Assembly: GCA_949130485.1 (NCBI GenBank)
Contig: OX422185.1
Coordinates: 9,610,118-9,674,117, forward strand
From: Agelas oroides
Lineage: Eukaryota > Porifera > Demospongiae > Agelasida > Agelasidae
Reading direction: 5' to 3'
DNA: 64,000 bases
In this document: piece by piece, positions 1 through 64,000 of the stretch
How the letters are laid out: every line of letters starts with the position of its first letter
Position numbering within the stretch: the stretch's first letter is position 1
Notes under the pieces: model-generated
The model's database searches: none
What the model was told of the DNA's origin: nothing
What the model saw: only the letters and a program-made list of their open reading frames with translations
Translations under genes and position numbers: made by a program

Positions 1-23
1 AACATACAAGAAGAAACCTGTCG

Positions 24-110
24 GCTGAAATCCAGAAATCCAAACTGAAAATCCAGAAATCCACTCTGAAATCCGAAATCCACGTGAAATCCAGTGGATT
101 TCGAAATCTC
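24..110. repeat. Short degenerate tandem repeat (GAAATCCA-type)
   Basis: The words GAAATCCAGAAATCCA and close variants recur about every 8-20 bases. The last copies form a small inverted pair (CGTGAAATCCA / TGGATTTCG). It is simple degenerate repeat with no coding signal. Confidence 0.6.
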
Positions 111-124
111 GTACGCCGAGGCGC

Positions 125-366
125 GCCGTGGCGGACCCCTCGGGCCGAACTGAATATCTCGAAGCAACTCTAGGCCTAGTCAAACGTCTGGAGATCAGTA
201 AGGAACTGATACGTGAGTGTGTAACTGTGCCTGGTTGTTGTTGCTGCATGCCACTGCTGCATAATCATTTGATGGAATCGTGCAGTTATGTACGCAAAAA
301 TACATTACTAGCTGCCAAAGGGGGGTGCATTTGCACCCCCCTTACCCCCCCTAAATCCGCCACTGC
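125..366. mobile_element. Putative hAT-like MITE with GTGGCGG ends
   Basis: The right end reads CTAAATCCGCCACTG, so its reverse complement starts CAGTGGCGGATTTAG, a common start for hAT-type elements. The left end near 127 has GTGGCGGACCC. Just inside the right end is a G-run/C-run palindrome around GTGCATTTGCAC (320-350). No target duplication could be fixed and no transposase is present. The left boundary is uncertain. Confidence 0.4.
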
Positions 367-496
367 CTACCCAGTGAGTTCAGTCTTGGCCACTGTAGCC
401 TTTCTGCTGCTTCTAGACACAAGCTAGCTTTCACAAGCAGGCATTACGCACTACTCACAACTACTGAACTACAGCACTCTACTAAAACTCCTCTGT

Positions 497-531
497 TTTT
501 TTTTTTGTTTTTTTTTTTTTGTTTTTAAGTC
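497..531. repeat. Poly(T) tract
   Basis: A T-run of about 30 bases broken by single Gs. It may be the poly(A) tail of a minus-strand retroelement, but nothing recognisable lies beside it. Confidence 0.7.
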
Positions 532-551
532 GATCTAAGCTTATCTTCAAA

Positions 552-735
552 GTTCCGACCACCACATGAGGGTTCCGCCAGGCCACATCTTAACTAACTT
601 AATTATAAACTGATTATTGGATGGCAATGCCGACAGGAAATGGGGAAAATCCCCAATTTTACGGACAGTGAACGGATGAAGACTCCCAAAACGGACTGTG
701 CGCTAAACGTTTACAAAGACAAAGAATTCTATGAG
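552..735. repeat. Satellite-flanking segment, inverted copy of 48292-48471
   Basis: This stretch, from CGACCACCACATGAGGGTTC through the AAAGAATTC region, is the near-exact reverse complement of 48292-48471. In both places it sits directly beside the 72-bp satellite, on the same side of it. It is therefore a fixed companion of the satellite and not chance flanking DNA. No coding potential was seen. Confidence 0.85.
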
Positions 736-780
736 CTTGGATTCCAGGTATGTTGACCTTGAAAACGCAGGGTTCCCTGC

Positions 781-1185
781 CACCTTAAACTGGTTCCCAT
801 GTGCTTCACAGGACTTACAGTGGTGAAAACAGCTTTCTAGCTCTTTCCTGTCACTTAAACAGTGCTTCACATCACCTCCACGGCGGTTCAAACGGCGATG
901 TCTCACCTTTCCGGCCACATCAACAGTCTTGCACGAGCTTCACAGGACCTGTACTGTGGTTAAAACGGCTGTCTCTGACGTTTCATGCTCATAAACAGGC
1001 TTGTACGAGCCTCATAGGATCTCAACAGTGGTAAAACCTGCTTTCAAGCTCTTTCCTGAAACTTAGACAGGCTTGCACGAGTCTCACAGGACCTATACTG
1101 TGGTTAAAACAGCTGTGTCAGACCTTTCACGCACATAAACAGGCTTGCATGAGCCTCACAGTACATCAACAGTGGTGAAAACTGC
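781..1185 (-). repeat. 72-bp satellite, outlying inverted block
   Basis: About 5.5 monomers of the same satellite that fills 47-64 kb, in the opposite orientation. Reverse-complement hallmarks are CAGGACCT, GTGGTGAAAAC and CATAAACAGGCTTGCACGAG. The block stops abruptly inside a monomer at GTGGTGAAAACTGC, where the poly(A) end of the LINE begins. This shows that the LINE inserted into pre-existing satellite. Confidence 0.9.
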
Positions 1186-3073
1186 TTTTTTTTTTCTTTT
1201 TTTTTTTTATATAAAACTTTATGCAAAAGGCAAAGGATGCATAAAATAGCCATACGCTAATAAGAAGTGCACCCTGTTAAAGGGGGACAAACACAAAAAC
1301 GAACACACCACTACAAATAAGACAAAAAGCACATAATGTACAGAGTTTAGAACTATAGTTAACAATGTTACTCTTAAAATGCAGCAGAGGTAAATTAACA
1401 ACAGACTCAGGAAGCAAGTTCCACGCATGAACAGTATGTGGCACAAACGAGTGTAAATATGCGTTGGTACCAGCAAATGGTTGTTGGAGCAGTAGTTGCC
1501 TGTTTGTACGCTGACTGTGATTTGGCCTTGTGGTAATCATGTTGGGTGGGAAGAAGCATAAACCATGAACAATTTTAAACAACATGCACAGGCTGGCCTG
1601 AGCTCTTCTGGGTTCCAGGGCAATAATATCAGTCAATGACAAAAGGTCCTGATAGCCACTGTCCCAAGATTTGGTTGCCATACGCAATGCAAATTTTTCC
1701 ACATCCTTCAGCTGTTTAATGTGTTTTTGCATGTATGGATTCCACACTGGACTAGCGTATTCAAGGTGAGGTCTAACCAGTGAGAGGTACAATTGGAGCG
1801 AGGTGTCTTTGCTGGCATTATTGTAGAATCTTCGATACAGGAGACCAAGAATCTTTCTGGCTTTTGAGCAGACAGAGTCTATGTGTTGAGAAAAGGATAA
1901 GTCTCTGGCAAGAATCACGCCAAGATATTTGAAGCATTCTACCTGTTCCAGGGGTGTATCTCCGAGGTATAAAACTCCAGGATAAGTAGGCCTTCTTTTT
2001 CTAGATATCACCATATACTTGCATTTGGCAGAATTAAAGGTAAGATGGTTCTGTTGTACCCATTTGTCAATGCTTGAAATATCATCCTGTAAAACGTGAA
2101 AGTCCTCCCTTCCTTTGATGGTACGAAACAGTAGGAGATCATCTGCGTAGAGAACAGAGTGACTGCCATCTGAAGTGCGTAGGTATGTCAGGTCGTCAAT
2201 ATAAATTAGAAATAGAAGAGGGCCCAAAATGGATCCTTGGGGTACCCCCGATAGAGCATGCGAGTCTGATGAGCTTGAACCATTAACCACCACCATCTGC
2301 TTCCTGGAAGTAAGATAGTTTCCTACCCAGGCCAGGATGTTGATATTTAGGCCAGTCTGTTATAGCTTTTCCATAAGTACTTTGTGGGGAACAGAATCAA
2401 ACGCCTTTAGTAGGTCAAAAAAGACCGCTCCGATTTCACTACCCTCATCAAGCATTCTCAGCCAGTTGTCAACTGTGGCTAGTAGTGCAGTCACTGTGGA
2501 CTTCCCTGGTTGAAAGCCCCATTGAGAGTTTGAGAGAGGGTGCATGATATGGAGATGGTCCGAAATAATATGATGAACATGCCGTTCCAGCACTTTGCTC
2601 AGAATACTCAAGAGAGAAATAGGCCGATAATCGTTAGGTGTGGTAGCTGTCGATGATTTTGGTATTGGTACAATAAGAGACTTCTTCCATTCTGTAGGTA
2701 CAGTGCCAGTTTGGAGGGACAAGTTCATCAAGACAGTCACAGATGGGGCTATAGCACTAGCTGTAGCCTTTAGCATGTGAGCTGATATTTTATCTGGGCC
2801 TGTTGCCTTGCTAGTGTCCAAAGTTGACAGGAAGTGATAGATCTCATCGACTGAACACAAGTAGACTTCTGGTATGTTGTTGCATGGTACAACACCATAC
2901 ATCGAGTGATCCTCTAGGGTAAGTGGGGGTACTGCCTGGTTGAAACAGCTGGAAAAGTAATTTCCAAGCATGTCTGCCTTCTCACTATCTGTATGAGCAA
3001 GGGTGTTGCCCTGTGAGAGGACAGGAATGGAGCTTTGGTTCTTGTTCAGATATTTTACAGACTTCCAGAAGAA
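1186..3073 (-). pseudogene. 5'-truncated non-LTR retrotransposon (CR1/Jockey-type reverse transcriptase) with one in-frame stop
   Basis: Minus-strand RT coding runs from about 3073 to a stop at 1277. Motifs in order are DYRPISLL, FDLLKAFDSVPH, GVPQGSILGPLLF, the catalytic YADDLLLF (near 2150) and FKYLGVIL. After these comes a C-terminal block with AWNLLPESVV, typical of CR1/Jockey-related elements. An ochre codon at 2357-2359 splits the frame; both sides stay in the same frame, so there is one nonsense change and no indel. The apurinic endonuclease region and ORF1 are absent: coding ends upstream at a GGGAA microsatellite. The 3' end carries an A-rich tail, seen as T-rich on + at 1186-1209. 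It is dead as an autonomous element. Confidence 0.93.
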
Positions 3074-3220
3074 AAGGGAAGGGAAGGGAAGGGAAGGGAA
3101 GGGAAGGGAAGGGAAGGGAAGGGAAGGGAAGGGAAGGGAAGGGAAGGGAAGGGAAGGGAAGGGAAGGGAAGGGAGGGAGGGAAGGGAGGGAGGGAGGGAG
3201 GGAGGGAGGGAGGGAGGGAG
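3074..3220. repeat. GGGAA/GGGA microsatellite
   Basis: About 20 perfect copies of GGGAA pass into GGGA repeats. The tract marks the 5' truncation point of the LINE. The apparent Lys-Gly-Arg-Glu and Pro-Ser-Leu ORFs across it are artefacts of the repeat. Confidence 0.97.
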
Positions 3221-4298
3221 CAATATTGCTCTGATGGTGATCATCTATGTTGTTTTGTAAACCACCCGAATGTGTTTCACAGGGAACATAGTCGCCTTTT
3301 AGCCATTGTTAGTGTAACAGAGTAGTATGCAGGACACATGTGCCAACAGTGTGTACCAGGCCCTCCTTCCTCCTCCCCTGCACACATGAGCCTGGGAACA
3401 AGGCTAGGTACATCCCATAGTGCATTTTTTCTGAATGTATTTCCTCTGCTGTGCAGTTGCTGTGAGTTCTGAAGGGGGAGGTCAGACAAAGTCTATGCAG
3501 AATTGTAACTTCAAGAATCACTCTCTACATTGGTGAGCAGAATCATCGAAATTTCCATTTAATGGTGCTGGTCAGAACCAGAGGTGCCCAGTCAAGCACT
3601 TACTTGATGCACTTTCTTCGTTCACTGCAAAAACCTCCGACCTCTCCTTTTTTTTTTTTTTTTTTTTTCCTGCTTTTGCCGTGAAGAATATTTAAAGCAA
3701 AAACAGAGAAAGCTAATCGTGATGGGCATAATCATTCACAACCAGATACATGTATGTGAAAGGTTGGTAGCCTTGTCATCCTCAACCATAGCTGGAACTG
3801 GTTTATAAATTGAGTCCCACTCTTACTGCAACCCCTTCTCTGTCTGTTTGTGATCTTTGAGTACACACTAGTTAATTTAACACTGCTACATGCATGAACA
3901 AATAAATAACAAGGGGTTTCCCCTCCCCCCCTTCCAAAGCAGCTCACCCAGAACCACTGCAGGTTGAGGCCAGTTTCATGCTCCTCTCATGCGAAAAACT
4001 GTCTGGCACACCAAGTTGAAATTAGTAGGCTTTTGAGATGCTTTGAACTTGACATTCCTCCCTCACTTCCTCACTACTCTACCCTATTTTCCTTCCATCC
4101 CTCCTTCCTTTGAAGGAGGGAAGGAATTTGAAGGAGGGAAGGAAGGAAAATAGGGTAGAATAGTGAACATGCTTGAACATGCTGAGGTATCATAGCACAA
4201 ATAATGTTGCCTGTCTCTTAAGGGCTAGAATAGATATTTGTCACAGTGATATGTGATATAAGAAACTTATTCTCCCCCCCTCCTCCTTTCCTCCTCAG
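3221..4298. other. Intergenic stretch with a short hairpin
   Basis: No gene seen. It holds a poly(T) tract near 3649-3668 and an imperfect palindrome at 4076-4158, in which CTACCCTATTTTCCTTCC pairs with GGAAGGAAAATAGGGTAG. The pyrimidine-rich run at 4270-4297 looks like the 3' splice tract of the myosin exon relic that follows. Confidence 0.6.
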
Positions 4299-4467
4299 GC
4301 TGGCATGATTGTGGCCCCTCTCGTGTTGGACCAACTACACAGCAATGGCGTGGTAGAGGGCATTCAAATCTGCCGCCTAGGATTTCCCCACCACATTATC
4401 TTCCAGGAGTTTCAGGCACCTGGGTTATCTTGAAAGGCTTCATGGATGGAAAGAAAGCTGCAGAGAA
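4299..4467 (+). pseudogene. Myosin II heavy-chain motor exon relic
   Basis: After a polypyrimidine tract and CAG, the frame reads [20 protein letters not shown] followed by [17 protein letters not shown]. This is the conserved stretch of class II myosin motors (LVLxQLxCNGVLEGIRICRxGFP). The frame then breaks and reaches TGA, and resumes shifted at about 4430 with KGFMDGKKAAEKV, the next conserved myosin block. The residues normally between them (the RYEIL..NAIP region) are missing, so there is a deletion plus frameshift. A donor-like AAG/GTGGTA lies at 4465-4470. No other myosin exon was seen. It is a fragment, not a working gene. Confidence 0.85.
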
Positions 4468-4592
4468 GGTGGTAGGTCTAGTATGTTTCAACCTTTATCA
4501 AGTGAAGCCATTTCTCATATCACATCCAGTACATGTATTGTGCTGTGTGCACTCGCAGACAACAAACCAACAATACAACTCTGTAACTGCAG

Positions 4593-5196
4593 GTATGACT
4601 TCTTCCTGGTGAGCCAAGTTTTCACTGGTTGTGGTGAAGAAGAGGATCGACTGTCACAACGTTCGGGGCCAGCTGAACAACCCATCACCCGGCACCGTGA
4701 TCGACACACAGGTCACCAAGCCTGAGTGGTGAGTTTATCCTTTCACACGACTACGCTGTTACAATGCTTGATTAGACATATTGGGAGGATTTGCCTGGTA
4801 CAGTCCTGACATTCTGGGATTAGACGTTTTGGGAGTGAACATTGCATATGAGGTGGGCACATTTAAATCAAAAATATACCCACCCTCTCTTTCAGGAACC
4901 GGGTCTAAAACCTGACTGCTCATAGAACTGTGAGTGAACTGGCTACAGCTCATGCACATGGCCATTTTTGGATACATGACACATTCCCAATTTTCCATAT
5001 AATATTCACTGCATGAATCATTTCTTCTCTCTTTGGTACTGCAGGTATGATTTCTTCCTGGTGAGCCAGTCCGTCTGTCAGGGTACTGTCATGCACTCCC
5101 ACTCGCTTTAATGTCATCTGTGACACCTCGGGACTGAGGCCAGACCACATGCAGCTACTGACCTACAAGCTATGCCACTTCTACTATAACTGGCCG
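4593..5196 (+). pseudogene. Piwi-family (Argonaute) PIWI-domain exon relics
   Basis: Two exons are recognisable. Exon A (4625-4728) reads LVVVKKRID...PGTVIDTQVTKPEW and ends at the donor TG/GTGAGT. Exon B (5045-5196), after CTGCAG, reads [15 protein letters not shown] and then, in another frame, [20 protein letters not shown] and [10 protein letters not shown]. Splicing A to B restores the conserved [12 protein letters not shown], so the intron (4729-5044) is genuine. Exon B carries 4 extra bases (ATGC, 5091-5094) that shift the frame. A partial second copy of the start of exon B (4593-4617, YDFFLVSQ with its own CAG) is fused directly upstream of exon A, which indicates a tandem duplication. 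The catalytic DDH region is not complete here. Piwi proteins bind piRNAs and silence transposons; this copy cannot encode one. Confidence 0.9.
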
Positions 5197-5237
5197 GTGA
5201 TTGAGCGACAAGTATTTAGGAATTATCTTGCAAGTGA

Positions 5238-5654
5238 TAGCCTCATTCCCAGGCCTCCCCCGTATGTGTTCACAATAATACACGGCTGGCGAAGAACGGG
5301 GAAGGCCTGGGAGTGTTCCTAATGTGAATGACGTCAGGTGGACTCAAGGTGGACGTAGGGGGGGAGGGGCCTAACTGCCAAAAAAAACACACTGGATCAT
5401 CTATTCAAGCGCTCTGTCGCAGTTTTGGACTCCAGACATTAGCGTGATCGAAACTACTCGTCTTGAAGGAAACTCACTTTCAAGTTTAGTACGTACATAT
5501 TTGAATGTTGGCCCCTCCCCCCATGTCCATCTTGCGTCCACTCACATGATGAATGCTCCCAGGCCTTACCCATTTTTTCGCTGGTCTTCTGCTCCCGTGT
5601 ATTATTGTGAACGCAAACGGAAGATAAAAACGGGGGAGGCATGGGAATGAGGGT
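5238..5654. mobile_element. Inverted-repeat element, TAGCCTCATTCCCAGG family
   Basis: The left arm (5240-5345) starts AGCCTCATTCCCAGGC. The right arm (5530-5654) is its reverse complement, ending GGCATGGGAATGAGGGTA. Both arms carry the inner GGGAAGGCCTGGGAG word. It belongs to the same family as the element at 26119-26504, where a 9-bp target duplication is clear; here the flanks are not clean. No ORF of interest. Confidence 0.7.
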
Positions 5655-6847
5655 AGTGAGTGACATGTTCTGAATAGTGAATGCTACCAAGTTGTAGCTT
5701 GGATCTGCAGTCCCAGTTCCATCGTGCTTCACACAGTACATCTCAAGCACTTATTGACCAGTGAAATTGCTGAATGTCTGGCCTTCTCTGAATCTGAGTA
5801 ATTAATTATCAAATTCAATAGTGCATTCTTGGACAACCACACCCTGAGTATTAGCATGTAGGCTCTCCACATGCATACTGACCTACAAGTGATGAAAAAG
5901 CTCTCAGTGAATGCTGGGAACAACTACAAGTATGCATTGCCATTACTACTCAGCAGGAGCCTCCCATGTCCACTTCGTAAGTGGTGGAAGTAACTTAATT
6001 TGTGTCAAATAAAGTGTGTAATAGGCTGAACACATTCTCTTCTATTTTGAGCAAAGTAACCGCACCCAAAGATGCTCATAAGCAGTTTAGTGCTGCAGGT
6101 TTTCCTTAGCTCAAACACTTTAGAATTCAGTGGTGCGTAGGTAAAAACTTTGGTAATAGGCTTTAGCAAAACGCAGTTCATTGCTACTTATGAACAGCGC
6201 AAAACACATGTGGATCTGCACCAAACACCATGTTACTGTATCATATTTGACAAGATGTGAGGTAAAGCACTACTTATCTAAAAACCTTATCAAATGGCAA
6301 AATGTGGCTCACTGGTATTTAGCTAAAAGGCTTTGCGTTAGCATAAGGCTTCTTTAGCACTATTAATTTCCCTGATGGTCTTGTGTAGACTAGTCCCACC
6401 TTCTTTCACTTGTATTTCCACTTCTGTTGGGAGTTAGACCGAGAAACTTGATCCACAGCTTCCTTCAGAAGTTCTTTGCAGGTTCATGACCCTGACCACA
6501 CCCACTCATTACCGAGCATTCAATAGTCAGGGCCCTACGTTCAAGGAACGCTCCTCCAGACTGAAAGCTGCCTAAAAAGCCGGAAATGGAGCCCCTACAA
6601 GATGAAAGGACCATTTTCTACACTCGTTTGTACAAGAAAGCAGATGATCCAGCGCTGACCAGGCCCTTTTTATAGCCAGCTGCAACAGCCGCCATGCACT
6701 GTCAACCAGAGTGGTGCACCCACCCACCTCCCCCTGTCCCACCCTTTCTACTGGTGCAGAACCTATCTTCAAAACGGATTGCACCAACTGATAACATGCG
6801 GCCGAATTTCGATGACGACTATAGTCGTCATTCGTAGTTAAAAGGTT
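5655..6847. other. Intergenic, partly duplicated
   Basis: No gene seen. The part 6050-6190 (AGCAAAGTAACCG...GATGCTCATA...GTGCTGCAGG) recurs at 7213-7350, so it belongs to the local duplication cluster that follows. Confidence 0.5.
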
Positions 6848-7690
6848 AAAAAAACTTTACCCTCGAGGGAGGAGCCAGACATAATTGTGAATAGCAAGGC
6901 ACGCCTTAACCTGCTTATGCCCGCGCGTTACGCAGCCTGAAGCACAGTAGCGTGCTCAATAGCGTACTCAATACACGTAGCAATGATTTTATATGTAGGC
7001 ATATTGAACGTGTGACGTCATGTAAGCGGAATTATCGCTTCGGGAGTCGCTGTGAGGGGTGAGGGTGGTGTAGCTAGTGAAGAGAGAGTTGTTGGTTTAC
7101 CAAAGTTTCATTAATGGTGTAAGTGCACCATGCCATTAACAAATATCAACTCAGATTGGATGTCCAACACTTCCTCTGGCCTGTGTATTATATTGAGTTA
7201 TATTAGTTATATTTTCAAGCAAAGTAACCGTACCCCAAGATGCTCATAGGAGGTTAGTGCTGCAGGTTTACCTTACATAGGTGAAATCTTTGTTAGTAGG
7301 CAGAGTTCACTGCTACTTAGCTGAAGTAGAAAGCCTTAGAGTTCAGAGTTTTGTAGTTTCTTACAAAAGCTTTTAATACCCTCAAAGGAGGAGCCACACA
7401 CCTTCATCTGCTTTATACTTGCGCGCTAAGTGCGTAATATTAGTGCGGTAGCACACTCAATACACGTAGAAATGATTTTATACGTAGGTATATTGAACGT
7501 GTGACATCACATACGCAAAAAAAATCACTTCGGGAGTTGCTGTGAGTGGTGACAGTGGTGTAGCTGGTGAAGAGAGAGTTGTTGGTGTACCAAAGTTTCA
7601 TTCACGGGTAAGTGCACCATGCCATTAACGAATATCAACTCAGATTGGATGTCCAACACTTCCTCTGGCCTGCGTATTATGTTAATTATA
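6848..7690. repeat. Direct duplication of a block of about 330 bp
   Basis: Block 6848-7195 is repeated at about 7368-7690. Shared words include CAATACACGTAG, TATTGAACGTGTGAC, GAAGAGAGAGTTGTTGGT, AGTGCACCATGCCATTAAC and GATTGGATGTCCAACACTTC. Divergence is roughly 10-20 percent by eye. A TGACGTCA palindrome at the first copy (7015-7021) has decayed in the second. No coding signal; probably two copies of an unnamed interspersed repeat. Confidence 0.8.
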
Positions 7691-7969
7691 CTATTTACGC
7701 AGGTCCTTTAAGTTGCATCTTGGGGTGTAACAACAGATGATGGAAAAACACTTCACCAAGACAGTCATTCCTTTTGAGAGACTTGATGAAACGTTCAGAA
7801 GCAAAGACATTCATGTTCTCTTGTTCAGCCTAAATTGCCTACCTCAAATGCATCATGATCAAAATTTTGTTTGCAGAATCAGTCATCCAGCTATGTTATG
7901 TTAATTAGGATAACAGGTGGATAATATGGTATACAGGAAATACAGATCATGTGTAGTTGAACATAATGT

Positions 7970-8095
7970 CAGTGCTGAGGAGTAAGTTCTATGGTACTTG
8001 AACTGCTTGACAGTGTTGAGGAGTAAGTTCTATGGTACTTGAACTGCTTGACAGTGTTGAGGAGTAAGTTCTATGGTACTTGAACTGCTGCTTGA
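7970..8095. repeat. 41-bp tandem repeat, 3 copies
   Basis: The unit starts CAGTGTTGAGGAGTAAGTTC. It begins at 7970, 8011 and 8052 and is nearly identical each time, so it is recent. Confidence 0.95.
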
Positions 8096-8403
8096 CAGAA
8101 TAAATCTTCGATTGTAAAGTGGATCGATTCAATTAGCCTCTTCTGTTTCTATAAGGAAATAATCAGAGTTCATTTTGTGACTTAAAACCATGGTTTATCG
8201 AGTTTCTGCAGTCTATTCAACTACATAAACACACACTCCGAAATCTCATATTCGTCTGTCAAAATACAGCTGTTAAAAATTGCTGAATTGGGTGTCCAAC
8301 ATTGATGATGCTTGAAGAAATGTAGAAAGGGGATCCCACGAAGTAAGCTGTATGTCTACCTTCTGTGCTTAGTGTACAGTTCAACGTAAACACATTCCCT
8401 CAC

Positions 8404-8602
8404 CTTAACTTGTGCATCAGACGGAATAAAAGCATTGTCAGGATTGGTTATCTACAAGTGAGAAGTATATACCATTACACCAAGACTACTGTTAGCTATA
8501 TCACAGTTCATGTACGTATGTTCACTCACCTTCAGTGTTAAGGGAATGGTAATCCTGATAATGCTCACTGCTCTTTCAGGGAACGTCATGTGGAGTTCAG
8601 AG
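8404..8602 (-). pseudogene. Last two recognised exons of the BTBD9-like gene
   Basis: Exon 8602-8530 reads SELHMTFPERAVSIIRITIP, resembling the SVTF..FIRIVGT end of a discoidin module, with acceptor CTTGCAG and donor AAG/GTGAGT. Exon 8451-8404 reads ITNPDNAFIPSDAQVK with acceptor CTTGTAG and donor AAG/GTGAGG, phase 0. No convincing terminal exon was found below 8404. Confidence 0.6.
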
Positions 8603-8751
8603 CTGCAAGTATACATAATAAAAAAGGATTCATCACAGGACAAAACAAGGATACAACTTGCGCTTTGTTAGAGGCTAGTATGGCTAGGTACAGAAACTTA
8701 CACCATAGGCTGGTGAAGCAATGGGTAGTATTGAAAAGGAAAAATCATACC

Positions 8752-9282
8752 GTATACACGGGTTAATAAGCGCAACTGGCTAAGAAGCGCATATTGTTTA
8801 TTAAGCGCATGCTTCTTTCCTGGTTTTGCACCTGGATAATAAGCACAATTCTAATTAATCAACTGTAGTATAAATTTTCTCACTGAGTTAACTTTGGGCA
8901 GGCTAGTTTGTATGAACAGGTTGGGCATAGCAAGTTATTGACTATAACATAGCGGTTCCAAGATGTCAACTTTTCACCCTGTGGCTTCATTGCTAGTGAA
9001 TTTCAATGATACAATATCGACAATCTCTACAACTTGACTCATCAGCTGTTCTCATCAACCAACGTTTGTCATGGGATCACAGCTCACACTCTTTGGAGAT
9101 TTCACGGTGAACACTAAGTCAACATGGAGAAGCTACACAAGAGAGTTTAAACTACCAAAGAGGCGTCGCGGTTTTGGGTGTGGTCAATTTTGCCTTTCAT
9201 TATTAAGTGCATATTGGGTTTTAAGTGCATATTTCCTTGCAGTTTTGGAAATAAGCGTATGCGCTTATTAACCCGTGTATAC
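8752..9282. mobile_element. TIR element (531 bp), possibly pogo/Tigger-derived MITE
   Basis: Perfect 23-bp terminal inverted repeats: GTATACACGGGTTAATAAGC.. at 8752-8774 and its complement at 9260-9282. The sub-terminal word AAGTGCATATT / TATTAAGCGCATGC recurs. CATAC flanks both ends (8746-8750 and 9283-9287), offset by one base on the left. Inside, 9125-9160 reads RSYTREFKLPKRRRG, which resembles the start of pogo/CENP-B-type transposase helix-turn-helix domains (YTxEFKLxVV). This suggests an internally deleted transposon. Confidence 0.8.
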
Positions 9283-9289
9283 CATACAT

Positions 9290-10257
9290 AGTTAAGAACA
9301 CATAAGAATGGGTGGCTTGAGTAAGAGCGTGTAACTCAGTAAAATTGCCAGAATTTATCACCAGTACTAAAAATAGTAACCCATACTGTGCATGCTATGT
9401 ACACATAAGCCATTGCTGCTAAGCACGTGAGTGGGTGTTCTATTTTCACAATGGTTCACCAGACTACAGGAGTTACACGTTCTTATAAAGCCGACTGTGC
9501 TTATGCACCCTTGCATACTTAATAGCTATTGTCCTTGTCCTCATTAGCGAAGTAATGACCTCCTAGAATTTCCATGTGTCACTACCATGGTGATGGCCAC
9601 CAATACACTTCAATACTAATATTATTGGAACATACTGCTGTAGCACCACTGTTGATTGGTATAACAATTTATTGCTGACAAAATGAAAGGCACTGAAGTG
9701 CCAAACCCTCGGCGCAGCAGTGCATGTAATTGTACTTGTGTGTTGACTAGAATCGATCACTGTCTCGTGAACAATAGAAGCTGTCATGCTTGTCAGATGT
9801 GTTTGGTTCTGTTCTTACCTGTGCAAAGTCTGCTCACGTGTTTCAGAAGCTCTCTTACTCATTTTGCGGACTTTGTCTCTCTCTCTTTCCCCACTAATAA
9901 CCCTTCCTCAGACAGTAAGGCTTTTCTATGTTTCATTGCGTTCTCAGGCTCCCCAACAGCAGTACACTGTGCTTTCCTTTCTTCGATGCGAAGGCATGGC
10001 CACAGTCACAAACTGATCTCTTCACGTGCACCACGGTATTACACTGTGCGCATACCTTTCTCAGACGCATAGACCTATTGCACTCCATTGCATGCACTAC
10101 AGTATTACACTGTGGGCATACCTTTCTGAACCTCTCGTAAAAGACAGTCACAAACGTTCGACGGAAAACACTATACCGCGTGCTCCAAGTCACGTGATCA
10201 CACATTACCGCTACGTATGTGTTACGGAGAGGTATACGGAAACATTGCACGTGAAGA
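9290..10257. other. Intergenic, small local duplication
   Basis: No supported gene. A pair of near-repeats (ATTACACTGTGCGCATACCTTTCT at about 10040 and its ATTACACTGTGGGCAT version at about 10107) lies in a CpG-richer patch. Overlapping short ORFs on both strands here are not convincing. Confidence 0.5.
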
Positions 10258-10276
10258 AAATGGCTGACTTAGTTGC
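10258..10276 (+). other. Possible first coding exon (MADLVA) with donor
   Basis: GAAAATGGCTGAC has a good start context and runs to GCC/GTAAGTTT, a strong donor, in a CpG-richer patch that could be a promoter. No next exon was identified. Confidence 0.2.
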
Positions 10277-10528
10277 CGTAAGTTTATAAGTTAACGCTTC
10301 TAACTTTTGAACTAAGCAGTTTTAGAGAAAACGGCTTTTTAATTTTACTGCATTTTCCGCGCTGTAGCCGCTGATACCTCTCATTGAACGCCTAAAAGCG
10401 TGAGAAGGCAGAATAGAGAAAACGGACACACACACACAGACACACAGGACAATTACCATAACCCTCGGTGCGCATGCGCGCCGAGGGTTAACAATGTTGG
10501 TTAACAATGTTGGATTGTTTATACTCAC

Positions 10529-11194
10529 TCATAGCAATGGTCCCCCATTTGGTAGTGCCTTGCTTTGTTCTGCGTTGCCAGGTGGACTTGGATCCCACCA
10601 ACATCTGGAAGTACCGTCACCCCCTTCATTCTGAATCTGTATTAACAGTGTATCAACAAGGACCATTGGAACATGATCACTGAAGCCCATGGTATATACA
10701 GTGGGGGTAGATCTAACTTGGTTTGTAGAATTGTGGCTCTGGAATGAAATCCTGCACTGGTAATTATTTTTATTTTGTGGAAAAAATGATATTTTAGCCA
10801 CTTCATGATCCACTATTTCACGGAAAAGTTACATAGCGCATATTAACTCTTTCATGGAGTACTTGCTATATGCTACTACCTAGCTGCATTTAATTTATTT
10901 TACAATAGATAAGGGTATAAGGCCACAGCCATGCATCAATACCCAGTCTCCCTTCTGCTAGTACAGAGCCTATCATGCAGTTATTCTGGTGAGAAATGTT
11001 GCATCATCCTCACATGCAAGCTGACATTAGTGTGTGCAATGATTCTCACCACATGCAGCTAGTAACTCCTCACAATTACCTTATCATGGACACAGAGTAG
11101 GGCTGGTTGAACGTGACGAAGCATCTCACATAACAACCATTGGGCAAGTGTGCCAGATGCTGGGAGCAGATGGGAGTGAATGGCGATGGAGGAG
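10529..11194 (-). pseudogene. Two exons of the second F5/8C-like module (one frameshifted)
   Basis: Exon 11194-11080 reads CYVRCFVTFNQPYSVSMI with acceptor CATGCAG and donor AG/GTAATT. Exon 10751-10529 follows in phase, joining to give MIRISFQSHNSTNQVRS, then VPMVLVDTLLIQIQNEGG. A frameshift near the G-run at about 10625 then gives GGIQVHLATQNKARHYQMGD, which splices in phase (GA/C) to the exon at 8602. In the unshifted frame the exon ends in TGA right at the GTGAGT donor. Confidence 0.65.
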
Positions 11195-12281
11195 CTGCAT
11201 GGAAGTGCAAGTAAGGCACTGTCATACCAAATTAGTCCTATACGCATACGGTGGACACTCACACCCTTTTGGTTGCCTAAAATGGTCCAGATCAGTTTTG
11301 GTTGCCAAATTTTATTTCTAAATATGGTCCTACATCTCTCTTCTGACTGCCAAGAATATTGTGCACAAGAAGTGTCATGGGGTGTGTACAACTTTGAAGA
11401 ACAAATAATGGAATCTAGCAACCAGTGATGTTGGTAAGTTTAAGGTTTAGAATCTAGTATGACAATGCAGTTTTTTTTCAGGCCTTCTTTGTTTTTCTTT
11501 TGTTGCATAGAAGAAAAGAGTGGGGAAGGCTTGGTCTCACTCATCACATGAATGACATCAGATTGTTATTTTAGTTAATTAGTACTAAAATGCATTAGTC
11601 ATCCCAATTTTGCTCATTAGTTATAAATTACTTAAACTATCTAAGAATAATTACTAAAACTAGGAAACAATATATATTGCATCAAAATATAGCCCCATGC
11701 AAGGGCGGTACTAGACCACACGCTAATTTAATTTTTGCACCACTTTTGTGCATTCTACCACCAAAAAGGTGCTGAATCACAGGTTATAGGTTTGATCTAG
11801 AGCTGTGGCAGTGATATTTAATGGGAGCAAGGCGAATACTACGTATGATCCAATTTAACATAAGAAATTCAATTTGAGGACTTAATCTAATGCTATATAA
11901 GCCAGAGTCTTAATTTATTTATGATAATGACTGAAGCCAATCCCCAACCTCCTACCAGTCTCACAAACAGGTGTACTGTCTTCATAGTTCGGCGAAGTCT
12001 GAGCACAATTACATATATACACTTAGCTATCTAGCTCTGCTTGGTGCAACCTTCATTGGTCACAGGGTTCTACAAGGTATGTACTCAATTCTAGGAAAAA
12101 CCAGCTATACACTTTCTTTGCTTACGAAAGCAGGCCTTTGGGGTTTTCACATATTGTGATTCTGCGCACACTTCTAGGAAAACCCAGCTATACAGTTACC
12201 TAGCTGAGAGCAGGCCTTCGTGTTTTCATGTATTGTGATTCTTATGCAACGTAAGATCTAATTTTACATAAGAAATTCAAT

Positions 12282-12475
12282 TTCAGGCCGATCAGCCGAT
12301 GAGGGCCTTAGTTTTATCACTTGACAAATGCTCTTTTCTGTCTATGCATTGTACTCAAAGAACTTCCAAATAGCACTCTTCAATGGTCTCCCTACCAGAG
12401 TAACAGGATTCATGCTAACAATAGGTGGTGCAGGAGACACCAATCGTGATTCACAGGTAGTCATTTCAAGCTAAA
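12282..12475 (-). pseudogene. BED-type zinc-finger-like relic (hAT transposase type)
   Basis: The minus strand reads SPAPPIVSMNPVTLVGRPLK then SAIWKFFEYN, a stop, then TEKSICQVI. The W-K-F-F...C spacing resembles the start of BED fingers found in hAT transposases and domesticated relatives. It lies in an intron of the BTBD9-like gene. The second Cys and the His pair were not found. Confidence 0.35.
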
Positions 12476-12676
12476 AATACACCATGAGGTAGATCACGTG
12501 AATGGGCTTTTGGGAACAAGACCGTAGTGCTAGAGACTAGTCTCGTTCCCAGGTCTTTGGGGTCTGCATGTTTAGACCATTCGGTTACTAACCTACATTA
12601 AATTCTTAAGTGTTCCACATCTTTCACACTAAACACTTCATCAGATGTATATAGGGTAGTATATACATGTACTCAC

Positions 12677-12786
12677 CCATAATTCCTCCATCTCGATACT
12701 GGAATGGGACTGCAGAGGAATATGAGCAGCTTACGAAGTGCACAATGAATGCTTCATATCCTTTCGTCTGACGAAACCTTACAAAC
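12677..12786 (-). pseudogene. F5/8C continuation exon
   Basis: CTGCAG acceptor, then FVRFRQTKGYEAFIVHFVSC, then donor G/GTGAGT. Spliced to the previous exon it gives LAVK-FVRF, the YIRIVGT-like end of the module. No stop. Confidence 0.7.
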
Positions 12787-12989
12787 CTGCAGGTCCGGAA
12801 TGGTAATAATATTATCTTCCTGTCTAAAAATAAAACGTAATCCTGGAATTGCAGTGATCAATCCATCTACTTGGGTTTGATATTCTCAAATTCACCTTTT
12901 ATACTGACAGAAAGGTGTAGATTCTCTGTCATACACCACAGGAAGCTGTAAAGTGATGTTTCCATAAGCTACCTTGCTTATAGCATAAA

Positions 12990-14720
12990 CTAGCTTGCAT
13001 ATTTACCAATAACAACAAGGTTGGGGAACAGTGGAGTAAGCTGGCTTATGCTTGAAATGTGCATTGATGTGTTTACACAAGAGGCGCTAAGCTGGCTTGA
13101 TTGCATTCATCTAAGTGGTTTGTAAACTGATTAAAAGTCAGCACTTTAAAGAAGCTGAGACGACATCGAGTGAGAACTCGACTTACACTGCATCTGCTGC
13201 AAAACAGGCCTTCCCACTAATCATTTTTGATCACTTCCAGTTTTACATACTGGAAGTGATCAAAAACTGGATGCTAGGAAAAACATTACTGCAACTCAGG
13301 CCTGTTCTAACCTCATGTGACCGATAGATCCATTGCTGTTATACTGCAATTGCACAGATACAGAACCCACTTAGCATTTACACGCATTGGGTGCACGTCT
13401 GTACTGTACTGAAGTTGGCTTTCCGGAAGTGGTTTACATACCAGTTTGCTAACCGGTTTCTAAATCAGTTTAGTGCATTTACACCTGAGACTTTCCAAGC
13501 CAGTTCAATAGAAACAGGCTTGGGAAACCAGCTTAAGCACAACATGTAAACGCAGCTCAAGGCAGGCTCTAGCAGGGCAGGGGCTCTACCAAACATTTTA
13601 AGTGCCCATCTTAGTCAATTATTGGTGACGAGTCTAGTGCGAATTGGGCACAAAAAAAAAACACGTAAAAAGACTCAAACATCGTAGCATAGCTATCTCT
13701 ATCTAAAGTATGGCACAGCCTCCTTTATACTCTTTTCATTTCAAGTTTTCAGTCTCTGGTGGAAACCTGTACTGCATGTATTTCAAGTCATTGGTTGGAA
13801 TTACTCACAATTCAGTACTGAACAGACTTTTATTACACACTCAGTTTTTTTATGTAATAGACAATACATATGGTATAGCCTGGGATTTATGGTTGGGCAG
13901 AGCCCAAGGAGAAGGGTGGTTATTGTAAACCATAACCCCAGACTAGCATGCGTTACATTCTCGCATTGCTGTCGATAATCAGAAGGGGATAATTATCTTA
14001 GAAGTTGTCCTGGTGTATACAATCATGTACTTCTTCATTTTTATATATCAAGAAAGGTGTGCAAATATCTCAAAATTGCACACTATTTGGGCACACTTTT
14101 TCAACCAATCAGAAGGAGCGCATGTTTCAAATCTGACTGATCACACTATCACGTAACTATTCTGTGTGATCCACCCTAACATGGCTACTGTTGTCACAGT
14201 TGTCGCTTGCTTGCTGTCGCTGTAAAGGTACATGGATGGTAGAAAAACTAAAAATGGAACGAAAATGTGCCGAAATACGGCATAGAAGTGATGGTGTGTT
14301 TGAAAAGTTGAAACTTAGTTAATGCTGCAAGTGTTGGGCATATCTAAACTTGGTTAGCTAGCTTCTCATGACTTGGACCCGCTGTGTTCCCCTTGTGTGG
14401 TAGTCTACAAACCTGCATGGGCAACATTTCACTGTCTGGATTCTGTTCTTATGCCTACTGTCATGGGCTCCTTGACTAACAAAGAAAGCAATACCATTCA
14501 GCTCACTTTGGCGCATTGTTTGAGGCATGGCTTACTCACTTGTTCTGTGTAGTGCCCTTTCAAACTTAAAGTATGCAATCACATGGATTCTTGTACGATT
14601 TGGGAATAATTGCACTCACAACAGGCATAAATTGCACTTGAATCCACGTGATTATGTATTCTAAGTAATTATTGTTCTTGCTGTACAGCTACAGGTAAAG
14701 CAGAATAGTGCTACTGTATT
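12990..14720. other. Intronic stretch with a hairpin
   Basis: No exon seen. A near-perfect palindrome at 13219-13275 (TTTTTGATCACTTCCAG / CTGGAAGTGATCAAAAA) may be a short MITE core. Words such as AAGCTGGCTT and CCAGCTTAAGC recur in opposite orientation at about 13035 and 13535, which would make the element about 500 bp. Confidence 0.45.
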
Positions 14721-14731
14721 GTAACTCATAC

Positions 14732-15091
14732 TTCACGGCCAGTTTAGGAAAGTAGAGCTGCTGCATCGAATAGCACCTCACGTCAGAGTAATCCATCATC
14801 CTGATCCATTGGTCACCATCTTTAGAGACATCTATCACATAACAGAAGGGAGCTCCTGCTTGCCAGGCTTCACATCACGTTTCAGCGACATTTTACCACC
14901 CAATTTCAATTCATTAATGAGGTAGATTTCATCAACCTCCACAGTGATGGAAGTTTCTTCAAACGACGGCTCAACAATGCTTCTGAAGGCAAAGTTCACA
15001 ATCTTGACGTCCCCTTCAGTGGGGCGCGTGTCTACAGCATAGTTCCGTACTGACTTCAGTCTGGCACAAGTATCTTCAAAGAGATTCTGTC
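14732..15091 (-). pseudogene. First F5/8C-like exon of the BTBD9-like gene, frameshifted
   Basis: After GTACCAG the frame reads QNLFEDTCARLKSVRNYAVD, then SITVEVDEIYLINELKL. A frameshift near 14855 is needed to reach FCYVIDVSKDGDQWIRMMDY and YSMQQLYFPKLAVK. The pattern (strand, D-x-W, LYFP) fits the first discoidin-type module of BTBD9. Donor AA/GTATGAG. Confidence 0.75.
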
Positions 15092-15390
15092 CTGGTACAA
15101 ATATGCAACAGACAATAACAAATGACCTTAACCTCAAGGTTTATTTCATTAGAAAAAGGTAACCACCAAACCGCCTAGATGAATTGAATTTCTTGTAAAT
15201 GGTTTATTAAACATAATAATCTGCACATGTGCCATATAGTTCCATGAAGATTATTCTGCCACATATCTCAATCATATTACCACACTCGTAGCGCTATGCT
15301 GATTAACTTCCATTAGGACAGGGCTCACAAGTACTTTTGTAGTTACAAGAACATTTTTGTAGTGTGTATATAATCTCATACCAAAGCTTT

Positions 15391-15772
15391 TGTAGAGGAA
15401 AGAGTCTGGTAACATTCGGGAGTCGAAATCATTTACTTCCACCTAGGTCATGATTCATGTGATTCCCTGTGACCATGCCCAAGTTATCATGTAATTTTTG
15501 TGAGTGCTACAACAAAGCAAACGGGTGAATCATGTTTCCTTGACAATGTCACCATTGTGTAGGCCACCGCCAAACACTAACATAGCTACATTGTAACAAA
15601 TCACTGTCCTATAACTCCTGGTTTGTCTTTAGCTGGATAATTTTTGTTCTTAGAAAGTCAGGGTCACACATGATTTTCTTCTGCAATCTGATGGAAGCAC
15701 TTTGTCGGAGCCTCTGGAAGTCAACAGTTTGAACTCCCTAATGTTACCAGGCTCTTTCCTCCTGCATGCAGA
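15391..15772. mobile_element. Foldback MITE with GAAAGAGTCTGGTAACATT ends
   Basis: The left arm GAGGAAAGAGTCTGGTAACA (15391 on) pairs with the right arm ending TGTTACCAGGCTCTTTCCTC (to 15772). The arms extend about 45 bp, including GGGAGT...ACTTCC. No internal coding. Confidence 0.75.
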
Positions 15773-16188
15773 AAGAGGAAATGAACCTGGGAATGAAGCT
15801 AGTGCGTAATGAACCCTGCCATTAATGCAATGATGCAGTCACTCATGCAGTCAAATACACGGTGAAATAATACTTAATTCTACATGGCCCTGCCACATAT
15901 GAATTACTGATTGTCATACTGTACAGTCAGAGGGAATTTAATATGGTGATTTGGCAATCAGTGACCGCATCATCAAATTAGCATCCACCGATATCAAAAC
16001 ACAGCATCAACGCCAACCTATGCGTCAAGTGCAAAGCCTGAAAATGCCAGTTTATGAGGCAAGTTATGATAACTGACTATCTGTACACCCAAGAAGAGGG
16101 TAACGACTGGGAAACATGCTTCTCAGAATTTCATGCATACTATTCCAATCCTGTTGATGCAAGTCTGCTGAAGAACATAAGCTCCACT

Positions 16189-16354
16189 AGAGGCTGGATG
16201 TTATTTACTGGTGATGACAGTAAGCGCTATGTTTTTGGATTGAGAGAGTGAGAAATAAATCCAGGGGGAAAAAAATCCGGGATCCAGCTGGGATTCAAAC
16301 CCAAGACCTTTTGAATACTAGTCAGATGCTCTTACCATTAAGCCGCTTGGACCC
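16189..16354 (-). mobile_element. tRNA-Thr-like SINE
   Basis: The minus strand starts GGGTCCAAGCGGCTTAATGG, with a box A-like GGTAAGAGCATC, anticodon loop CTAGTAT (anticodon AGT, Thr-type) and box B-like GGTTTGAATCC. The acceptor arms pair as GGTCCA / TGGATC. A body beginning AGAGGCTGG on + follows. The anticodon stem is weak and the copy has body sequence attached, so it is a SINE and not a working tRNA gene. Confidence 0.8.
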
Positions 16355-16529
16355 ATGGCAGAGGAGCGGAAGACCAGGTACATAAGCAGCATTGCCTAGA
16401 GGCCTCAGCCGAATTCCAACTGATTCTCACTCTCTCAGAGCTGGACTGAACTGAAAACCCTGCCTGAACTTTGCAACCTTTAGTCCTCCTACCAGTCCTA
16501 TGCCATAACCAAGGCTAGTGGTGAAATTC

Positions 16530-16672
16530 AGAGGCTGGATGTTATTAACTGGTGACAACAGTAAGCACTCATGAATGATGTTTTTTGGTTGAGAGAGTGA
16601 GAAATATATCCATGGAAAAAAAAAATCCGGGATCCAGCTGGGATTTGAATCCAAGACCTTCTGAATAATAGA
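16530..16672 (-). mobile_element. Second, truncated copy of the tRNA-Thr-like SINE
   Basis: It repeats the SINE body (AGAGGCTGGATGTTATT...GGGATCCAGCTGGGATTTGAATCC) and stops at the anticodon region, so its tRNA 5' half is lost. It lies 180 bp from the first copy in the same orientation. Confidence 0.75.
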
Positions 16673-17006
16673 TACTGTTGTTGGCCACATTCCGCATATT
16701 AAACTCGCACTGCATGAAGACTTCTGGATAAGTAACCAAATGGACACATTAATCACTTAATGAATTTGAATCAGAAATGGCCATTTACAGCCAGTTGGAG
16801 GCTACTTTATCAGTTTATATAATTCCCATAAAATTTTCCGGCTATACAGTATAGACCAACATTGTGTGGAATCTAGATTATGCGTTTTATTGCTGCAATG
16901 CCACACTAAGCTTGGCAACAGCTTAAATGTTGTATCTTTTGAAATAACTTTCCATGCATGTAAATCTTTTGTATGATTTCAAATTTCATGACATTTGACA
17001 GCATAC

Positions 17007-17485
17007 CGTGCTTTCCTCTTGTAGAAACAATGGCAGGGCACTGTGCAAGCTGGATAGTCTCCTTGCTGTATAGGCCACTGGGAAGAACCACCTGCTGAAG
17101 ATCCTCAGAAGGAATCTCTTTCAGACGCACACACTGCAATACAGCTGTCATCTCCTCTGTGCTCACATTGTTGTGGTCCTTCCAACGCCGAACAGCCCAG
17201 AAGATTTTAATCTCATCAACAAGGAAACTATCTCGAGAAAATGAGATATTTCAGGTGTTCTTTAGGCAGCGTGAGAATTGTCTCGCTGGTCAGAATCAGC
17301 TCCGCATTGGTGTCAACAAAATTGAGGCAGGTTTGGTTGAGGAGAGGAGCGTTATACATCTCCGAGTGAAAGAGGAGTTGGAGGACATTGGTGGGGTTAA
17401 TGACTGAACACAGTCACTTTTCAATGGACTTTGCAAGACTCTCAAAGCCATACCTGTCCGCCAGGTCAAGTAGTTCAACCGCAGT
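17007..17485 (-). pseudogene. BACK-domain exon of the BTBD9-like gene, with stop and 2-base loss
   Basis: Starts TAVELLDLADRYGFESL and reaches TGA after SIEK at about 17415. It continues in the same frame with LCSVINPTNVLQLLFHSEMY and TLPKEHLKYLIFSR. At about 17235 a loss of two bases shifts the frame; it then reads DEIKIFWAVRRWKDHNN and STEEMTAVLQCVRLKEIPSE. The order and wording match the BACK region of BTBD9. Donor G/GTATGC. Confidence 0.85.
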
Positions 17486-17580
17486 CTGCCGTGGAAAAAA
17501 CAAGATACTGATAGGTGATACAATGTTGAGGGGTACTGGGTATGTCTATGCCTGGAAATATCTGCATGTTAAACCCTTAC

Positions 17581-17864
17581 CTCCATATCCAGAGTTTTGA
17601 CTGAGCCTGAGTACTTGTAGTTGAGTAGGGCATGAAATGCCTCCAGTGGTGTATCCTCTAGAGTGATCTCATCACTGCGGGCTTCCTTCATGGAGCCAAA
17701 GAGGAGGCAATCAAAATAGTCCGACTGTGAGGCAACAACACAGTGGTGGGCAGGCACCTGGTGGCCTTCAACAACAAAGGTAACATCAGTATACATTTTG
17801 TTCTTCAGTAGCCGTAACAAGCCAGTGCTTGGTCCTGTGTCCACTATATTTAAGCTCACTGCAG
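17581..17864 (-). pseudogene. BTB-domain exon of the BTBD9-like gene
   Basis: Open throughout. It contains GLLRLLKNKMYTDVTFVVEG, then VPAHHCVVASQSDYFDCLLF and the EITLEDTPLEAFHALLNYKY block. These match the BTB signature (DVTFVVEG, PAHR-like, AFxxLLxYxY). The acceptor is TTCCACAG and the donor GAG/GTAAGG in phase 0. This exon by itself shows no damage. Confidence 0.88.
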
Positions 17865-18711
17865 CTGTGGAAATGAAGTTTGATGCATGGTAATCATCAA
17901 TCATGCAACTAGAAAATAAAATTGTGATGGTTGCTTGCCAGACATTGAAAACCAAGTTACAGTTCTGTGTGGAAGTTGGGCCACTGTTGTATATTAGTTT
18001 CTCATCAGGGACTTTCTCTGAAGTTCACCATTACACCATTATTGATTAGCTATTCATTAACTGCAATGAAGTTTTGGCTCCTGGATTCAAGAGCCCACGC
18101 TCCCTATGAAATGTGGAATCATTGGGGTGAGTGCTCTGATGTTTTCGGGAAGGATATTGACATGCACTCAGCATTACCAACGCATGCATAGTACGAAATC
18201 GAAAAGTACACAATAATGGCATAATATGCACCAAAATAGTGGCCATACGATTCCATACTTGCATCAGTTGTCAATAGCCATTTGGCTTCAGAAACTACAG
18301 AGCTTGCTTCTGTTCTCTACATGGTGGAACTTATATAGTACATTCTGCATGTACATGTACAGATGAGGCTATGATGTACGTTACTATGCAAATTTTGAGA
18401 AGGGTTAGGCAAGCCTGTGCTTCCCCAGCATTATTGTTGATTTATGTATCCTCATGCAGTGGTACCATGAAAAGAAATTGTGGCTGCTCTACGTGGCACA
18501 TCAATCTGTATGGACACACTGCCATTCTTTGATATTTTCCGGACCTTCACTGCCTCTTAACAGTAGATAGAGGCGATGAAGGCTGAACCAGATTTATCAC
18601 CTTCATAAGTGAGCAATCAAAATTAGAGGCAGTGACATTTTCTACGCGAGATTGACGAAGGGTGCGCTTACTTGTCATGCATGAAAAACAAAGTACAAAC
18701 TAGTTGTTTTA
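17865..18711. other. Region upstream of the BTB exon; nothing recognised
   Basis: The first exon of the BTBD9-like gene would be expected here or further right. No start codon followed by a donor in compatible phase was convincing. Confidence 0.4.
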
Positions 18712-18764
18712 GGTGCCGTTTGTGTCAAAACTCTCAAACCCGTGACCTTTTCTTAACATCGATC

Positions 18765-18895
18765 TATGTTTAGCAAACATCGATCGATCTTTACTAAACG
18801 TCGATCGATGTTTGTTAAACATTTAGTAAAGATCGATGGATTTAGCAAACATCGATCGATCTTTACTAAACGTCGATCGATGTTTGCTAAAGGGA
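18765..18895. repeat. CGATCGAT-bearing palindromic tandem repeat
   Basis: AACATCGATCGATC, TTTACTAAACGTCGATCGATG and related words alternate in both orientations, at least four CGATCGAT cores in 130 bp. Related single copies occur at 19565-19620, on the other side of the nested insertions. These are the inner ends of the outer element. Confidence 0.85.
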
Positions 18896-18897
18896 GA

Positions 18898-19248
18898 AGC
18901 TAAGTTCACCGCGATCCATGTTGCGGTTACGTCATCTTATTAAATATTCATAAGCAATCCGTTGCGCACTTGTTAAATATTTATAGTCTGTTGTGCAGCC
19001 GTGGATTAAATACATTAGACCGAATAGTGCGCTTGTCGTCCATTGTGGCTTGTTGGCTAAATGGTTAAGGGTAAGGGTTAGGGTTAGGGCTTGGGCCAGG
19101 GAATGCACTAGCTGTATTTTTTTTTCCCTCTGGTCTTATAAGTGTGGTGAACACCTTCGCCTTCAGTGGTTCGATAAGTGCGCTACGGATTACTTATGAA
19201 TATTCAATAGATGACGTAACCGCAACATGGATCGTGGTGAACTTAGCC
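18898..19248. mobile_element. Inverted-repeat element with internal TTAGGG tract
   Basis: The left arm CTAAGTTCACCGCGATCCATG..GCGGTTACGTCATCT pairs with the right arm AGATGACGTAACCGCAACAT..GGTGAACTTAG. Arms are about 90 bp at roughly 90 percent identity by eye. The centre holds TAAGGGTAAGGGTTAGGGTTAGGG (19064-19090) followed by a T-run and TTCCC. Confidence 0.8.
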
Positions 19249-19251
19249 TCT

Positions 19252-19545
19252 TAGTCTCGCAGGACAGACTCTCACGCGAAGGAGAGAGTCTGGTCAAATT
19301 CCCATTACTCAGCAGCAGGGCGCCTAATGAAGTAGGTGTGAACATAAATTGGACGTGTTCTGAAAGGCAGGACTTCCGTTGAAGCGCCACGCTCTATAAG
19401 CAACATGCCAAAAAAGGCAACCGCACGCCCCATTCGTCACTAAGTCAATTAACATGCCAAGAAATTCTTGGCGTGTTAGACACAAGTCGATGAAGGGAAT
19501 TTGACCAGACTCTCTCCGCACGTGAGAGTCTGGCCCGCGAGACTA
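19252..19545. mobile_element. MULE-type MITE, 294 bp, perfect 9-bp target duplication
   Basis: The ends TAGTCTCGC..GACAGACTCTCACG and CGTGAGAGTCTGGCCCGCGAGACTA form inverted repeats of about 50 bp that include GAGAGAGTCTGGTCAAATTCCC. The identical 9-mer TTAGCCTCT flanks both ends (19243-19251 and 19546-19554). A 9-bp duplication with long TIRs is typical of the Mutator superfamily. No transposase, so it is non-autonomous. Confidence 0.9.
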
Positions 19546-19647
19546 TTAGCCTCTCCCGTTTGCTAAACATTTAGTAAAGATCGATGTTTGGTAAAAATCA
19601 ATCGAGGTTTAGTAAAGGTCGCAGGTTTGATAAACATTACTAAAAGG

Positions 19648-20030
19648 TAGTGGCTAGAGAGCCGGTAGCGGAAATTAAATTCTAGGGTCGATAACTTCTG
19701 ATCGCAAACTCCAATTTTAATGAAACAAGTATCAGTAGATAGAGCTTTAAAATAGCTACAAAATGATACCCTTTTCATTAGGCTGTGCCTTATATTGTTG
19801 TAAATACAAATACAAACGCTTAAAGTACTGGTACCGGCACTTTAAGATTACGCGAAGTGAAATTTACTAGGTACGGCGCCTGTACTAAACAGCTTGCTGG
19901 AAAAAAGGGTATCATTTGGTAGCTCTTTTAAAGCTCTATCTACTGATACTAGTTTCATTAAAATTGGAGTTTGCTATCAGAAGTTATCGACCCTAGAATT
20001 TAATTTCCACTACCGGCTCTCTAGCCACTG
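19648..20030. mobile_element. Foldback element with 130-bp arms
   Basis: The left arm (19648-19776) GTAGTGGCTAGAGAGCCGGT... is repeated inverted at 19899-20030. Identity is about 90 percent. The spacer of about 120 bp includes CTTTAAGATTACGCG. Mirror ORFs in the two arms are a by-product of the inversion. Confidence 0.85.
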
Positions 20031-20370
20031 CGTCACTAAAAACCGGAGTTTTGCATTTGACACAAACGGCACCCCATAGTATGTTTATCGATAGCGATAA
20101 TTCTTTTACTTGTGGTATCAGTGAAAGTATGGTAGTACGGTACTCCGGTACCGGTTGTTACGGCCCTGAAATTATTGCTAACTTCACCGCATCCAGTCCT
20201 AATACTGCGATCAAGGACTAGAAACAACGAAGGCTGACCCATCATTTAGTCACTCCGAACTTACAGCTTGCCGTTTCGTCCATGTCTGCGTGTTCACGTT
20301 CACAGCTCGCAACGGGAGAGAATTTGTTCAGGAGTACGGAAGTCACGTGTCGCGCTACCGTTGATTTGAC

Positions 20371-21316
20371 TGTACTGTCACGAAAAAAATGGACCCCCCT
20401 GAAATAGTTCCCCCCGGTCCACTTCGAAGTATTTGGACACCCCGGTCCGATTACTTCAGAGTAGTGCTGAAGTATTTGGACCACCTCTGAAATAATTGGA
20501 CCCCCATGGGGTCCAACTACTTCAAAGTATTTGGACTCCCGGTCCAAATACCGGACTCCCGGTCCAAATACTTCAAAGTAGTACCGAAGTATTTGGACCC
20601 CCAGTGCTCTAAGCAATAATTCCTGAAATCTATTGGTATATTTGGGCCTGCTGGAAGTTTGAAATGAGCATGAATTTTGGCATGAAACTACAATGGATGC
20701 TACAATTAATTTTGCACTGCAACGTAATCATCCACACACACACATGCAAAAATATGTTAAAATCTGACAATCTATAAACAACTGTTACAAAACCAGGAAG
20801 CATTAGAGTCAAGTACAGTTGAACACATGCATTCACACATCAGACATACAGGTAGTACACTCTCAGCCTCCTGGTGTTCGTCTTTTCCACAATCTCTCGC
20901 TGTTTTTCCTCGTCTCGATCTATAGTCTCACAAGCCAGACCCACTTTCACAAAAAAGGGAAGGGTCTGGTGAACTGCACATACTGTGAAGCTGTGTCCAG
21001 TTCACCAGACTCTTCCCTTTTTTGCGGAAGTGGGTCTGGCTTGACTTGTCTCGATCCTTGGTAGTCTGGTAGCGATCTCTTTCCTTCCGTTGTCCATTTC
21101 GCATTTTGTGACTCTACCTATATACCTTTGTATTCTCACCCTAGATTGACAGACTTGCACAATCGTCCCAGAAAGACAGTGAACTGACCAACCAACGCGT
21201 TGCGCGCGTGCTTGTTAGGGGGGGTCCAAATACTTCAAAGGGGGTCCAAATACTACCGTAAAATTTGGACTGGGGGTCTGATTATTACGGGGGTCCAAAT
21301 ACTACGTGACAGTACA
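20371..21316. mobile_element. TIR element with GTCCAAATACTTC sub-repeats, 946 bp
   Basis: The ends TGTACTGTCACG (20371-20382) and CGTGACAGTACA (21305-21316) are perfect complements. Sub-terminal regions carry many copies of GGTCCAAATACTTCAAAG / GAAGTATTTGGACCCC in both orientations (20400-20600 and 21225-21300). This modular end structure is typical of non-autonomous DNA elements. No transposase. Confidence 0.75.
20930..21050. mobile_element. Near-perfect hairpin MITE
   Basis: CAAGCCAGACCCACTTTCAC then AAAAAAGGGAAGGGTCTGGTG pairs with CACCAGACTCTTCCCTTTTTTGCGGAAGTGGGTCTGGCTTG across a short loop (about 20985). It lies inside the 20371-21316 element, so it inserted later or is part of it. Confidence 0.8.
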
Positions 21317-22080
21317 ATGTGTTGGTCGACCGAAGTTGCTTGTTGGCCAAATGGTTAAGGGAAAGGGTTAGGGTTAGGGTTAGGGTTAGGGCTGGGGCCA
21401 GGGAATACATTACTTCACAAAATGTGGTGAACATCTTGTCTTTGTTGGTTTGATAGCCTCTGGATGCATCTAAGATGTCACACGTCAAGTGAGCGTACTC
21501 CAACTTGTGTGAACAAAGTGCATCCCATTCCCAACACCTGAGCCCCACCCCTCCAATTCCAACTCACGTATACGCATGCGCAGAGGAGGTAAAGTAGTAG
21601 TATATGGGCACTCATTCCAACAGTTTATTCCAGCAACCAGTCAGGGGCCTGTCCCAGTAGTACCTTTCGCCCACTCACGCCAGTGACAATCAATATCCCA
21701 GCTACATGTATATACCTAGCTACCATAACTGGTTACTGTGGCACATAGCACATGATGAAAATAGTAGACTGTGTTTGTAACCTAAATGTTAGCCTTGTTC
21801 CTAGGCCTTCCATCGTTTGCAGTGTGATAAAGTGAGAGAGAATCTAGTATCTTTTCTTGTGTGAGTGACTTCAGGATAAAAAGGATGATACAAAGGGTTA
21901 AGTAAGTAACTTCTTGCTATCCTGAGTGCCATTGTACCCACGCACAATCTAGACATACACACAAAGTGTTCAGCATGTAATTGGTTGCACAATACATGAA
22001 AAACGTTCTGTAAAATTATACTCCTGTTAGGAAAGATACGTCCCCTCTCCCACTTTACAAAAAAAGATGGTCTACATAAA
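21317..22080. other. Intergenic with TTAGGG tract
   Basis: 21355-21395 holds AAGGGTTAGGG repeats inside the same TTGTTGGC(T/C)AAATGG...CAGGGAAT context as 19040-19115, so the tract travels with a repeat family. A single TAGCC-family half-element lies at 21790-21880. No gene. Confidence 0.6.
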
Positions 22081-22089
22081 CACTCTCCA

Positions 22090-23090
22090 GGCTACAAGAC
22101 TTTCAAATTTCAGAAACTTAGAGCACATTTACGCTTGATATCCTACTACTCTTGCCTCCCAGGACTTACGTCATTCCTTGCTTCATGCACCTACTTTGTA
22201 ACACTGTCTTCAACAGTAGCCCGCTACCACATGATCACATAAGGCATGTTAGTGTTTACATAATATGCTGACTCAGCACATACAAAAAATTTTGCAACTG
22301 CCATTTTCCTGATTTTTTGAGTGGGGGTGGGATCTGGGGACAAGGCTAGCATTATGTGAGTCTTTTATACAGGTCTTTGCAGGCGAATGAGTAGCAAATC
22401 ACTCATGCATGGCTAATTAAATAGTGCGACAGCGCACAGCACTTGACTGTAACTTTAGTGTAGCAGAATAGTATGCAGGTTACCAAGGGAACTTGGCGGA
22501 TGGCTATGCACGAGCAGTGTGTACAAGCTGTTTTCTCCTTCCCTGCCCCTAGCACAAACACATGCAATTAGCCAGCTACTACTCTGCAGCCATTCCCTCA
22601 ACCAAACTGCTAGGACCTGTAGAGACTTGTTACCAGTATATAGGTCAGGTTACATGTGTGAATGTGTGAATGGGGTAATGTGACAGATTCTTGTTGGCAG
22701 GACCAAATTACTGCCTTTCCCACCCACATATCCTGGGAACAGTTTTTCTTTCTCACCACATATCCTGAGGTGTCTGGTGAACCAAGTCAAATTTCTTGTG
22801 CTAGCTCATGCTTTTGCACAGTGTAACCTAGCAACGTTCAAGTGACAAACCTGCTCAAAAATGTATGGATACTCAATAGAGATGAACACATTTTACTGTT
22901 GTAAGGGAAGTGCTATGTAATAATTACCGATCTCACAATCCCATTGATCCTTACAACTTTTTGGTAATAAGCCCAAAAAATTCCACTTCGTTCACCAGAC
23001 GATTTCTCGCCAGGAGGCATGCGCGGGTTGGGCACGAGACTATGAAAATGTGTAGACTACACAATGTTTGAAACTGTGTCACTAGTCTTG
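22090..23090. repeat. Left copy of an inverted repeat mosaic (see 31355-35000)
   Basis: Several stretches are reverse complements of the right copy. GAAACTTAGAGC (22115) pairs with 34970; CGCTACCACATGATCAC (22220) pairs with 34855; the CTCACCACATATCC area (22750) pairs with 34550; TTTCTCGCCAGGAGG (23005) pairs with 31435 and 32625. Order is preserved but the right copy is interrupted by insertions. Confidence 0.8.
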
Positions 23091-24315
23091 CTACTTTTGT
23101 GTAGCTAGGCTAGTTTTTGAGATAAATAGGCCGAGAAGTAGACTGAATACGTGAGATTATAAATGTTTACCCTCGTACCCAGGCTCACCATTACCCTCGT
23201 ACCCAGGTTCACCATTACCTTCGTTATACCAGCAGAAAGACATGGTATGACAACTAGATACAGCCTCATTCTCAGGCTTCTGTACCCCCAGAGTTTTGAT
23301 TGCAGTATGCAAAGATGGATGGAGGGGAAGGGTTTTTTTTAATATGATCCATAGCATGGATGATGTCACAGACAGAACTCTAGCTGCAGAGAAACTGTTT
23401 CAGGTTTTGAAGCCCAAATCTGGAGGTTGGTTGCATTGCAAATTCAAAAGCAGCTTATTTTTTGCTCTAATTTTGTCACTACAGATATTTCACACTGCAG
23501 AGCTATATGTTGTAGCTCAGATAACTTTCATGGTTGGATTAGAATACAGGATTGATCTTCTCCATAGCGTCAAATGCATAAAAGTGTGAATACATAATTA
23601 TGCAACATCTGTGCTGTGAATCATATGGGACCAGGACTTCTCCCTCTCTTTCGCATACTGTAAGCAGTGGGTAGGGAAGGCCTGGGAACAATTAAGACAA
23701 TGCGGAGCCTGCTGATGATGACCCGCTGCAATAAATGTGACTGGCTATAAATACTTAAAAACATTAAAAATGTAAAAAGATGTAGGGATGGCATGCCAAA
23801 AAGTAGGCAAACAAGGTAGGGATAACGTATGAAAGCAAAGGTCAACATATTGGCAAAGCCCCATCCCAATACAGTAGCATGGTTTTCGCATCATCTTGCC
23901 TCTACATGGCTTCAATTACCACCAATTAGTACCTGCCTTCTACATGGCTTCATATGCTAAGCTTCACTTCACTCTACACCATGACTATGCTTATTGTTAG
24001 AAGCTGGATTGTGCATCTAACTCCAATCTAGCCAGGCTTCCACACTATGTGTGGTTAGTGGGTTTCTCTTAGTCAAAGTTTGTGCCCTTGCTGCTTGCTC
24101 ACCATGCACCTGGAAGTGTGTGCCTCTAGTGGATCTGCTTAACGCTCTGTTGTGGGCAGGACGAAATGGCCTACACCCGATACTTTGCACTTGGGATGCA
24201 GTTATCACCTGCACTCCAGTCACCGTTTTCTTTCCACTTGGGGTGCGGTTATGCTTGAAAAAACAAAAACAAAAAAAAACAACAGCAAACCAGTTCAGGT
24301 AGTCTGATGGAGCCA
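23091..24315. other. Intergenic; half of a MITE
   Basis: 23745-23870 (ACATTAAAAATGTAAAAAGATG...GGCATGCC) matches one arm of the complete element at 37764-38041. A doubled 21-bp word with TACCCTCGTACCCAGG is at 23168-23220. No gene supported. Confidence 0.5.
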
Positions 24316-24320
24316 TTACT

Positions 24321-24825
24321 TTATCACCAATTAGCATCCATAAGAATGTTACTCATGTACAGTGCGTTGCCTAGGTAACTGGATATGGTCTTGCATGTTG
24401 TAGCTGATGACTAACCTCTTCTAGCAACTAATCTGAGGTAGGTGGTGTACCCTGCATAATAGCCTCTCATGCACTGTTTGAGAAACAATCCCCTGCCAGA
24501 TACCCTACCCGTTTCTGAAACAGCAAAGCTGTATGAATTTGGTCCAAGGCTACTGTACCTCATAAAGTACACACACACACACACACAGTCTGCCAATATC
24601 CACAAACCACATCAGATAGTACTATAGTGTACATTATCACCAATTAGCATCCATAAGGTTACTCACTATGGTGTGTTGCCTAGGTAACTGGATATGTTGT
24701 GGAGGATGAGTAACCAACTAACACTGTTGCGGAAATGTTTCAAAAACAATCCCCTGCCCAAGCAATATACCCTACCCTACCCCTGTTTCTGAAATGACAA
24801 AGCCATGTGAAATTTGGTCGAAGAA
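24321..24825. repeat. Diverged direct duplication (about 230 bp)
   Basis: TTATCACCAATTAGCATCCA...TTGCCTAGGTAACTGGATATG...AACAATCCCCTGCC...TTTCTGAAA...TTTGGTC occurs at 24321-24548 and again at 24630-24825. A CA microsatellite (about 24570) lies in the gap. No coding. Confidence 0.8.
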
Positions 24826-24829
24826 TTGT

Positions 24830-25931
24830 ACATTCTCAGGCCTTCCAGTCCAGTTCTTGAGTGCTTACAGTATGTAAAAACAGAAGGGGAAGTATGGTCC
24901 ATCTTATCTACTTAGGTAGACAGAGTGGGGAAGGGTTCCCTGACTGAAAGAACAAGCTTAAGGCCCTTTCTTGTAGCTGCTGTCCAAGCGCTGGAGTTTG
25001 AATGTTTGCAAAGCGGAAAACTAACCGCTCTCTCATTAGGACAAAGAACGTATACATGAAATGCATCCTTTTAATTGAGAACCCCTCACTCCCTCTCTCT
25101 ACTTAGACAGACATTGACATCATTCACATGATAAAATGGTCTCCTTTTGTTTTTGCACACTGGTAAAGCAGTTAAAATCTAGATGGTGGGAAGCCCTAGG
25201 GATAGGGCTAGCAATGAAATGTGTGTGCACCTCATTAACGTTACATGTGCAATTGGCCCCTGAAGTATGCACATGTGTTGTGTGAGAGCTAGGCTAGTCA
25301 GGTTTTCAGCACAAGTGTAACAGTTTGTCATAAAGTACATGAAAAAGGCATCATTCGGTGTAAGTTCTCTCATCACGTGAATAGAAGATATGCTTCTCAA
25401 ATGCAACATGAAGTCACCACTGAGTGCAAGCTAAAACTGCTCAAAGTACCTTCCTCCAAGTCATTATTATCAGACTCCAGGCTAACTTGCTCTTGTTTGG
25501 AATTAGTTATGACTCCCCAGCATAGATATACAGGAGCAGTGGGATGGCAAGGGCTTCCACATTGTAACTAGGGGGACACTGCATCATCCTGGGGCAAGCC
25601 TGAGTGAGTAGTTGGTTAAGCAAATTTCATAGCATGTATGCTAAAAGCTACCTGTACGTTACATGCTGACACTGCATTATTCAGCAGGAGCAGCTATATA
25701 AGGCTACACCAGCATGGCCAAGTAGTCTCTTCCCCAGGCCTACTGGGCACAAGGCTAATACGACAACTGTGAGCTAGCAGGTGAGTCTCTACCATTAATG
25801 ACCAGTCTTAGCATGTTCATGCATGATGCTTATCTGCAGCAACTCGCAGGCATCAGACTCATAGAATAGACTTATTTCGAATTTGCCGTGTGTGCTGCAA
25901 ACGCATTCAACTTGAATCATCTTGAACACAG
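24830..25931. other. Intergenic; nothing recognised
   Basis: Scattered half-copies of the AGGCCT/GGGAAGG inverted-repeat family; otherwise no feature. Earlier exons of the 25932-27530 gene fragment might lie here, but none was convincing. Confidence 0.4.
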
Positions 25932-27019
25932 GTGGGCACTTCAACGCCTTGCGCTTGCATGTTACAAAGATTCTGCAAAACCCTGTACCCCTCCTTGTCT
26001 GGCAACAGCCACTTTCAGTTGGGCTGAGTACACACGAACAGTGTGAAATATTTGAATGTGTTCATTCGAAAAACTATGGTAAGTGGTCGGTCCAAACAAC
26101 AAGCACATGCACAATGCATAGCCTCGTTCCCAGGCCCTGCCCAGCTTTCCATCGCTTTTAGTACGGAAAAGTGGGGAGAGGGCCTGGTATCTTTTCTCAC
26201 GTGAGTGATGTCAGGATAGAAAGGGGTTTAATTGTGCGTGGGCGCACAGGGCCCAGAACAGCAAAAAGAGCCAACGTAGCAGGTTACTTACTGCATGTAT
26301 CTAGCTAGCAGAGGGCAATTGTCGTATACACCGAGCATTGAGCATGTAGTCGGTTGAAAAATAGGTGAAACACAGCCGGTTCGTTCTGAAAATTTTCGCC
26401 ATTTTCCAATTACGTCATGCTCACGTGAGAAAAGATACCAGGTTCTCCCCATTTTTCCATACTGAAAGCAACGGAAAGCTGGGCGGGGCCTGGGAACGAG
26501 GCTACACAATGCAGTCCCACTAGTGTGAGGCTCATTCAGGCCTGCCCCAATTATCAGTTATAACTACTGACCACTCCATGGTACATGTGTGTCAATCAAC
26601 CCCAGTTTCCTTAGTGAAAGTGCCCAGACCCAACAGGGGAGAACACAAATAATTTGAGGTGAGAATGAACTGAAGCATGAATTACTGGCAACATGGTCAT
26701 GACTATCTACTTACCCACATATGGCATGTTGCATGGGTGGAGCAAAGTATAGTAAGCTATGGCTAGCCTCATTCCCAGGCTGCTACTTCGTGTACAGAAG
26801 AAATCCCTTCCTAGACACCAATCCAGAGTTCAGCATCGGTCTTTTCAACAATGTTAGTTTAAACTTTCTTGGACACAGGACAGAACAGTCGACTACCACC
26901 AGGTGCGGGAGGGATCACTATTGGTGAGCAGAGCTAGTTGGAAAGTCTAAAACGTACTAAGTCAATACCTAGCTTTGCTTGGAGTATCTACATGTAGTCA
27001 CCAGATCTTCATGGGAAGA

Positions 27020-27051
<32 letters not shown>

Positions 27052-27530
27052 ACCAAACTGGCAAATTGAATTTTGGCATGAAGTCATCAGCATACTACCA
27101 AAGTGGCCAACTGAAATTTGGGTTTTGGCTATTCACACTTTTTAAAATGTCCCACTGGACAAACACAGTCACCTAACACCACCAGTGTGTAACCAACCAA
27201 CTGGCCTCATTCCTAGGATTTCCCACCATCATAATTTTTTGCTCACTCACAGTATGCAAAATAAGGTCTGGGATCCTAAGTAGACCTTCACATCATCATC
27301 ATGACGAGATCTCCCAGAACTTCCCCCTCATGTTTTGTACATTGCAAGCGATCAAAAACAACTGGATGGTGGCAATGGCCTGGGAGCAAGGAGGTATCTG
27401 GAAAACACAGAGGGTCTGGTGACATTCAACTGGTTCCATGTATTTCATGGATGCTATGTGAGTCAGAGACTCAACAGGGAATATGCAAACATGGCTGTGG
27501 AAACAGAAATAAAGCACATTTTTTGGACAG
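25932..27530 (+). CDS. Two phase-compatible exons of an unrecognised gene
   Basis: Exon 1 (25932-26078) follows GAACACAG and reads GHFNALRLHVTKILQNPVPL then LVWQQPLSVGLSTHEQCEIF and ECVHSKNY, ending at the strong donor ATG/GTAAGTGG. Exon 2 (27411-27530) follows AAAACACAG and reads GLVTFNWFHVFHGCYVSQRL then NREYANMAVETEIKHIFWTG, ending G/GTAGGG. Exon 1 leaves one base and exon 2 supplies two (G+AG = Glu), so they splice in frame with no stop. The intron contains a 386-bp MULE MITE and a poly(G) run. I do not recognise the family, and no first or last exon was found. It could also be a relic that happens to be open. Confidence 0.4.
26119..26504. mobile_element. MULE-type MITE (TAGCCTCGTTCCCAGGCC family), 386 bp, perfect 9-bp target duplication
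   Basis: Left end TAGCCTCGTTCCCAGGCC, right end GGCCTGGGAACGAGGCTA. The arms run about 100 bp through the GGAAAG(C)TGGG and TCACGTGAG words. The 9-mer CACAATGCA is identical on both sides (26110-26118 and 26505-26513). Half or diverged copies of the family are at 5238, 12510, 21790, 34740, 35150, 38402 and 40139. Non-autonomous. Confidence 0.92.
27020..27045. repeat. Poly(G) run
   Basis: About 26 uninterrupted Gs on the + strand. It could form a G-quadruplex, and is also a classic site of assembly or sequencing error. Confidence 0.9.
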
Positions 27531-28094
27531 GTAGGGAATGGTAGAACATGGGAGAGAGGCTAACTTTAGTAAGGGTTGGTACAATGTACTAGCTAACATT
27601 CAGCGAGTTACTCAGCAGGCTGAGGAAGCATACCAGAACTACAGGCTAGCAGGCCAATCAATAAGGGGATGTCAGTGCTCAAGAGGCCATTGACTTCATT
27701 GCCACAATAATTAACCCACAGGCCACATCTTCTGATGTTGACTTACCGTAAGCCACTTGTAAGTGGCTCTAGGGTCCACTCAATTAGCCAGTTACTGAGC
27801 CAGTGGTGTTGTGTAGTGACTTTATGACAGGCCTTCTCCTGCTCTAATGTGTACTCGGCTCAAATGAGGACCAGGGCCACAAATGGTTGTCAATGGGAAC
27901 CTGTACAAAATCTTAGCAGCATTAGTAAACCTCTTCTCTAAACAACACCAGTGTTGTTGAGGAAGTCTTTTCCAGGGGGTCTTCAGTGCATGCAACTATA
28001 TGGAGGAGATCATGTGTGATAAGTTAATGTCTTCCTAGGTAGTCCATTGTTAGCTTAGACTTGCCTCAGAGGAGGTTGGACATTGCATGCTCCA
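27531..28094. other. Intergenic; nothing recognised
   Basis: No convincing exon or repeat was seen between the putative coding exon and the large palindrome. Confidence 0.4.
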
Positions 28095-28329
28095 ATAGAT
28101 AAGGGATCAAATCTTGGAGCTGGCCAAAGAAAGCTTGCTGGTAGTTCTGTTGTAACACACAGAAGCTGATCCCAGCCTGATCCCCAAGCAAAACTCAACA
28201 GTAATCAAGCCCAGATTAAACTGAATTCCTGGGTCAATTAAGCCAATTAAAACCAGTGTTTTCTGCTATCCTGTTGACTGTCGCTTGGGTATGGGGCGCC
28301 ATATGTAAAAATATTCAGAAAATACTGAT

Positions 28330-28705
28330 ATTTATCAAACATCACTGATATATATTAAATATCATGATATATATTAAATATCAAGATATATATGCCTAAA
28401 TATCAAGATATATATTAAATATCATGATATATATTAAATATCATGATATATAGCTAAATAGCATGATATATAATAAATAGCATGATATATAATAAATATC
28501 ATGATATATAGCTAAATAGCATGATATATAATAAATATCATGATATATAGCTAAATAGCATGACATATAATAAATATCATGATATATAGCTAAATAGCAT
28601 GATATATAATAAATATCATGATATATAGCTAAATAGCATGATATATAATAAATAGCATGATATATAGCTAAATAGCATGATATATAATAAATAGCATGAT
28701 ATATA
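28330..28705. repeat. AT-rich sub-repeat of the left arm
   Basis: Units of about 20 bp alternate between ATGATATATAGCTAAATAGC and ATGATATATAATAAATATC forms, about 18 units. The same array is inverted at 30535-30895. The Ile/Tyr/Cys-rich ORFs across it are artefacts. Confidence 0.95.
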
Positions 28706-28823
28706 AGCATGGTGTCATAATAGTCAACATTCTGGTTATCATATATTGTATGATGTCATAATGAGATCACCTGTTCTATCTAGAGCCCACCTGTATTGCT
28801 TACACTGAATTGCAGAGTCCATC

Positions 28824-28935
28824 ATGGGTCAGAGAGTGGGTCATCCTTTAACTGAAGTTGACATGAATGCTGTCAAATACCTCAAGACAATTGGGATGCC
28901 AATGGAAGATATAATGGGTGTAAGCCGCCACCTCT
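28824..28935 (+). pseudogene. Helix-turn-helix-like coding fragment within the TIR arm
   Basis: ATGGGTCAGAGAGTGGGTC opens a frame reading MGQRVGHPLTEVDMNAVKYL then KTIGMPMEDIMGVSR. The pattern 'AVKYLKTIGMPMEDIMGVSR' resembles DNA-binding HTH segments of transposases (L-x3-G-x-x-x-x-x-I-x-x-x-x-GVSR). The same block occurs inverted at 30290-30400. The inner side runs into tRNA-like sequence. Weak but coding-like. Confidence 0.35.
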
Positions 28936-28975
28936 GGCTTGAGCCGCCAGTGCTCCGTCACTGAGCCACGACAGC
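28918..28975 (-). mobile_element. tRNA-like SINE segment
   Basis: The minus strand carries TGGCTCAGTGACGGAGCA (box A-like) and CTGGCGGCTCAAGCCAG, a perfect 5-bp anticodon stem with a 7-base loop and CTC (Glu-type) in the anticodon position. The T-arm half is not present, so it is partial. Confidence 0.6.
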
Positions 28976-29091
28976 CGGACGACCACCAACCCTCACAATC
29001 CTCTATATTTACTGTATTTAGAGTGAGAAAACCACTCAGCATGGGTTCTTTCTTGATGGAGAGAATTTTCCAGTCAACCCCTGACGGTCAG

Positions 29092-29592
29092 GGCGTCAGG
29101 GTAGATGGCAGGTGTAAGGTGTATCCAAGATAATTAAACCCCTGGGTTATATATAAGGGCATAGTTAAGGGAAGGCAAAGCAAACGTGTTTGTCACTTTA
29201 AGATTAGGGAAAAAAAAAGAAACGTATAAAATACCCATTCCCTGTCCCAAGCCCTAACCCTAACTGTAAGACTAAGTCCTAAACATTACACCACGAACAA
29301 CTTCGGCAGACCATGCACACAATTCCGCCTAATGTACACTACCCCCTTATATATAAGCCAAGAATTTAACCATGAATTTAATCATCTTAGATACACCTTA
29401 CACCTGCCATGGGACTTAGTCTTACAGTTAGGGTTAGGGCTTGGGACAGGGAATGGGTATTTTATACGTTTCTTTTTTTTTCCCTAATCTTAAAGTGACA
29501 AACACGTTTGCTTTGCCTTCCCTTAACTATGCCCTTATATATAACCCAGGGGTTTAATTATCTTGGATACACCTTACACCTGCCATCTACCG
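29092..29592. mobile_element. Foldback element with 180-bp arms carrying CCCTAA/TTAGGG
   Basis: The left arm GGTAGATGGCAGGTGTAAGG...CCCAAGCCCTAACCCTAACTG (29099-29275) and right arm (29418-29592) are reverse complements with very few differences. Each includes a T/A-run and a TTAGGG pair, with a spacer of about 140 bp. It sits at the centre of the large palindrome. Confidence 0.85.
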
Positions 29593-29597
29593 TTCTA

Positions 29598-29685
29598 ACG
29601 GCACATACTGAGTGGCTGCCAGGTAAGCACTGGTGACTCAAGCCAGAGGTGTCCTGAGTTCGACTCCCGGCGGCTGCCGTCCTTT
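29598..29685 (+). mobile_element. tRNA-Glu-like SINE segment
   Basis: CTGGTGACTCAAGCCAG forms an anticodon stem-loop with CTC. Downstream is GAGTTCGACTCCC, a good box B. Upstream box A (TGGCTGCCAGGTAAGCA) is diverged. Acceptor pairing is poor, so this is SINE-like and not a tRNA gene. It is related to the segment at 28918-28975 in the opposite orientation. Confidence 0.6.
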
Positions 29686-29839
29686 TCACTTTCCTCTCTT
29701 TTCGCCGCATAACATCTAAATTCATTTATTGGACGGTGTCGTTTAATCCTTGCCACTAACTGATCCAAGTCCCTATCACTAATAGAAGTATTTGTTGCAT
29801 AGTCACTTGGATTACCACTCACTTGAATTTTGTTGTACA

Positions 29840-30288
29840 GTCAGGCCTGTAGGCAGGGGGGGGTTCGAGGGGGTTCGCTCGAACCCCCTTTTTCACCTCC
29901 AAAAGATTTTATATACATCGCTTAATTGTACATTTTAAGTGTCCTGCCGTTTGAAATGGTCCACTAGTCTCGCTGCTACTTGGAATCATCGCTGTCTGAA
30001 CGAGCCTGGTTGCTAGTTCAGACGCTCGAGAGTTGTCCTTCTAGTGATGTCACCCCACCTGCTGTTACCTTAGTACCTTCTCTCATGGAAATTCAAAGTC
30101 AGCTGGCTTAGGAAATGCATACATGGACACTTTGGACAGTCAACAATTGGATGCAATACTCGGCGAGCCATGTAGCTACTACGGCTCTGCTTCTGTCCCA
30201 AAATGGCCTCAGAAGCAATCTTACTGCATACATACAAATCACATACCCATGTAACCCCCCTTCTATAAATCCTAGCTACGGGCCTGAG
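29840..30288. mobile_element. hAT-like MITE with CAGGCCTGTAG ends
   Basis: Left CAGGCCTGTAGGCAGGGGGG, right end CTAGCTACGGGCCTG. A G-run/C-run palindrome (GGGGGTTCGCTCGAACCCCC) follows the left end, as in the element at 125-366. No clean target duplication and no transposase. Confidence 0.55.
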
Positions 30289-33047
30289 AATGTTCGGTGG
30301 CTTACACCCATTATATCTTCCATTGGCATCCCAATTGTCTTGAGGTATTTGACAGCATTCATGTCAACTTCAGTTAAAGGATGACCCACTCTCTGACCCA
30401 TGATGGACTCTGCAATTCAGTGTAAGCAATACAGGTGGGCTCTAGATAGAACAGGTGATCTCATTATGACATCATACAATATATGATAACCAGAATGTTG
30501 ACTATTATGACACCATGCTTATATATCATGCTATTTATTATATATCATGCTATTTAGCTATATATCATGCTATTTATTATATATCATGCTATTTAGCTAT
30601 ATATCATGCTATTTAGCTATATATCATGATATTTATTATATATCATGCTATTTAGCTATATATCATGATATTTATTATATATCATGCTATTTAGCTATAT
30701 ATCATGATATTTATTATATATCATGCTATTTAGCTATATATCATGATATTTATTATATATCATGCTATTTATTATATATCATGCTATTTAGCTATATATC
30801 ATGATATTTAATATATATCATGATATTTAATATATATCATGATATTTAATATATATCTTGATATTTAATATATATCATGATATTTAATATATATCAGTGA
30901 TGTTTGATAAATATCAGTATTTTCTGAATATTTTTACATATGGCGCCCCATACTTGGGGATCAGGCTGGGATCAGCTTCTGTGTGTCATAACAAAACTAC
31001 CAGCAAGCTTTCCTTGACCAGCTCCAACATTTGATTTTTTACGTCTTAAGTCCTCTGGGCTTGCCTCTGCCATATTTTGACATATCTAGCAATTATTTAG
31101 GCATCACTGTCTCACACACAAGAAGTTTCTATACTAAATCTGACCAAATTATACCCTTATGGACCACTATGACAAAGTCGGAAGATGACATACTTAGTAT
31201 GTCACTATGTCACTGGAGAGCCTGGCCCTAGCAGTGTGATAGGCATTACTTTTAGGAAGCCAGACTGTGGGCTAGCGCAGGCTAAGGCACAATTAATATT
31301 GGGCTGTTATTGTTCATGTTTTCAGCCCAAAAGCCTGTGAAACTGAACTCCAATACACGGACTCAGCAGTGACACAGTTTCAAACGTTGGTGTAGTCCAT
31401 ACATTTTCATAGTCTCATGCCCAGCCGCACACACCTCCTGGCGAGAAATGATCTGGTGATCAAAGTTAATTTCTTGGGCTTATTTCCAAAAAGTGGTAGG
31501 ACCAATGAGATTGCGAGATCAGTAATTGTTACGTAGTAGTTCCCTTACATCAGTAAAATGCGTTCGTCTCTATTTGAGTATCCGTACCTTTTTTGAGTGG
31601 GTTCTTGAAGGTTGCTAGGTTACACTGTTGTGGTTTTGAGTTCTAATATTGCAAGGTCAACCCAAAACACTGTACCCAGGATATGCCGTGAGAAAGAGAG
31701 TAATTTGGTCTTGCCAACAACAATCTGCCACATTACCTCATTCACACATGTAACCTGACCACTGGTAACTATCTCTACAAGATCTTGCAGTTTGGATGGC
31801 TGCAGAGTATCAAATCACTCATGCTGCCCAATTGCATGTGTTTGTGCTGGGCAGGAAAGGAGCATAGCATAGCCTAGCCCAATGCAACACCTGAACAATC
31901 CAATTACACACAGTAAAAATGTAAACTGTCAATATTTTGATATATCTAGCTGCCAGACAATTGTACGTAAGCCTTTGTACTGGGTACTATGAAACACTAA
32001 AAAGACTTCAAGTTCCTCTACCCCTGATCAGACTGGGAACTCCCACGATGACCAGCAAATGCAAACCGTAAATTTTAAAAGAAAGTAGCAAAACTATGCT
32101 AAATGCATACTCACACGATATCCATATAGCTACATGTAGATAGAATGTAGCTTAGGTTGAAAGTACTCCGTACAGTACATCACACACAAACAAGCGCCTC
32201 CAAAGAAGAGTAGGAGAGAAAAATCATTGATCTTGTTTTCACTGACTCAAAGTGCAATGAACACGTTCCCTGCCACCCTCCTTAACAGGAATACTTTCAA
32301 ACACACACACAAGAATATATTCGAGAATATCATTGTACTGGGGGTGGTATACAATCAGACAGTGATTACCAAAGTCTAATTGAAACGTTGGATTAAAATT
32401 GTTTGTTTAACTGGTGCAAAGTTCAACCAAGCATCACTGTTTCACACACGAGAAGTTTCTATACTTAATGTGATCAAATTATACCTTCATTCCTGAGTTA
32501 AATTATTACACAACTGAGCTGCTTGGTATCTGGGAAATGCTGATTCAGCAGTGACACAGTTTCAAACATTGGTGTAGTCCATACATTTTCATAGTCTCGT
32601 GCCCAGCCGCACACACCTCCTGGCGAGAAATGGTCTGGTGATCAAAGTTGAATTTCTTGGGCTTATTACCCAAAAGTGGTAAGGACCAATGAGATTGCGA
32701 GATCAGTTACTATAACAGTAAAATGTGTTCATCTCTACTCGAGTATCCGTACCTTTTTTGAGCAGGTTTGCCACAAAATGTTTTGAACGTTGCTAGGTTA
32801 CACTGTCACAAAAGTGTGCGCTAGCCCAAGAAATTCGACTTGAGACCATTTCTTCTCGTGAAAGGGTGGGGGTCTGGGGACAAGACTAATATTTTCAGTC
32901 AGAGACTCCCAGGATATGTGGTGAGAAACTGGTACAGTGTTTGCATTGACCTTGCAAAATTTGATTACTGGCTAAGACAAACTACAAAGTAGATTAGGTA
33001 GATTAGCCTTTACATGCAGCTAATGACATGCCCACCTATAGTTTGTA

Positions 33048-33490
33048 CCATATTGTCCGGGGCAAGCGCCCACCTCCCAATTTTGACAGTTTTGTGGTTT
33101 TTGAGGTCCTCTGTGTAACCGCCCACCATACTAAATGCTTACGTAGTGTGAATCGAAAGTAGGGGTCCACTGAGCCTACATACATAGCTGTGATCGTTCT
33201 GATGTGCTTCAGGCACCACGACATCCGGCATCAAACTTTCACACACACCCTTCCATAGCCTTGTTTGCAGCGTTCTTTGCTTGCAGCACGGAATGCGCGT
33301 ATTGCAAGGGATGAATGCTGCGGAAGTTTGGCAACGAGGCTACGAGTCGGTCCACTTTCTAGCATGATACAGCTTTCTCCTCCATTGGGCTGGCCTTGAC
33401 AAAGCACAGATGAAGCTGGGATGCAGGTTGATTCAGTACACCCTGGCAGCTAAGTTTGCATCCGGGTGGGCACTTGCGCAGGGACAGTCA
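33048..33490. mobile_element. Putative TIR element with CAAGCGCCCACC ends
   Basis: TGTCCGGGGCAAGCGCCCACC near 33054 is matched inverted by GGGTGGGCACTTGCGCAGGGACA near 33465-33487, and CCTCTGTGTAACC recurs near both ends. The boundaries are approximate. Confidence 0.5.
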
Positions 33491-33610
33491 AAATATTCAA
33501 GCACCTCCTCTGTGTAACCACCCCCCCAACCCTTAAATGTTTTGTGGTTTTGGTTTTGTGAGTTCTAATATTGCAAGGTCAACCCAAAACTCTGTATGTG
33601 GTGAGAAAGA

Positions 33611-34524
33611 GGGTAACTACAAAAGCTGGACTCTGGACTCTGGACTGGACTCTTGACTGGACTATGGACTGAAATTTGGACTCAAAATAAATGTGGTAGA
33701 ATGTACAGGAGAAGGCAACAAGATCAAATATCGAAACACAAGTAGAGTGTTATACAGAAAAAGGCAAACACATGCTTATGAAGTACCATGTTGGCCATTT
33801 TCACCACTGCCACTGATCAGTTGTGCTACATTTTACTCCCCTTGGCCAACAGCCAGTCATACACCTACATCCCTGGCTCCACATTTGAACACTTACCCTG
33901 TTCAGCCAGCTGTCAGTTGTACGCCTACATCCCTAGCTCCACATTTCCACACATCCAACCTCCGGCTACCATTGATTCCTCTATAGTAGGTTCTTTACAT
34001 CCAAACTTCAACCCCTTCGATGTTAAAATGCTGTGTGGGAACATTCGTGTCTGTCAAGGCTGTAGGGGAAGTCTCAGACAATCAGATGGATCTATTCCAT
34101 CACCTCCTTTTGACATGGTAGCAGCTCGGGTGGAGAGAAGACAGTTTCGTGACGCTAGTTGGACTCTAAGAACCCCCGCACGACCATCAATTGCCCACTA
34201 CCACATTTCCTTGCAGTGTATCTGTGTTGCTGAGCCGCTTTTCCTTCCATCAGCTCTTCACATTCCTGCAGATGTTGCAGGCCAACTGACCCCGCAACAC
34301 AGGGAATATCTCTACATGCAGCTCAGTATTTTATCTTGTAATTGCCTTTTTCTGTATAACACTCTACTTGTATTTTGATATTTGACCTTGGTGCTTTCTC
34401 CTGTACATTTCTACCACATTTATTTTGAGTCCAAATTTCAGTCCATAGTCCAGTCAAGAGTCCAGTCCAGAGTCCAGTCCAGAGTCCAGTCCAGAGTCCA
34501 GTCCAGAGTCCAGCTTTGTTACCC
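33611..34524. mobile_element. MULE-type element with GGACTCTGGACT sub-repeat ends, 914 bp, carrying an ORF
   Basis: The ends GGGTAACTACAAAAGCTGGAC and GTCCAGCTTTGTTACCC start arms of about 150 bp: a GGACTCTGGACT minisatellite, then ..AATAAATGTGGTAGAATGTACAGGAG.., inverted on the right. The flanks TGAGAAAGA (33602-33610) and AGAGAAAGA (34525-34533) are a 9-bp target duplication with one mismatch. The element 44095-44721 has the same end design. It encloses a 196-codon frame. Confidence 0.8.
33788..34378 (+). CDS. Cys-rich ORF inside the MULE-type element (196 codons)
   Basis: The frame is open from ATG to TGA. Residues 1-65 are low-complexity and twice repeat a Y-I-P-x-S-T-F motif. Residues 70-175 look like a real domain: NPFDVKMLCGNIRVCQGCRG (Cys83, Cys89, Cys92), SPPFDMVAARVERRQFRDAS, then AHYHISLQCI with paired His and a Cys, and LTPQHREYL. 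The C/H pattern suggests zinc binding. I recall similar modules in uncharacterised invertebrate proteins, possibly transposon-linked, but cannot confirm this. No catalytic transposase motif. It could be a captured exon or the tail of a transposase. Confidence 0.5.
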   Translation: MLAIFTTATDQLCYILLPLANSQSYTYIPGSTFEHLPCSASCQLYAYIPSSTFPHIQPPATIDSSIVGSLHPNFNPFDVKMLCGNIRVCQGCRGSLRQSDGSIPSPPFDMVAARVERRQFRDASWTLRTPARPSIAHYHISLQCICVAEPLFLPSALHIPADVAGQLTPQHREYLYMQLSILSCNCLFLYNTLLVF

Positions 34525-35220
34525 AGAGAAAGAAACACTGTTCCCAGGATATGTGGTGAGAAAGAGAGTAATTTGGTCTTGCCAACAACAATCTATCACA
34601 TTACCCCATTCACACATGTAACCTCACTACTGGTAACAACTATCTCTACAAGATCTTGCAGTTTGAATGGCTGCAGAGTATCAAATCACTTCCCTCAACC
34701 TACTTGCAAAAGACCTGTATAAGAGACTCACATAATGCTAGCCTTGTCCCCAGGTCCCACTCCCACCCAAATAATTAGGAAAAGGGCCTGGTCACAGTTG
34801 CAAAAATTTCTTGTATGTGCTGAGTCAGCATATTATGTAACAACAACATGATCACGTGGTAGCGGGCTACTGTTGAAGACAGTGTTACAGAGTAGGTGAA
34901 CCAAGGAATGACTGTAGGAAAATCCTGGGTGGTGAGACTAGTAGCCTATCAAGTGTAAATCCGCTCTAAGTTTCTGAAATGTGAAAAGTCTGGTAGCCTC
35001 GTTCCCATTTTCTAATGGTCTTGGAACAAGGCCTACCTTCAGTGGTCAAGAATTTAGTAGTTAGAAATGGACGAACATGATTCATCTATCCCAAACAAAG
35101 ACTGCTGACACAGCACATACGAGAAATTTTGAAAGTGTGACCAGGCCCCTTTCCCGATTTTTCAGGCAGGGCCTGGGAACATGACTAACATTATGCCACA
35201 TTCGTGAGAAAGAGGCTTAC

Positions 35221-36275
35221 CCTATATGCTAATACCTTAACTACACAGGAAAGTGAAAAATGAAAAGCTGGCAGTGTGTGCATGCACTTCTTAATCTGTA
35301 TCTTGTTTCTATGTGGTTATAATAAGCACAGTAACTAATTGAATTTTTTTGTGATTCACCTCATGTACATGCTTGATTAGAGTGGAGCCTGTTTTTTGGC
35401 TACACTAGACTGCTGTTTGTTCTTATTAGTCTGCATACCCCAAATCTACGTGCAACTTTCGTAGCCAATGATTCCAGATCCCACATCAGCTATACTAATG
35501 CATGTTACCTAACTGGGGGACAATTCTAGTATTCTCTGCAGCTCTTTGTTTTTGGATAAATTGCCGTAGGCGGGAAAATACTGAGTATCTGTGCTGGTTA
35601 TGTCAGAACTACACAATGTGCAAAGAAGATACTGCACTCACTCATGCATTGTTAAGCACATTTCGCTTAAAAAAAAAATCATTATCAAGTGCTGGTTTGC
35701 ATGTAGTCTTCTAAATAAAGCACATGCACACATAATGCACCTTGCTCTAAGGCATATCTGTGTGTCTGAGTGTGCATGTGTGCAGTGTTTGAATGAGTAA
35801 AGAGTGCCCACTTCCTATTTTCAATGACTTTTTTCGACTTAAATACCTTCCCATGAAAAATGACAAACCTAAACATGTCCCACCATAGCCTCATAGACCG
35901 AAAGTAGACCAAAATAAACAAACAACTAAACCTTTCGTACTGCATGCCTACAGAGGCAAGCGTGAGAGTGCATAAATGACAGGTTGATGCGGGGTACAAC
36001 TTTTTTTTTCATGCATTGTGGGCGTGTCACTCACCGTCCTCTGGTGGATGGCTCAGAGGTTGCACTCTTCTTCACCACTGATGTTTCCATGAAAGTAATG
36101 GGTTCTGTTGGTTGATATAATGATGAACATTAATGTAACCCATGGGGTTATGATGTGAGGACGCATGGTTAACTTTGTCTGAGCATGAGACTACAATCTC
36201 AAGCTCAAATGTAAAATGTGCGGGCACAAGATACCATTACAAACACCTCGACTCTCACTACATTTATTAACGCCG
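35221..36275. other. Intergenic; nothing recognised
   Basis: A+T-rich, with short A- and T-runs. Small opposing ORFs (35500-36000) have no recognisable domain or splice framework. Confidence 0.4.
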
Positions 36276-36633
36276 TACCAAATTGATTTTATGTTTCACG
36301 GATTGCTTAGGTCAGAAACATGACCCGGTAGGCAGGCAAAAAAATTATAAAAATGACCAAACTTCTCATGAATTTAATTAGATACCACTCAGCCACACAA
36401 AACTGCTTGCCATCCTCCATTCTTGCCACATGGTGAGTACCTACCCTCCTTCCCAGGCCTTCGTGCATTCGTCGCTAGCAGTACTAGCAGTACGATAATT
36501 CGTACTGCTAGCGACGAACGCGCAAAGGGGTCTAGTGAGTACTGGATTATTAATTGCATTTTTACATTTTTTTTTCAATTTTCAAAAAAAAAAAGACCCG
36601 GCCGGATCCGTGAAACATAAAATCAATTTGGTA
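36276..36633. mobile_element. TIR MITE, 358 bp
   Basis: TACCAAATTGATTTTATGTTTCACGGA (36276-36302) is perfectly matched inverted at 36607-36633. ACCCGGTAGG / GACCCGGCCGG follow inside. The interior includes a hairpin at 36467-36520 (GTCGCTAGCAGTAC / GTACTGCTAGCGAC). Confidence 0.88.
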
Positions 36634-36759
36634 TGTCCTAACCTTGTGTTTGTGGCCATGGAGTGTCACAGGCAGGCTTCAATCTAGTGGTGAGTGGGGG
36701 TGTGGGGGAAGCTTCCCCGCCCAAACAATTTTAAAGACAACAAAAGTCATGAAAAAAGC

Positions 36760-37055
36760 AAGTTATAGTTAGTTTTTGGATTAGAAAACACTTTTGGTTT
36801 AGTTTAGTTATAGTTTCCCAGTTTTACAAAATTTTTAGTTAGTTATAGTTTCAGTTACTAAAACTCTAAAACCTCTTACTAAAAGGTATTTAGTTACAGG
36901 TATTAGTGAAAACAGGCTGTTTTCTGTTTTAGTATATAGTTATGGTTTCTTCTTGGATGTTCTTGGATATTTTACTTATAGTTCCCAGCTTAGCAAAAAA
37001 TTTTAGTTAGTTTCGGTTAACTAAATTTTAAAAAGGCCATACTAATGTATTTAGT
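36760..37055. repeat. TAGTTAGTTTTAGTTA-type low-complexity repeat
   Basis: Degenerate TAGTTA / TTTAGTT words dominate about 300 bp. A second patch of the same family is at 46640-46850. No coding. Confidence 0.7.
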
Positions 37056-37758
37056 TAAGGTTACGGGTACAAGTATAAAATTAGTATGTCAAAAACTTGC
37101 CTGTATAACATTTCCTACAAAAAAGCTACTGGATATTTACAACAACCGGTCACTACAGAGGGCATTCGGCTATAGTTCAGCATAACACTAACTTCGCTAC
37201 AGTATACAGTCGAGTGACAGTAGGCGGGTGCTCAGGTACAAACTTCTACGTCAGTTCGCTCGCGTTGTTGTACACAGAATGCCGTATACCAGCGTTTTAT
37301 CTATTTGTACGACATCGCTGCAGGGCCACACGAAGCGTTTTTGAAAGAAACATTTTCCAGTTCGCCGTAGTTTGTTTTCGAAGTTACTGGGTACCCGTTT
37401 TTCGAGCATCCAGCAGCCTTTCAGCCTCTGCCGCTCTGTTCTGTTCCGAGATATGAGCAAAAACGCTTCGTGTGGCCCTGCAGTGAGTTGCTCTGGCTCT
37501 GTTTAAGTCATAAATAGCACCTAGTTCCTCCTACCGTCATAGTAAACTGACGTAGAAGGTACTCATACTCCACCGAGCAGCCGCCTACTGTCACTTGACT
37601 GTGTACTGTAGCAAAGTTAGTGTTATGCTGAACTATAGCCGAATGCCCTCTGTAGTGACTGGTTGTTGTAAAAATGCGGTAGCTTTTTGGTAGGAAATGT
37701 TATACAGGCAAGTTTGTGACATACTAATTTTATTCATGAACATGTACCCGTAACCTTA
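37056..37758. mobile_element. Foldback element, arms about 280 bp
   Basis: AAGGTTACGGGTACA at 37057 and TGTACCCGTAACCTT ending at 37757. The arms share ATTAGTATGTCA, CTTGCCTGTATAACATTTCC, AGAGGGCATTCGGCTATAGT and CGAAGCGTTTTTG. Identity is about 90 percent by eye, with a spacer of about 120 bp. No transposase. Confidence 0.85.
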
Positions 37759-37763
37759 AAGTT

Positions 37764-38041
37764 ACAAGACTTGAAAAAACATTGAAAATGTAAAAGGATG
37801 TAGGGATGGCATGCCAAAAAGCATGCAAACAAGGTAGGGATGATATAATAGTGAAGGTAAATTAACAAAGCCTCATCCCTGCATCTTTTTCACATTAGTT
37901 TGCAACTGTAATGTAAAAAGATGTAGGGATAGGGCTTTGTAAATTTACCTCCACTATTATATCATCCCTACCTTGTTTGCATGCTTTTTGGCATGCCATC
38001 CCTACATCCTTTTACATTTTTAATGTTTTTTCAAGTCTTGT
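37764..38041. mobile_element. Near-perfect palindromic MITE, 278 bp
   Basis: ACAAGACTTGAAAAAACATT starts the left arm and its complement ends the right arm at 38041. About 125-bp arms include GATGTAGGGATGGCATGCC and AACAAGGTAGGGATGATATAA. Arm identity is very high, so it is young. Half of a second copy is at 23745-23870. Confidence 0.9.
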
Positions 38042-38401
38042 TTCTGTACTTTTTTGATGTTAATCTCAGTTACAGTTAGACCTAAGCCTATGAAGAAATT
38101 TTTCTTTCAAAACTTGAAACGGGATTGACAATTTAGTAGTGGTTCCAAGCATATAATAACTTTGCCAGCTAGAATCTGATGAGGGCCAACCACTCTCCGG
38201 AGCTTCGCACGATAAACCGCCGGATCTCCTGAATGTGTGGCCTGACGACTGACCAGCTGCAGCACAGTTTACTAAAGCTGTGAGTAGCTACTTTATTTAG
38301 TGTAGCTATAAGTTAGCAGCTGAATGCAGCGCCTTACCTGTGTGGCGTTTGTAAACCTTGCCCACTACGGGAAGAGACCGTGCCGGCCGTGCGCGTGGTC
38401 C

Positions 38402-38475
38402 ACTCGCGATTTCGCTCGTGCACTAGCCTCGTTCCCAAACAATGTGATCGTGATATTTGGCCTGGGAACGAGACT
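38402..38475. mobile_element. Short hairpin of the TAGCCTCGTTCCC family
   Basis: CTAGCCTCGTTCCCAAA and its complement TTTGGCCTGGGAACGAGACTA are separated by about 20 bases (AATGTGATCGTGAT). It is a solo minimal member of the family at 26119-26504. Confidence 0.7.
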
Positions 38476-38504
38476 ACATGTGCGCATGCGTACAACATTA
38501 GAAA

Positions 38505-38645
38505 ATGGCGTCCTTCGCAACGGACAGCAACCACAGAGTGTTGTGAATGGCTTTTATCGACCAGGGTGAATTTGAGACTATGAAGACGCTGAGTGGTTGG
38601 GAAGCTGCGCACTGTGATGAGCATCCGTTTCGTGCTAAAATCAAG
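38505..38645 (+). other. Possible first exon with upstream mini-ORF
   Basis: GAAAATGGCGTCC at 38505 starts a 13-codon frame that ends in TGA (38544-38546). The next codon is ATG, and the same frame runs MAFIDQGEFETMKTLSGWEA then AHCDEHPFRAKIK to a strong donor AAG/GTGAGT at 38646. CpG content is higher here than nearby, which fits a promoter region. No following exon was identified. Either the TGA is a true uORF stop or it breaks a longer N-terminus. Confidence 0.35.
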
Positions 38646-39349
38646 GTGAGTGCTTGAACCGTTTTTGAGTTATCGTTGTTTGAACAAAAGTCGTAACAAG
38701 AAAGAAAGAAAGAAAGAAAGAAGAATACGAAAAATGGCACTTTTGCTATCGCACACTTTTGTGTTTAGCTGTCTTCCGCGTGGCTTTTGGCCACTTATGA
38801 GTCTTGCTGATCATAAAGGCACTCAAAGAGGAAGCCTGGATGCTTAAATAAACTTTTTGCGTGTTTGTGGTGAAGTTATACGGCTTTTGCTTAAATATTG
38901 CATATATTGCGCGTCGGCGCCATCCCTACATAGAAAGTCTACCGACTCTCTGATAGTTTAACTAAAACAACACTGCTTTGTAAGTGTTTTCATGTTATTT
39001 TTATTATCAGAGGATAACCTTTGAAACGTTAACATCTCATGTTTAGGTATGGTGTTTTCCTAGCATTTCTAAAAATTTATGCAGGTACTGTTAGGTACCA
39101 CTGGAGTAGTCTCATTTAGCGTACAGATCTTTCTTTCCACTTAAAGCATATGGCCATAGTATTGCAAAAACTACAAGCGGAGCAAAGCAGATCTAGCCTG
39201 TGCATGGGCGGACACGTACACGTGCAACCACAACAGTGTGTTTCCGCGTGACTGGAAATTACGGATGTGAGATCAAGACCGCACGAATTTTGCAACTTGT
39301 CACAACGAGTGACGTCATGTCCTCCCTCCCCTAGCTCTGTATAAAAGAT
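38646..39349. other. Intergenic or intronic; GAAA microsatellite
   Basis: AAGA/GAAA repeats at 38700-38722. No exon recognised. Confidence 0.4.
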
Positions 39350-39900
39350 TGGTTGTGACAGCTGGAATATACGGCACTGGAATATCCTGTTCGCCTTGCC
39401 CAGCTTAAACCCTTACCCCAGAGGAGGTCCGACACTAGTGATGTCATATCCATCAACACGTGATCCTGATTGTCAAGTTAATTGCTAACCTCCTGCATTC
39501 CATTGCTTCAAGAACGATTTCTGGGCATCAGAAGCTTCTAGCGTGCTGGGTTCACTTGGGTTGGGGGGTATTTTCAACCATACTGAAGCTGTCTATTAGG
39601 TCGAGATTGATCACTGCCATTCATCTAGCTCTCAACCGCCACATAAATGTCGTTTGGAGGTCACAAAGGCATGCAATGTTACTTCTGACTGGCGAGACAC
39701 TTTCAGCATCACGAAAACCCCCCTAAACCCATCATGATCTTTGCTGCACAGCATTCCGATTGTTGGTACTGATGGTGTTTAGTCTTTGGAATGTTCATTA
39801 ATGCATAGCGCATGTGACTGTGTTGGACCTCCTCTGCCCTTACCCTACCTATGCGCTAACTAATTCGAATTTCCAGTGCCGTGTATTCCAAGCAGTCCAG
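39350..39900. repeat. Inverted pair with GGAATA..CGGCACTGGAA arms
   Basis: CTGGAATATACGGCACTGGAA..CCCTTACCCCAGAGGAGGTCC (39360-39435) is inverted at 39815-39893 (GGACCTCCTCTGCCCTTACC...TTCCAGTGCCGTGTATTCC). The right arm overlaps the coding-like minus-strand relic below, so part of that relic is duplicated in the left arm. Confidence 0.65.
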
Positions 39901-40117
39901 TTTGTCATCAAAATACACTAGAACTGTGTTTAGCCCTAGACTCAGTCGATAGAGCATAATCCAGACCTGAGTGGGTGTGTGGATAGAGCCCTCGCTCTGT
40001 CTCTCCACTAGCAGAAACTTTGTCAAGGTCTCTTCACTTCTATTCAGGGCCATGACGTACACCCTTTGTCAGAGTGCAGGAACATCATCGGGAGACACTG
40101 TTCTTCTCAAACAGAAA
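39866..40117 (-). pseudogene. Coding-like exon relic, unknown protein
   Basis: After CTATGCAG on the minus strand the frame reads RRTVSPDDVPAL, a TGA, then QRVYVMALNRSEETLTKFLL, VERQSEGSIHTPTQVWIMLY and RLSLGLNTVLVYFDDKLDCL, ending LEYTALEIRIS before TAG. Composition and the acceptor look like a real exon with one nonsense codon. Family not recognised. Confidence 0.35.
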
Positions 40118-40399
40118 CTGCATAGCTACTCATGAGGTAGTCTCGTTCCCAGAACCTTCCAGAGGGTCTGGTTCCTAGACTGCTCACGGGGTTCATGCAG
40201 CGGGAAGTCGACCGAAGTGCGTTTCAAAGCTGTAATGTTGGGTTAGGGTTAATTTAGGGGGCAATGGCGCATATGCGCATATAAATGTGTATAATAAATT
40301 GACCAATAGGGTTAGAGCTTTGAAAAGTAGATCAATATTCGGACACCAGCGATAATCGGACGCTCATACACGGAGACTAAGCCACGCAGATACTCGGTT

Positions 40400-40706
40400 A
40401 TGCCACGGAAAGGAAGGCGGAGTCCACCGTATCCGGCGACTGAAAAATGGAGCTCGAGCGTCAATGCGGATGTGCGTCACAATCTCTATTTCCAATCCCG
40501 TTCTGAAGGTATGTACTATCTATGCCTATGGTTGTGCGCACTGTCACATGCGAGCGACTTTGATGTGGGGTCGGAAGTTCGAGAGTTAGTGAGCGCTTTT
40601 GTGTCTAAGAGCTTTGGCTAAGGTAAAACGAGCGATTCGATAGTCAGTTTGGGGTAGTGAAGAAATTTTTCTTCACTTTGTATTTTATCTGCTCTTTTTA
40701 TTTCAG
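40400..40706 (+). promoter_or_regulatory. 5' exon and 198-bp intron of the 341-codon gene
   Basis: 40400-40508 has an ATG followed by 36 codons to a good donor GAAG/GTATGT. The intron 40509-40706 ends TTTTTATTTCAG directly before the main ATG. Read through the splice, the upstream frame enters exon 2 out of frame and ends after about 14 codons. The first exon is therefore best read as 5' UTR containing an overlapping upstream ORF. A CpG-richer stretch (40370-40480) fits a promoter or leader. Confidence 0.5.
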
Positions 40707-41732
40707 ATGGCTTTACCGTCCACAAAGAAGAGGCAAACCTCTCCTCGTAGTCCGAGTCCGACTCCGACTCCACCATTGCTGAGTAACTTTCCACCTGGCG
40801 AGTTACCCAGACAAGTTGGCAGTGGAACTGGAGCCTCTTCACAAGTAGCAAAGAAACAAATGAGTAACATTTTAGGCTTGCTGAACTTGATAGACGAATC
40901 AGTCGATATTGTGGAGGACGAGGTCCTCCCAGGAAAGATTGCAAATGTCATAGCACTCGCCATCAATCACATCAAACATAATGACAGTGAAGAATGTTAT
41001 ACTCAAGAGGAGCTTATATCTGCTCTAGAGGAACAAGTCAGTGCTCTACAAGATGAGTCTGCTCAAGGTAGTGCTGTGAGAGCAGTTATACGAATGTGCC
41101 AATGCGAGGCTCATGAAACAATACGAGACATAACTTCACCTATTAGGGAGTTAGTTGTAAAATTACTAGATATCGCCGTAACTGAAAGTTCCCCAAACGT
41201 CGAAAACCAACTTGGTGAACTGCTTATATGCATCTTGCAAATAGTAAATGAAACAACAGATGTTCAAGTTCGTGTTGGATCCAAACTATTTTACCAAAAA
41301 CTGGGCAAAAAATCACCCCATTGTGGCTCTTTTATAGTGCACAATACTGCAGAAGAAGTACGTTACGACATAGATGAGGTCGACATAGTTGGCAAACTTA
41401 GAACACCAAGGGTGATACTGGTACTTGTATGCGAGATCCAAAGTTTCCCTGAAAATTTACGTTCAGCAAACATCCATACAGCAGAAGTAGCGATAGCTCA
41501 ACTGACAACCAAAAGATTACAAGGAGTTGTAGCCATCAGTATGGCAAAGAATAGATCAGCAATGATCTTTACTGCAAGAACAGTTGGTCCTGCTTATGAA
41601 GGCTATTACAAAGTTGATTTTAAACCAGTTGCCTTAGAATGCCATGATTTGACTGTAAAGGAAGGCATACAACGTTTTACCCAAGTCTACTATTCTACAC
41701 TCAAGAGTTTACCTCAAGTGAGCTGGAGTTGA
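40707..41732 (+). CDS. Intact 341-residue protein of unknown function
   Basis: The longest intact coding frame in the window; its ATG is the first codon after a TTTCAG acceptor. Residues 1-50 are basic and Pro/Ser/Thr-rich (probably disordered), 50-180 acidic and helical, 185-335 mixed alpha/beta. The last part reads DIDEVDIVGK, then RVILVLVCEIQ (Glu243), a helix with HTAEVAIAQLTTKRLQGVVA, and KNRSAMIFTARTVG. This strand-helix-strand order loosely recalls PD-(D/E)XK nuclease-like folds, but the expected Lys is Gln in CEIQ, so activity is doubtful. No signal peptide or membrane segment. No homologue recognised. The absence of stops over 1 kb in A+T-rich DNA argues it is, or recently was, functional. 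It could belong to an unrecognised mobile family. Confidence 0.75.
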   Translation: MALPSTKKRQTSPRSPSPTPTPPLLSNFPPGELPRQVGSGTGASSQVAKKQMSNILGLLNLIDESVDIVEDEVLPGKIANVIALAINHIKHNDSEECYTQEELISALEEQVSALQDESAQGSAVRAVIRMCQCEAHETIRDITSPIRELVVKLLDIAVTESSPNVENQLGELLICILQIVNETTDVQVRVGSKLFYQKLGKKSPHCGSFIVHNTAEEVRYDIDEVDIVGKLRTPRVILVLVCEIQSFPENLRSANIHTAEVAIAQLTTKRLQGVVAISMAKNRSAMIFTARTVGPAYEGYYKVDFKPVALECHDLTVKEGIQRFTQVYYSTLKSLPQVSWS

Positions 41733-42885
41733 ACAAACATCCTCAATTGTTTTTGTCTCTGGTTGTATCTCTTTGTATTATATATAGTTAAACCCTGACC
41801 TCTTGTCCTGTCAGTGTTAGACTGAGATTGCTTACAGTCTGAGAACTTATCTTACAGCTTCTCAGCTGTCCCAAAAGACTTGTCTTCACAGATCAAATGT
41901 TTTCAGCAGGTGTCCCACAAAATTTGGTCTGGGAATGAAGCTAGGAATGTTACCAAGCTCTCCTAGTTTCATCCCCAGACCCTCCCAAAAGTGTCTGGTG
42001 ACATTTCATGTCACATGGGGTGGGGCACCTGGGGACTGCTGCATGGTATGGATTTTATAAGTCTTGGGGCAGCTAAGAAGCTGCAAGATAAGTTCTCTAT
42101 GTCCAATTCAGTCATGTCTCTCTTCTACAGTGATGCTGCCTAGGTAACAGGTTATATAATACCTCCCTGGGGGGTGGTCGTTTTACACATATTGCTTCTT
42201 GATAAATTTTCCATTTCTTGTCATTCTGTAACATCCAAGAACAGTCTTTGTCAAAATCCCACACCCACCATTTAGGTGGATTTGATGAAATTACAACATA
42301 AAAGAAAGCAAGCCCAAAGTAGTAGACTGTTATGGCCATGACCTGGGAGAGATATGCTCTTGCAAGCGATTGTCACACAAATGTAGCAAACTCTTGCAAA
42401 CTACTTCATGCAAGAGGCAAGCCGCAATGCAGGTGAATCTCTCACGCATGTGGCTAACACAAAAATTGATCTTAAAAATTGTTTTTAACTTAAATATTTT
42501 CTGATTGACAGTAGTTCCATTACACAAATGAGAGGAGGCAGGACAAACTTTCCGTACCATGTGACAGGGTTTTGTTTTGATTTCACAGATGCTTTAATTC
42601 ATTGCATACAGGAGGCCACGTACATGGCCCAGTAATTGCCACTTAGCCTATGCTGAAGGCCACATGTACTGGTCATCTAAGAAGCTTAACAAGACTTGAG
42701 GGTAAACACCTTTATGTTAACCTAGACCACACCTTTTGACTGACATCACTGCTCTGGAAAGGCAAGAAGGGGCGGTACTAGGGTTCGTGGGTGAACACAA
42801 GCTTGGCAAAGGCAACTAGATACAAAGCTTTCTCAAACACTGGGAGCTAGCACTTCAGTTTTCATTCAAGGTAGGAGTTCTAATA
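41733..42885. other. 3' region and intergenic
   Basis: TATATATAG follows the stop by about 45 bp; no clear AATAAA. A short GGTCTGGGAATGAAGCTAGG / CCTAGTTTCATCCCCAGACC hairpin lies at 41933-41985 (transposon family end). The minus-strand 75-codon frame 42339-42112 (MAITVYYFGLAFFYVVISSN...) has a hydrophobic start but no context to support it. Confidence 0.45.
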
Positions 42886-43057
42886 GCAGAGCATTGTATT
42901 TACCACCTGTAACAACCACTTTTGCTGATTAAGAATATCATGCCAAGGTAGAGCATTGTATTTACTCATCATACCTGTAATAGCCGCATTGTTACCTTGA
43001 TCAAGACCATCATATCAAGTACAGCATCGTATTTACTACCTGTAATAGCTACTTTGT
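42886..43057. repeat. About 65-bp tandem repeat, 2.6 copies
   Basis: AGAGCATTGTATTTACCACCTG..ATAGC..CATTGTT..TGATCAAG..ATCATG recurs at 42886, 42949 and 43019 with about 75-80 percent identity. The 134-codon minus-strand ORF overlapping it (43373-42969) is probably chance. Confidence 0.75.
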
Positions 43058-43530
43058 TTTTGAACACATCAAAATTATGTAGAGTGATCAAGGTCATGCA
43101 CGTCGAAGAGCATGCATGGTCATGCATGTCACTGCACATGTTTATGTCTGAGCACGTTACTTGGAATCCAATCATTTGTGTTGCCTTGTAAAATGATTTG
43201 ATGGGTTCAAAAATGCGATGGCTAGGTCTTAAGACAATGTAGGCTAGACACTCAGTTGTTTCTTTGAAGTGTTGTGCTTCGAAATGCAGTAGGCTAAAGG
43301 TATCCATTAATCTTTTGCGTTCACCGGTGCAAAAAACTATAAAACCAAATACAACATCCAAAAGACTGCACAACCGAGCATGACATCAATTTTTATATGC
43401 AGTATTGGTGATTAACTGCAAAGTGTCTTCACAAGAGTGTAACCATACAGTACCATTCCCACATGCTTACTGTTTCCAATTATTCTAAAATTATGCTAAG
43501 CATATTTTCCTCAGGCCTAGACCTGTCTGG

Positions 43531-44079
43531 CAGTGGCGTAGGAACCGTAGCGGCCGTAGCGGCTTTGGCCGCTACACTTTTTAGGCCGTAAATTAATATT
43601 CATAACCTGCTAAGTTAGCTCAAGCTAGCCTCGTTGTCTGGGAGCGAGGCTAAAGTCAAGCAGCGTCTTCGTTGCATCAGTCTCATATGCAGTTACATGC
43701 GTACATTTCCGATTAAAGTATACACTGTAAGGTGATCGAAATCTTGGCAGTGAGATGGCTCGGTACGAAGTTAATGCAGATTTTCAAAGAGACTACTACA
43801 AGCGACGAAAGCTAGCCGGGCGGTCTCCTGGGAACGACGACGAAGTCAGTATAATCTGTTTTCCACATAAATTGAATCTTGTACTGGAGGGTTGGTAAGG
43901 TCTGAGCTAGAATATTATACACCGTTGAAAAAAGGCTTTATTTTGCAGTCTAAAGGTGCACACTGTGAAAAAATTCGCCGCCGCGCTACGCGCGGCGAAA
44001 TTATTTTCCATTTATTTTAGCAGCGCTTCGCGCGGCACAGCATGGCCTCTACACTTCACATTTGCTTCCTACGCCTATG
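43531..44079. mobile_element. TIR element with CAGTGGCGTAGGAA ends, 549 bp
   Basis: The left CAGTGGCGTAGGAACCGTAG and the right TTCCTACGCCTATG are inverted matches. TCTGG flanks both sides (43526-43530 and 44080-44084), a possible 5-bp duplication. The ends also hold GC-rich hairpins (GCGGCCGTAGCGGC...GCCGC; CGCCGCGCTACGCGCGGCG). CAGTGGCG-type ends occur in several superfamilies, so classification is open. Confidence 0.75.
43755..43898 (+). CDS. Small ORF inside the CAGTGGCG element (47 codons)
   Basis: GAGATGGCT has a good start context. It reads MARYEVNADFQRDYYKRRKL then AGRSPGNDDEVSIICFPHKL to a TAA. The basic KRRKL run could be nuclear localising. It may be the first coding segment of a deleted transposase. 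No domain recognised. Confidence 0.3.
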   Translation: MARYEVNADFQRDYYKRRKLAGRSPGNDDEVSIICFPHKLNLVLEGW

Positions 44080-44094
44080 TCTGGTACTAGTTGC

Positions 44095-44721
44095 GGGTAG
44101 GTACAAAACCTGGACTCCGGACTCAATTTTGGACTGGACTGGACAGCAGAACCTAGAAACTAACGTCGCATTTCCAGGCCTTCCCACCGTCCAGTACTTC
44201 TAGAAGGGTCTGGGGTCCAGACTATAACCCTAACCCCCTTCCACAGGGGATCTCAATTTGCAAATTATAGGCAGTCTACCCGGCAGCTGAATAAATCAGC
44301 TGAGGACTCTAGCCTGGCTGTTAACAAGGCTTGCTTCTGCTGCAGGTCCAGTGGCTTAGTGGTAAGAGCATCTGACTAGTATTCACTAGGTTCCAGGTTC
44401 AACTTCAAGCTGGATCTCTGGATTTACTTTCCCTCTAAAGCTTACATTAACCATGTATAACACAACTCCTTGCCAACCAGCTGGGCTAGGAGACTGTAAA
44501 AGCAGAGCAATAGCAACCACCCAGTCTTGCTAAAAGCTGCATATAGAGGCCTGTTCCTACTGTTAGGCCATTCCTCCACTCATTGAGCAATCTAGCATTC
44601 ACAGTCTGCTTTAAACGGTAGAACTAGAACACTAGCTAATGTCCAATCGAGTCCAAAATTGAGTCCATTGTCCAGTCCAGAGTCCAGTCCAGAGTCCAGA
44701 GTCCAGGTTTTGTACCTACCC
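44095..44721. mobile_element. MULE-type element, 627 bp, perfect 9-bp target duplication
   Basis: The ends GGGTAGGTACAAAACCTGGAC and GTCCAGGTTTTGTACCTACCC lead into GGACTCCGGACTC / GAGTCCAGTCCAGAGTCC sub-repeats, the same design as the element at 33611. ACTAGTTGC is identical on both sides (44086-44094 and 44722-44730). The interior holds a tRNA-Thr-like SINE (44345-44417) and CCAGGCCTTCCC / GAAGGGTCTGGGG. Confidence 0.92.
44345..44417 (+). mobile_element. tRNA-Thr-like SINE head within the MULE element
   Basis: GGTCCAGTGGCTTAGTGGTA, AGAGCATCTGACTAGTATTC (anticodon AGT), then AGGTTCAACTTC and CTGGATC. The acceptor GGTCCAG pairs fully with CTGGATC (one G-T). Same family as 16189-16354. Box B departs from consensus (GGTTCAACTTC), so it is not a functional tRNA gene. 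Confidence 0.75.
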
Positions 44722-44730
44722 ACTAGTTGC

Positions 44731-44908
44731 CCACCTGCAACTGTACATATGTGTGGTTAGGCTTATGTAAGTTGGCTTGAAGGGTTCAGCATTGCTGATC
44801 CAACATGTACTAGGCCTCTGCTTCTGTACGTGTCACGTTGTCAGTTCTGGAACAATAATCTGTCTTTTGGTTCATTAGCAATCATGGGTGGCATTCCCTC
44901 TCTCTCTC

Positions 44909-44997
<89 letters not shown>

Positions 44998-45235
44998 TGT
45001 TAAACTCTTCACAGAGTTGCAATGCAATGCAATATACATACACAACGTAATGAGGGGTAAAGGTGTCCAAGGTTATACTGTCTGAGTGTTCTACAAAAAG
45101 CACTGCACAATCACTTGGCTCTATCCACAGAGGTCATAAAGCTACATACAGATTGTTACTAATAATAGACCATTACAAATGGATTACAGTACAACATAAT
45201 TAGAACACTGAGTTTAAAGTGTTGTCTACTTTTGG
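44731..45235. repeat. Intergenic with a (TC)n microsatellite
   Basis: About 48 TC units at 44897-44994 with one interruption. Otherwise this is the 3' flank of the second LINE. Confidence 0.9.
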
Positions 45236-46480
45236 TTTCTCATGCACCATATCTTGAAAGACCCAGTGATGGCCTGTCTCGATGCCGTAACCATGAGATT
45301 GACTAGTGTGGATCTGGAGAGTCCAAGGTTCGTTTTTAGCTTGAGGAAGCCAGTGGGATTGGGTATTCCTCGTGACCCCACTTCTACTGTCACCAGGCTT
45401 GCTGTGTATCCGGCATCCTGAAAGGTATCCAGTAGTTCCTGGTACCTGTCTTCTTTCCGCTTGATGACACCTTCAAACAGAGTACTGTTAGTTCAATGAG
45501 GGACACCTTCAAACAGACTGTCAAACCACACTGTTAGTTCAATGAGGGACACCTTTTTTGTTGTCTCATCCCAGTAGATGATGTCTGGTCTCAAATCAGT
45601 GGCTACAATGTGGCAGGGGAGGGAATACTCTGAGCTGATGAGATCCACTGTCGATGAGGTTGTGTCTGGGAGGTGTTCTTTGACCACTTCATAGAGAAGT
45701 GCCAGCACTGCATCGTGTCTCTCATTGTATCGTCTCAAGTCTCTTGCCACCCTGCAGGAGTTGAGGACATGGACCAGATTTTGGTGGTCATCCCCACAGA
45801 GGATGCAGGTGACATGGTCCTTCTTTTTCCAGAGGTGCAAGTTTGCATTGTGGGGAAATGTGTCATGAGCAGCATTCAGGGCAAACTTGAACTGCTCGTC
45901 TGGGAGTCTCTGTATTGCTTCTGCCCAGACAGCTGGCATATCAGGTGGAAAGGATCGAACCATATGGCCTTGTCTTGGGAGACTCTGGAGTTGGGAGTCG
46001 TGCATGGTCATCTTCTTTTGTCACGTTTCTCTTTGCTGCCACTCTCAGTGAGAGATGGGTCCTGTTGCATGGTGTCACAGACAGTGATTGCGGGACAGAA
46101 CTTCTTCTGCTGAACCAGTTCCTCAAACTGAAGACCTTTCTCAGCTATCCTCCTGACATAGGGGTCAGAGGATGTGAGAAGCTGGCACTGTCGAGAGACT
46201 TGGCGCTGCTTGTAGAGGGATAGAGATAGCAGACTGAGGCCTCCACTCTCTTTTGGGAGATAGAGGAGGTTGGGGTTGCTGGTTTGGCTAGACCGGCCCA
46301 CTTTTTAAGGTAGCATGTAGCAGTTGCCTCTTGCTGTCGCTCAATCCATGTGAGAGGAAACTCATGGATGGTTAGTGGCCAGTTCAGTTGTGGACAGACG
46401 CCCAGTTTGTACAGTTTTAGTTTCTGTTTACATGTGACTGGGCACTGGTCTACTGACTTGAGCATGCGATGAATGACTAG
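45236..46480 (-). pseudogene. 3' part of a non-LTR retrotransposon with CCHC finger and restriction-like endonuclease
   Basis: Minus-strand coding in three frames, broken by frameshifts near 46250 and 46010. It reads QCPVTCKQKLKLYKLGVCPQ and WIERQQEATATCYLKKWAGL (the region after RT), then LYLPKESGGLSL, then LHLWKKKDHVTCILCGDDHQ with Cys-x2-Cys-x8-His-x4-Cys. Next comes TDLRPDIIYWDE with an IELTV Glu 14 residues after PD. The CCHC plus PD-x12-14-D/E signature defines the restriction-like endonuclease of R2/R4/NeSL-type elements. The frame stops at 45493 where a short duplication (GTTAGTTCAATGAGGGACACC, twice between 45487 and 45552) interrupts it. It resumes downstream with KRKEDRYQELLDTFQDAGYT and VTVEVGSRGIPNP. 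RT catalytic motifs are missing (5' truncation). Confidence 0.88.
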
Positions 46481-47032
46481 GGTCAAAGAATAAATAATGA
46501 GACCCACTAGCTACCAATCGTAAATTTGTGTTCTCGCATTTTAAGTTATGTAACTCCTAAAATTGCATGAATGGTGCCTGTATAGGGTGGAAAAGGTATA
46601 CATGTACATGACAGTGTGCATATGTAGGCGACAGATTCAAATTGTTAGTTTAGTTGTAGTTTAATAAAAAGGGTTAGTATCAGTACTTTTAGTTTTGGTT
46701 AACTACCATTTTTGCGTGATTTCAAGTTATAGTTTTTAATAAACGGACTAAAGTAGCATTGATTTCAGTTTTAGTTTTAATTACTTAAAGGTTTTATGCC
46801 TTACTAAAATGCATTTTAGTTTTGGTTTTAGTTAACTAAAGCAACACTGCTCATGACCTGAGGGGAGGGAGTATCATTGCTATGAGAGTAAGGAAGTGTT
46901 TAGTATAGGAAAGGACATTTGCAAGAGCAGTTTTTATTGCAGAGGGATAAAATAAAAATGACATCATCATGTGCTCTTGGCTGAAAGTCATAATCCAACT
47001 AACCAGCCAGGGCTGTATAGGGTGAAAACTGC
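46481..47032. other. Intergenic; TAGTTT-rich patch
   Basis: 46640-46850 repeats TTTAGTTTTGGTTAACTA-like words, the same family as 36760-37055. No gene. Confidence 0.55.
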
Positions 47033-47356
47033 TTTGTAGATCTTTCCTGGCACATAAAACAGGCTTGCACGAGCTGCACAGGACCTATACTGTGGTTAAA
47101 ACGGCTCTGTCAGACATTTCACGCACATAAACATGCTTCCACAAACGTCACAGGACCTCAACAGTGGTTAAAACTGCTTTTTTATATCTTTCCACAGGAC
47201 CTCCACATTGGTGAAAACTGCTTTCTAGATCTTTCCTGGCACATAAACGGGCTTGTACGAGCTTCACAGGACCTCCACAGTCGTGAAAACTGCTTTCTAG
47301 CTCTTTCCTGGCACATAAACATGAGCATCGCAGGACCTCCATAGTGGTGAAAACTG
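47033..47356 (-). repeat. 72-bp satellite, inverted orientation
   Basis: About 4.5 monomers in reverse orientation (CATAAACAGGCTTGCACGAG, GTGGTTAAAACGGC, GTGGTGAAAACTGC). It ends at a head-to-head junction with the plus-orientation array at about 47356/47357. Confidence 0.9.
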
Positions 47357-47668
47357 CATAGGAAAGATCTAGAAAGCAGTTTTCACCCCTGTGCGGGTCT
47401 GTGAAGCTCGTACAAGCCTGTTTATGTGCAGGAAAGGTGTGCCATTGCCGTTTTAACTGCCGTGGAAGTGCAGTGAAGCACGTGCAGGCCTGTTGAAGTT
47501 CCTGGGAAGATCTAGAACCCAGTTTTCACCACTGTTGAGGTCCTCTGAGGCTCGTAGAAGCCTGTTTATGTGCGTGAAATGTCTCACACAACCGTTTTAT
47601 CCACAGTATAGGTCCTGTGAAGCTCGTGCAAGCCTGTTTAAGTGTCACGAAAGAGCTAGAAAACAGTT
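47357..47668 (+). repeat. 72-bp satellite, plus orientation
   Basis: Starts GGAAAGATCTAGAAAGCAG right after the inverted block and continues about four monomers, including the CATTGCCGTTTTAACTGCCG type. Confidence 0.9.
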
Positions 47669-48125
47669 TTCACTCAGATTATTAAGGGGGCTTGGACTGT
47701 ATCATACTGAATTATGAAGCAGGGCTCTGCTACTGCTTATTGCATTTTCTGGAACATAGTAAAGTTGTGGAACCACCAAGTCCAGTACACCAGTCCAGTC
47801 AACTAGTCCAGAAGTACTGGTGAGTATACACATATGTCCGGCGTCCTTGGGTGTTAAGCGAACTTTTATGGACCAGCATTGGGGTCGAGTTATTCACAAG
47901 ACCCCTCCCCTTTCTCGCCACACTCATACAGGAAGGCTCTGGGAGCCAAACTAGGAACAAGGTAGTGCAGCCACTCCTGCAGTTCAATAGTACTTTTGTT
48001 GTGGGGCTTCCCATAGCTATAACGCTGTCACCGAGGAGGAGGGGAGGCCGCTGCCAGGAGAGGGTATCGAGGAGGAGGGAAGACAGTTGCCAACAGAGGC
48101 GTTTACAAACCTTCACGATACTTAA
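47669..48125. other. Non-satellite interruption
   Basis: Contains a short remnant of the GTCCAG..TCCAGTCAACTAGTCCAG minisatellite (47778-47812) known from MULE-type ends, and G-rich GAGGAGG repeats (48030-48080). No gene recognised. Confidence 0.5.
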
Positions 48126-48545
48126 ACAGGCCTGCACGAGCTTCAGAACCGTTTTATCCACAGTATAGGTCCTGTGAAGCACGTGCAAGCCTGTTTAAGT
48201 GTCACGAAAGAGCTAGAAAACAGTTTTCACCACTGTGGAAGTCCAGTGAAGCACGTGCAAGCCAATTGAAGAGCCAGGAAAGACCTAAATAGAATTCTTT
48301 GTCTTTGTAAACTTTTAGTGCACAGTCCGTTTTGGGAGTCTTCAACCATTCACTCTCCGTAAAATTGGGGATTTCCCCCATTTCCTGTCAGCATTGACAT
48401 CCAATCATCAGTTTATAATTAAGTTAGTTAAGATGTGGCCTGGCGGAACCCCTCATGTGGTGGTCGGGGCACATAAAACAGGCTTCCACGAGCTTCACAG
48501 GAAACGCACAGTGGTGAAAACAGCTTTCTAGATCTTTCCTGACAC
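48126..48545. repeat. Satellite, flanking segment and short inverted satellite
   Basis: 48126-48291 is plus satellite. 48292-48471 is the companion segment whose inverted copy is at 552-735. 48477-48545 is a monomer in reverse orientation. The whole arrangement 48126-48471 is reproduced inverted at the left end of the window. Confidence 0.85.
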
Positions 48546-51500
48546 AGTATAGGTCCTGTGCAGCTCGTGCAAGCCTGTTTATGTGCCCGGAAATATCTAG
48601 AAAGCAGTTTTCACCACTGTGTAGCTCCTGTGAAGCTCGTACAAGCCTGTTTAGGTGCGGGAACGGTGTGACATCGCCGTTTTAACCGCCGTAGAGGTGC
48701 TGAAATGCACGTGCAGGCCTGTTTAAGTGCCTGGAAAGATTTAGAAAGCAGTTTTCACCACTGTTGAGGTCCTGAAATGTCTGGCAAAGAAGTTTTACAA
48801 CAGTATAGGTCCTGTGAAGCTAGTGCAAGCCTGTTTAAGTGAGGGTAAGGTGTGACATCGCTATTTTACCGGCGTGGAGGTGCTGTGAAGCACGTGCAGG
48901 CCTGTTTATGTGCCTGGAAATATCAAGAAAGCAGTTTTCACCACTATTGAGGTGCTACGATGTGCGTGAAACGTCTGCCACTGCCGTTTTAACCACAGTA
49001 TAGGTCCTTTGAGCCTCGTGCAAACCTGTTTATATGCGTCAAAAGTGTGACACAGCCGTTTTAACTACAGTGTAGGTCCTGTGAAGCTAGTCCTAGCCTG
49101 TTTATGTGCCAGGAAAGATCTAGAAAGCAGTTTTCACCACTGCGCAGGTCCGGTGAAGCTCGTACAAGCCTGTTTAAGTTCGGGGAAGGTGTGATATCGC
49201 CGTTTTAACCGCCGTGGATGTGCTGTGAAGCACCTGTTTAAGTGCCTGGAAAGATCTAGAAAGCAGTTTTCACCACTGTTGGGTCCTGCGAGGCTCGTGC
49301 AAGCCTGTTTATGAGCGTGAAAAATCTGACACAGCCTTTTTAACCACAGTGTAGGTCCTTTGAGGCTCGTCCAAGCCTGTTTATGTGCGTGAAAGGTGTG
49401 ACACAGCCCTTTTAACTCCAGTACAAGTGCTGTGAAGCTCGTGCAAGCCTGTTCATGTGCCAGGAAAGATCTAGAAAGCTGTTTTCACCACTGTGGAGGT
49501 CCAGCGAGGATCGTGAAAGTCTGTTTATGTGTCAGGAAGGATCAAGAAAGCAGTTTTCACCACTGTGCAGGTCCGGTGAATCTCGTACAAGCCTGTTTAA
49601 GTTCGGGGAAGGTGTGATATCGCCGTTTTAAACGCCGTGGATGTGCTGTGAAGCACCTGTTTAAGTGCCTGGAAAGATCTAGAAAGCAGTTTTCACCACT
49701 GTTGCGGTCCTGCGAGGCTCGTGCAAGCCTGTTTATGTGCGTGAAAGCTCTGACACAGCTGTTTTAACCACTGTATAGGTCCTTTGAGGCTCGTACAAGC
49801 CTGTTTATGTGCGTGAAATGTGTGACACACCCGTTTTAACTCCAGTACAAGTCCTGTGAAGCTCGTGTAAGCCTGTTCATGTGCCAGGAAAGATCTAGAA
49901 AGCTGTTTTCACCACTGTGGAGGTCCAGCGAGGATCGTGCAAGTCTGTTTATGTGTCAGGAAAGATCAAGAAAGCAGTTTTCACCACTGTGCAGGTCCGG
50001 TGAAGCACGTACAAGCCTGTTTAAGTTCGGGAAAGGTGTGATATCGCAGTTTTAACCGCCTTGGAGGTGCTGTGAAGCACGTGCAGGCCTGTTTAAGAGC
50101 CTGGAAAGATCTAGAAAGCAGTTTTCACCACTGTTACGGTCCTGCGAGGCTCGTGCAAGCCTGTTTATGTGCGTGAAAGCTCGGACACAGCTGTTTTACC
50201 CCCAGTTTAGGTCCTGTGAAGCACTTGCAAGCCTGTTTAAGTGTCAGGAAAGAGGTAGAAAGCAGTTTTCACCACCGTGGAGGTCATGTGAAGCTCGTGA
50301 AAGCATGTTTATCTGCCAGGAAAGATCTAGAAAGCAGTTTTCACCACTGTGCATGTCCTGTGAAGCTCGCACAAGTCTGTTTATGTGCGGGAAAGGTGTA
50401 CCATTGCTGTTTTATCTGCCGTGGAAGTGCTGTGAAGGACGTGCAGGCCTGTTGAAGTGCCTGTTGAGGTCCTCTGAGGCTCGTAGAAGCCTGTTTATGT
50501 GCGTGAAATGTCTCACACAACAGTTTTATCCACAGTATAGGCCATGTGAAGCTCGTGCAAGCCTGTTCATGTGCCAGGAAAGATCTAGAAAGCGGTTTTC
50601 ACCACTATGAAGGTCCAGCGATGATAGTGCAAGCCTGTTTATTTGCCAAGAAAGGTCTAGAAAGCAGTTTTCACAACTGTGGAGGTCCTGTGAAGCTCGT
50701 GCAAGCCTGTTTATATGCCAGGAAAGATCTAGAAAGCAGTTTTGACCACTGTGCAGGTTCTGTGAAGCTCGTACAAGCCTGTTTAAGTGCGGGAAAGGCC
50801 GTTTTAACCGACGTTGAGGTGCTGTGAACAATGTGCAAGCGTGTTTAAGTGCCTGGAAAGATATAGAAAGCCGTTTTAACCACTGTTGAGGTCCTGTGAG
50901 GTTCGTGGAAGCCAGTTTATGTGCGTGAAATGTCTGACAGAGCCGTTTTCACCTCAGTATAGGTCCTGTGCAGCTCGTGCAAGCCTGTTTATGTTCCCAG
51001 AAAGATCTACAAAGCAGTCTTCACCACTATGGAGGTCCTGTAAAGATGGTGCAAGCCGGTTTATGTGCCACGAAAGATCTAGAAAGCATTTTTCACCACT
51101 GTGCAGGTCCTGTGAAGCTCGTACAAGCCTGTTTAAGTGCCAGGAAAGATCTAGAAGGCAGTTTTCACAACTTCTGGGATCCGTTGAGGCTCGTACAAGC
51201 ATGTTTATGTGCGTGAAATGTGTGACACAGCCGTTTTAACCACAGTATCAGTCCTGTGAAGCTCGTGCAAGCCTGTTTATGTGCCAGAAAAGATCTAGAA
51301 AGCGGTTTTCACCACACTTTAGGTCCTGTGAAGCTCGTGCAAGCATGTTTAAGTGTCAGGAAATATCTTGAAAGCGGTTTTCACCACTGTGCGGTTACTG
51401 TGAAGCGAGTGCAAGCCTGTTTAAGTGTCAGGAAATATCTTGAAAGCGGTTTTCACCACTGTGCTGGTACTGTGAAGCTCGTACACGCCTGTTTTAGTGC

Positions 51501-54418
51501 GTGAAATGTCTGACAGTCGTTTTAACCACAGCGTAGGTCCTGTGAAACTCGTGCAAGCCTGTTTATATGCGAGGAAAGATCTAGAAAGCAGTTTTCACCA
51601 CTGTGCAGTTCCTGTGAAGCTCGTACAAGCCTGTTTAAGTGCCAGGAAAGATCTTGAAAGTGGTTTCACCACACTTTAGGTCCTGTGAAGCTCGTGCAAG
51701 CATGTTTAAGTGTCAGGAAATATCTTGAAAGCGGTTTTCACCACTGTGCGGGTACTATGAAGCTAGTGCAAGCCTGTTTAAGTGTCAGGAAATATCTTGA
51801 AAGCGGTTTTCACCACTGTGCGGGTACTATGAAGCTAGTGCAAGCCTGTTTAAGTGTCAGGAAATATCTTGAAAGCGGTTTTCACCACTGTGCGGATACT
51901 GTGAAGCTCGTACAAGCCTGTTTTAGTGCGTGAAATGTCTGACACAGTCGTTTTAACCATAGTGTAGGTCCTGTGAAACTCGTGCAAGCTAGGAAAGATC
52001 TAGAAGGCAGTTTTCACAACTTCTGGGATCCGTTGAGGCTCGTACAAGCATTTTTATGTGCGTGAAATGTGTGACACAGCCGTTTTAACCACAGTATCAG
52101 TCCTGTGAAGCTCGTGCAAGCCTGTTTATGTGCCAGAAAAGATCTAGAAAGCGGTTTTCACCACACTTTAGGTCCTGTGAAGCTCGTGCAAGCATGTTTA
52201 AGTGTCAGGAAATATCTTGAAAGCGGTTTTCACCACTGTGCGGGTACTGTGAAGCTCGTACACGCCTGTTTTAGTGCGTGAAATGTCTGACAGTCGTTTT
52301 AACCACAGCGTAGGTCCTGTGAAACTCGTGCAAGCTAGGAAAGATCTAGAATGCAGTTTTCACCACTGTGCAGTTCCTGTGAAGCTCGTGCAAGCCTGTT
52401 TAAGTGCCAGGAAAGATCTTGAAAGCGGTTTCACCACACTTTAGGTCCTGTGAAGCTTGTGCAAGCATGTTTAAGTGTCAGGAAATATCTTAAAAGCGGT
52501 TTTCACCACTGTGCGGGTACTATGAAGCTAGTGCAAGCCTGTTTAAGTGTCAGGAAATATCTTGAAAGCGGTTTTCACCACTGTGCGGATACTGTGAAGC
52601 TCGTACACGCCTGTTTTAGTGCGTGAAATGTCTGACACAGTCGTTTTAACCACAGCGTAGGTCCTGTGAAACTCGTGCAAGCTAGGAAAGATCTAGAAGG
52701 CAGTTTTCACAACTTCTGGGATCCGTTGAGGCTCGTACAAGCATGTTTATGTGCGTGAAATGTGTGACACAGCCGTTTTAACCACAGTATCAGTCCTGTG
52801 AAGCTCGTGCAAGCCTGTTTATGTGCCAGAAAAGATCTAGAAAGCGGTTTTCACCACACTTTAGGTCCTGTGAAGCTCGTGCAAGCATGTTTAAGTGTCA
52901 GGAAATATCTTGAAAGCGGTTTTCACCACTGTGCGGTTACTGTGAAGCTAGTGCAAGCCTGTTTAAGTGTCAGGAAATATCTTGAAAGCGGTTTTCACCA
53001 CTGTGCTGGTACTGTGAAGCTCGTACACGCCTGTTTTAGTGCGTGAAATGTCTGACACAGTCGTTTTAACCACAGCGTAGGTCCTGTGAAACTCGTGCAA
53101 GCTAGGAAAGATCTAGAATGCAGTTTTCACCACTTTTGGGGTCCGATGAGGCTCGTGCAAGCATGTTTATGTGCGTGAAATGTGTGATACAGCCGTTTTA
53201 ACCACAGTATCAGTCCTGTGAAGCTCGTGCAAGCCTGTTTATGTGCCAGAAAAGATCTAGAAAGCAGTTTTCACCACTGTGCAGGCCCTATGAAGCTCGT
53301 ACAAGCCTGTTTAAGTGAGGGAAAGGCCGTTTTAAATGACGTTGAGGTGCTGTGAACAATGTGCAAGCCTGTTTAAGTGCCTGGAATGGCATAGAAAGCC
53401 GTTTTAACCAGTGTTGAGGTCCTGTGAGGTTCGTGGAAGCCAGTTTATGTGCGTGAAATGTCTGACAGAGCCGTTTTAACCCCAATATAGGTCCTGTGCA
53501 GCTCGTGCAAGCCTGTTTATGTTCCCGGAAAGATCTAGAAAGCAGTTTTCACGACTGTGCAGGTCCTGTAAAGATGGTGCAAGCCAGTTCATGTGCCACA
53601 AAAGATCTAAAAAGCATTTTTCACCACTGTGCAGGTCCTGTGAAGCTCGTACAAGCCTGTTTAAGAGCGGGAAATGTGGGACATCGCCATTTTAACCACC
53701 ATGGAGGTGCTGTGAAGCACGTGCTAGCCTGTTTATGTGCCAGGAAATATCTAGAAAGCAGTTTTCACCACTGTACAGGTCCTGTGAAGCTGGTGCAAGC
53801 TTGTTTATATGCCAGGAAAGATCTAGAAAGCAGTTTACACCACTGTGGAGGTCCTGTGAAGCTGGTGCACGCCTGTTTATGTGCCAGGAAAGATCTAGAA
53901 AGCAGTTTTCACCACTGTGGTGGTCCTGTGAAGCTGGTGCAAGCTTGTTTATATGCCAGGAAAGATCTAGAAAGCAGTTTACACCACTGTACAGGTCCTG
54001 TGAAGCTAGTACAAGCCTGTTTTAGTGCGGGAAAGGTGTGACATCGCCGTTTTCACCGGCGCGGTGGAGCTGTGAAGCACGTGCACGCCTGTTTAAGTGC
54101 CTCGAAAGCAATTTTCACCACTGTTGAGGTCCTGCGAGGCTCGTACAATCCTGTTTCTGTACGTGAAAGGTCTGACACAGCCGTTTTAACCCCAGTATAG
54201 GTCCTTTCAAGCTCGTGCAAGCCTGTTTATGTGCGTGAAAAGTCTGACACAGCCGTTTTAACCCCAGTATAGGTCCTTTGAGGCTCGTGCAAGCCTGTTT
54301 ATGTGCGTGAAAGGTCTGACACAGCCGTTTTAACTACAGTACAAGTCCTGTGAAGCTGGTGCAAGCCTGTTTATGTGCCAGAAAAGATCTTCAAAGTGGT
54401 TTTCACCACACTATAGGT
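48546..54418 (+). repeat. Main 72-bp satellite array, first block (5.9 kb)
   Basis: About 80 monomers. The core GTCCTGTGAAGCTCGTGCAA then GCCTGTTTATGTGCC is shared; the second half differs. Type A has AGATCTAGAAAGCAGTTTTC ACCACTG; type B has TCTGACACAGCCGTTTTAACC; type C has GTGACATCGCCGTTTTAACCGCC. Types are interspersed in recurring orders. A block near 51180-51500 is repeated at about 52720-53050 (spacing about 1.54 kb). Because 72 is a multiple of 3, several frames stay open (24-residue periods such as KLVQACLCARKDLESSFHHC), with other frames and the minus strand open too. This argues against protein coding. Confidence 0.96.
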
Positions 54419-55026
54419 AGTGATTCCGGAAGTTCAGTATTCATACGTAATTTCCGCTGGTAAAATTTAAACTACGGAAATGGTATCGCGTGCATGTTTA
54501 CATTTTCACCTCAGCGCTTCTCACGGTAGCCACATACCCCGACAAAATATATATTTCTCGAATCCTCTTTGATCGTAGAATCGATTGGTTGGTCTTTCGT
54601 TCACTTTACTGTAACTTTGAAGTGCTTCTTTGTGAAAACCGGAGAAAACTTCCGTGTACCAGCTGATCGGTGAGATGCCCGACTTCGAAAGTGACATAAT
54701 CGCATTCCTTGCACCAAGAAACCCCTTCTACCACTGCTGCTGAAACTAAATATTTCACAGTACAGGAGCGGTAATACAGTGTATGTGAACTGTAATGCTT
54801 GCAATTCCAATCATAAAGTAATTAGTGAGAATAATGTTCTGTTCTTACACAATCAAGCTTTCGGAAAATTAAGGCATGCAATGTGAACACATCCAGTCAA
54901 AAGCAGCAACTTTACATAGGTGCAGGATGACCATCACCTGTAAGGAAGGATAAACACACAATGTAATGTGAATAGCTACCCATTTTCATTCCTATACAAA
55001 ATTAATATCAACGGTTTCTAACACAG

Positions 55027-55101
55027 ATTTCAAGTGCCATCTTCAGCCTCAATGAAGACGAGGTGAAAAGTGTTGTGGACCACATCATTTGTCATTGCTA
55101 A
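55027..55101 (+). pseudogene. Candidate terminal exon (24 codons), present in both insert copies
   Basis: TTTCTAACACAG/ATT opens ISSAIFSLNEDEVKSVVDHI then ICHC and TAA. The acidic helical wording and good acceptor suggest a real last exon. In copy 2 (61502-61576) the acceptor is changed to CGCAAA, and HI becomes HN. Parent gene not recognised. Confidence 0.35.
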
Positions 55102-56406
55102 GCAGGAATAGCCCTGTGGTGTGCTTTGTAAAAAGCCTGATTGTGCCCCTTTGTGGCTACCTCAATTGCAAAAGGCAACTTGCACAGGGTTCGACTCTTC
55201 TGAGTTAGAGTATTCCCGTCTTCTATATACATATAGGTTTGAATTGCTGAACAAAACAGTAAATAGCAGAACAACACAATAATCTCTACTATGACTTGCA
55301 GAAATGACAGACACTAGGCCAGAGGCTGCATGAAATCCCATCATAATCAGATCATCCAATCCCTCTCAAACATGCACACATGCCTAATTCCCAGGCTGTC
55401 CTGGTATACACATGTTCAATGATCAGCAGTCAAACTTAGTGGTTAGCAAGCGCTGTGTTGCTGCGTTCGGCTTGTGCTTGCGTGTTTAGCCTCATACTCA
55501 GGTTTTATCGCCACACCATTTGCCGTACCACGAAGGTTAGTAGGTGCTACAGATGGAAAACGCTAGGGTGAGAAAGCCTGGTTACGAGGCTAATAACTTT
55601 CAAGTGTTTAACAATTTCCTCAAAAAATTATAAGAAAATTAAGACTTGCTCTCATCAAAGGGACATTAGTTCTGACTTCAAAACCATCCAGAGTAGCTCA
55701 CACTAATATGTAAGTACAAAAGAGACCTCGCACACGCACAAAATAAATGTGCACCTGAGGCATCTTCTCTCCAGCTACAAAACCCTGGGAATGAGGCTCA
55801 TTTACGGTATCCTGTCATACAGTTGCAGGTTAGCGTAGGTACTTTGGATTCATTGAACTATGCCATCCAAACAGACCCGGGGGGAGACAGGCAACTACAC
55901 TTCATTGTTGCCTACCCTACCCGGGGTACATTGGTGAAAACAGTTTGCAATAACATACCCATACTCCGTTGTTGATCACTGCTGTTGCTTCAGACTGATT
56001 TATACATTCTCAGGCTTTATTTGGATCTCATATCTTCAGATTTCTGCATGCTGTTCCTGAAGGCCATAGAGCTCTGTACACGATGATACTCTCATGAGAT
56101 AGACCACTCCGTGCGCAACAGTTGGGTGTAAGTTCCATCTTCGTACGCTTAACCGTTCCCGAGATATGTGCATGTTTGTATTTTCCTTGCACGCACGTGA
56201 TGATTACCGAATGTACCATTTTCTCTATTTAAAAGTAACCCAAAATTTTGTACCGACCACTTTGCAATAATGATGCACATCTCGGCTTCTACTGCACCGA
56301 TTCGCGTAAAACAAAACCCGTTGTACTCAACATAGAATGCTGAATCCGATAAGTATTACTACAATAGTTTATGTAAAAGTTTGGAAAACCCTCCGGAATC
56401 ACTATA

Positions 56407-56664
56407 CACTGTAAAAAAAAGTGGGTAGTTTTAACCCATTGCAGTTACCTCAGTTTCATACCATTTTCCACATGATTGGACAATTTCATTAGCAAAGTAT
56501 TCTCCCATGACATTTACTAATGTTCTGGAAAGCCTAATCAAGTTCTTAATCTGTTTGGAATCTAAAGCAGGCAGTGGGACATCACTGTGTTTAACAATGC
56601 ATACAAGTAAGAGGAAACTGAGATAACCAAATTGAGTCAAAACAACCTTCCCTTTTTTACAGTG
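56407..56664. mobile_element. CACTA/CMC-like MITE (258 bp), 3-bp flank ATA
   Basis: The ends CACTGTAAAAAAAAGTGGG and ..CCCTTTTTTACAGTG are inverted, and similarity continues through GTAGTTTTAACCC / GAGTCAAAACAACC. ATA is on both sides. The paralogous site in copy 2 (62870-62885) lacks it, which confirms insertion after the segment duplicated, or loss from copy 2. CACTG-type ends with 3-bp duplication fit the CACTA/Chapaev group. Confidence 0.8.
56431..56640 (-). CDS. 69-codon ORF filling the CACTA-like MITE
   Basis: MTQFGYLSFLLLVCIVKHSD (hydrophobic, signal-peptide-like), then VPLPALDSKQIKNLIRLSRT and GEYFANEIVQSCGKWYETEV. It spans most of the insertion between the terminal repeats. No known domain recognised. 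A chance frame is possible, but codon wording looks coding-like. Confidence 0.3.
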   Translation of the reverse strand: MTQFGYLSFLLLVCIVKHSDVPLPALDSKQIKNLIRLSRTLVNVMGEYFANEIVQSCGKWYETEVTAMG

Positions 56665-56668
56665 ATAC

Positions 56669-59600
56669 AGTATAGGTCCTGTGACGCTTCTGCAAGCCTG
56701 TTTAAGTGTCAGGAAATATCTTGAAAGCGGTTTTCACCACTGTCCGGGTCCTGTGAAGCTCGTACAAGCCTGTTTTAGTGCGGGAAATGTCTGACACAGT
56801 CGTTTTAACCACAGCATTGGCCCTGTGAAACTCGTGCAAGCCTGTTTATGTGTGAGGAAAGATCTAGAAAGCGGTTTTCACCACTGTGGAGGTCCAGCGA
56901 GGATGGTCCTGTGAAGCTCGTACAAGCCTGTTTAAGTGCCAGGAAAGATCTTGAAAGCGATTTTCACCACACTATAGGTCTTGTGAAGCTCGTACAAGCC
57001 CGTTTTAGTGCGGGAAATGTCTGACACAGTCGTTTCAACCACAGCATAGGTACTGTAAAACTCGTGCAAGCCTGTTTATGTGCGAGGAAAGATCTAGAAA
57101 GCAGTTTTCACCACTGTGGAGGTCCAGCGAGGATCGTGCAAGCTTGTTTAATATGTGCCAGGAAAGATCTAGAAAGCAGTTTTCACCACTGTGGAGGTCC
57201 TGTGAAGCTGGTGCATGCCTGTTTATGTGCCAGGAAAGATCTAGAAAGCAGTTTTCACCACTGTGCAGTTCCGGTGAAGCACGTACAAGCCTGTTTAAGT
57301 TCGGGAAAGGTGTGATATCGCAGTTTTAACCTCCTTGGAGGTGCTGTGAAGCACGTGCAGGCCTGTTTAAGAGCCTGGAAAGATCTAGAAAGCAGTTTTC
57401 ACCACTGTTACGGTCCTGCGAGGCTCGTGCAAGCCTGTTTATGTGCGTGAAAGCTCGGACACAGCTGTTTTACCCCCAGTTTAGGTCCTGTGAAGCACTT
57501 GCAAACCTGTTTAAGTGTCAGGAAAGAGGTAGAAAGCAGTTTTCACCACCGTGGAGGTCATGTGAAGCTCGTGAAAGCCTGTTTATCTGCCAGGAAAGAT
57601 CTAGAAAGCAGTTTTCACCACTGTGCATGTCCTGTGAAGCTAGCACAAGTCTGTTTATGTGCGGGAAAGGTATACCATTGCTGTTTTATCTGCCGTGGAA
57701 GTGCTGTGAAGGACGTTCAGGCCTGTTGAAGTGCCTGTTGAGGTCCTCTGAGGCTCATAGAAGCCTGTTTATGTGCGAGAAATGTCTCACACAACAGTTT
57801 TATCCACAGTATAGGCCATGTGAAGCTCGTGCAAGCCTGTTCATGTGCCAGGAAAGATCTAGAAAGCGGTTTTCACCACTATGAAGGTCCAGCGATGCTA
57901 GTGCAAGCCTGTTTATTTGCCAAGAAAGGTCTAGAAAGCAGTTTTCACAACTGTGGAGGTCCTGTGAAGCTCGTGCAAGCCTGTTTATGTGCCAGGAAAG
58001 ATCTAGAAAGCAGTTTTGACCACTGTGCATGTCCTGTGAAGCTCGTACAAGCCTGTTTAAGTGAGGGAAAGGCCGTTTTAACCGACGTCGTGGTGCTGTG
58101 AACAGTGTGCAAGCCTGTTTAAGTGCCTGGAAAGATATAGAAAGCCGTTTTAACCACTGTTGAGGTCCTGTGAGGTTCGTGGAAGCCAGTTTATGTGCGT
58201 GAAATGTCTGACAGAGCCGTTTTAACCCCAGTATAGGTCCTGTGCAGCTCGTGCAAGCCTGTTTATGTTCCCAGAAAGATCTAGAAAGCAGTTTCCACCA
58301 CTATGGAGGTCCTGTAAAGATGGTGCAAGCCGGTTTATGTGCCACGAAAGATCTAGAAAGCATTTTTCACCACTGTGCAGGTCCTGTGAAGCTCGTACAA
58401 GTCTGTTTAAGTGCGGGAAATGTGGGACATCGCCGTTTTACTGACCGCCGTGGAGGTGCTGTGAAGCACGTGCTAGCCTGTTTATGTCCCAGGAAATATA
58501 TAGAAAGCAGTTTTCACCACTATGGGGGTCCTGTGAAGCTGGTGCACGCCTGTTTATGTGCCAGGAAAGGTCTAGAAAGCAGTTTTCACCACTGTACAGG
58601 TCCTGTGAAGCTAGTACAAGCATGTTTAAGTGCGGGAAAGGTGTGACATCGCCGTTTTCACCGGCGTGGTGGAGCTGTGAAGCACGTGCACGCCTGTTTA
58701 AGTGCTTCGAAAGGAATTTTCACCACTGTTGAGGTCCTGCGAGGCTCGTGCAATCCTGTTTCTGTACGTGAAAGTTCTGACACAGCCGTTTTAACCACAG
58801 TATAGGTCCTTTCAGGCTTGTGCAAGCCTGTTTATGTGCGTGAAAAGTCTGACACAGCCCTTTTAACCACAGTATAAGTCCTGTGAAGCTCGTGCAAGCC
58901 TGTTTATGTGCCAGGAAAGATCTTGAAAGCGGTTTTCACCACACTATAGTTCCTGTGAAGCTAGTGCAAGCCTGTTTAAGTGTCAGGAAATATCTGGAAA
59001 GCGGCTTTCACCACTGTGCGGGTCCTGTGAAGCTCGTAAAAGCCTGTTTTAGTGCGGGAAATGTCTGACACAGTCGCTTTAACCACAGCATAGGCCCTGT
59101 GAAACTCGTGCAAGCCTGTTTATGTGCGAGGAAAGATCTAGAAAGCGGTTTTCACCACTGTGGAGGTCCAGCAAGGATGGTCCTGTGAAGCACGTACAAG
59201 CCTCTTTAAGTGCCAGGTAAGATCTTGAAAGCGGTTTTCACCACACTATAGGACTTGTGAAGCTCGTGCAGGCCTGTTTAAGTGTCAGGAAATATCTTGA
59301 AAGCGGTTTTCACCACTGTACGGGTCCTGTGAAGCTCGTACAAGCCTGTTTTAGTGTGGGAAATGTCTGACACAGTCGTTTTAACCACAGCATAAGTCCT
59401 GTGAAACTCGTGCAAGCCTGTTTATGTGCGAGGAAAGATCTAGAAAGCAGTTTTCATAACTTCTGGGGTCCGTTGAGGCTCGTGCAAGCATGTTTAAGTG
59501 TCAGGAAAAATCTTGAAAGCGGTTTTCACCACTGTGCGGTTACTGTGAAGCTAGTGCAAGCCTGTTTAAGTGTCAGGAAATATCTTGAAAGTGGTTTTCA

Positions 59601-61018
59601 CCACTGTGCGGGTACTGAGAAGCTCGTACAAGCCCGTTTTAGTGCGGGAAATGTCTGACACAGTCGTTTCAACCACAGCATAGGTACTGTAAAACTCGTG
59701 CAAGCCTGTTTATGTGCGAGGAAAGATCTAGAAAGCAGTTTTCACCACTGTGGAGGTCCAGCGAGGATCGTGCAAGCTTGTTTAATATGTGCCAGGAAAG
59801 ATCTAGAAAGCAGTTTTCACCACTGTGGAGGTCCTGTGAAGCTGGTGCATGCCTGTTTATGTGCCAGGAAAGATCTAGAAAGCAGTTTTCACCACTGTGC
59901 AGTTCCGGTGAAGCACGTACAAGCCTGTTTAAGTTCGGGAAAGGTGTGATATCGCAGTTTTAACCTCCTTGGAGGTGCTGTGAAGCACGTGCAGGCCTGT
60001 TTAAGAGCCTGGAAAGATCTAGAAAGCAGTTTTCACCACTGTTACGATCCTGCGCGGCTTGTGCAAGCCTGTTTATGTGCGTGAAATCTCGGACACAGCT
60101 GTTTTACCCCCAGTTTAGGTCCTGTGAAGCACTTGCAAGCCTGTTTAAGTGTCAGGAAAGAGATAGAAAGCAGTTTTCACCACCGTGGAGGTCATGTGAA
60201 GCTCGTGAAAGCCTGTTTTATCTGCCAGGAAAGATCTAGAAAGCAGTTTTCACCACTGTGCATGTCCTGTGAAGCTAGCACAAGTCTGTTTATGTGCAGG
60301 AAAAGTGTACCATTGCTGTTTTATCTGCCGTGGATGTGCTGTGAAGGACGTGCAGGCCTATTGAAGTACCTGTTGAGGTCCTCTGAGGCTCATAGAAGCC
60401 TGTTTATGTGCGTGAAATGTCTCACACAACAGTTTTATCCACAGTATAGGCCATGTGAAGCTCGTGCAAGCCTGTTTATGTGCCAGGAAAGATCTAGAAA
60501 GCAGTTTTCACAACTGTGGAGGTCCTGTGAAGCTCGTGCAAGCCTGTTTATGTGCCAGGAAAGATCTAGAAAGCAGTTTTCACCACTGTGCAGGTCCTGT
60601 GAAGCTCGTACAAGCCTGTTTAAGTGCTGGAAAGGCCGTTTTAACCGACGTTGAGGTGCTGTGAACAATGTGCAAGCCTGTTTCAGTGCTTGGAAAGATA
60701 TAGAAAGCCGTTTTAACCACTGTTGAGGTCCTGTGAGGTTCGTGGAAGCCAGTTTATGTGCATGAAATGTCTGACAGAGCCGATTTAACCCCAGTATAGG
60801 TCCTTTCAAGCTCGTGCAAGCCTGTTTATGTGCGTTAAAAGTCTGACACACCCGTTTTAACCCCAGTATAGGTCCTTTGAGGCTCGTGCAAGCCTGTTTA
60901 TGTGCGTGAAAGGTCTGACACAGCCATTTTAACTACAGTACAGTCCTGTGAAGCTCGTGCAAGCCTGTTTATGTGCCAGAAAAGATCTTCAAAGCGGTTT
61001 TCACCACACTATAGGTAG
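56669..61018 (+). repeat. 72-bp satellite array, second block (4.3 kb)
   Basis: About 60 monomers. A segment of about 790 bp beginning near 57064 recurs near 59698 (offset 2634) with almost no change. 57441-58101 matches 50167-50827 (offset 7274). A higher-order arrangement is therefore being copied in multi-kilobase pieces that include the non-satellite insert. Confidence 0.96.
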
Positions 61019-62878
61019 TGATTCCGGAAGTTCAGTATTCATACGTAATTTCTGCTGGTAAAATTTAAACTACGGAAATGGTATGCGTGCATGTTTAAAT
61101 TTTCACCTCAGCGCTTCTCACCGTAGCCACATACCCCGACAAAATATATATTTCTCGAATCCTCTTTGATCGTAGAATCGATTTGTTGGTCTTTCGTTCA
61201 CTTTACTGTAACTTTGAAGTGCTTCTTTGTGAAAACCGGAGAAAACTTCCGTGTACCAGCTGAACTGTAATGCTTGCAATTCCAATCATAAAGTAATTAG
61301 TGAGAATAATGTTCTGTTCTTACACAATCATGCTTTCGGAAAATTAAGGCATGCAATGTGAACACATCCAGTCAAAAGCAGCAACTTTACATAGGTGCAG
61401 GAAGACCATCACCTGTAAGGAAGGATAAACACACAACGTAATGTGAATAGCTACCCATTTTCATTCCTATACAAAATTAATATCAACGGTTTCTAACGCA
61501 AATTTCAAGTGCCATCTTCAGCCTCAATGAAGATGAGGTGAAAAGTGTTGTGGACCACAATATCTGTCATTGCTAAGCAGGAATAGCCCTGTGGTGTGCT
61601 TTGTAAAAAGCCTGATTGTGCCCCTTTGTGGCTACCTCAATTGCAAAAGGCAACTTGCACAGGGTTCGACTCTTCTGAGTTAGAGTATTCCCGTCTTCTA
61701 TATACATATAGGTTTGAATTGCTGAACAAAACAGTAAATAGCAGAACAACACAATAATCTCTACTATGACTTGCAGAAATGACAGACACTAGGCCAGAGG
61801 CTGCATGAAATCCCATCATAATCAGATCATCCAATCCCTCTCAAACATGCACACATGCCTAATTCCCAGGCTGTCCTGGTATACACATGTTCAATGTTCA
61901 GCAGTCAAACTTAGTGGTTAGCAACGCTGTGTTGCTGCGTTCGGCTTGTGCTTGCGTGTTTAGCCTCATACTCAGGTTTTATCGCCACACCATTTGCCGT
62001 ACCACGAAGGTTAGTAGGTGCTACAGATGGAAAACGCTAGGGTGAGAAAGCCTGGTTACGAGGCTAATAACTTTCAAGTGTTTAACAATTTCCTCAAAAA
62101 ATTATAAGAAAATTAAGACTTGCTCTCATCAAAGGGACATTAGTTCTGACTTCAAAACCATCCAGAGTAGCTCACACTAATATGTAAGTACAAAAGAGAC
62201 CTCACACACGCACAAAATAAATGTGCACCTGAGGCTTCTTCTCTCCAGCTACAAAACCCTGGGAATGAGGCTCATTTACGGTATCCTGTCATACAGTTGC
62301 AGGTTAGTGTAGGTACTTTGGATTCATTGAACTATGCCATCCAAACAGACCCGGGGGGAGACAGGCAACTATACTTCATTGTTGCCTACCCTACCCGGGG
62401 TACATTGGTGAAAACAGTTTGCAATAACATACCCATACTCCGTTGTTGATCACTGCTGTTGCTTCAGACTGATTTATACATTCTCAGGCTTTATTTGGAT
62501 CTCATATCTTCAGATTTCTGCATGCTGTTCCTGAAGGCCATAGAGCTCTGTACACGATGACACTCTCATGAGATAGACCACTCCGTGCGCAATAGTTGGG
62601 TGTAAGTTCCATCTTCGTACGCTTAACCGTTCCCGAGATATGTGCATGTTTGTATTTTCCTTGCACGCACGTGATGATTACCGAATGTACCATTTTCTCT
62701 ATTTAAAAGTAACCCAAAATTTTGTACCGACCACTTTGCAATAATGATGCACATCTCGGCTTCTACTGCACCGATTCGCGTGAAACAAAACCCGTTGTAC
62801 TCAACATACAATGCTGAATCCGATAAGTATTACTACAATAGTTTATGTAAAAGTTTGGAAAACCCTCCGGAATCACTA
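61019..62878. repeat. Non-satellite insert, copy 2 (1.86 kb)
   Basis: Same sequence as 54419-56406 apart from the missing 122-bp piece and scattered substitutions. It ends CCTCCGGAATCACTA directly against a satellite monomer. No gene. Confidence 0.92.
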
Positions 62879-64000
62879 CTATAGGTCCTGCGAAGCTTGT
62901 GCAAGCCTGTTTAAGTGTCAGGAAATATCTTGAAAGCAGTTTTCACCACTGTCCGGGTCCTGTGAAGCTCGTACAAGCCTGTTTTAGTGCGTGAAATGTC
63001 TGACACAGTCGTTTTAACCACAGCATAGGCCCTGTGAAACTCGTGCAAGCCTGTTTATGTGCGAGGAAAGAGATCTAGAAAGCGGTTTTCACCACTGTGG
63101 AGGTCCAGCGAGGATGGTCCTGTGAAGCTCGTACAAGCCTGTTCAAGTGCCAGGAAAGATCTTGAAAGCGATTTACACCACACTATAGGTCTTGTGAAGC
63201 TCGTGCAAGCCTGTTTAAGTGTCAGGAAATATCTTGAAAGCGGTTTTCACCACTGTGCGGGTACTGTGAAGCTCGTACAAGCCTGTTTTAATGCGGGAAA
63301 TGTCTGACACAGTCGTTTTAACCACAGCATAGGTACTGTGAAACTCGTGCAAGCCTGTTTATGTGTGAGGAAAGATCTAGAAAGCAATTTTCACCACTGT
63401 TGAGGTCATGCGAGGCTCGTGCAATCCTGTTTCTCTACGTGAAGGGTCTGACACAGCCGTTTTAACCACAGTATAGGTCCTTTCAGGCTAGTGCAAACCT
63501 GTTTATGTGCGTGAAAAGTCTAATACAGCCGTTTTAACCAAAGTATAGGTCTTTTGAGGCTCGTGCAAGCCTGTTTATGTGCGTGAAAGGTCTGACACAG
63601 CCGTTATAACTACAGTACAAGTCCTGTGAAGCTCGTGCAAGCCTGTTTATGTGCCAGGAAAGATAATAAAAGTGGTTTTCACCACACTATAGGTCCTATG
63701 AAGCTTGTGCAAGCCTGTTTAAGTGTCAGGAAATATCTTGAAAGCGGTTTTCACCACTGTGCGGGTCCTGTGAAGCTCGTACAAGCCTGTTTTAGTGCGG
63801 GAAATGTCTGACACAGTCGTTTTAACCACAGCATAGGTCCTGTGAAACTCGTACAAGCCTCTTTATGTGCGAGGAAAGATCTAGAAAGCAGTTTTCACCA
63901 CTTTTGGGGTGAGGTGAGGCTCGTGCAAGCATGTTTATGTGTGTGAAATGTGTGACACAGCCGTTTTAACCACAGTATTGGTCCTGTGAAGCTCGTGCAA
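62879..64000 (+). repeat. 72-bp satellite array, third block, running off the window
   Basis: About 15 monomers of types A and B, including the GGAAATATCTTGAAAGCGG variant. The array continues past the end of the window. Confidence 0.95.

Follow-up and report, generated by a model that had tools for sequence, protein, structure and literature searches.

In a 64,000-nucleotide stretch of Agelas oroides DNA (the window), short elements with inverted ends are flanked by 9-bp duplications and have empty counterparts elsewhere, and those ending in GGGTA have a right end and a transposase tail in common with copies of Mutator-like elements (MULEs). Three families carry a genuine 9-bp footprint; the GGGTA elements can be connected to a MULE gene, and no such gene has so far been linked to the most abundant family. 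We consider it probable that all of them are MITEs, that is, non-autonomous DNA transposons, which would be moved by a transposase making 9-bp staggered target cuts. The GGGTA elements would be internally deleted derivatives of a MULE with a MULE/DDE domain, a SWIM-like zinc-binding motif and a conserved C-terminal domain, an intact copy of which would have supplied the transposase. The elements with TAGYCTCG ends behave alike and, judging from duplication length alone, would most likely have been moved by a MULE transposase too.

Elements of the window and their flanks

A sequence-only reading of the window had named four elements with long inverted ends and 9-bp flanking duplications, three exact and one matching at eight of nine positions. 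Both the duplications, down to their coordinates, and the inverted ends (∼52, 86, 141 and 52 bp at 85–94% identity) were confirmed. A fifth element, absent from that reading, was added by a scan of the window.

19252–19545, no strand assigned: element 1, TAGTCTCG-type MITE, 294 bp, inverted ends of ∼52 bp (90% identity)
19243–19251 (left) and 19546–19554 (right): 9-bp duplication TTAGCCTCT of element 1, exact, read directly
26119–26504, no strand assigned: element 2, TAGCCTCGTTCCCAGG-type MITE, 386 bp, inverted ends of 86 bp (90%)
26110–26118 and 26505–26513: 9-bp duplication CACAATGCA of element 2, exact, read directly
33611–34524, forward strand: element 3, GGGTA-type, putative internally deleted MULE derivative, 914 bp, inverted ends of 141 bp (94%)
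33602–33610 (TGAGAAAGA) and 34525–34533 (AGAGAAAGA): flanks of element 3, 8/9 match
34428–34513, no strand assigned: tandem array with a 12-bp unit, AGTCCAGAGTCC, within the right end of element 3
39419–39836, no strand assigned: fifth element, ends CAGAGGAGGTCC, flanked by the exact 9-bp duplication CCCTTACCC; span with flanks 39410–39845
44095–44721, forward strand: element 4, GGGTA-type MITE, 627 bp, inverted ends of 52 bp (85%)
44086–44094 and 44722–44730: 9-bp duplication ACTAGTTGC of element 4, exact, read directly

One kind of end is common to the two GGGTA elements at 33611 and 44095. The 16-mer TAGCCTCGTTCCCAGG, which had been called very common, occurs in the window in its exact form only at the two ends of 26119–26504; with up to two mismatches it is found at 21 sites. 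Its abundance is apparent genome-wide, with 15,889 exact occurrences (7,848 forward and 8,041 reverse; control, 0).

The window scan, which covered left ends outside 28300–31000 and 46900–64000, yielded 740 inverted end pairs. Exact flanking duplications of 7, 8, 9 and 10 bp were observed 0, 1, 4 and 1 times, respectively, against 0.24, 0.12, 0.06 and 0.06 expected from shifted flanks. The four 9-bp cases are elements 1, 2 and 4 and 39419–39836; 33611–34524, with its 8/9 match, falls outside a search for exact duplications.

Duplications and empty sites across the genome

The genome searched comprises 259 Mb in 141 contigs. Among 20 copies of the 19252 family, out of 40 scored, the 9-bp duplication is exact in 12 and has at most one mismatch in 14; one of the remaining copies carries an exact 8-bp duplication and five carry neither. 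The 44095 family, represented by 20 copies out of 40 scored that were picked for having both ends, gave the same figures (exact in 12, at most one mismatch in 14), the duplication being absent from six. When flanks were mispaired, no duplications were obtained in either family (0/380 in each). TAGCCTCGTTCCCAGG pairs were defined as nearest convergent partners 40–1500 bp apart with up to two mismatches per end, no choice being made among partners, and were collected from twenty 10-kb stretches of C1 picked for the motif, one of which includes 2,500 N, from eight 3-kb loci and from the window. The 9-bp duplication is exact in 22 of the 61 pairs, within one mismatch in 32 and absent from 29; any other length from 5 to 12 bp gave 0–4 exact cases, and the mispaired control stood at 0.0003. 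Seven of the 32 duplicated rows represent only two insertions, located in a segment that exists in four copies (L015–L018), which leaves ∼27 independent cases. The check that the sequence-only reading had proposed, a 9-bp duplication in most copies, thus came out in its favour in all three families.

Exact 8-bp duplications, the target duplication length of hAT and P elements, were found in 1/20 copies of the 19252 family, 0/20 of the 44095 family and 4/61 TAGCCTCG pairs; 9 bp dominates, and in duplication length the families do not follow the hAT or P pattern. The 45 distinct exact duplications display no strong consensus. For element 2 there are 2,375 candidate relatives, and the 39 best others among those scored are close to full length, with 86–90% identity.

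In order to look for empty sites, the flanks of 79 elements, joined through a single 9-mer, were compared with the retrieved DNA. The matches crossing the joint numbered 39, some of them being the occupied locus itself. Clean empty sites with one 9-mer make up eight of the ten alignments displayed: three for the TAGTCTCG family, one for the GGGTA family and four for the TAGCCTCG family; in one of the latter the 9-mer differs at two bases. Among the three TAGTCTCG cases is element 1, whose counterpart lies within the window:

18841–18971, reverse strand: empty counterpart of element 1, with the single 9-mer TTAGCTTCT, one base changed; 82.7% identity over 139 columns

Two further matches are not decisive: at L015:8307 the joint coincides with a gapped ACATGT repeat, and for element 3 the alignment is broken at the joint by a gap of 23 bp.

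It is highly improbable that the flanking 9-mers are chance repeats or pieces of larger local repeats and not insertion footprints. Elements 1 and 3 do sit in locally repeated sequence and the flanks of element 3 match at only eight positions, which is what such a reading would draw upon. It is contradicted by the excess of exact 9-bp cases in the window over the shifted-flank expectation, by the mispaired flanks of the genomic copies and by the single 9-mer at the clean empty sites. These controls refute it for elements 1, 2 and 4; for element 3 the refutation is weaker.

GGGTA elements and MULE genes

That the GGGTA elements at 33611 and 44095 are MULE derivatives is well supported and, in our view, very probable. 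A search of the genome with the Pfam MULE family resulted in at least 119 matches to PF10551 (150 of 194 candidates scored). The open frame within element 3 (33782–34378) has 27 matches in the genome, and four of these follow a MULE match on the same strand, 1.2–1.3 kb further downstream. Five MULE matches are in turn followed, 0.9–2.1 kb downstream, by the right end of the MULE locus L070 (40 of 412 candidates for this end were scored).

34004–34330 of the window, forward strand: remnant of the MULE transposase C-terminal domain in element 3, 57.8% identical over 109 aa to locus L069
C1:5796911, C1:6089906, C1:6181566 and C11:5400944: the four places where a frame match follows a MULE match
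C1:5799104, C1:5977449, C1:6092064, C1:6183732 and C11:5398831: the five sites of the L070 right end

L070 (C1:6087600–6092600) displays, in this order, a MULE domain, a SWIM-like motif, the C-terminal domain and a GGGT end with three mismatches. Its domain matches are to PF10551 (7.3e-08) and PF00872 (5.4e-05), and its frame is interrupted by stops, one of them within the SWIM-like motif. In L069 (C2:9840300–9848000) the SWIM-like and C-terminal parts are contained in one frame of 349 aa, followed by a perfect GGGTAGGTACAAAACCTGGACTC end. The SWIM-like motif of both loci was seen by eye and has no Pfam match; many MULE transposases, though not all, have a SWIM zinc finger. The last 164 bases of element 4 are 81% identical to the last 188 bases of L069, a similarity extending well beyond the inverted end. 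The GGGTA end itself, with up to two mismatches, is present 97 times in forward and 106 times in reverse orientation (control, 0). A 0.4-Mb span of C1 contains four of the five MULE loci followed by the right end, which may have arisen from one another by segmental duplication. A series of MULE-domain matches with near-identical scores extends along C1 of the genome (G000) from ∼5.4 to 6.3 Mb, which suggests repeated segmental duplication.

A complete autonomous copy, with GGGTAGGTAC ends on both sides and a transposase, was not found in the stretches retrieved. No left end was found for L069 or for L074+L070, where 7.2 kb upstream were examined, and the autonomous partner is therefore known only in part. 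A GGGTAGGTACAAAA-like match at L069:3170 was considered as a left end and rejected, since no GGACT repeats come after it.

Another MULE group is young. L071 covers the 5′ portion of the one complete young autonomous MULE found, which is ∼4.95 kb long (C9:5397054–5402002). This MULE has ALS2CR8 and MULE domains, together with a SWIM match that stays below the curated cut-off. Seven other copies, 99–100% identical, align from L071:1053–1055 up to, or almost up to, the end of the query; further copies are interrupted. Its ends, GGG[AG]TTCGCTTTTTTC, differ from those of the GGGTA and TAG families, and its duplications are 10 bp long, exact in two of three copies and matching at 9/10 bases in the third. 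MULEs have therefore been active recently in this genome, but the 9-bp families do not stem from the L071 MULE.

According to PMC6446971, duplications of 8–11 bp are the norm for MULEs, and Phantom and other animal MULEs have 8–10 bp duplications and inverted ends of 18–613 bp (Table 1 therein), some with a SWIM finger and some with a minisatellite near the transposase. The elements described here resemble them in duplication length and inverted ends, and resemble some in the SWIM-like motif and some in the minisatellite; the words sponge, Porifera and Amphimedon are absent from the text of that paper. The Tm1 Mutator/Foldback family of root-knot nematodes, as described in PMC3169594, also makes 9-bp duplications without a clear target consensus and has MITE-like members, composite inverted ends of short tandem repeats and an autonomous form with a MULE domain. 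Its tandem units are 13–15 bp long, compared to ∼12 bp for the GGACT-rich units found here. One of its outer motifs, CCTACCC, is identical to the last seven bases of element 4, which may be a chance match, whereas the other outer motif differs from the elements of the window (PMC3169594).

TAG families and their smallest members

The sequence-only reading had assigned all of its elements to a MULE system and explained the common motif as a MULE-mobilised MITE family. The assignment is supported for the GGGTA elements by transposase-tail homology and by a transposon end common with MULE loci; no such support was obtained for the TAGYCTCG families of 19252 and 26119. None of eight MULE-domain loci (L070 with L074, L071, L072, L073 and L075–L078) or L069, which has the C-terminal part only, contains a TAG-type end pair enclosing the gene within the 4.6–7.7 kb covered at each. 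L071, L072, L073 and L075–L078 were accordingly rejected as the TAG-family source within the stretches retrieved. L028, which holds a MULE fragment, was also rejected: its two exact TAG motifs flank the fragment at ∼3 kb but point the same way, and N accounts for 2,500 of its bases. When nine open frames from motif-rich loci were scanned against Pfam, host-type genes and one reverse transcriptase were identified, and no DNA transposase. The literature searched, which included few subscription journals, contained no description of the TAG family.

With no TAG pair around a MULE gene at the loci read, the case for a MULE-mobilised MITE depends on the length of the duplication; on that ground, movement of the TAGYCTCG families by a MULE transposase appears plausible, if unproven, and somewhat favoured. 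Alternatively, these families might have been moved by a transposase of another superfamily, or by an undescribed one, that also makes 9-bp duplications, only the GGGTA elements being MULE-derived. The lack of a TAG pair at the MULE loci examined speaks for this possibility, as does the difference in appearance between the TAGYCTCG ends and the GGG ends of both MULE groups seen in the genome. However, 9 bp is a usual length for MULEs, hAT and P elements make 8 bp, and nine loci were read against 119 MULE matches, most of which are outside the sample, so that the search is far from complete; we regard this alternative as rather unlikely and continue to prefer a MULE transposase.

MITEs are short, non-coding elements with inverted ends, high copy number and a duplication of fixed length, usually 100–600 bp in size. 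The TAG elements share with MITEs in general the small size, the lack of coding capacity, the inverted ends, the copy number and the fixed duplication length, but differ from them in having members of 42–69 bp and in combining one 16-bp end core with several subterminal sequences. Within 338 kb there are 82 TAGYCTCG pairs that have good inverted ends; a 9-bp duplication with at most one mismatch flanks 42 of them, compared to 14 of 6,574 mispaired combinations, and 40 are without it. Among the 17 pairs of 40–75 bp, eight have the duplication, four have it with two or three mismatches and five have none. The eight duplicated elements measure 42, 51, 53, 56, 59, 61, 67 and 69 bp, the duplication being exact in five. 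Four elements of 42–110 bp fold as single hairpins, and none of 200 shuffles folds as well. When one mismatch is allowed, the sequence TAGTCTCGCNGGCCAGACTCTC is matched 227 times in forward and 229 times in reverse orientation (control, 0). In the 100 places listed, all on C1–C5, it forms 15 convergent pairs spanning 48–55 bp (a single cluster on C4 accounts for five), as well as longer pairs, five of 309–319 bp and one of 549 bp.

Elements of 42–69 bp consist of little more than the two ends and are nevertheless flanked by 9-bp duplications; the cis requirement therefore probably extends little beyond the outer 16–22 bp. We tentatively propose, as a possibility we would not yet bet on, that a MULE-type or still undescribed transposase moves such elements and has thereby spread the 16-bp core to ∼16,000 exact sites, seeding small tandem arrays. 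If so, they would be among the smallest eukaryotic cut-and-paste transposons and would provide a test of how tightly two transposon ends fit together in one complex. They pose a testable question: what is the minimum of DNA between the ends that a transposase can move?

Serial copies of the motif are also found. At 23167–23224 of the window there is a 24-bp tandem unit containing TACCCTCGTACCCAGG, and in L020, L022 and L024 motif copies follow one another at a spacing of 22–27 bp; these arrays look as if transposon ends had seeded minisatellites. Other repeats of the window include two AT-rich arrays of 39-bp units at 28326–30916, which are in inverted orientation around ∼1.8 kb with arms 99% complementary, and long arrays of a 72/144-bp unit at 47149–64000 and 916–1188.
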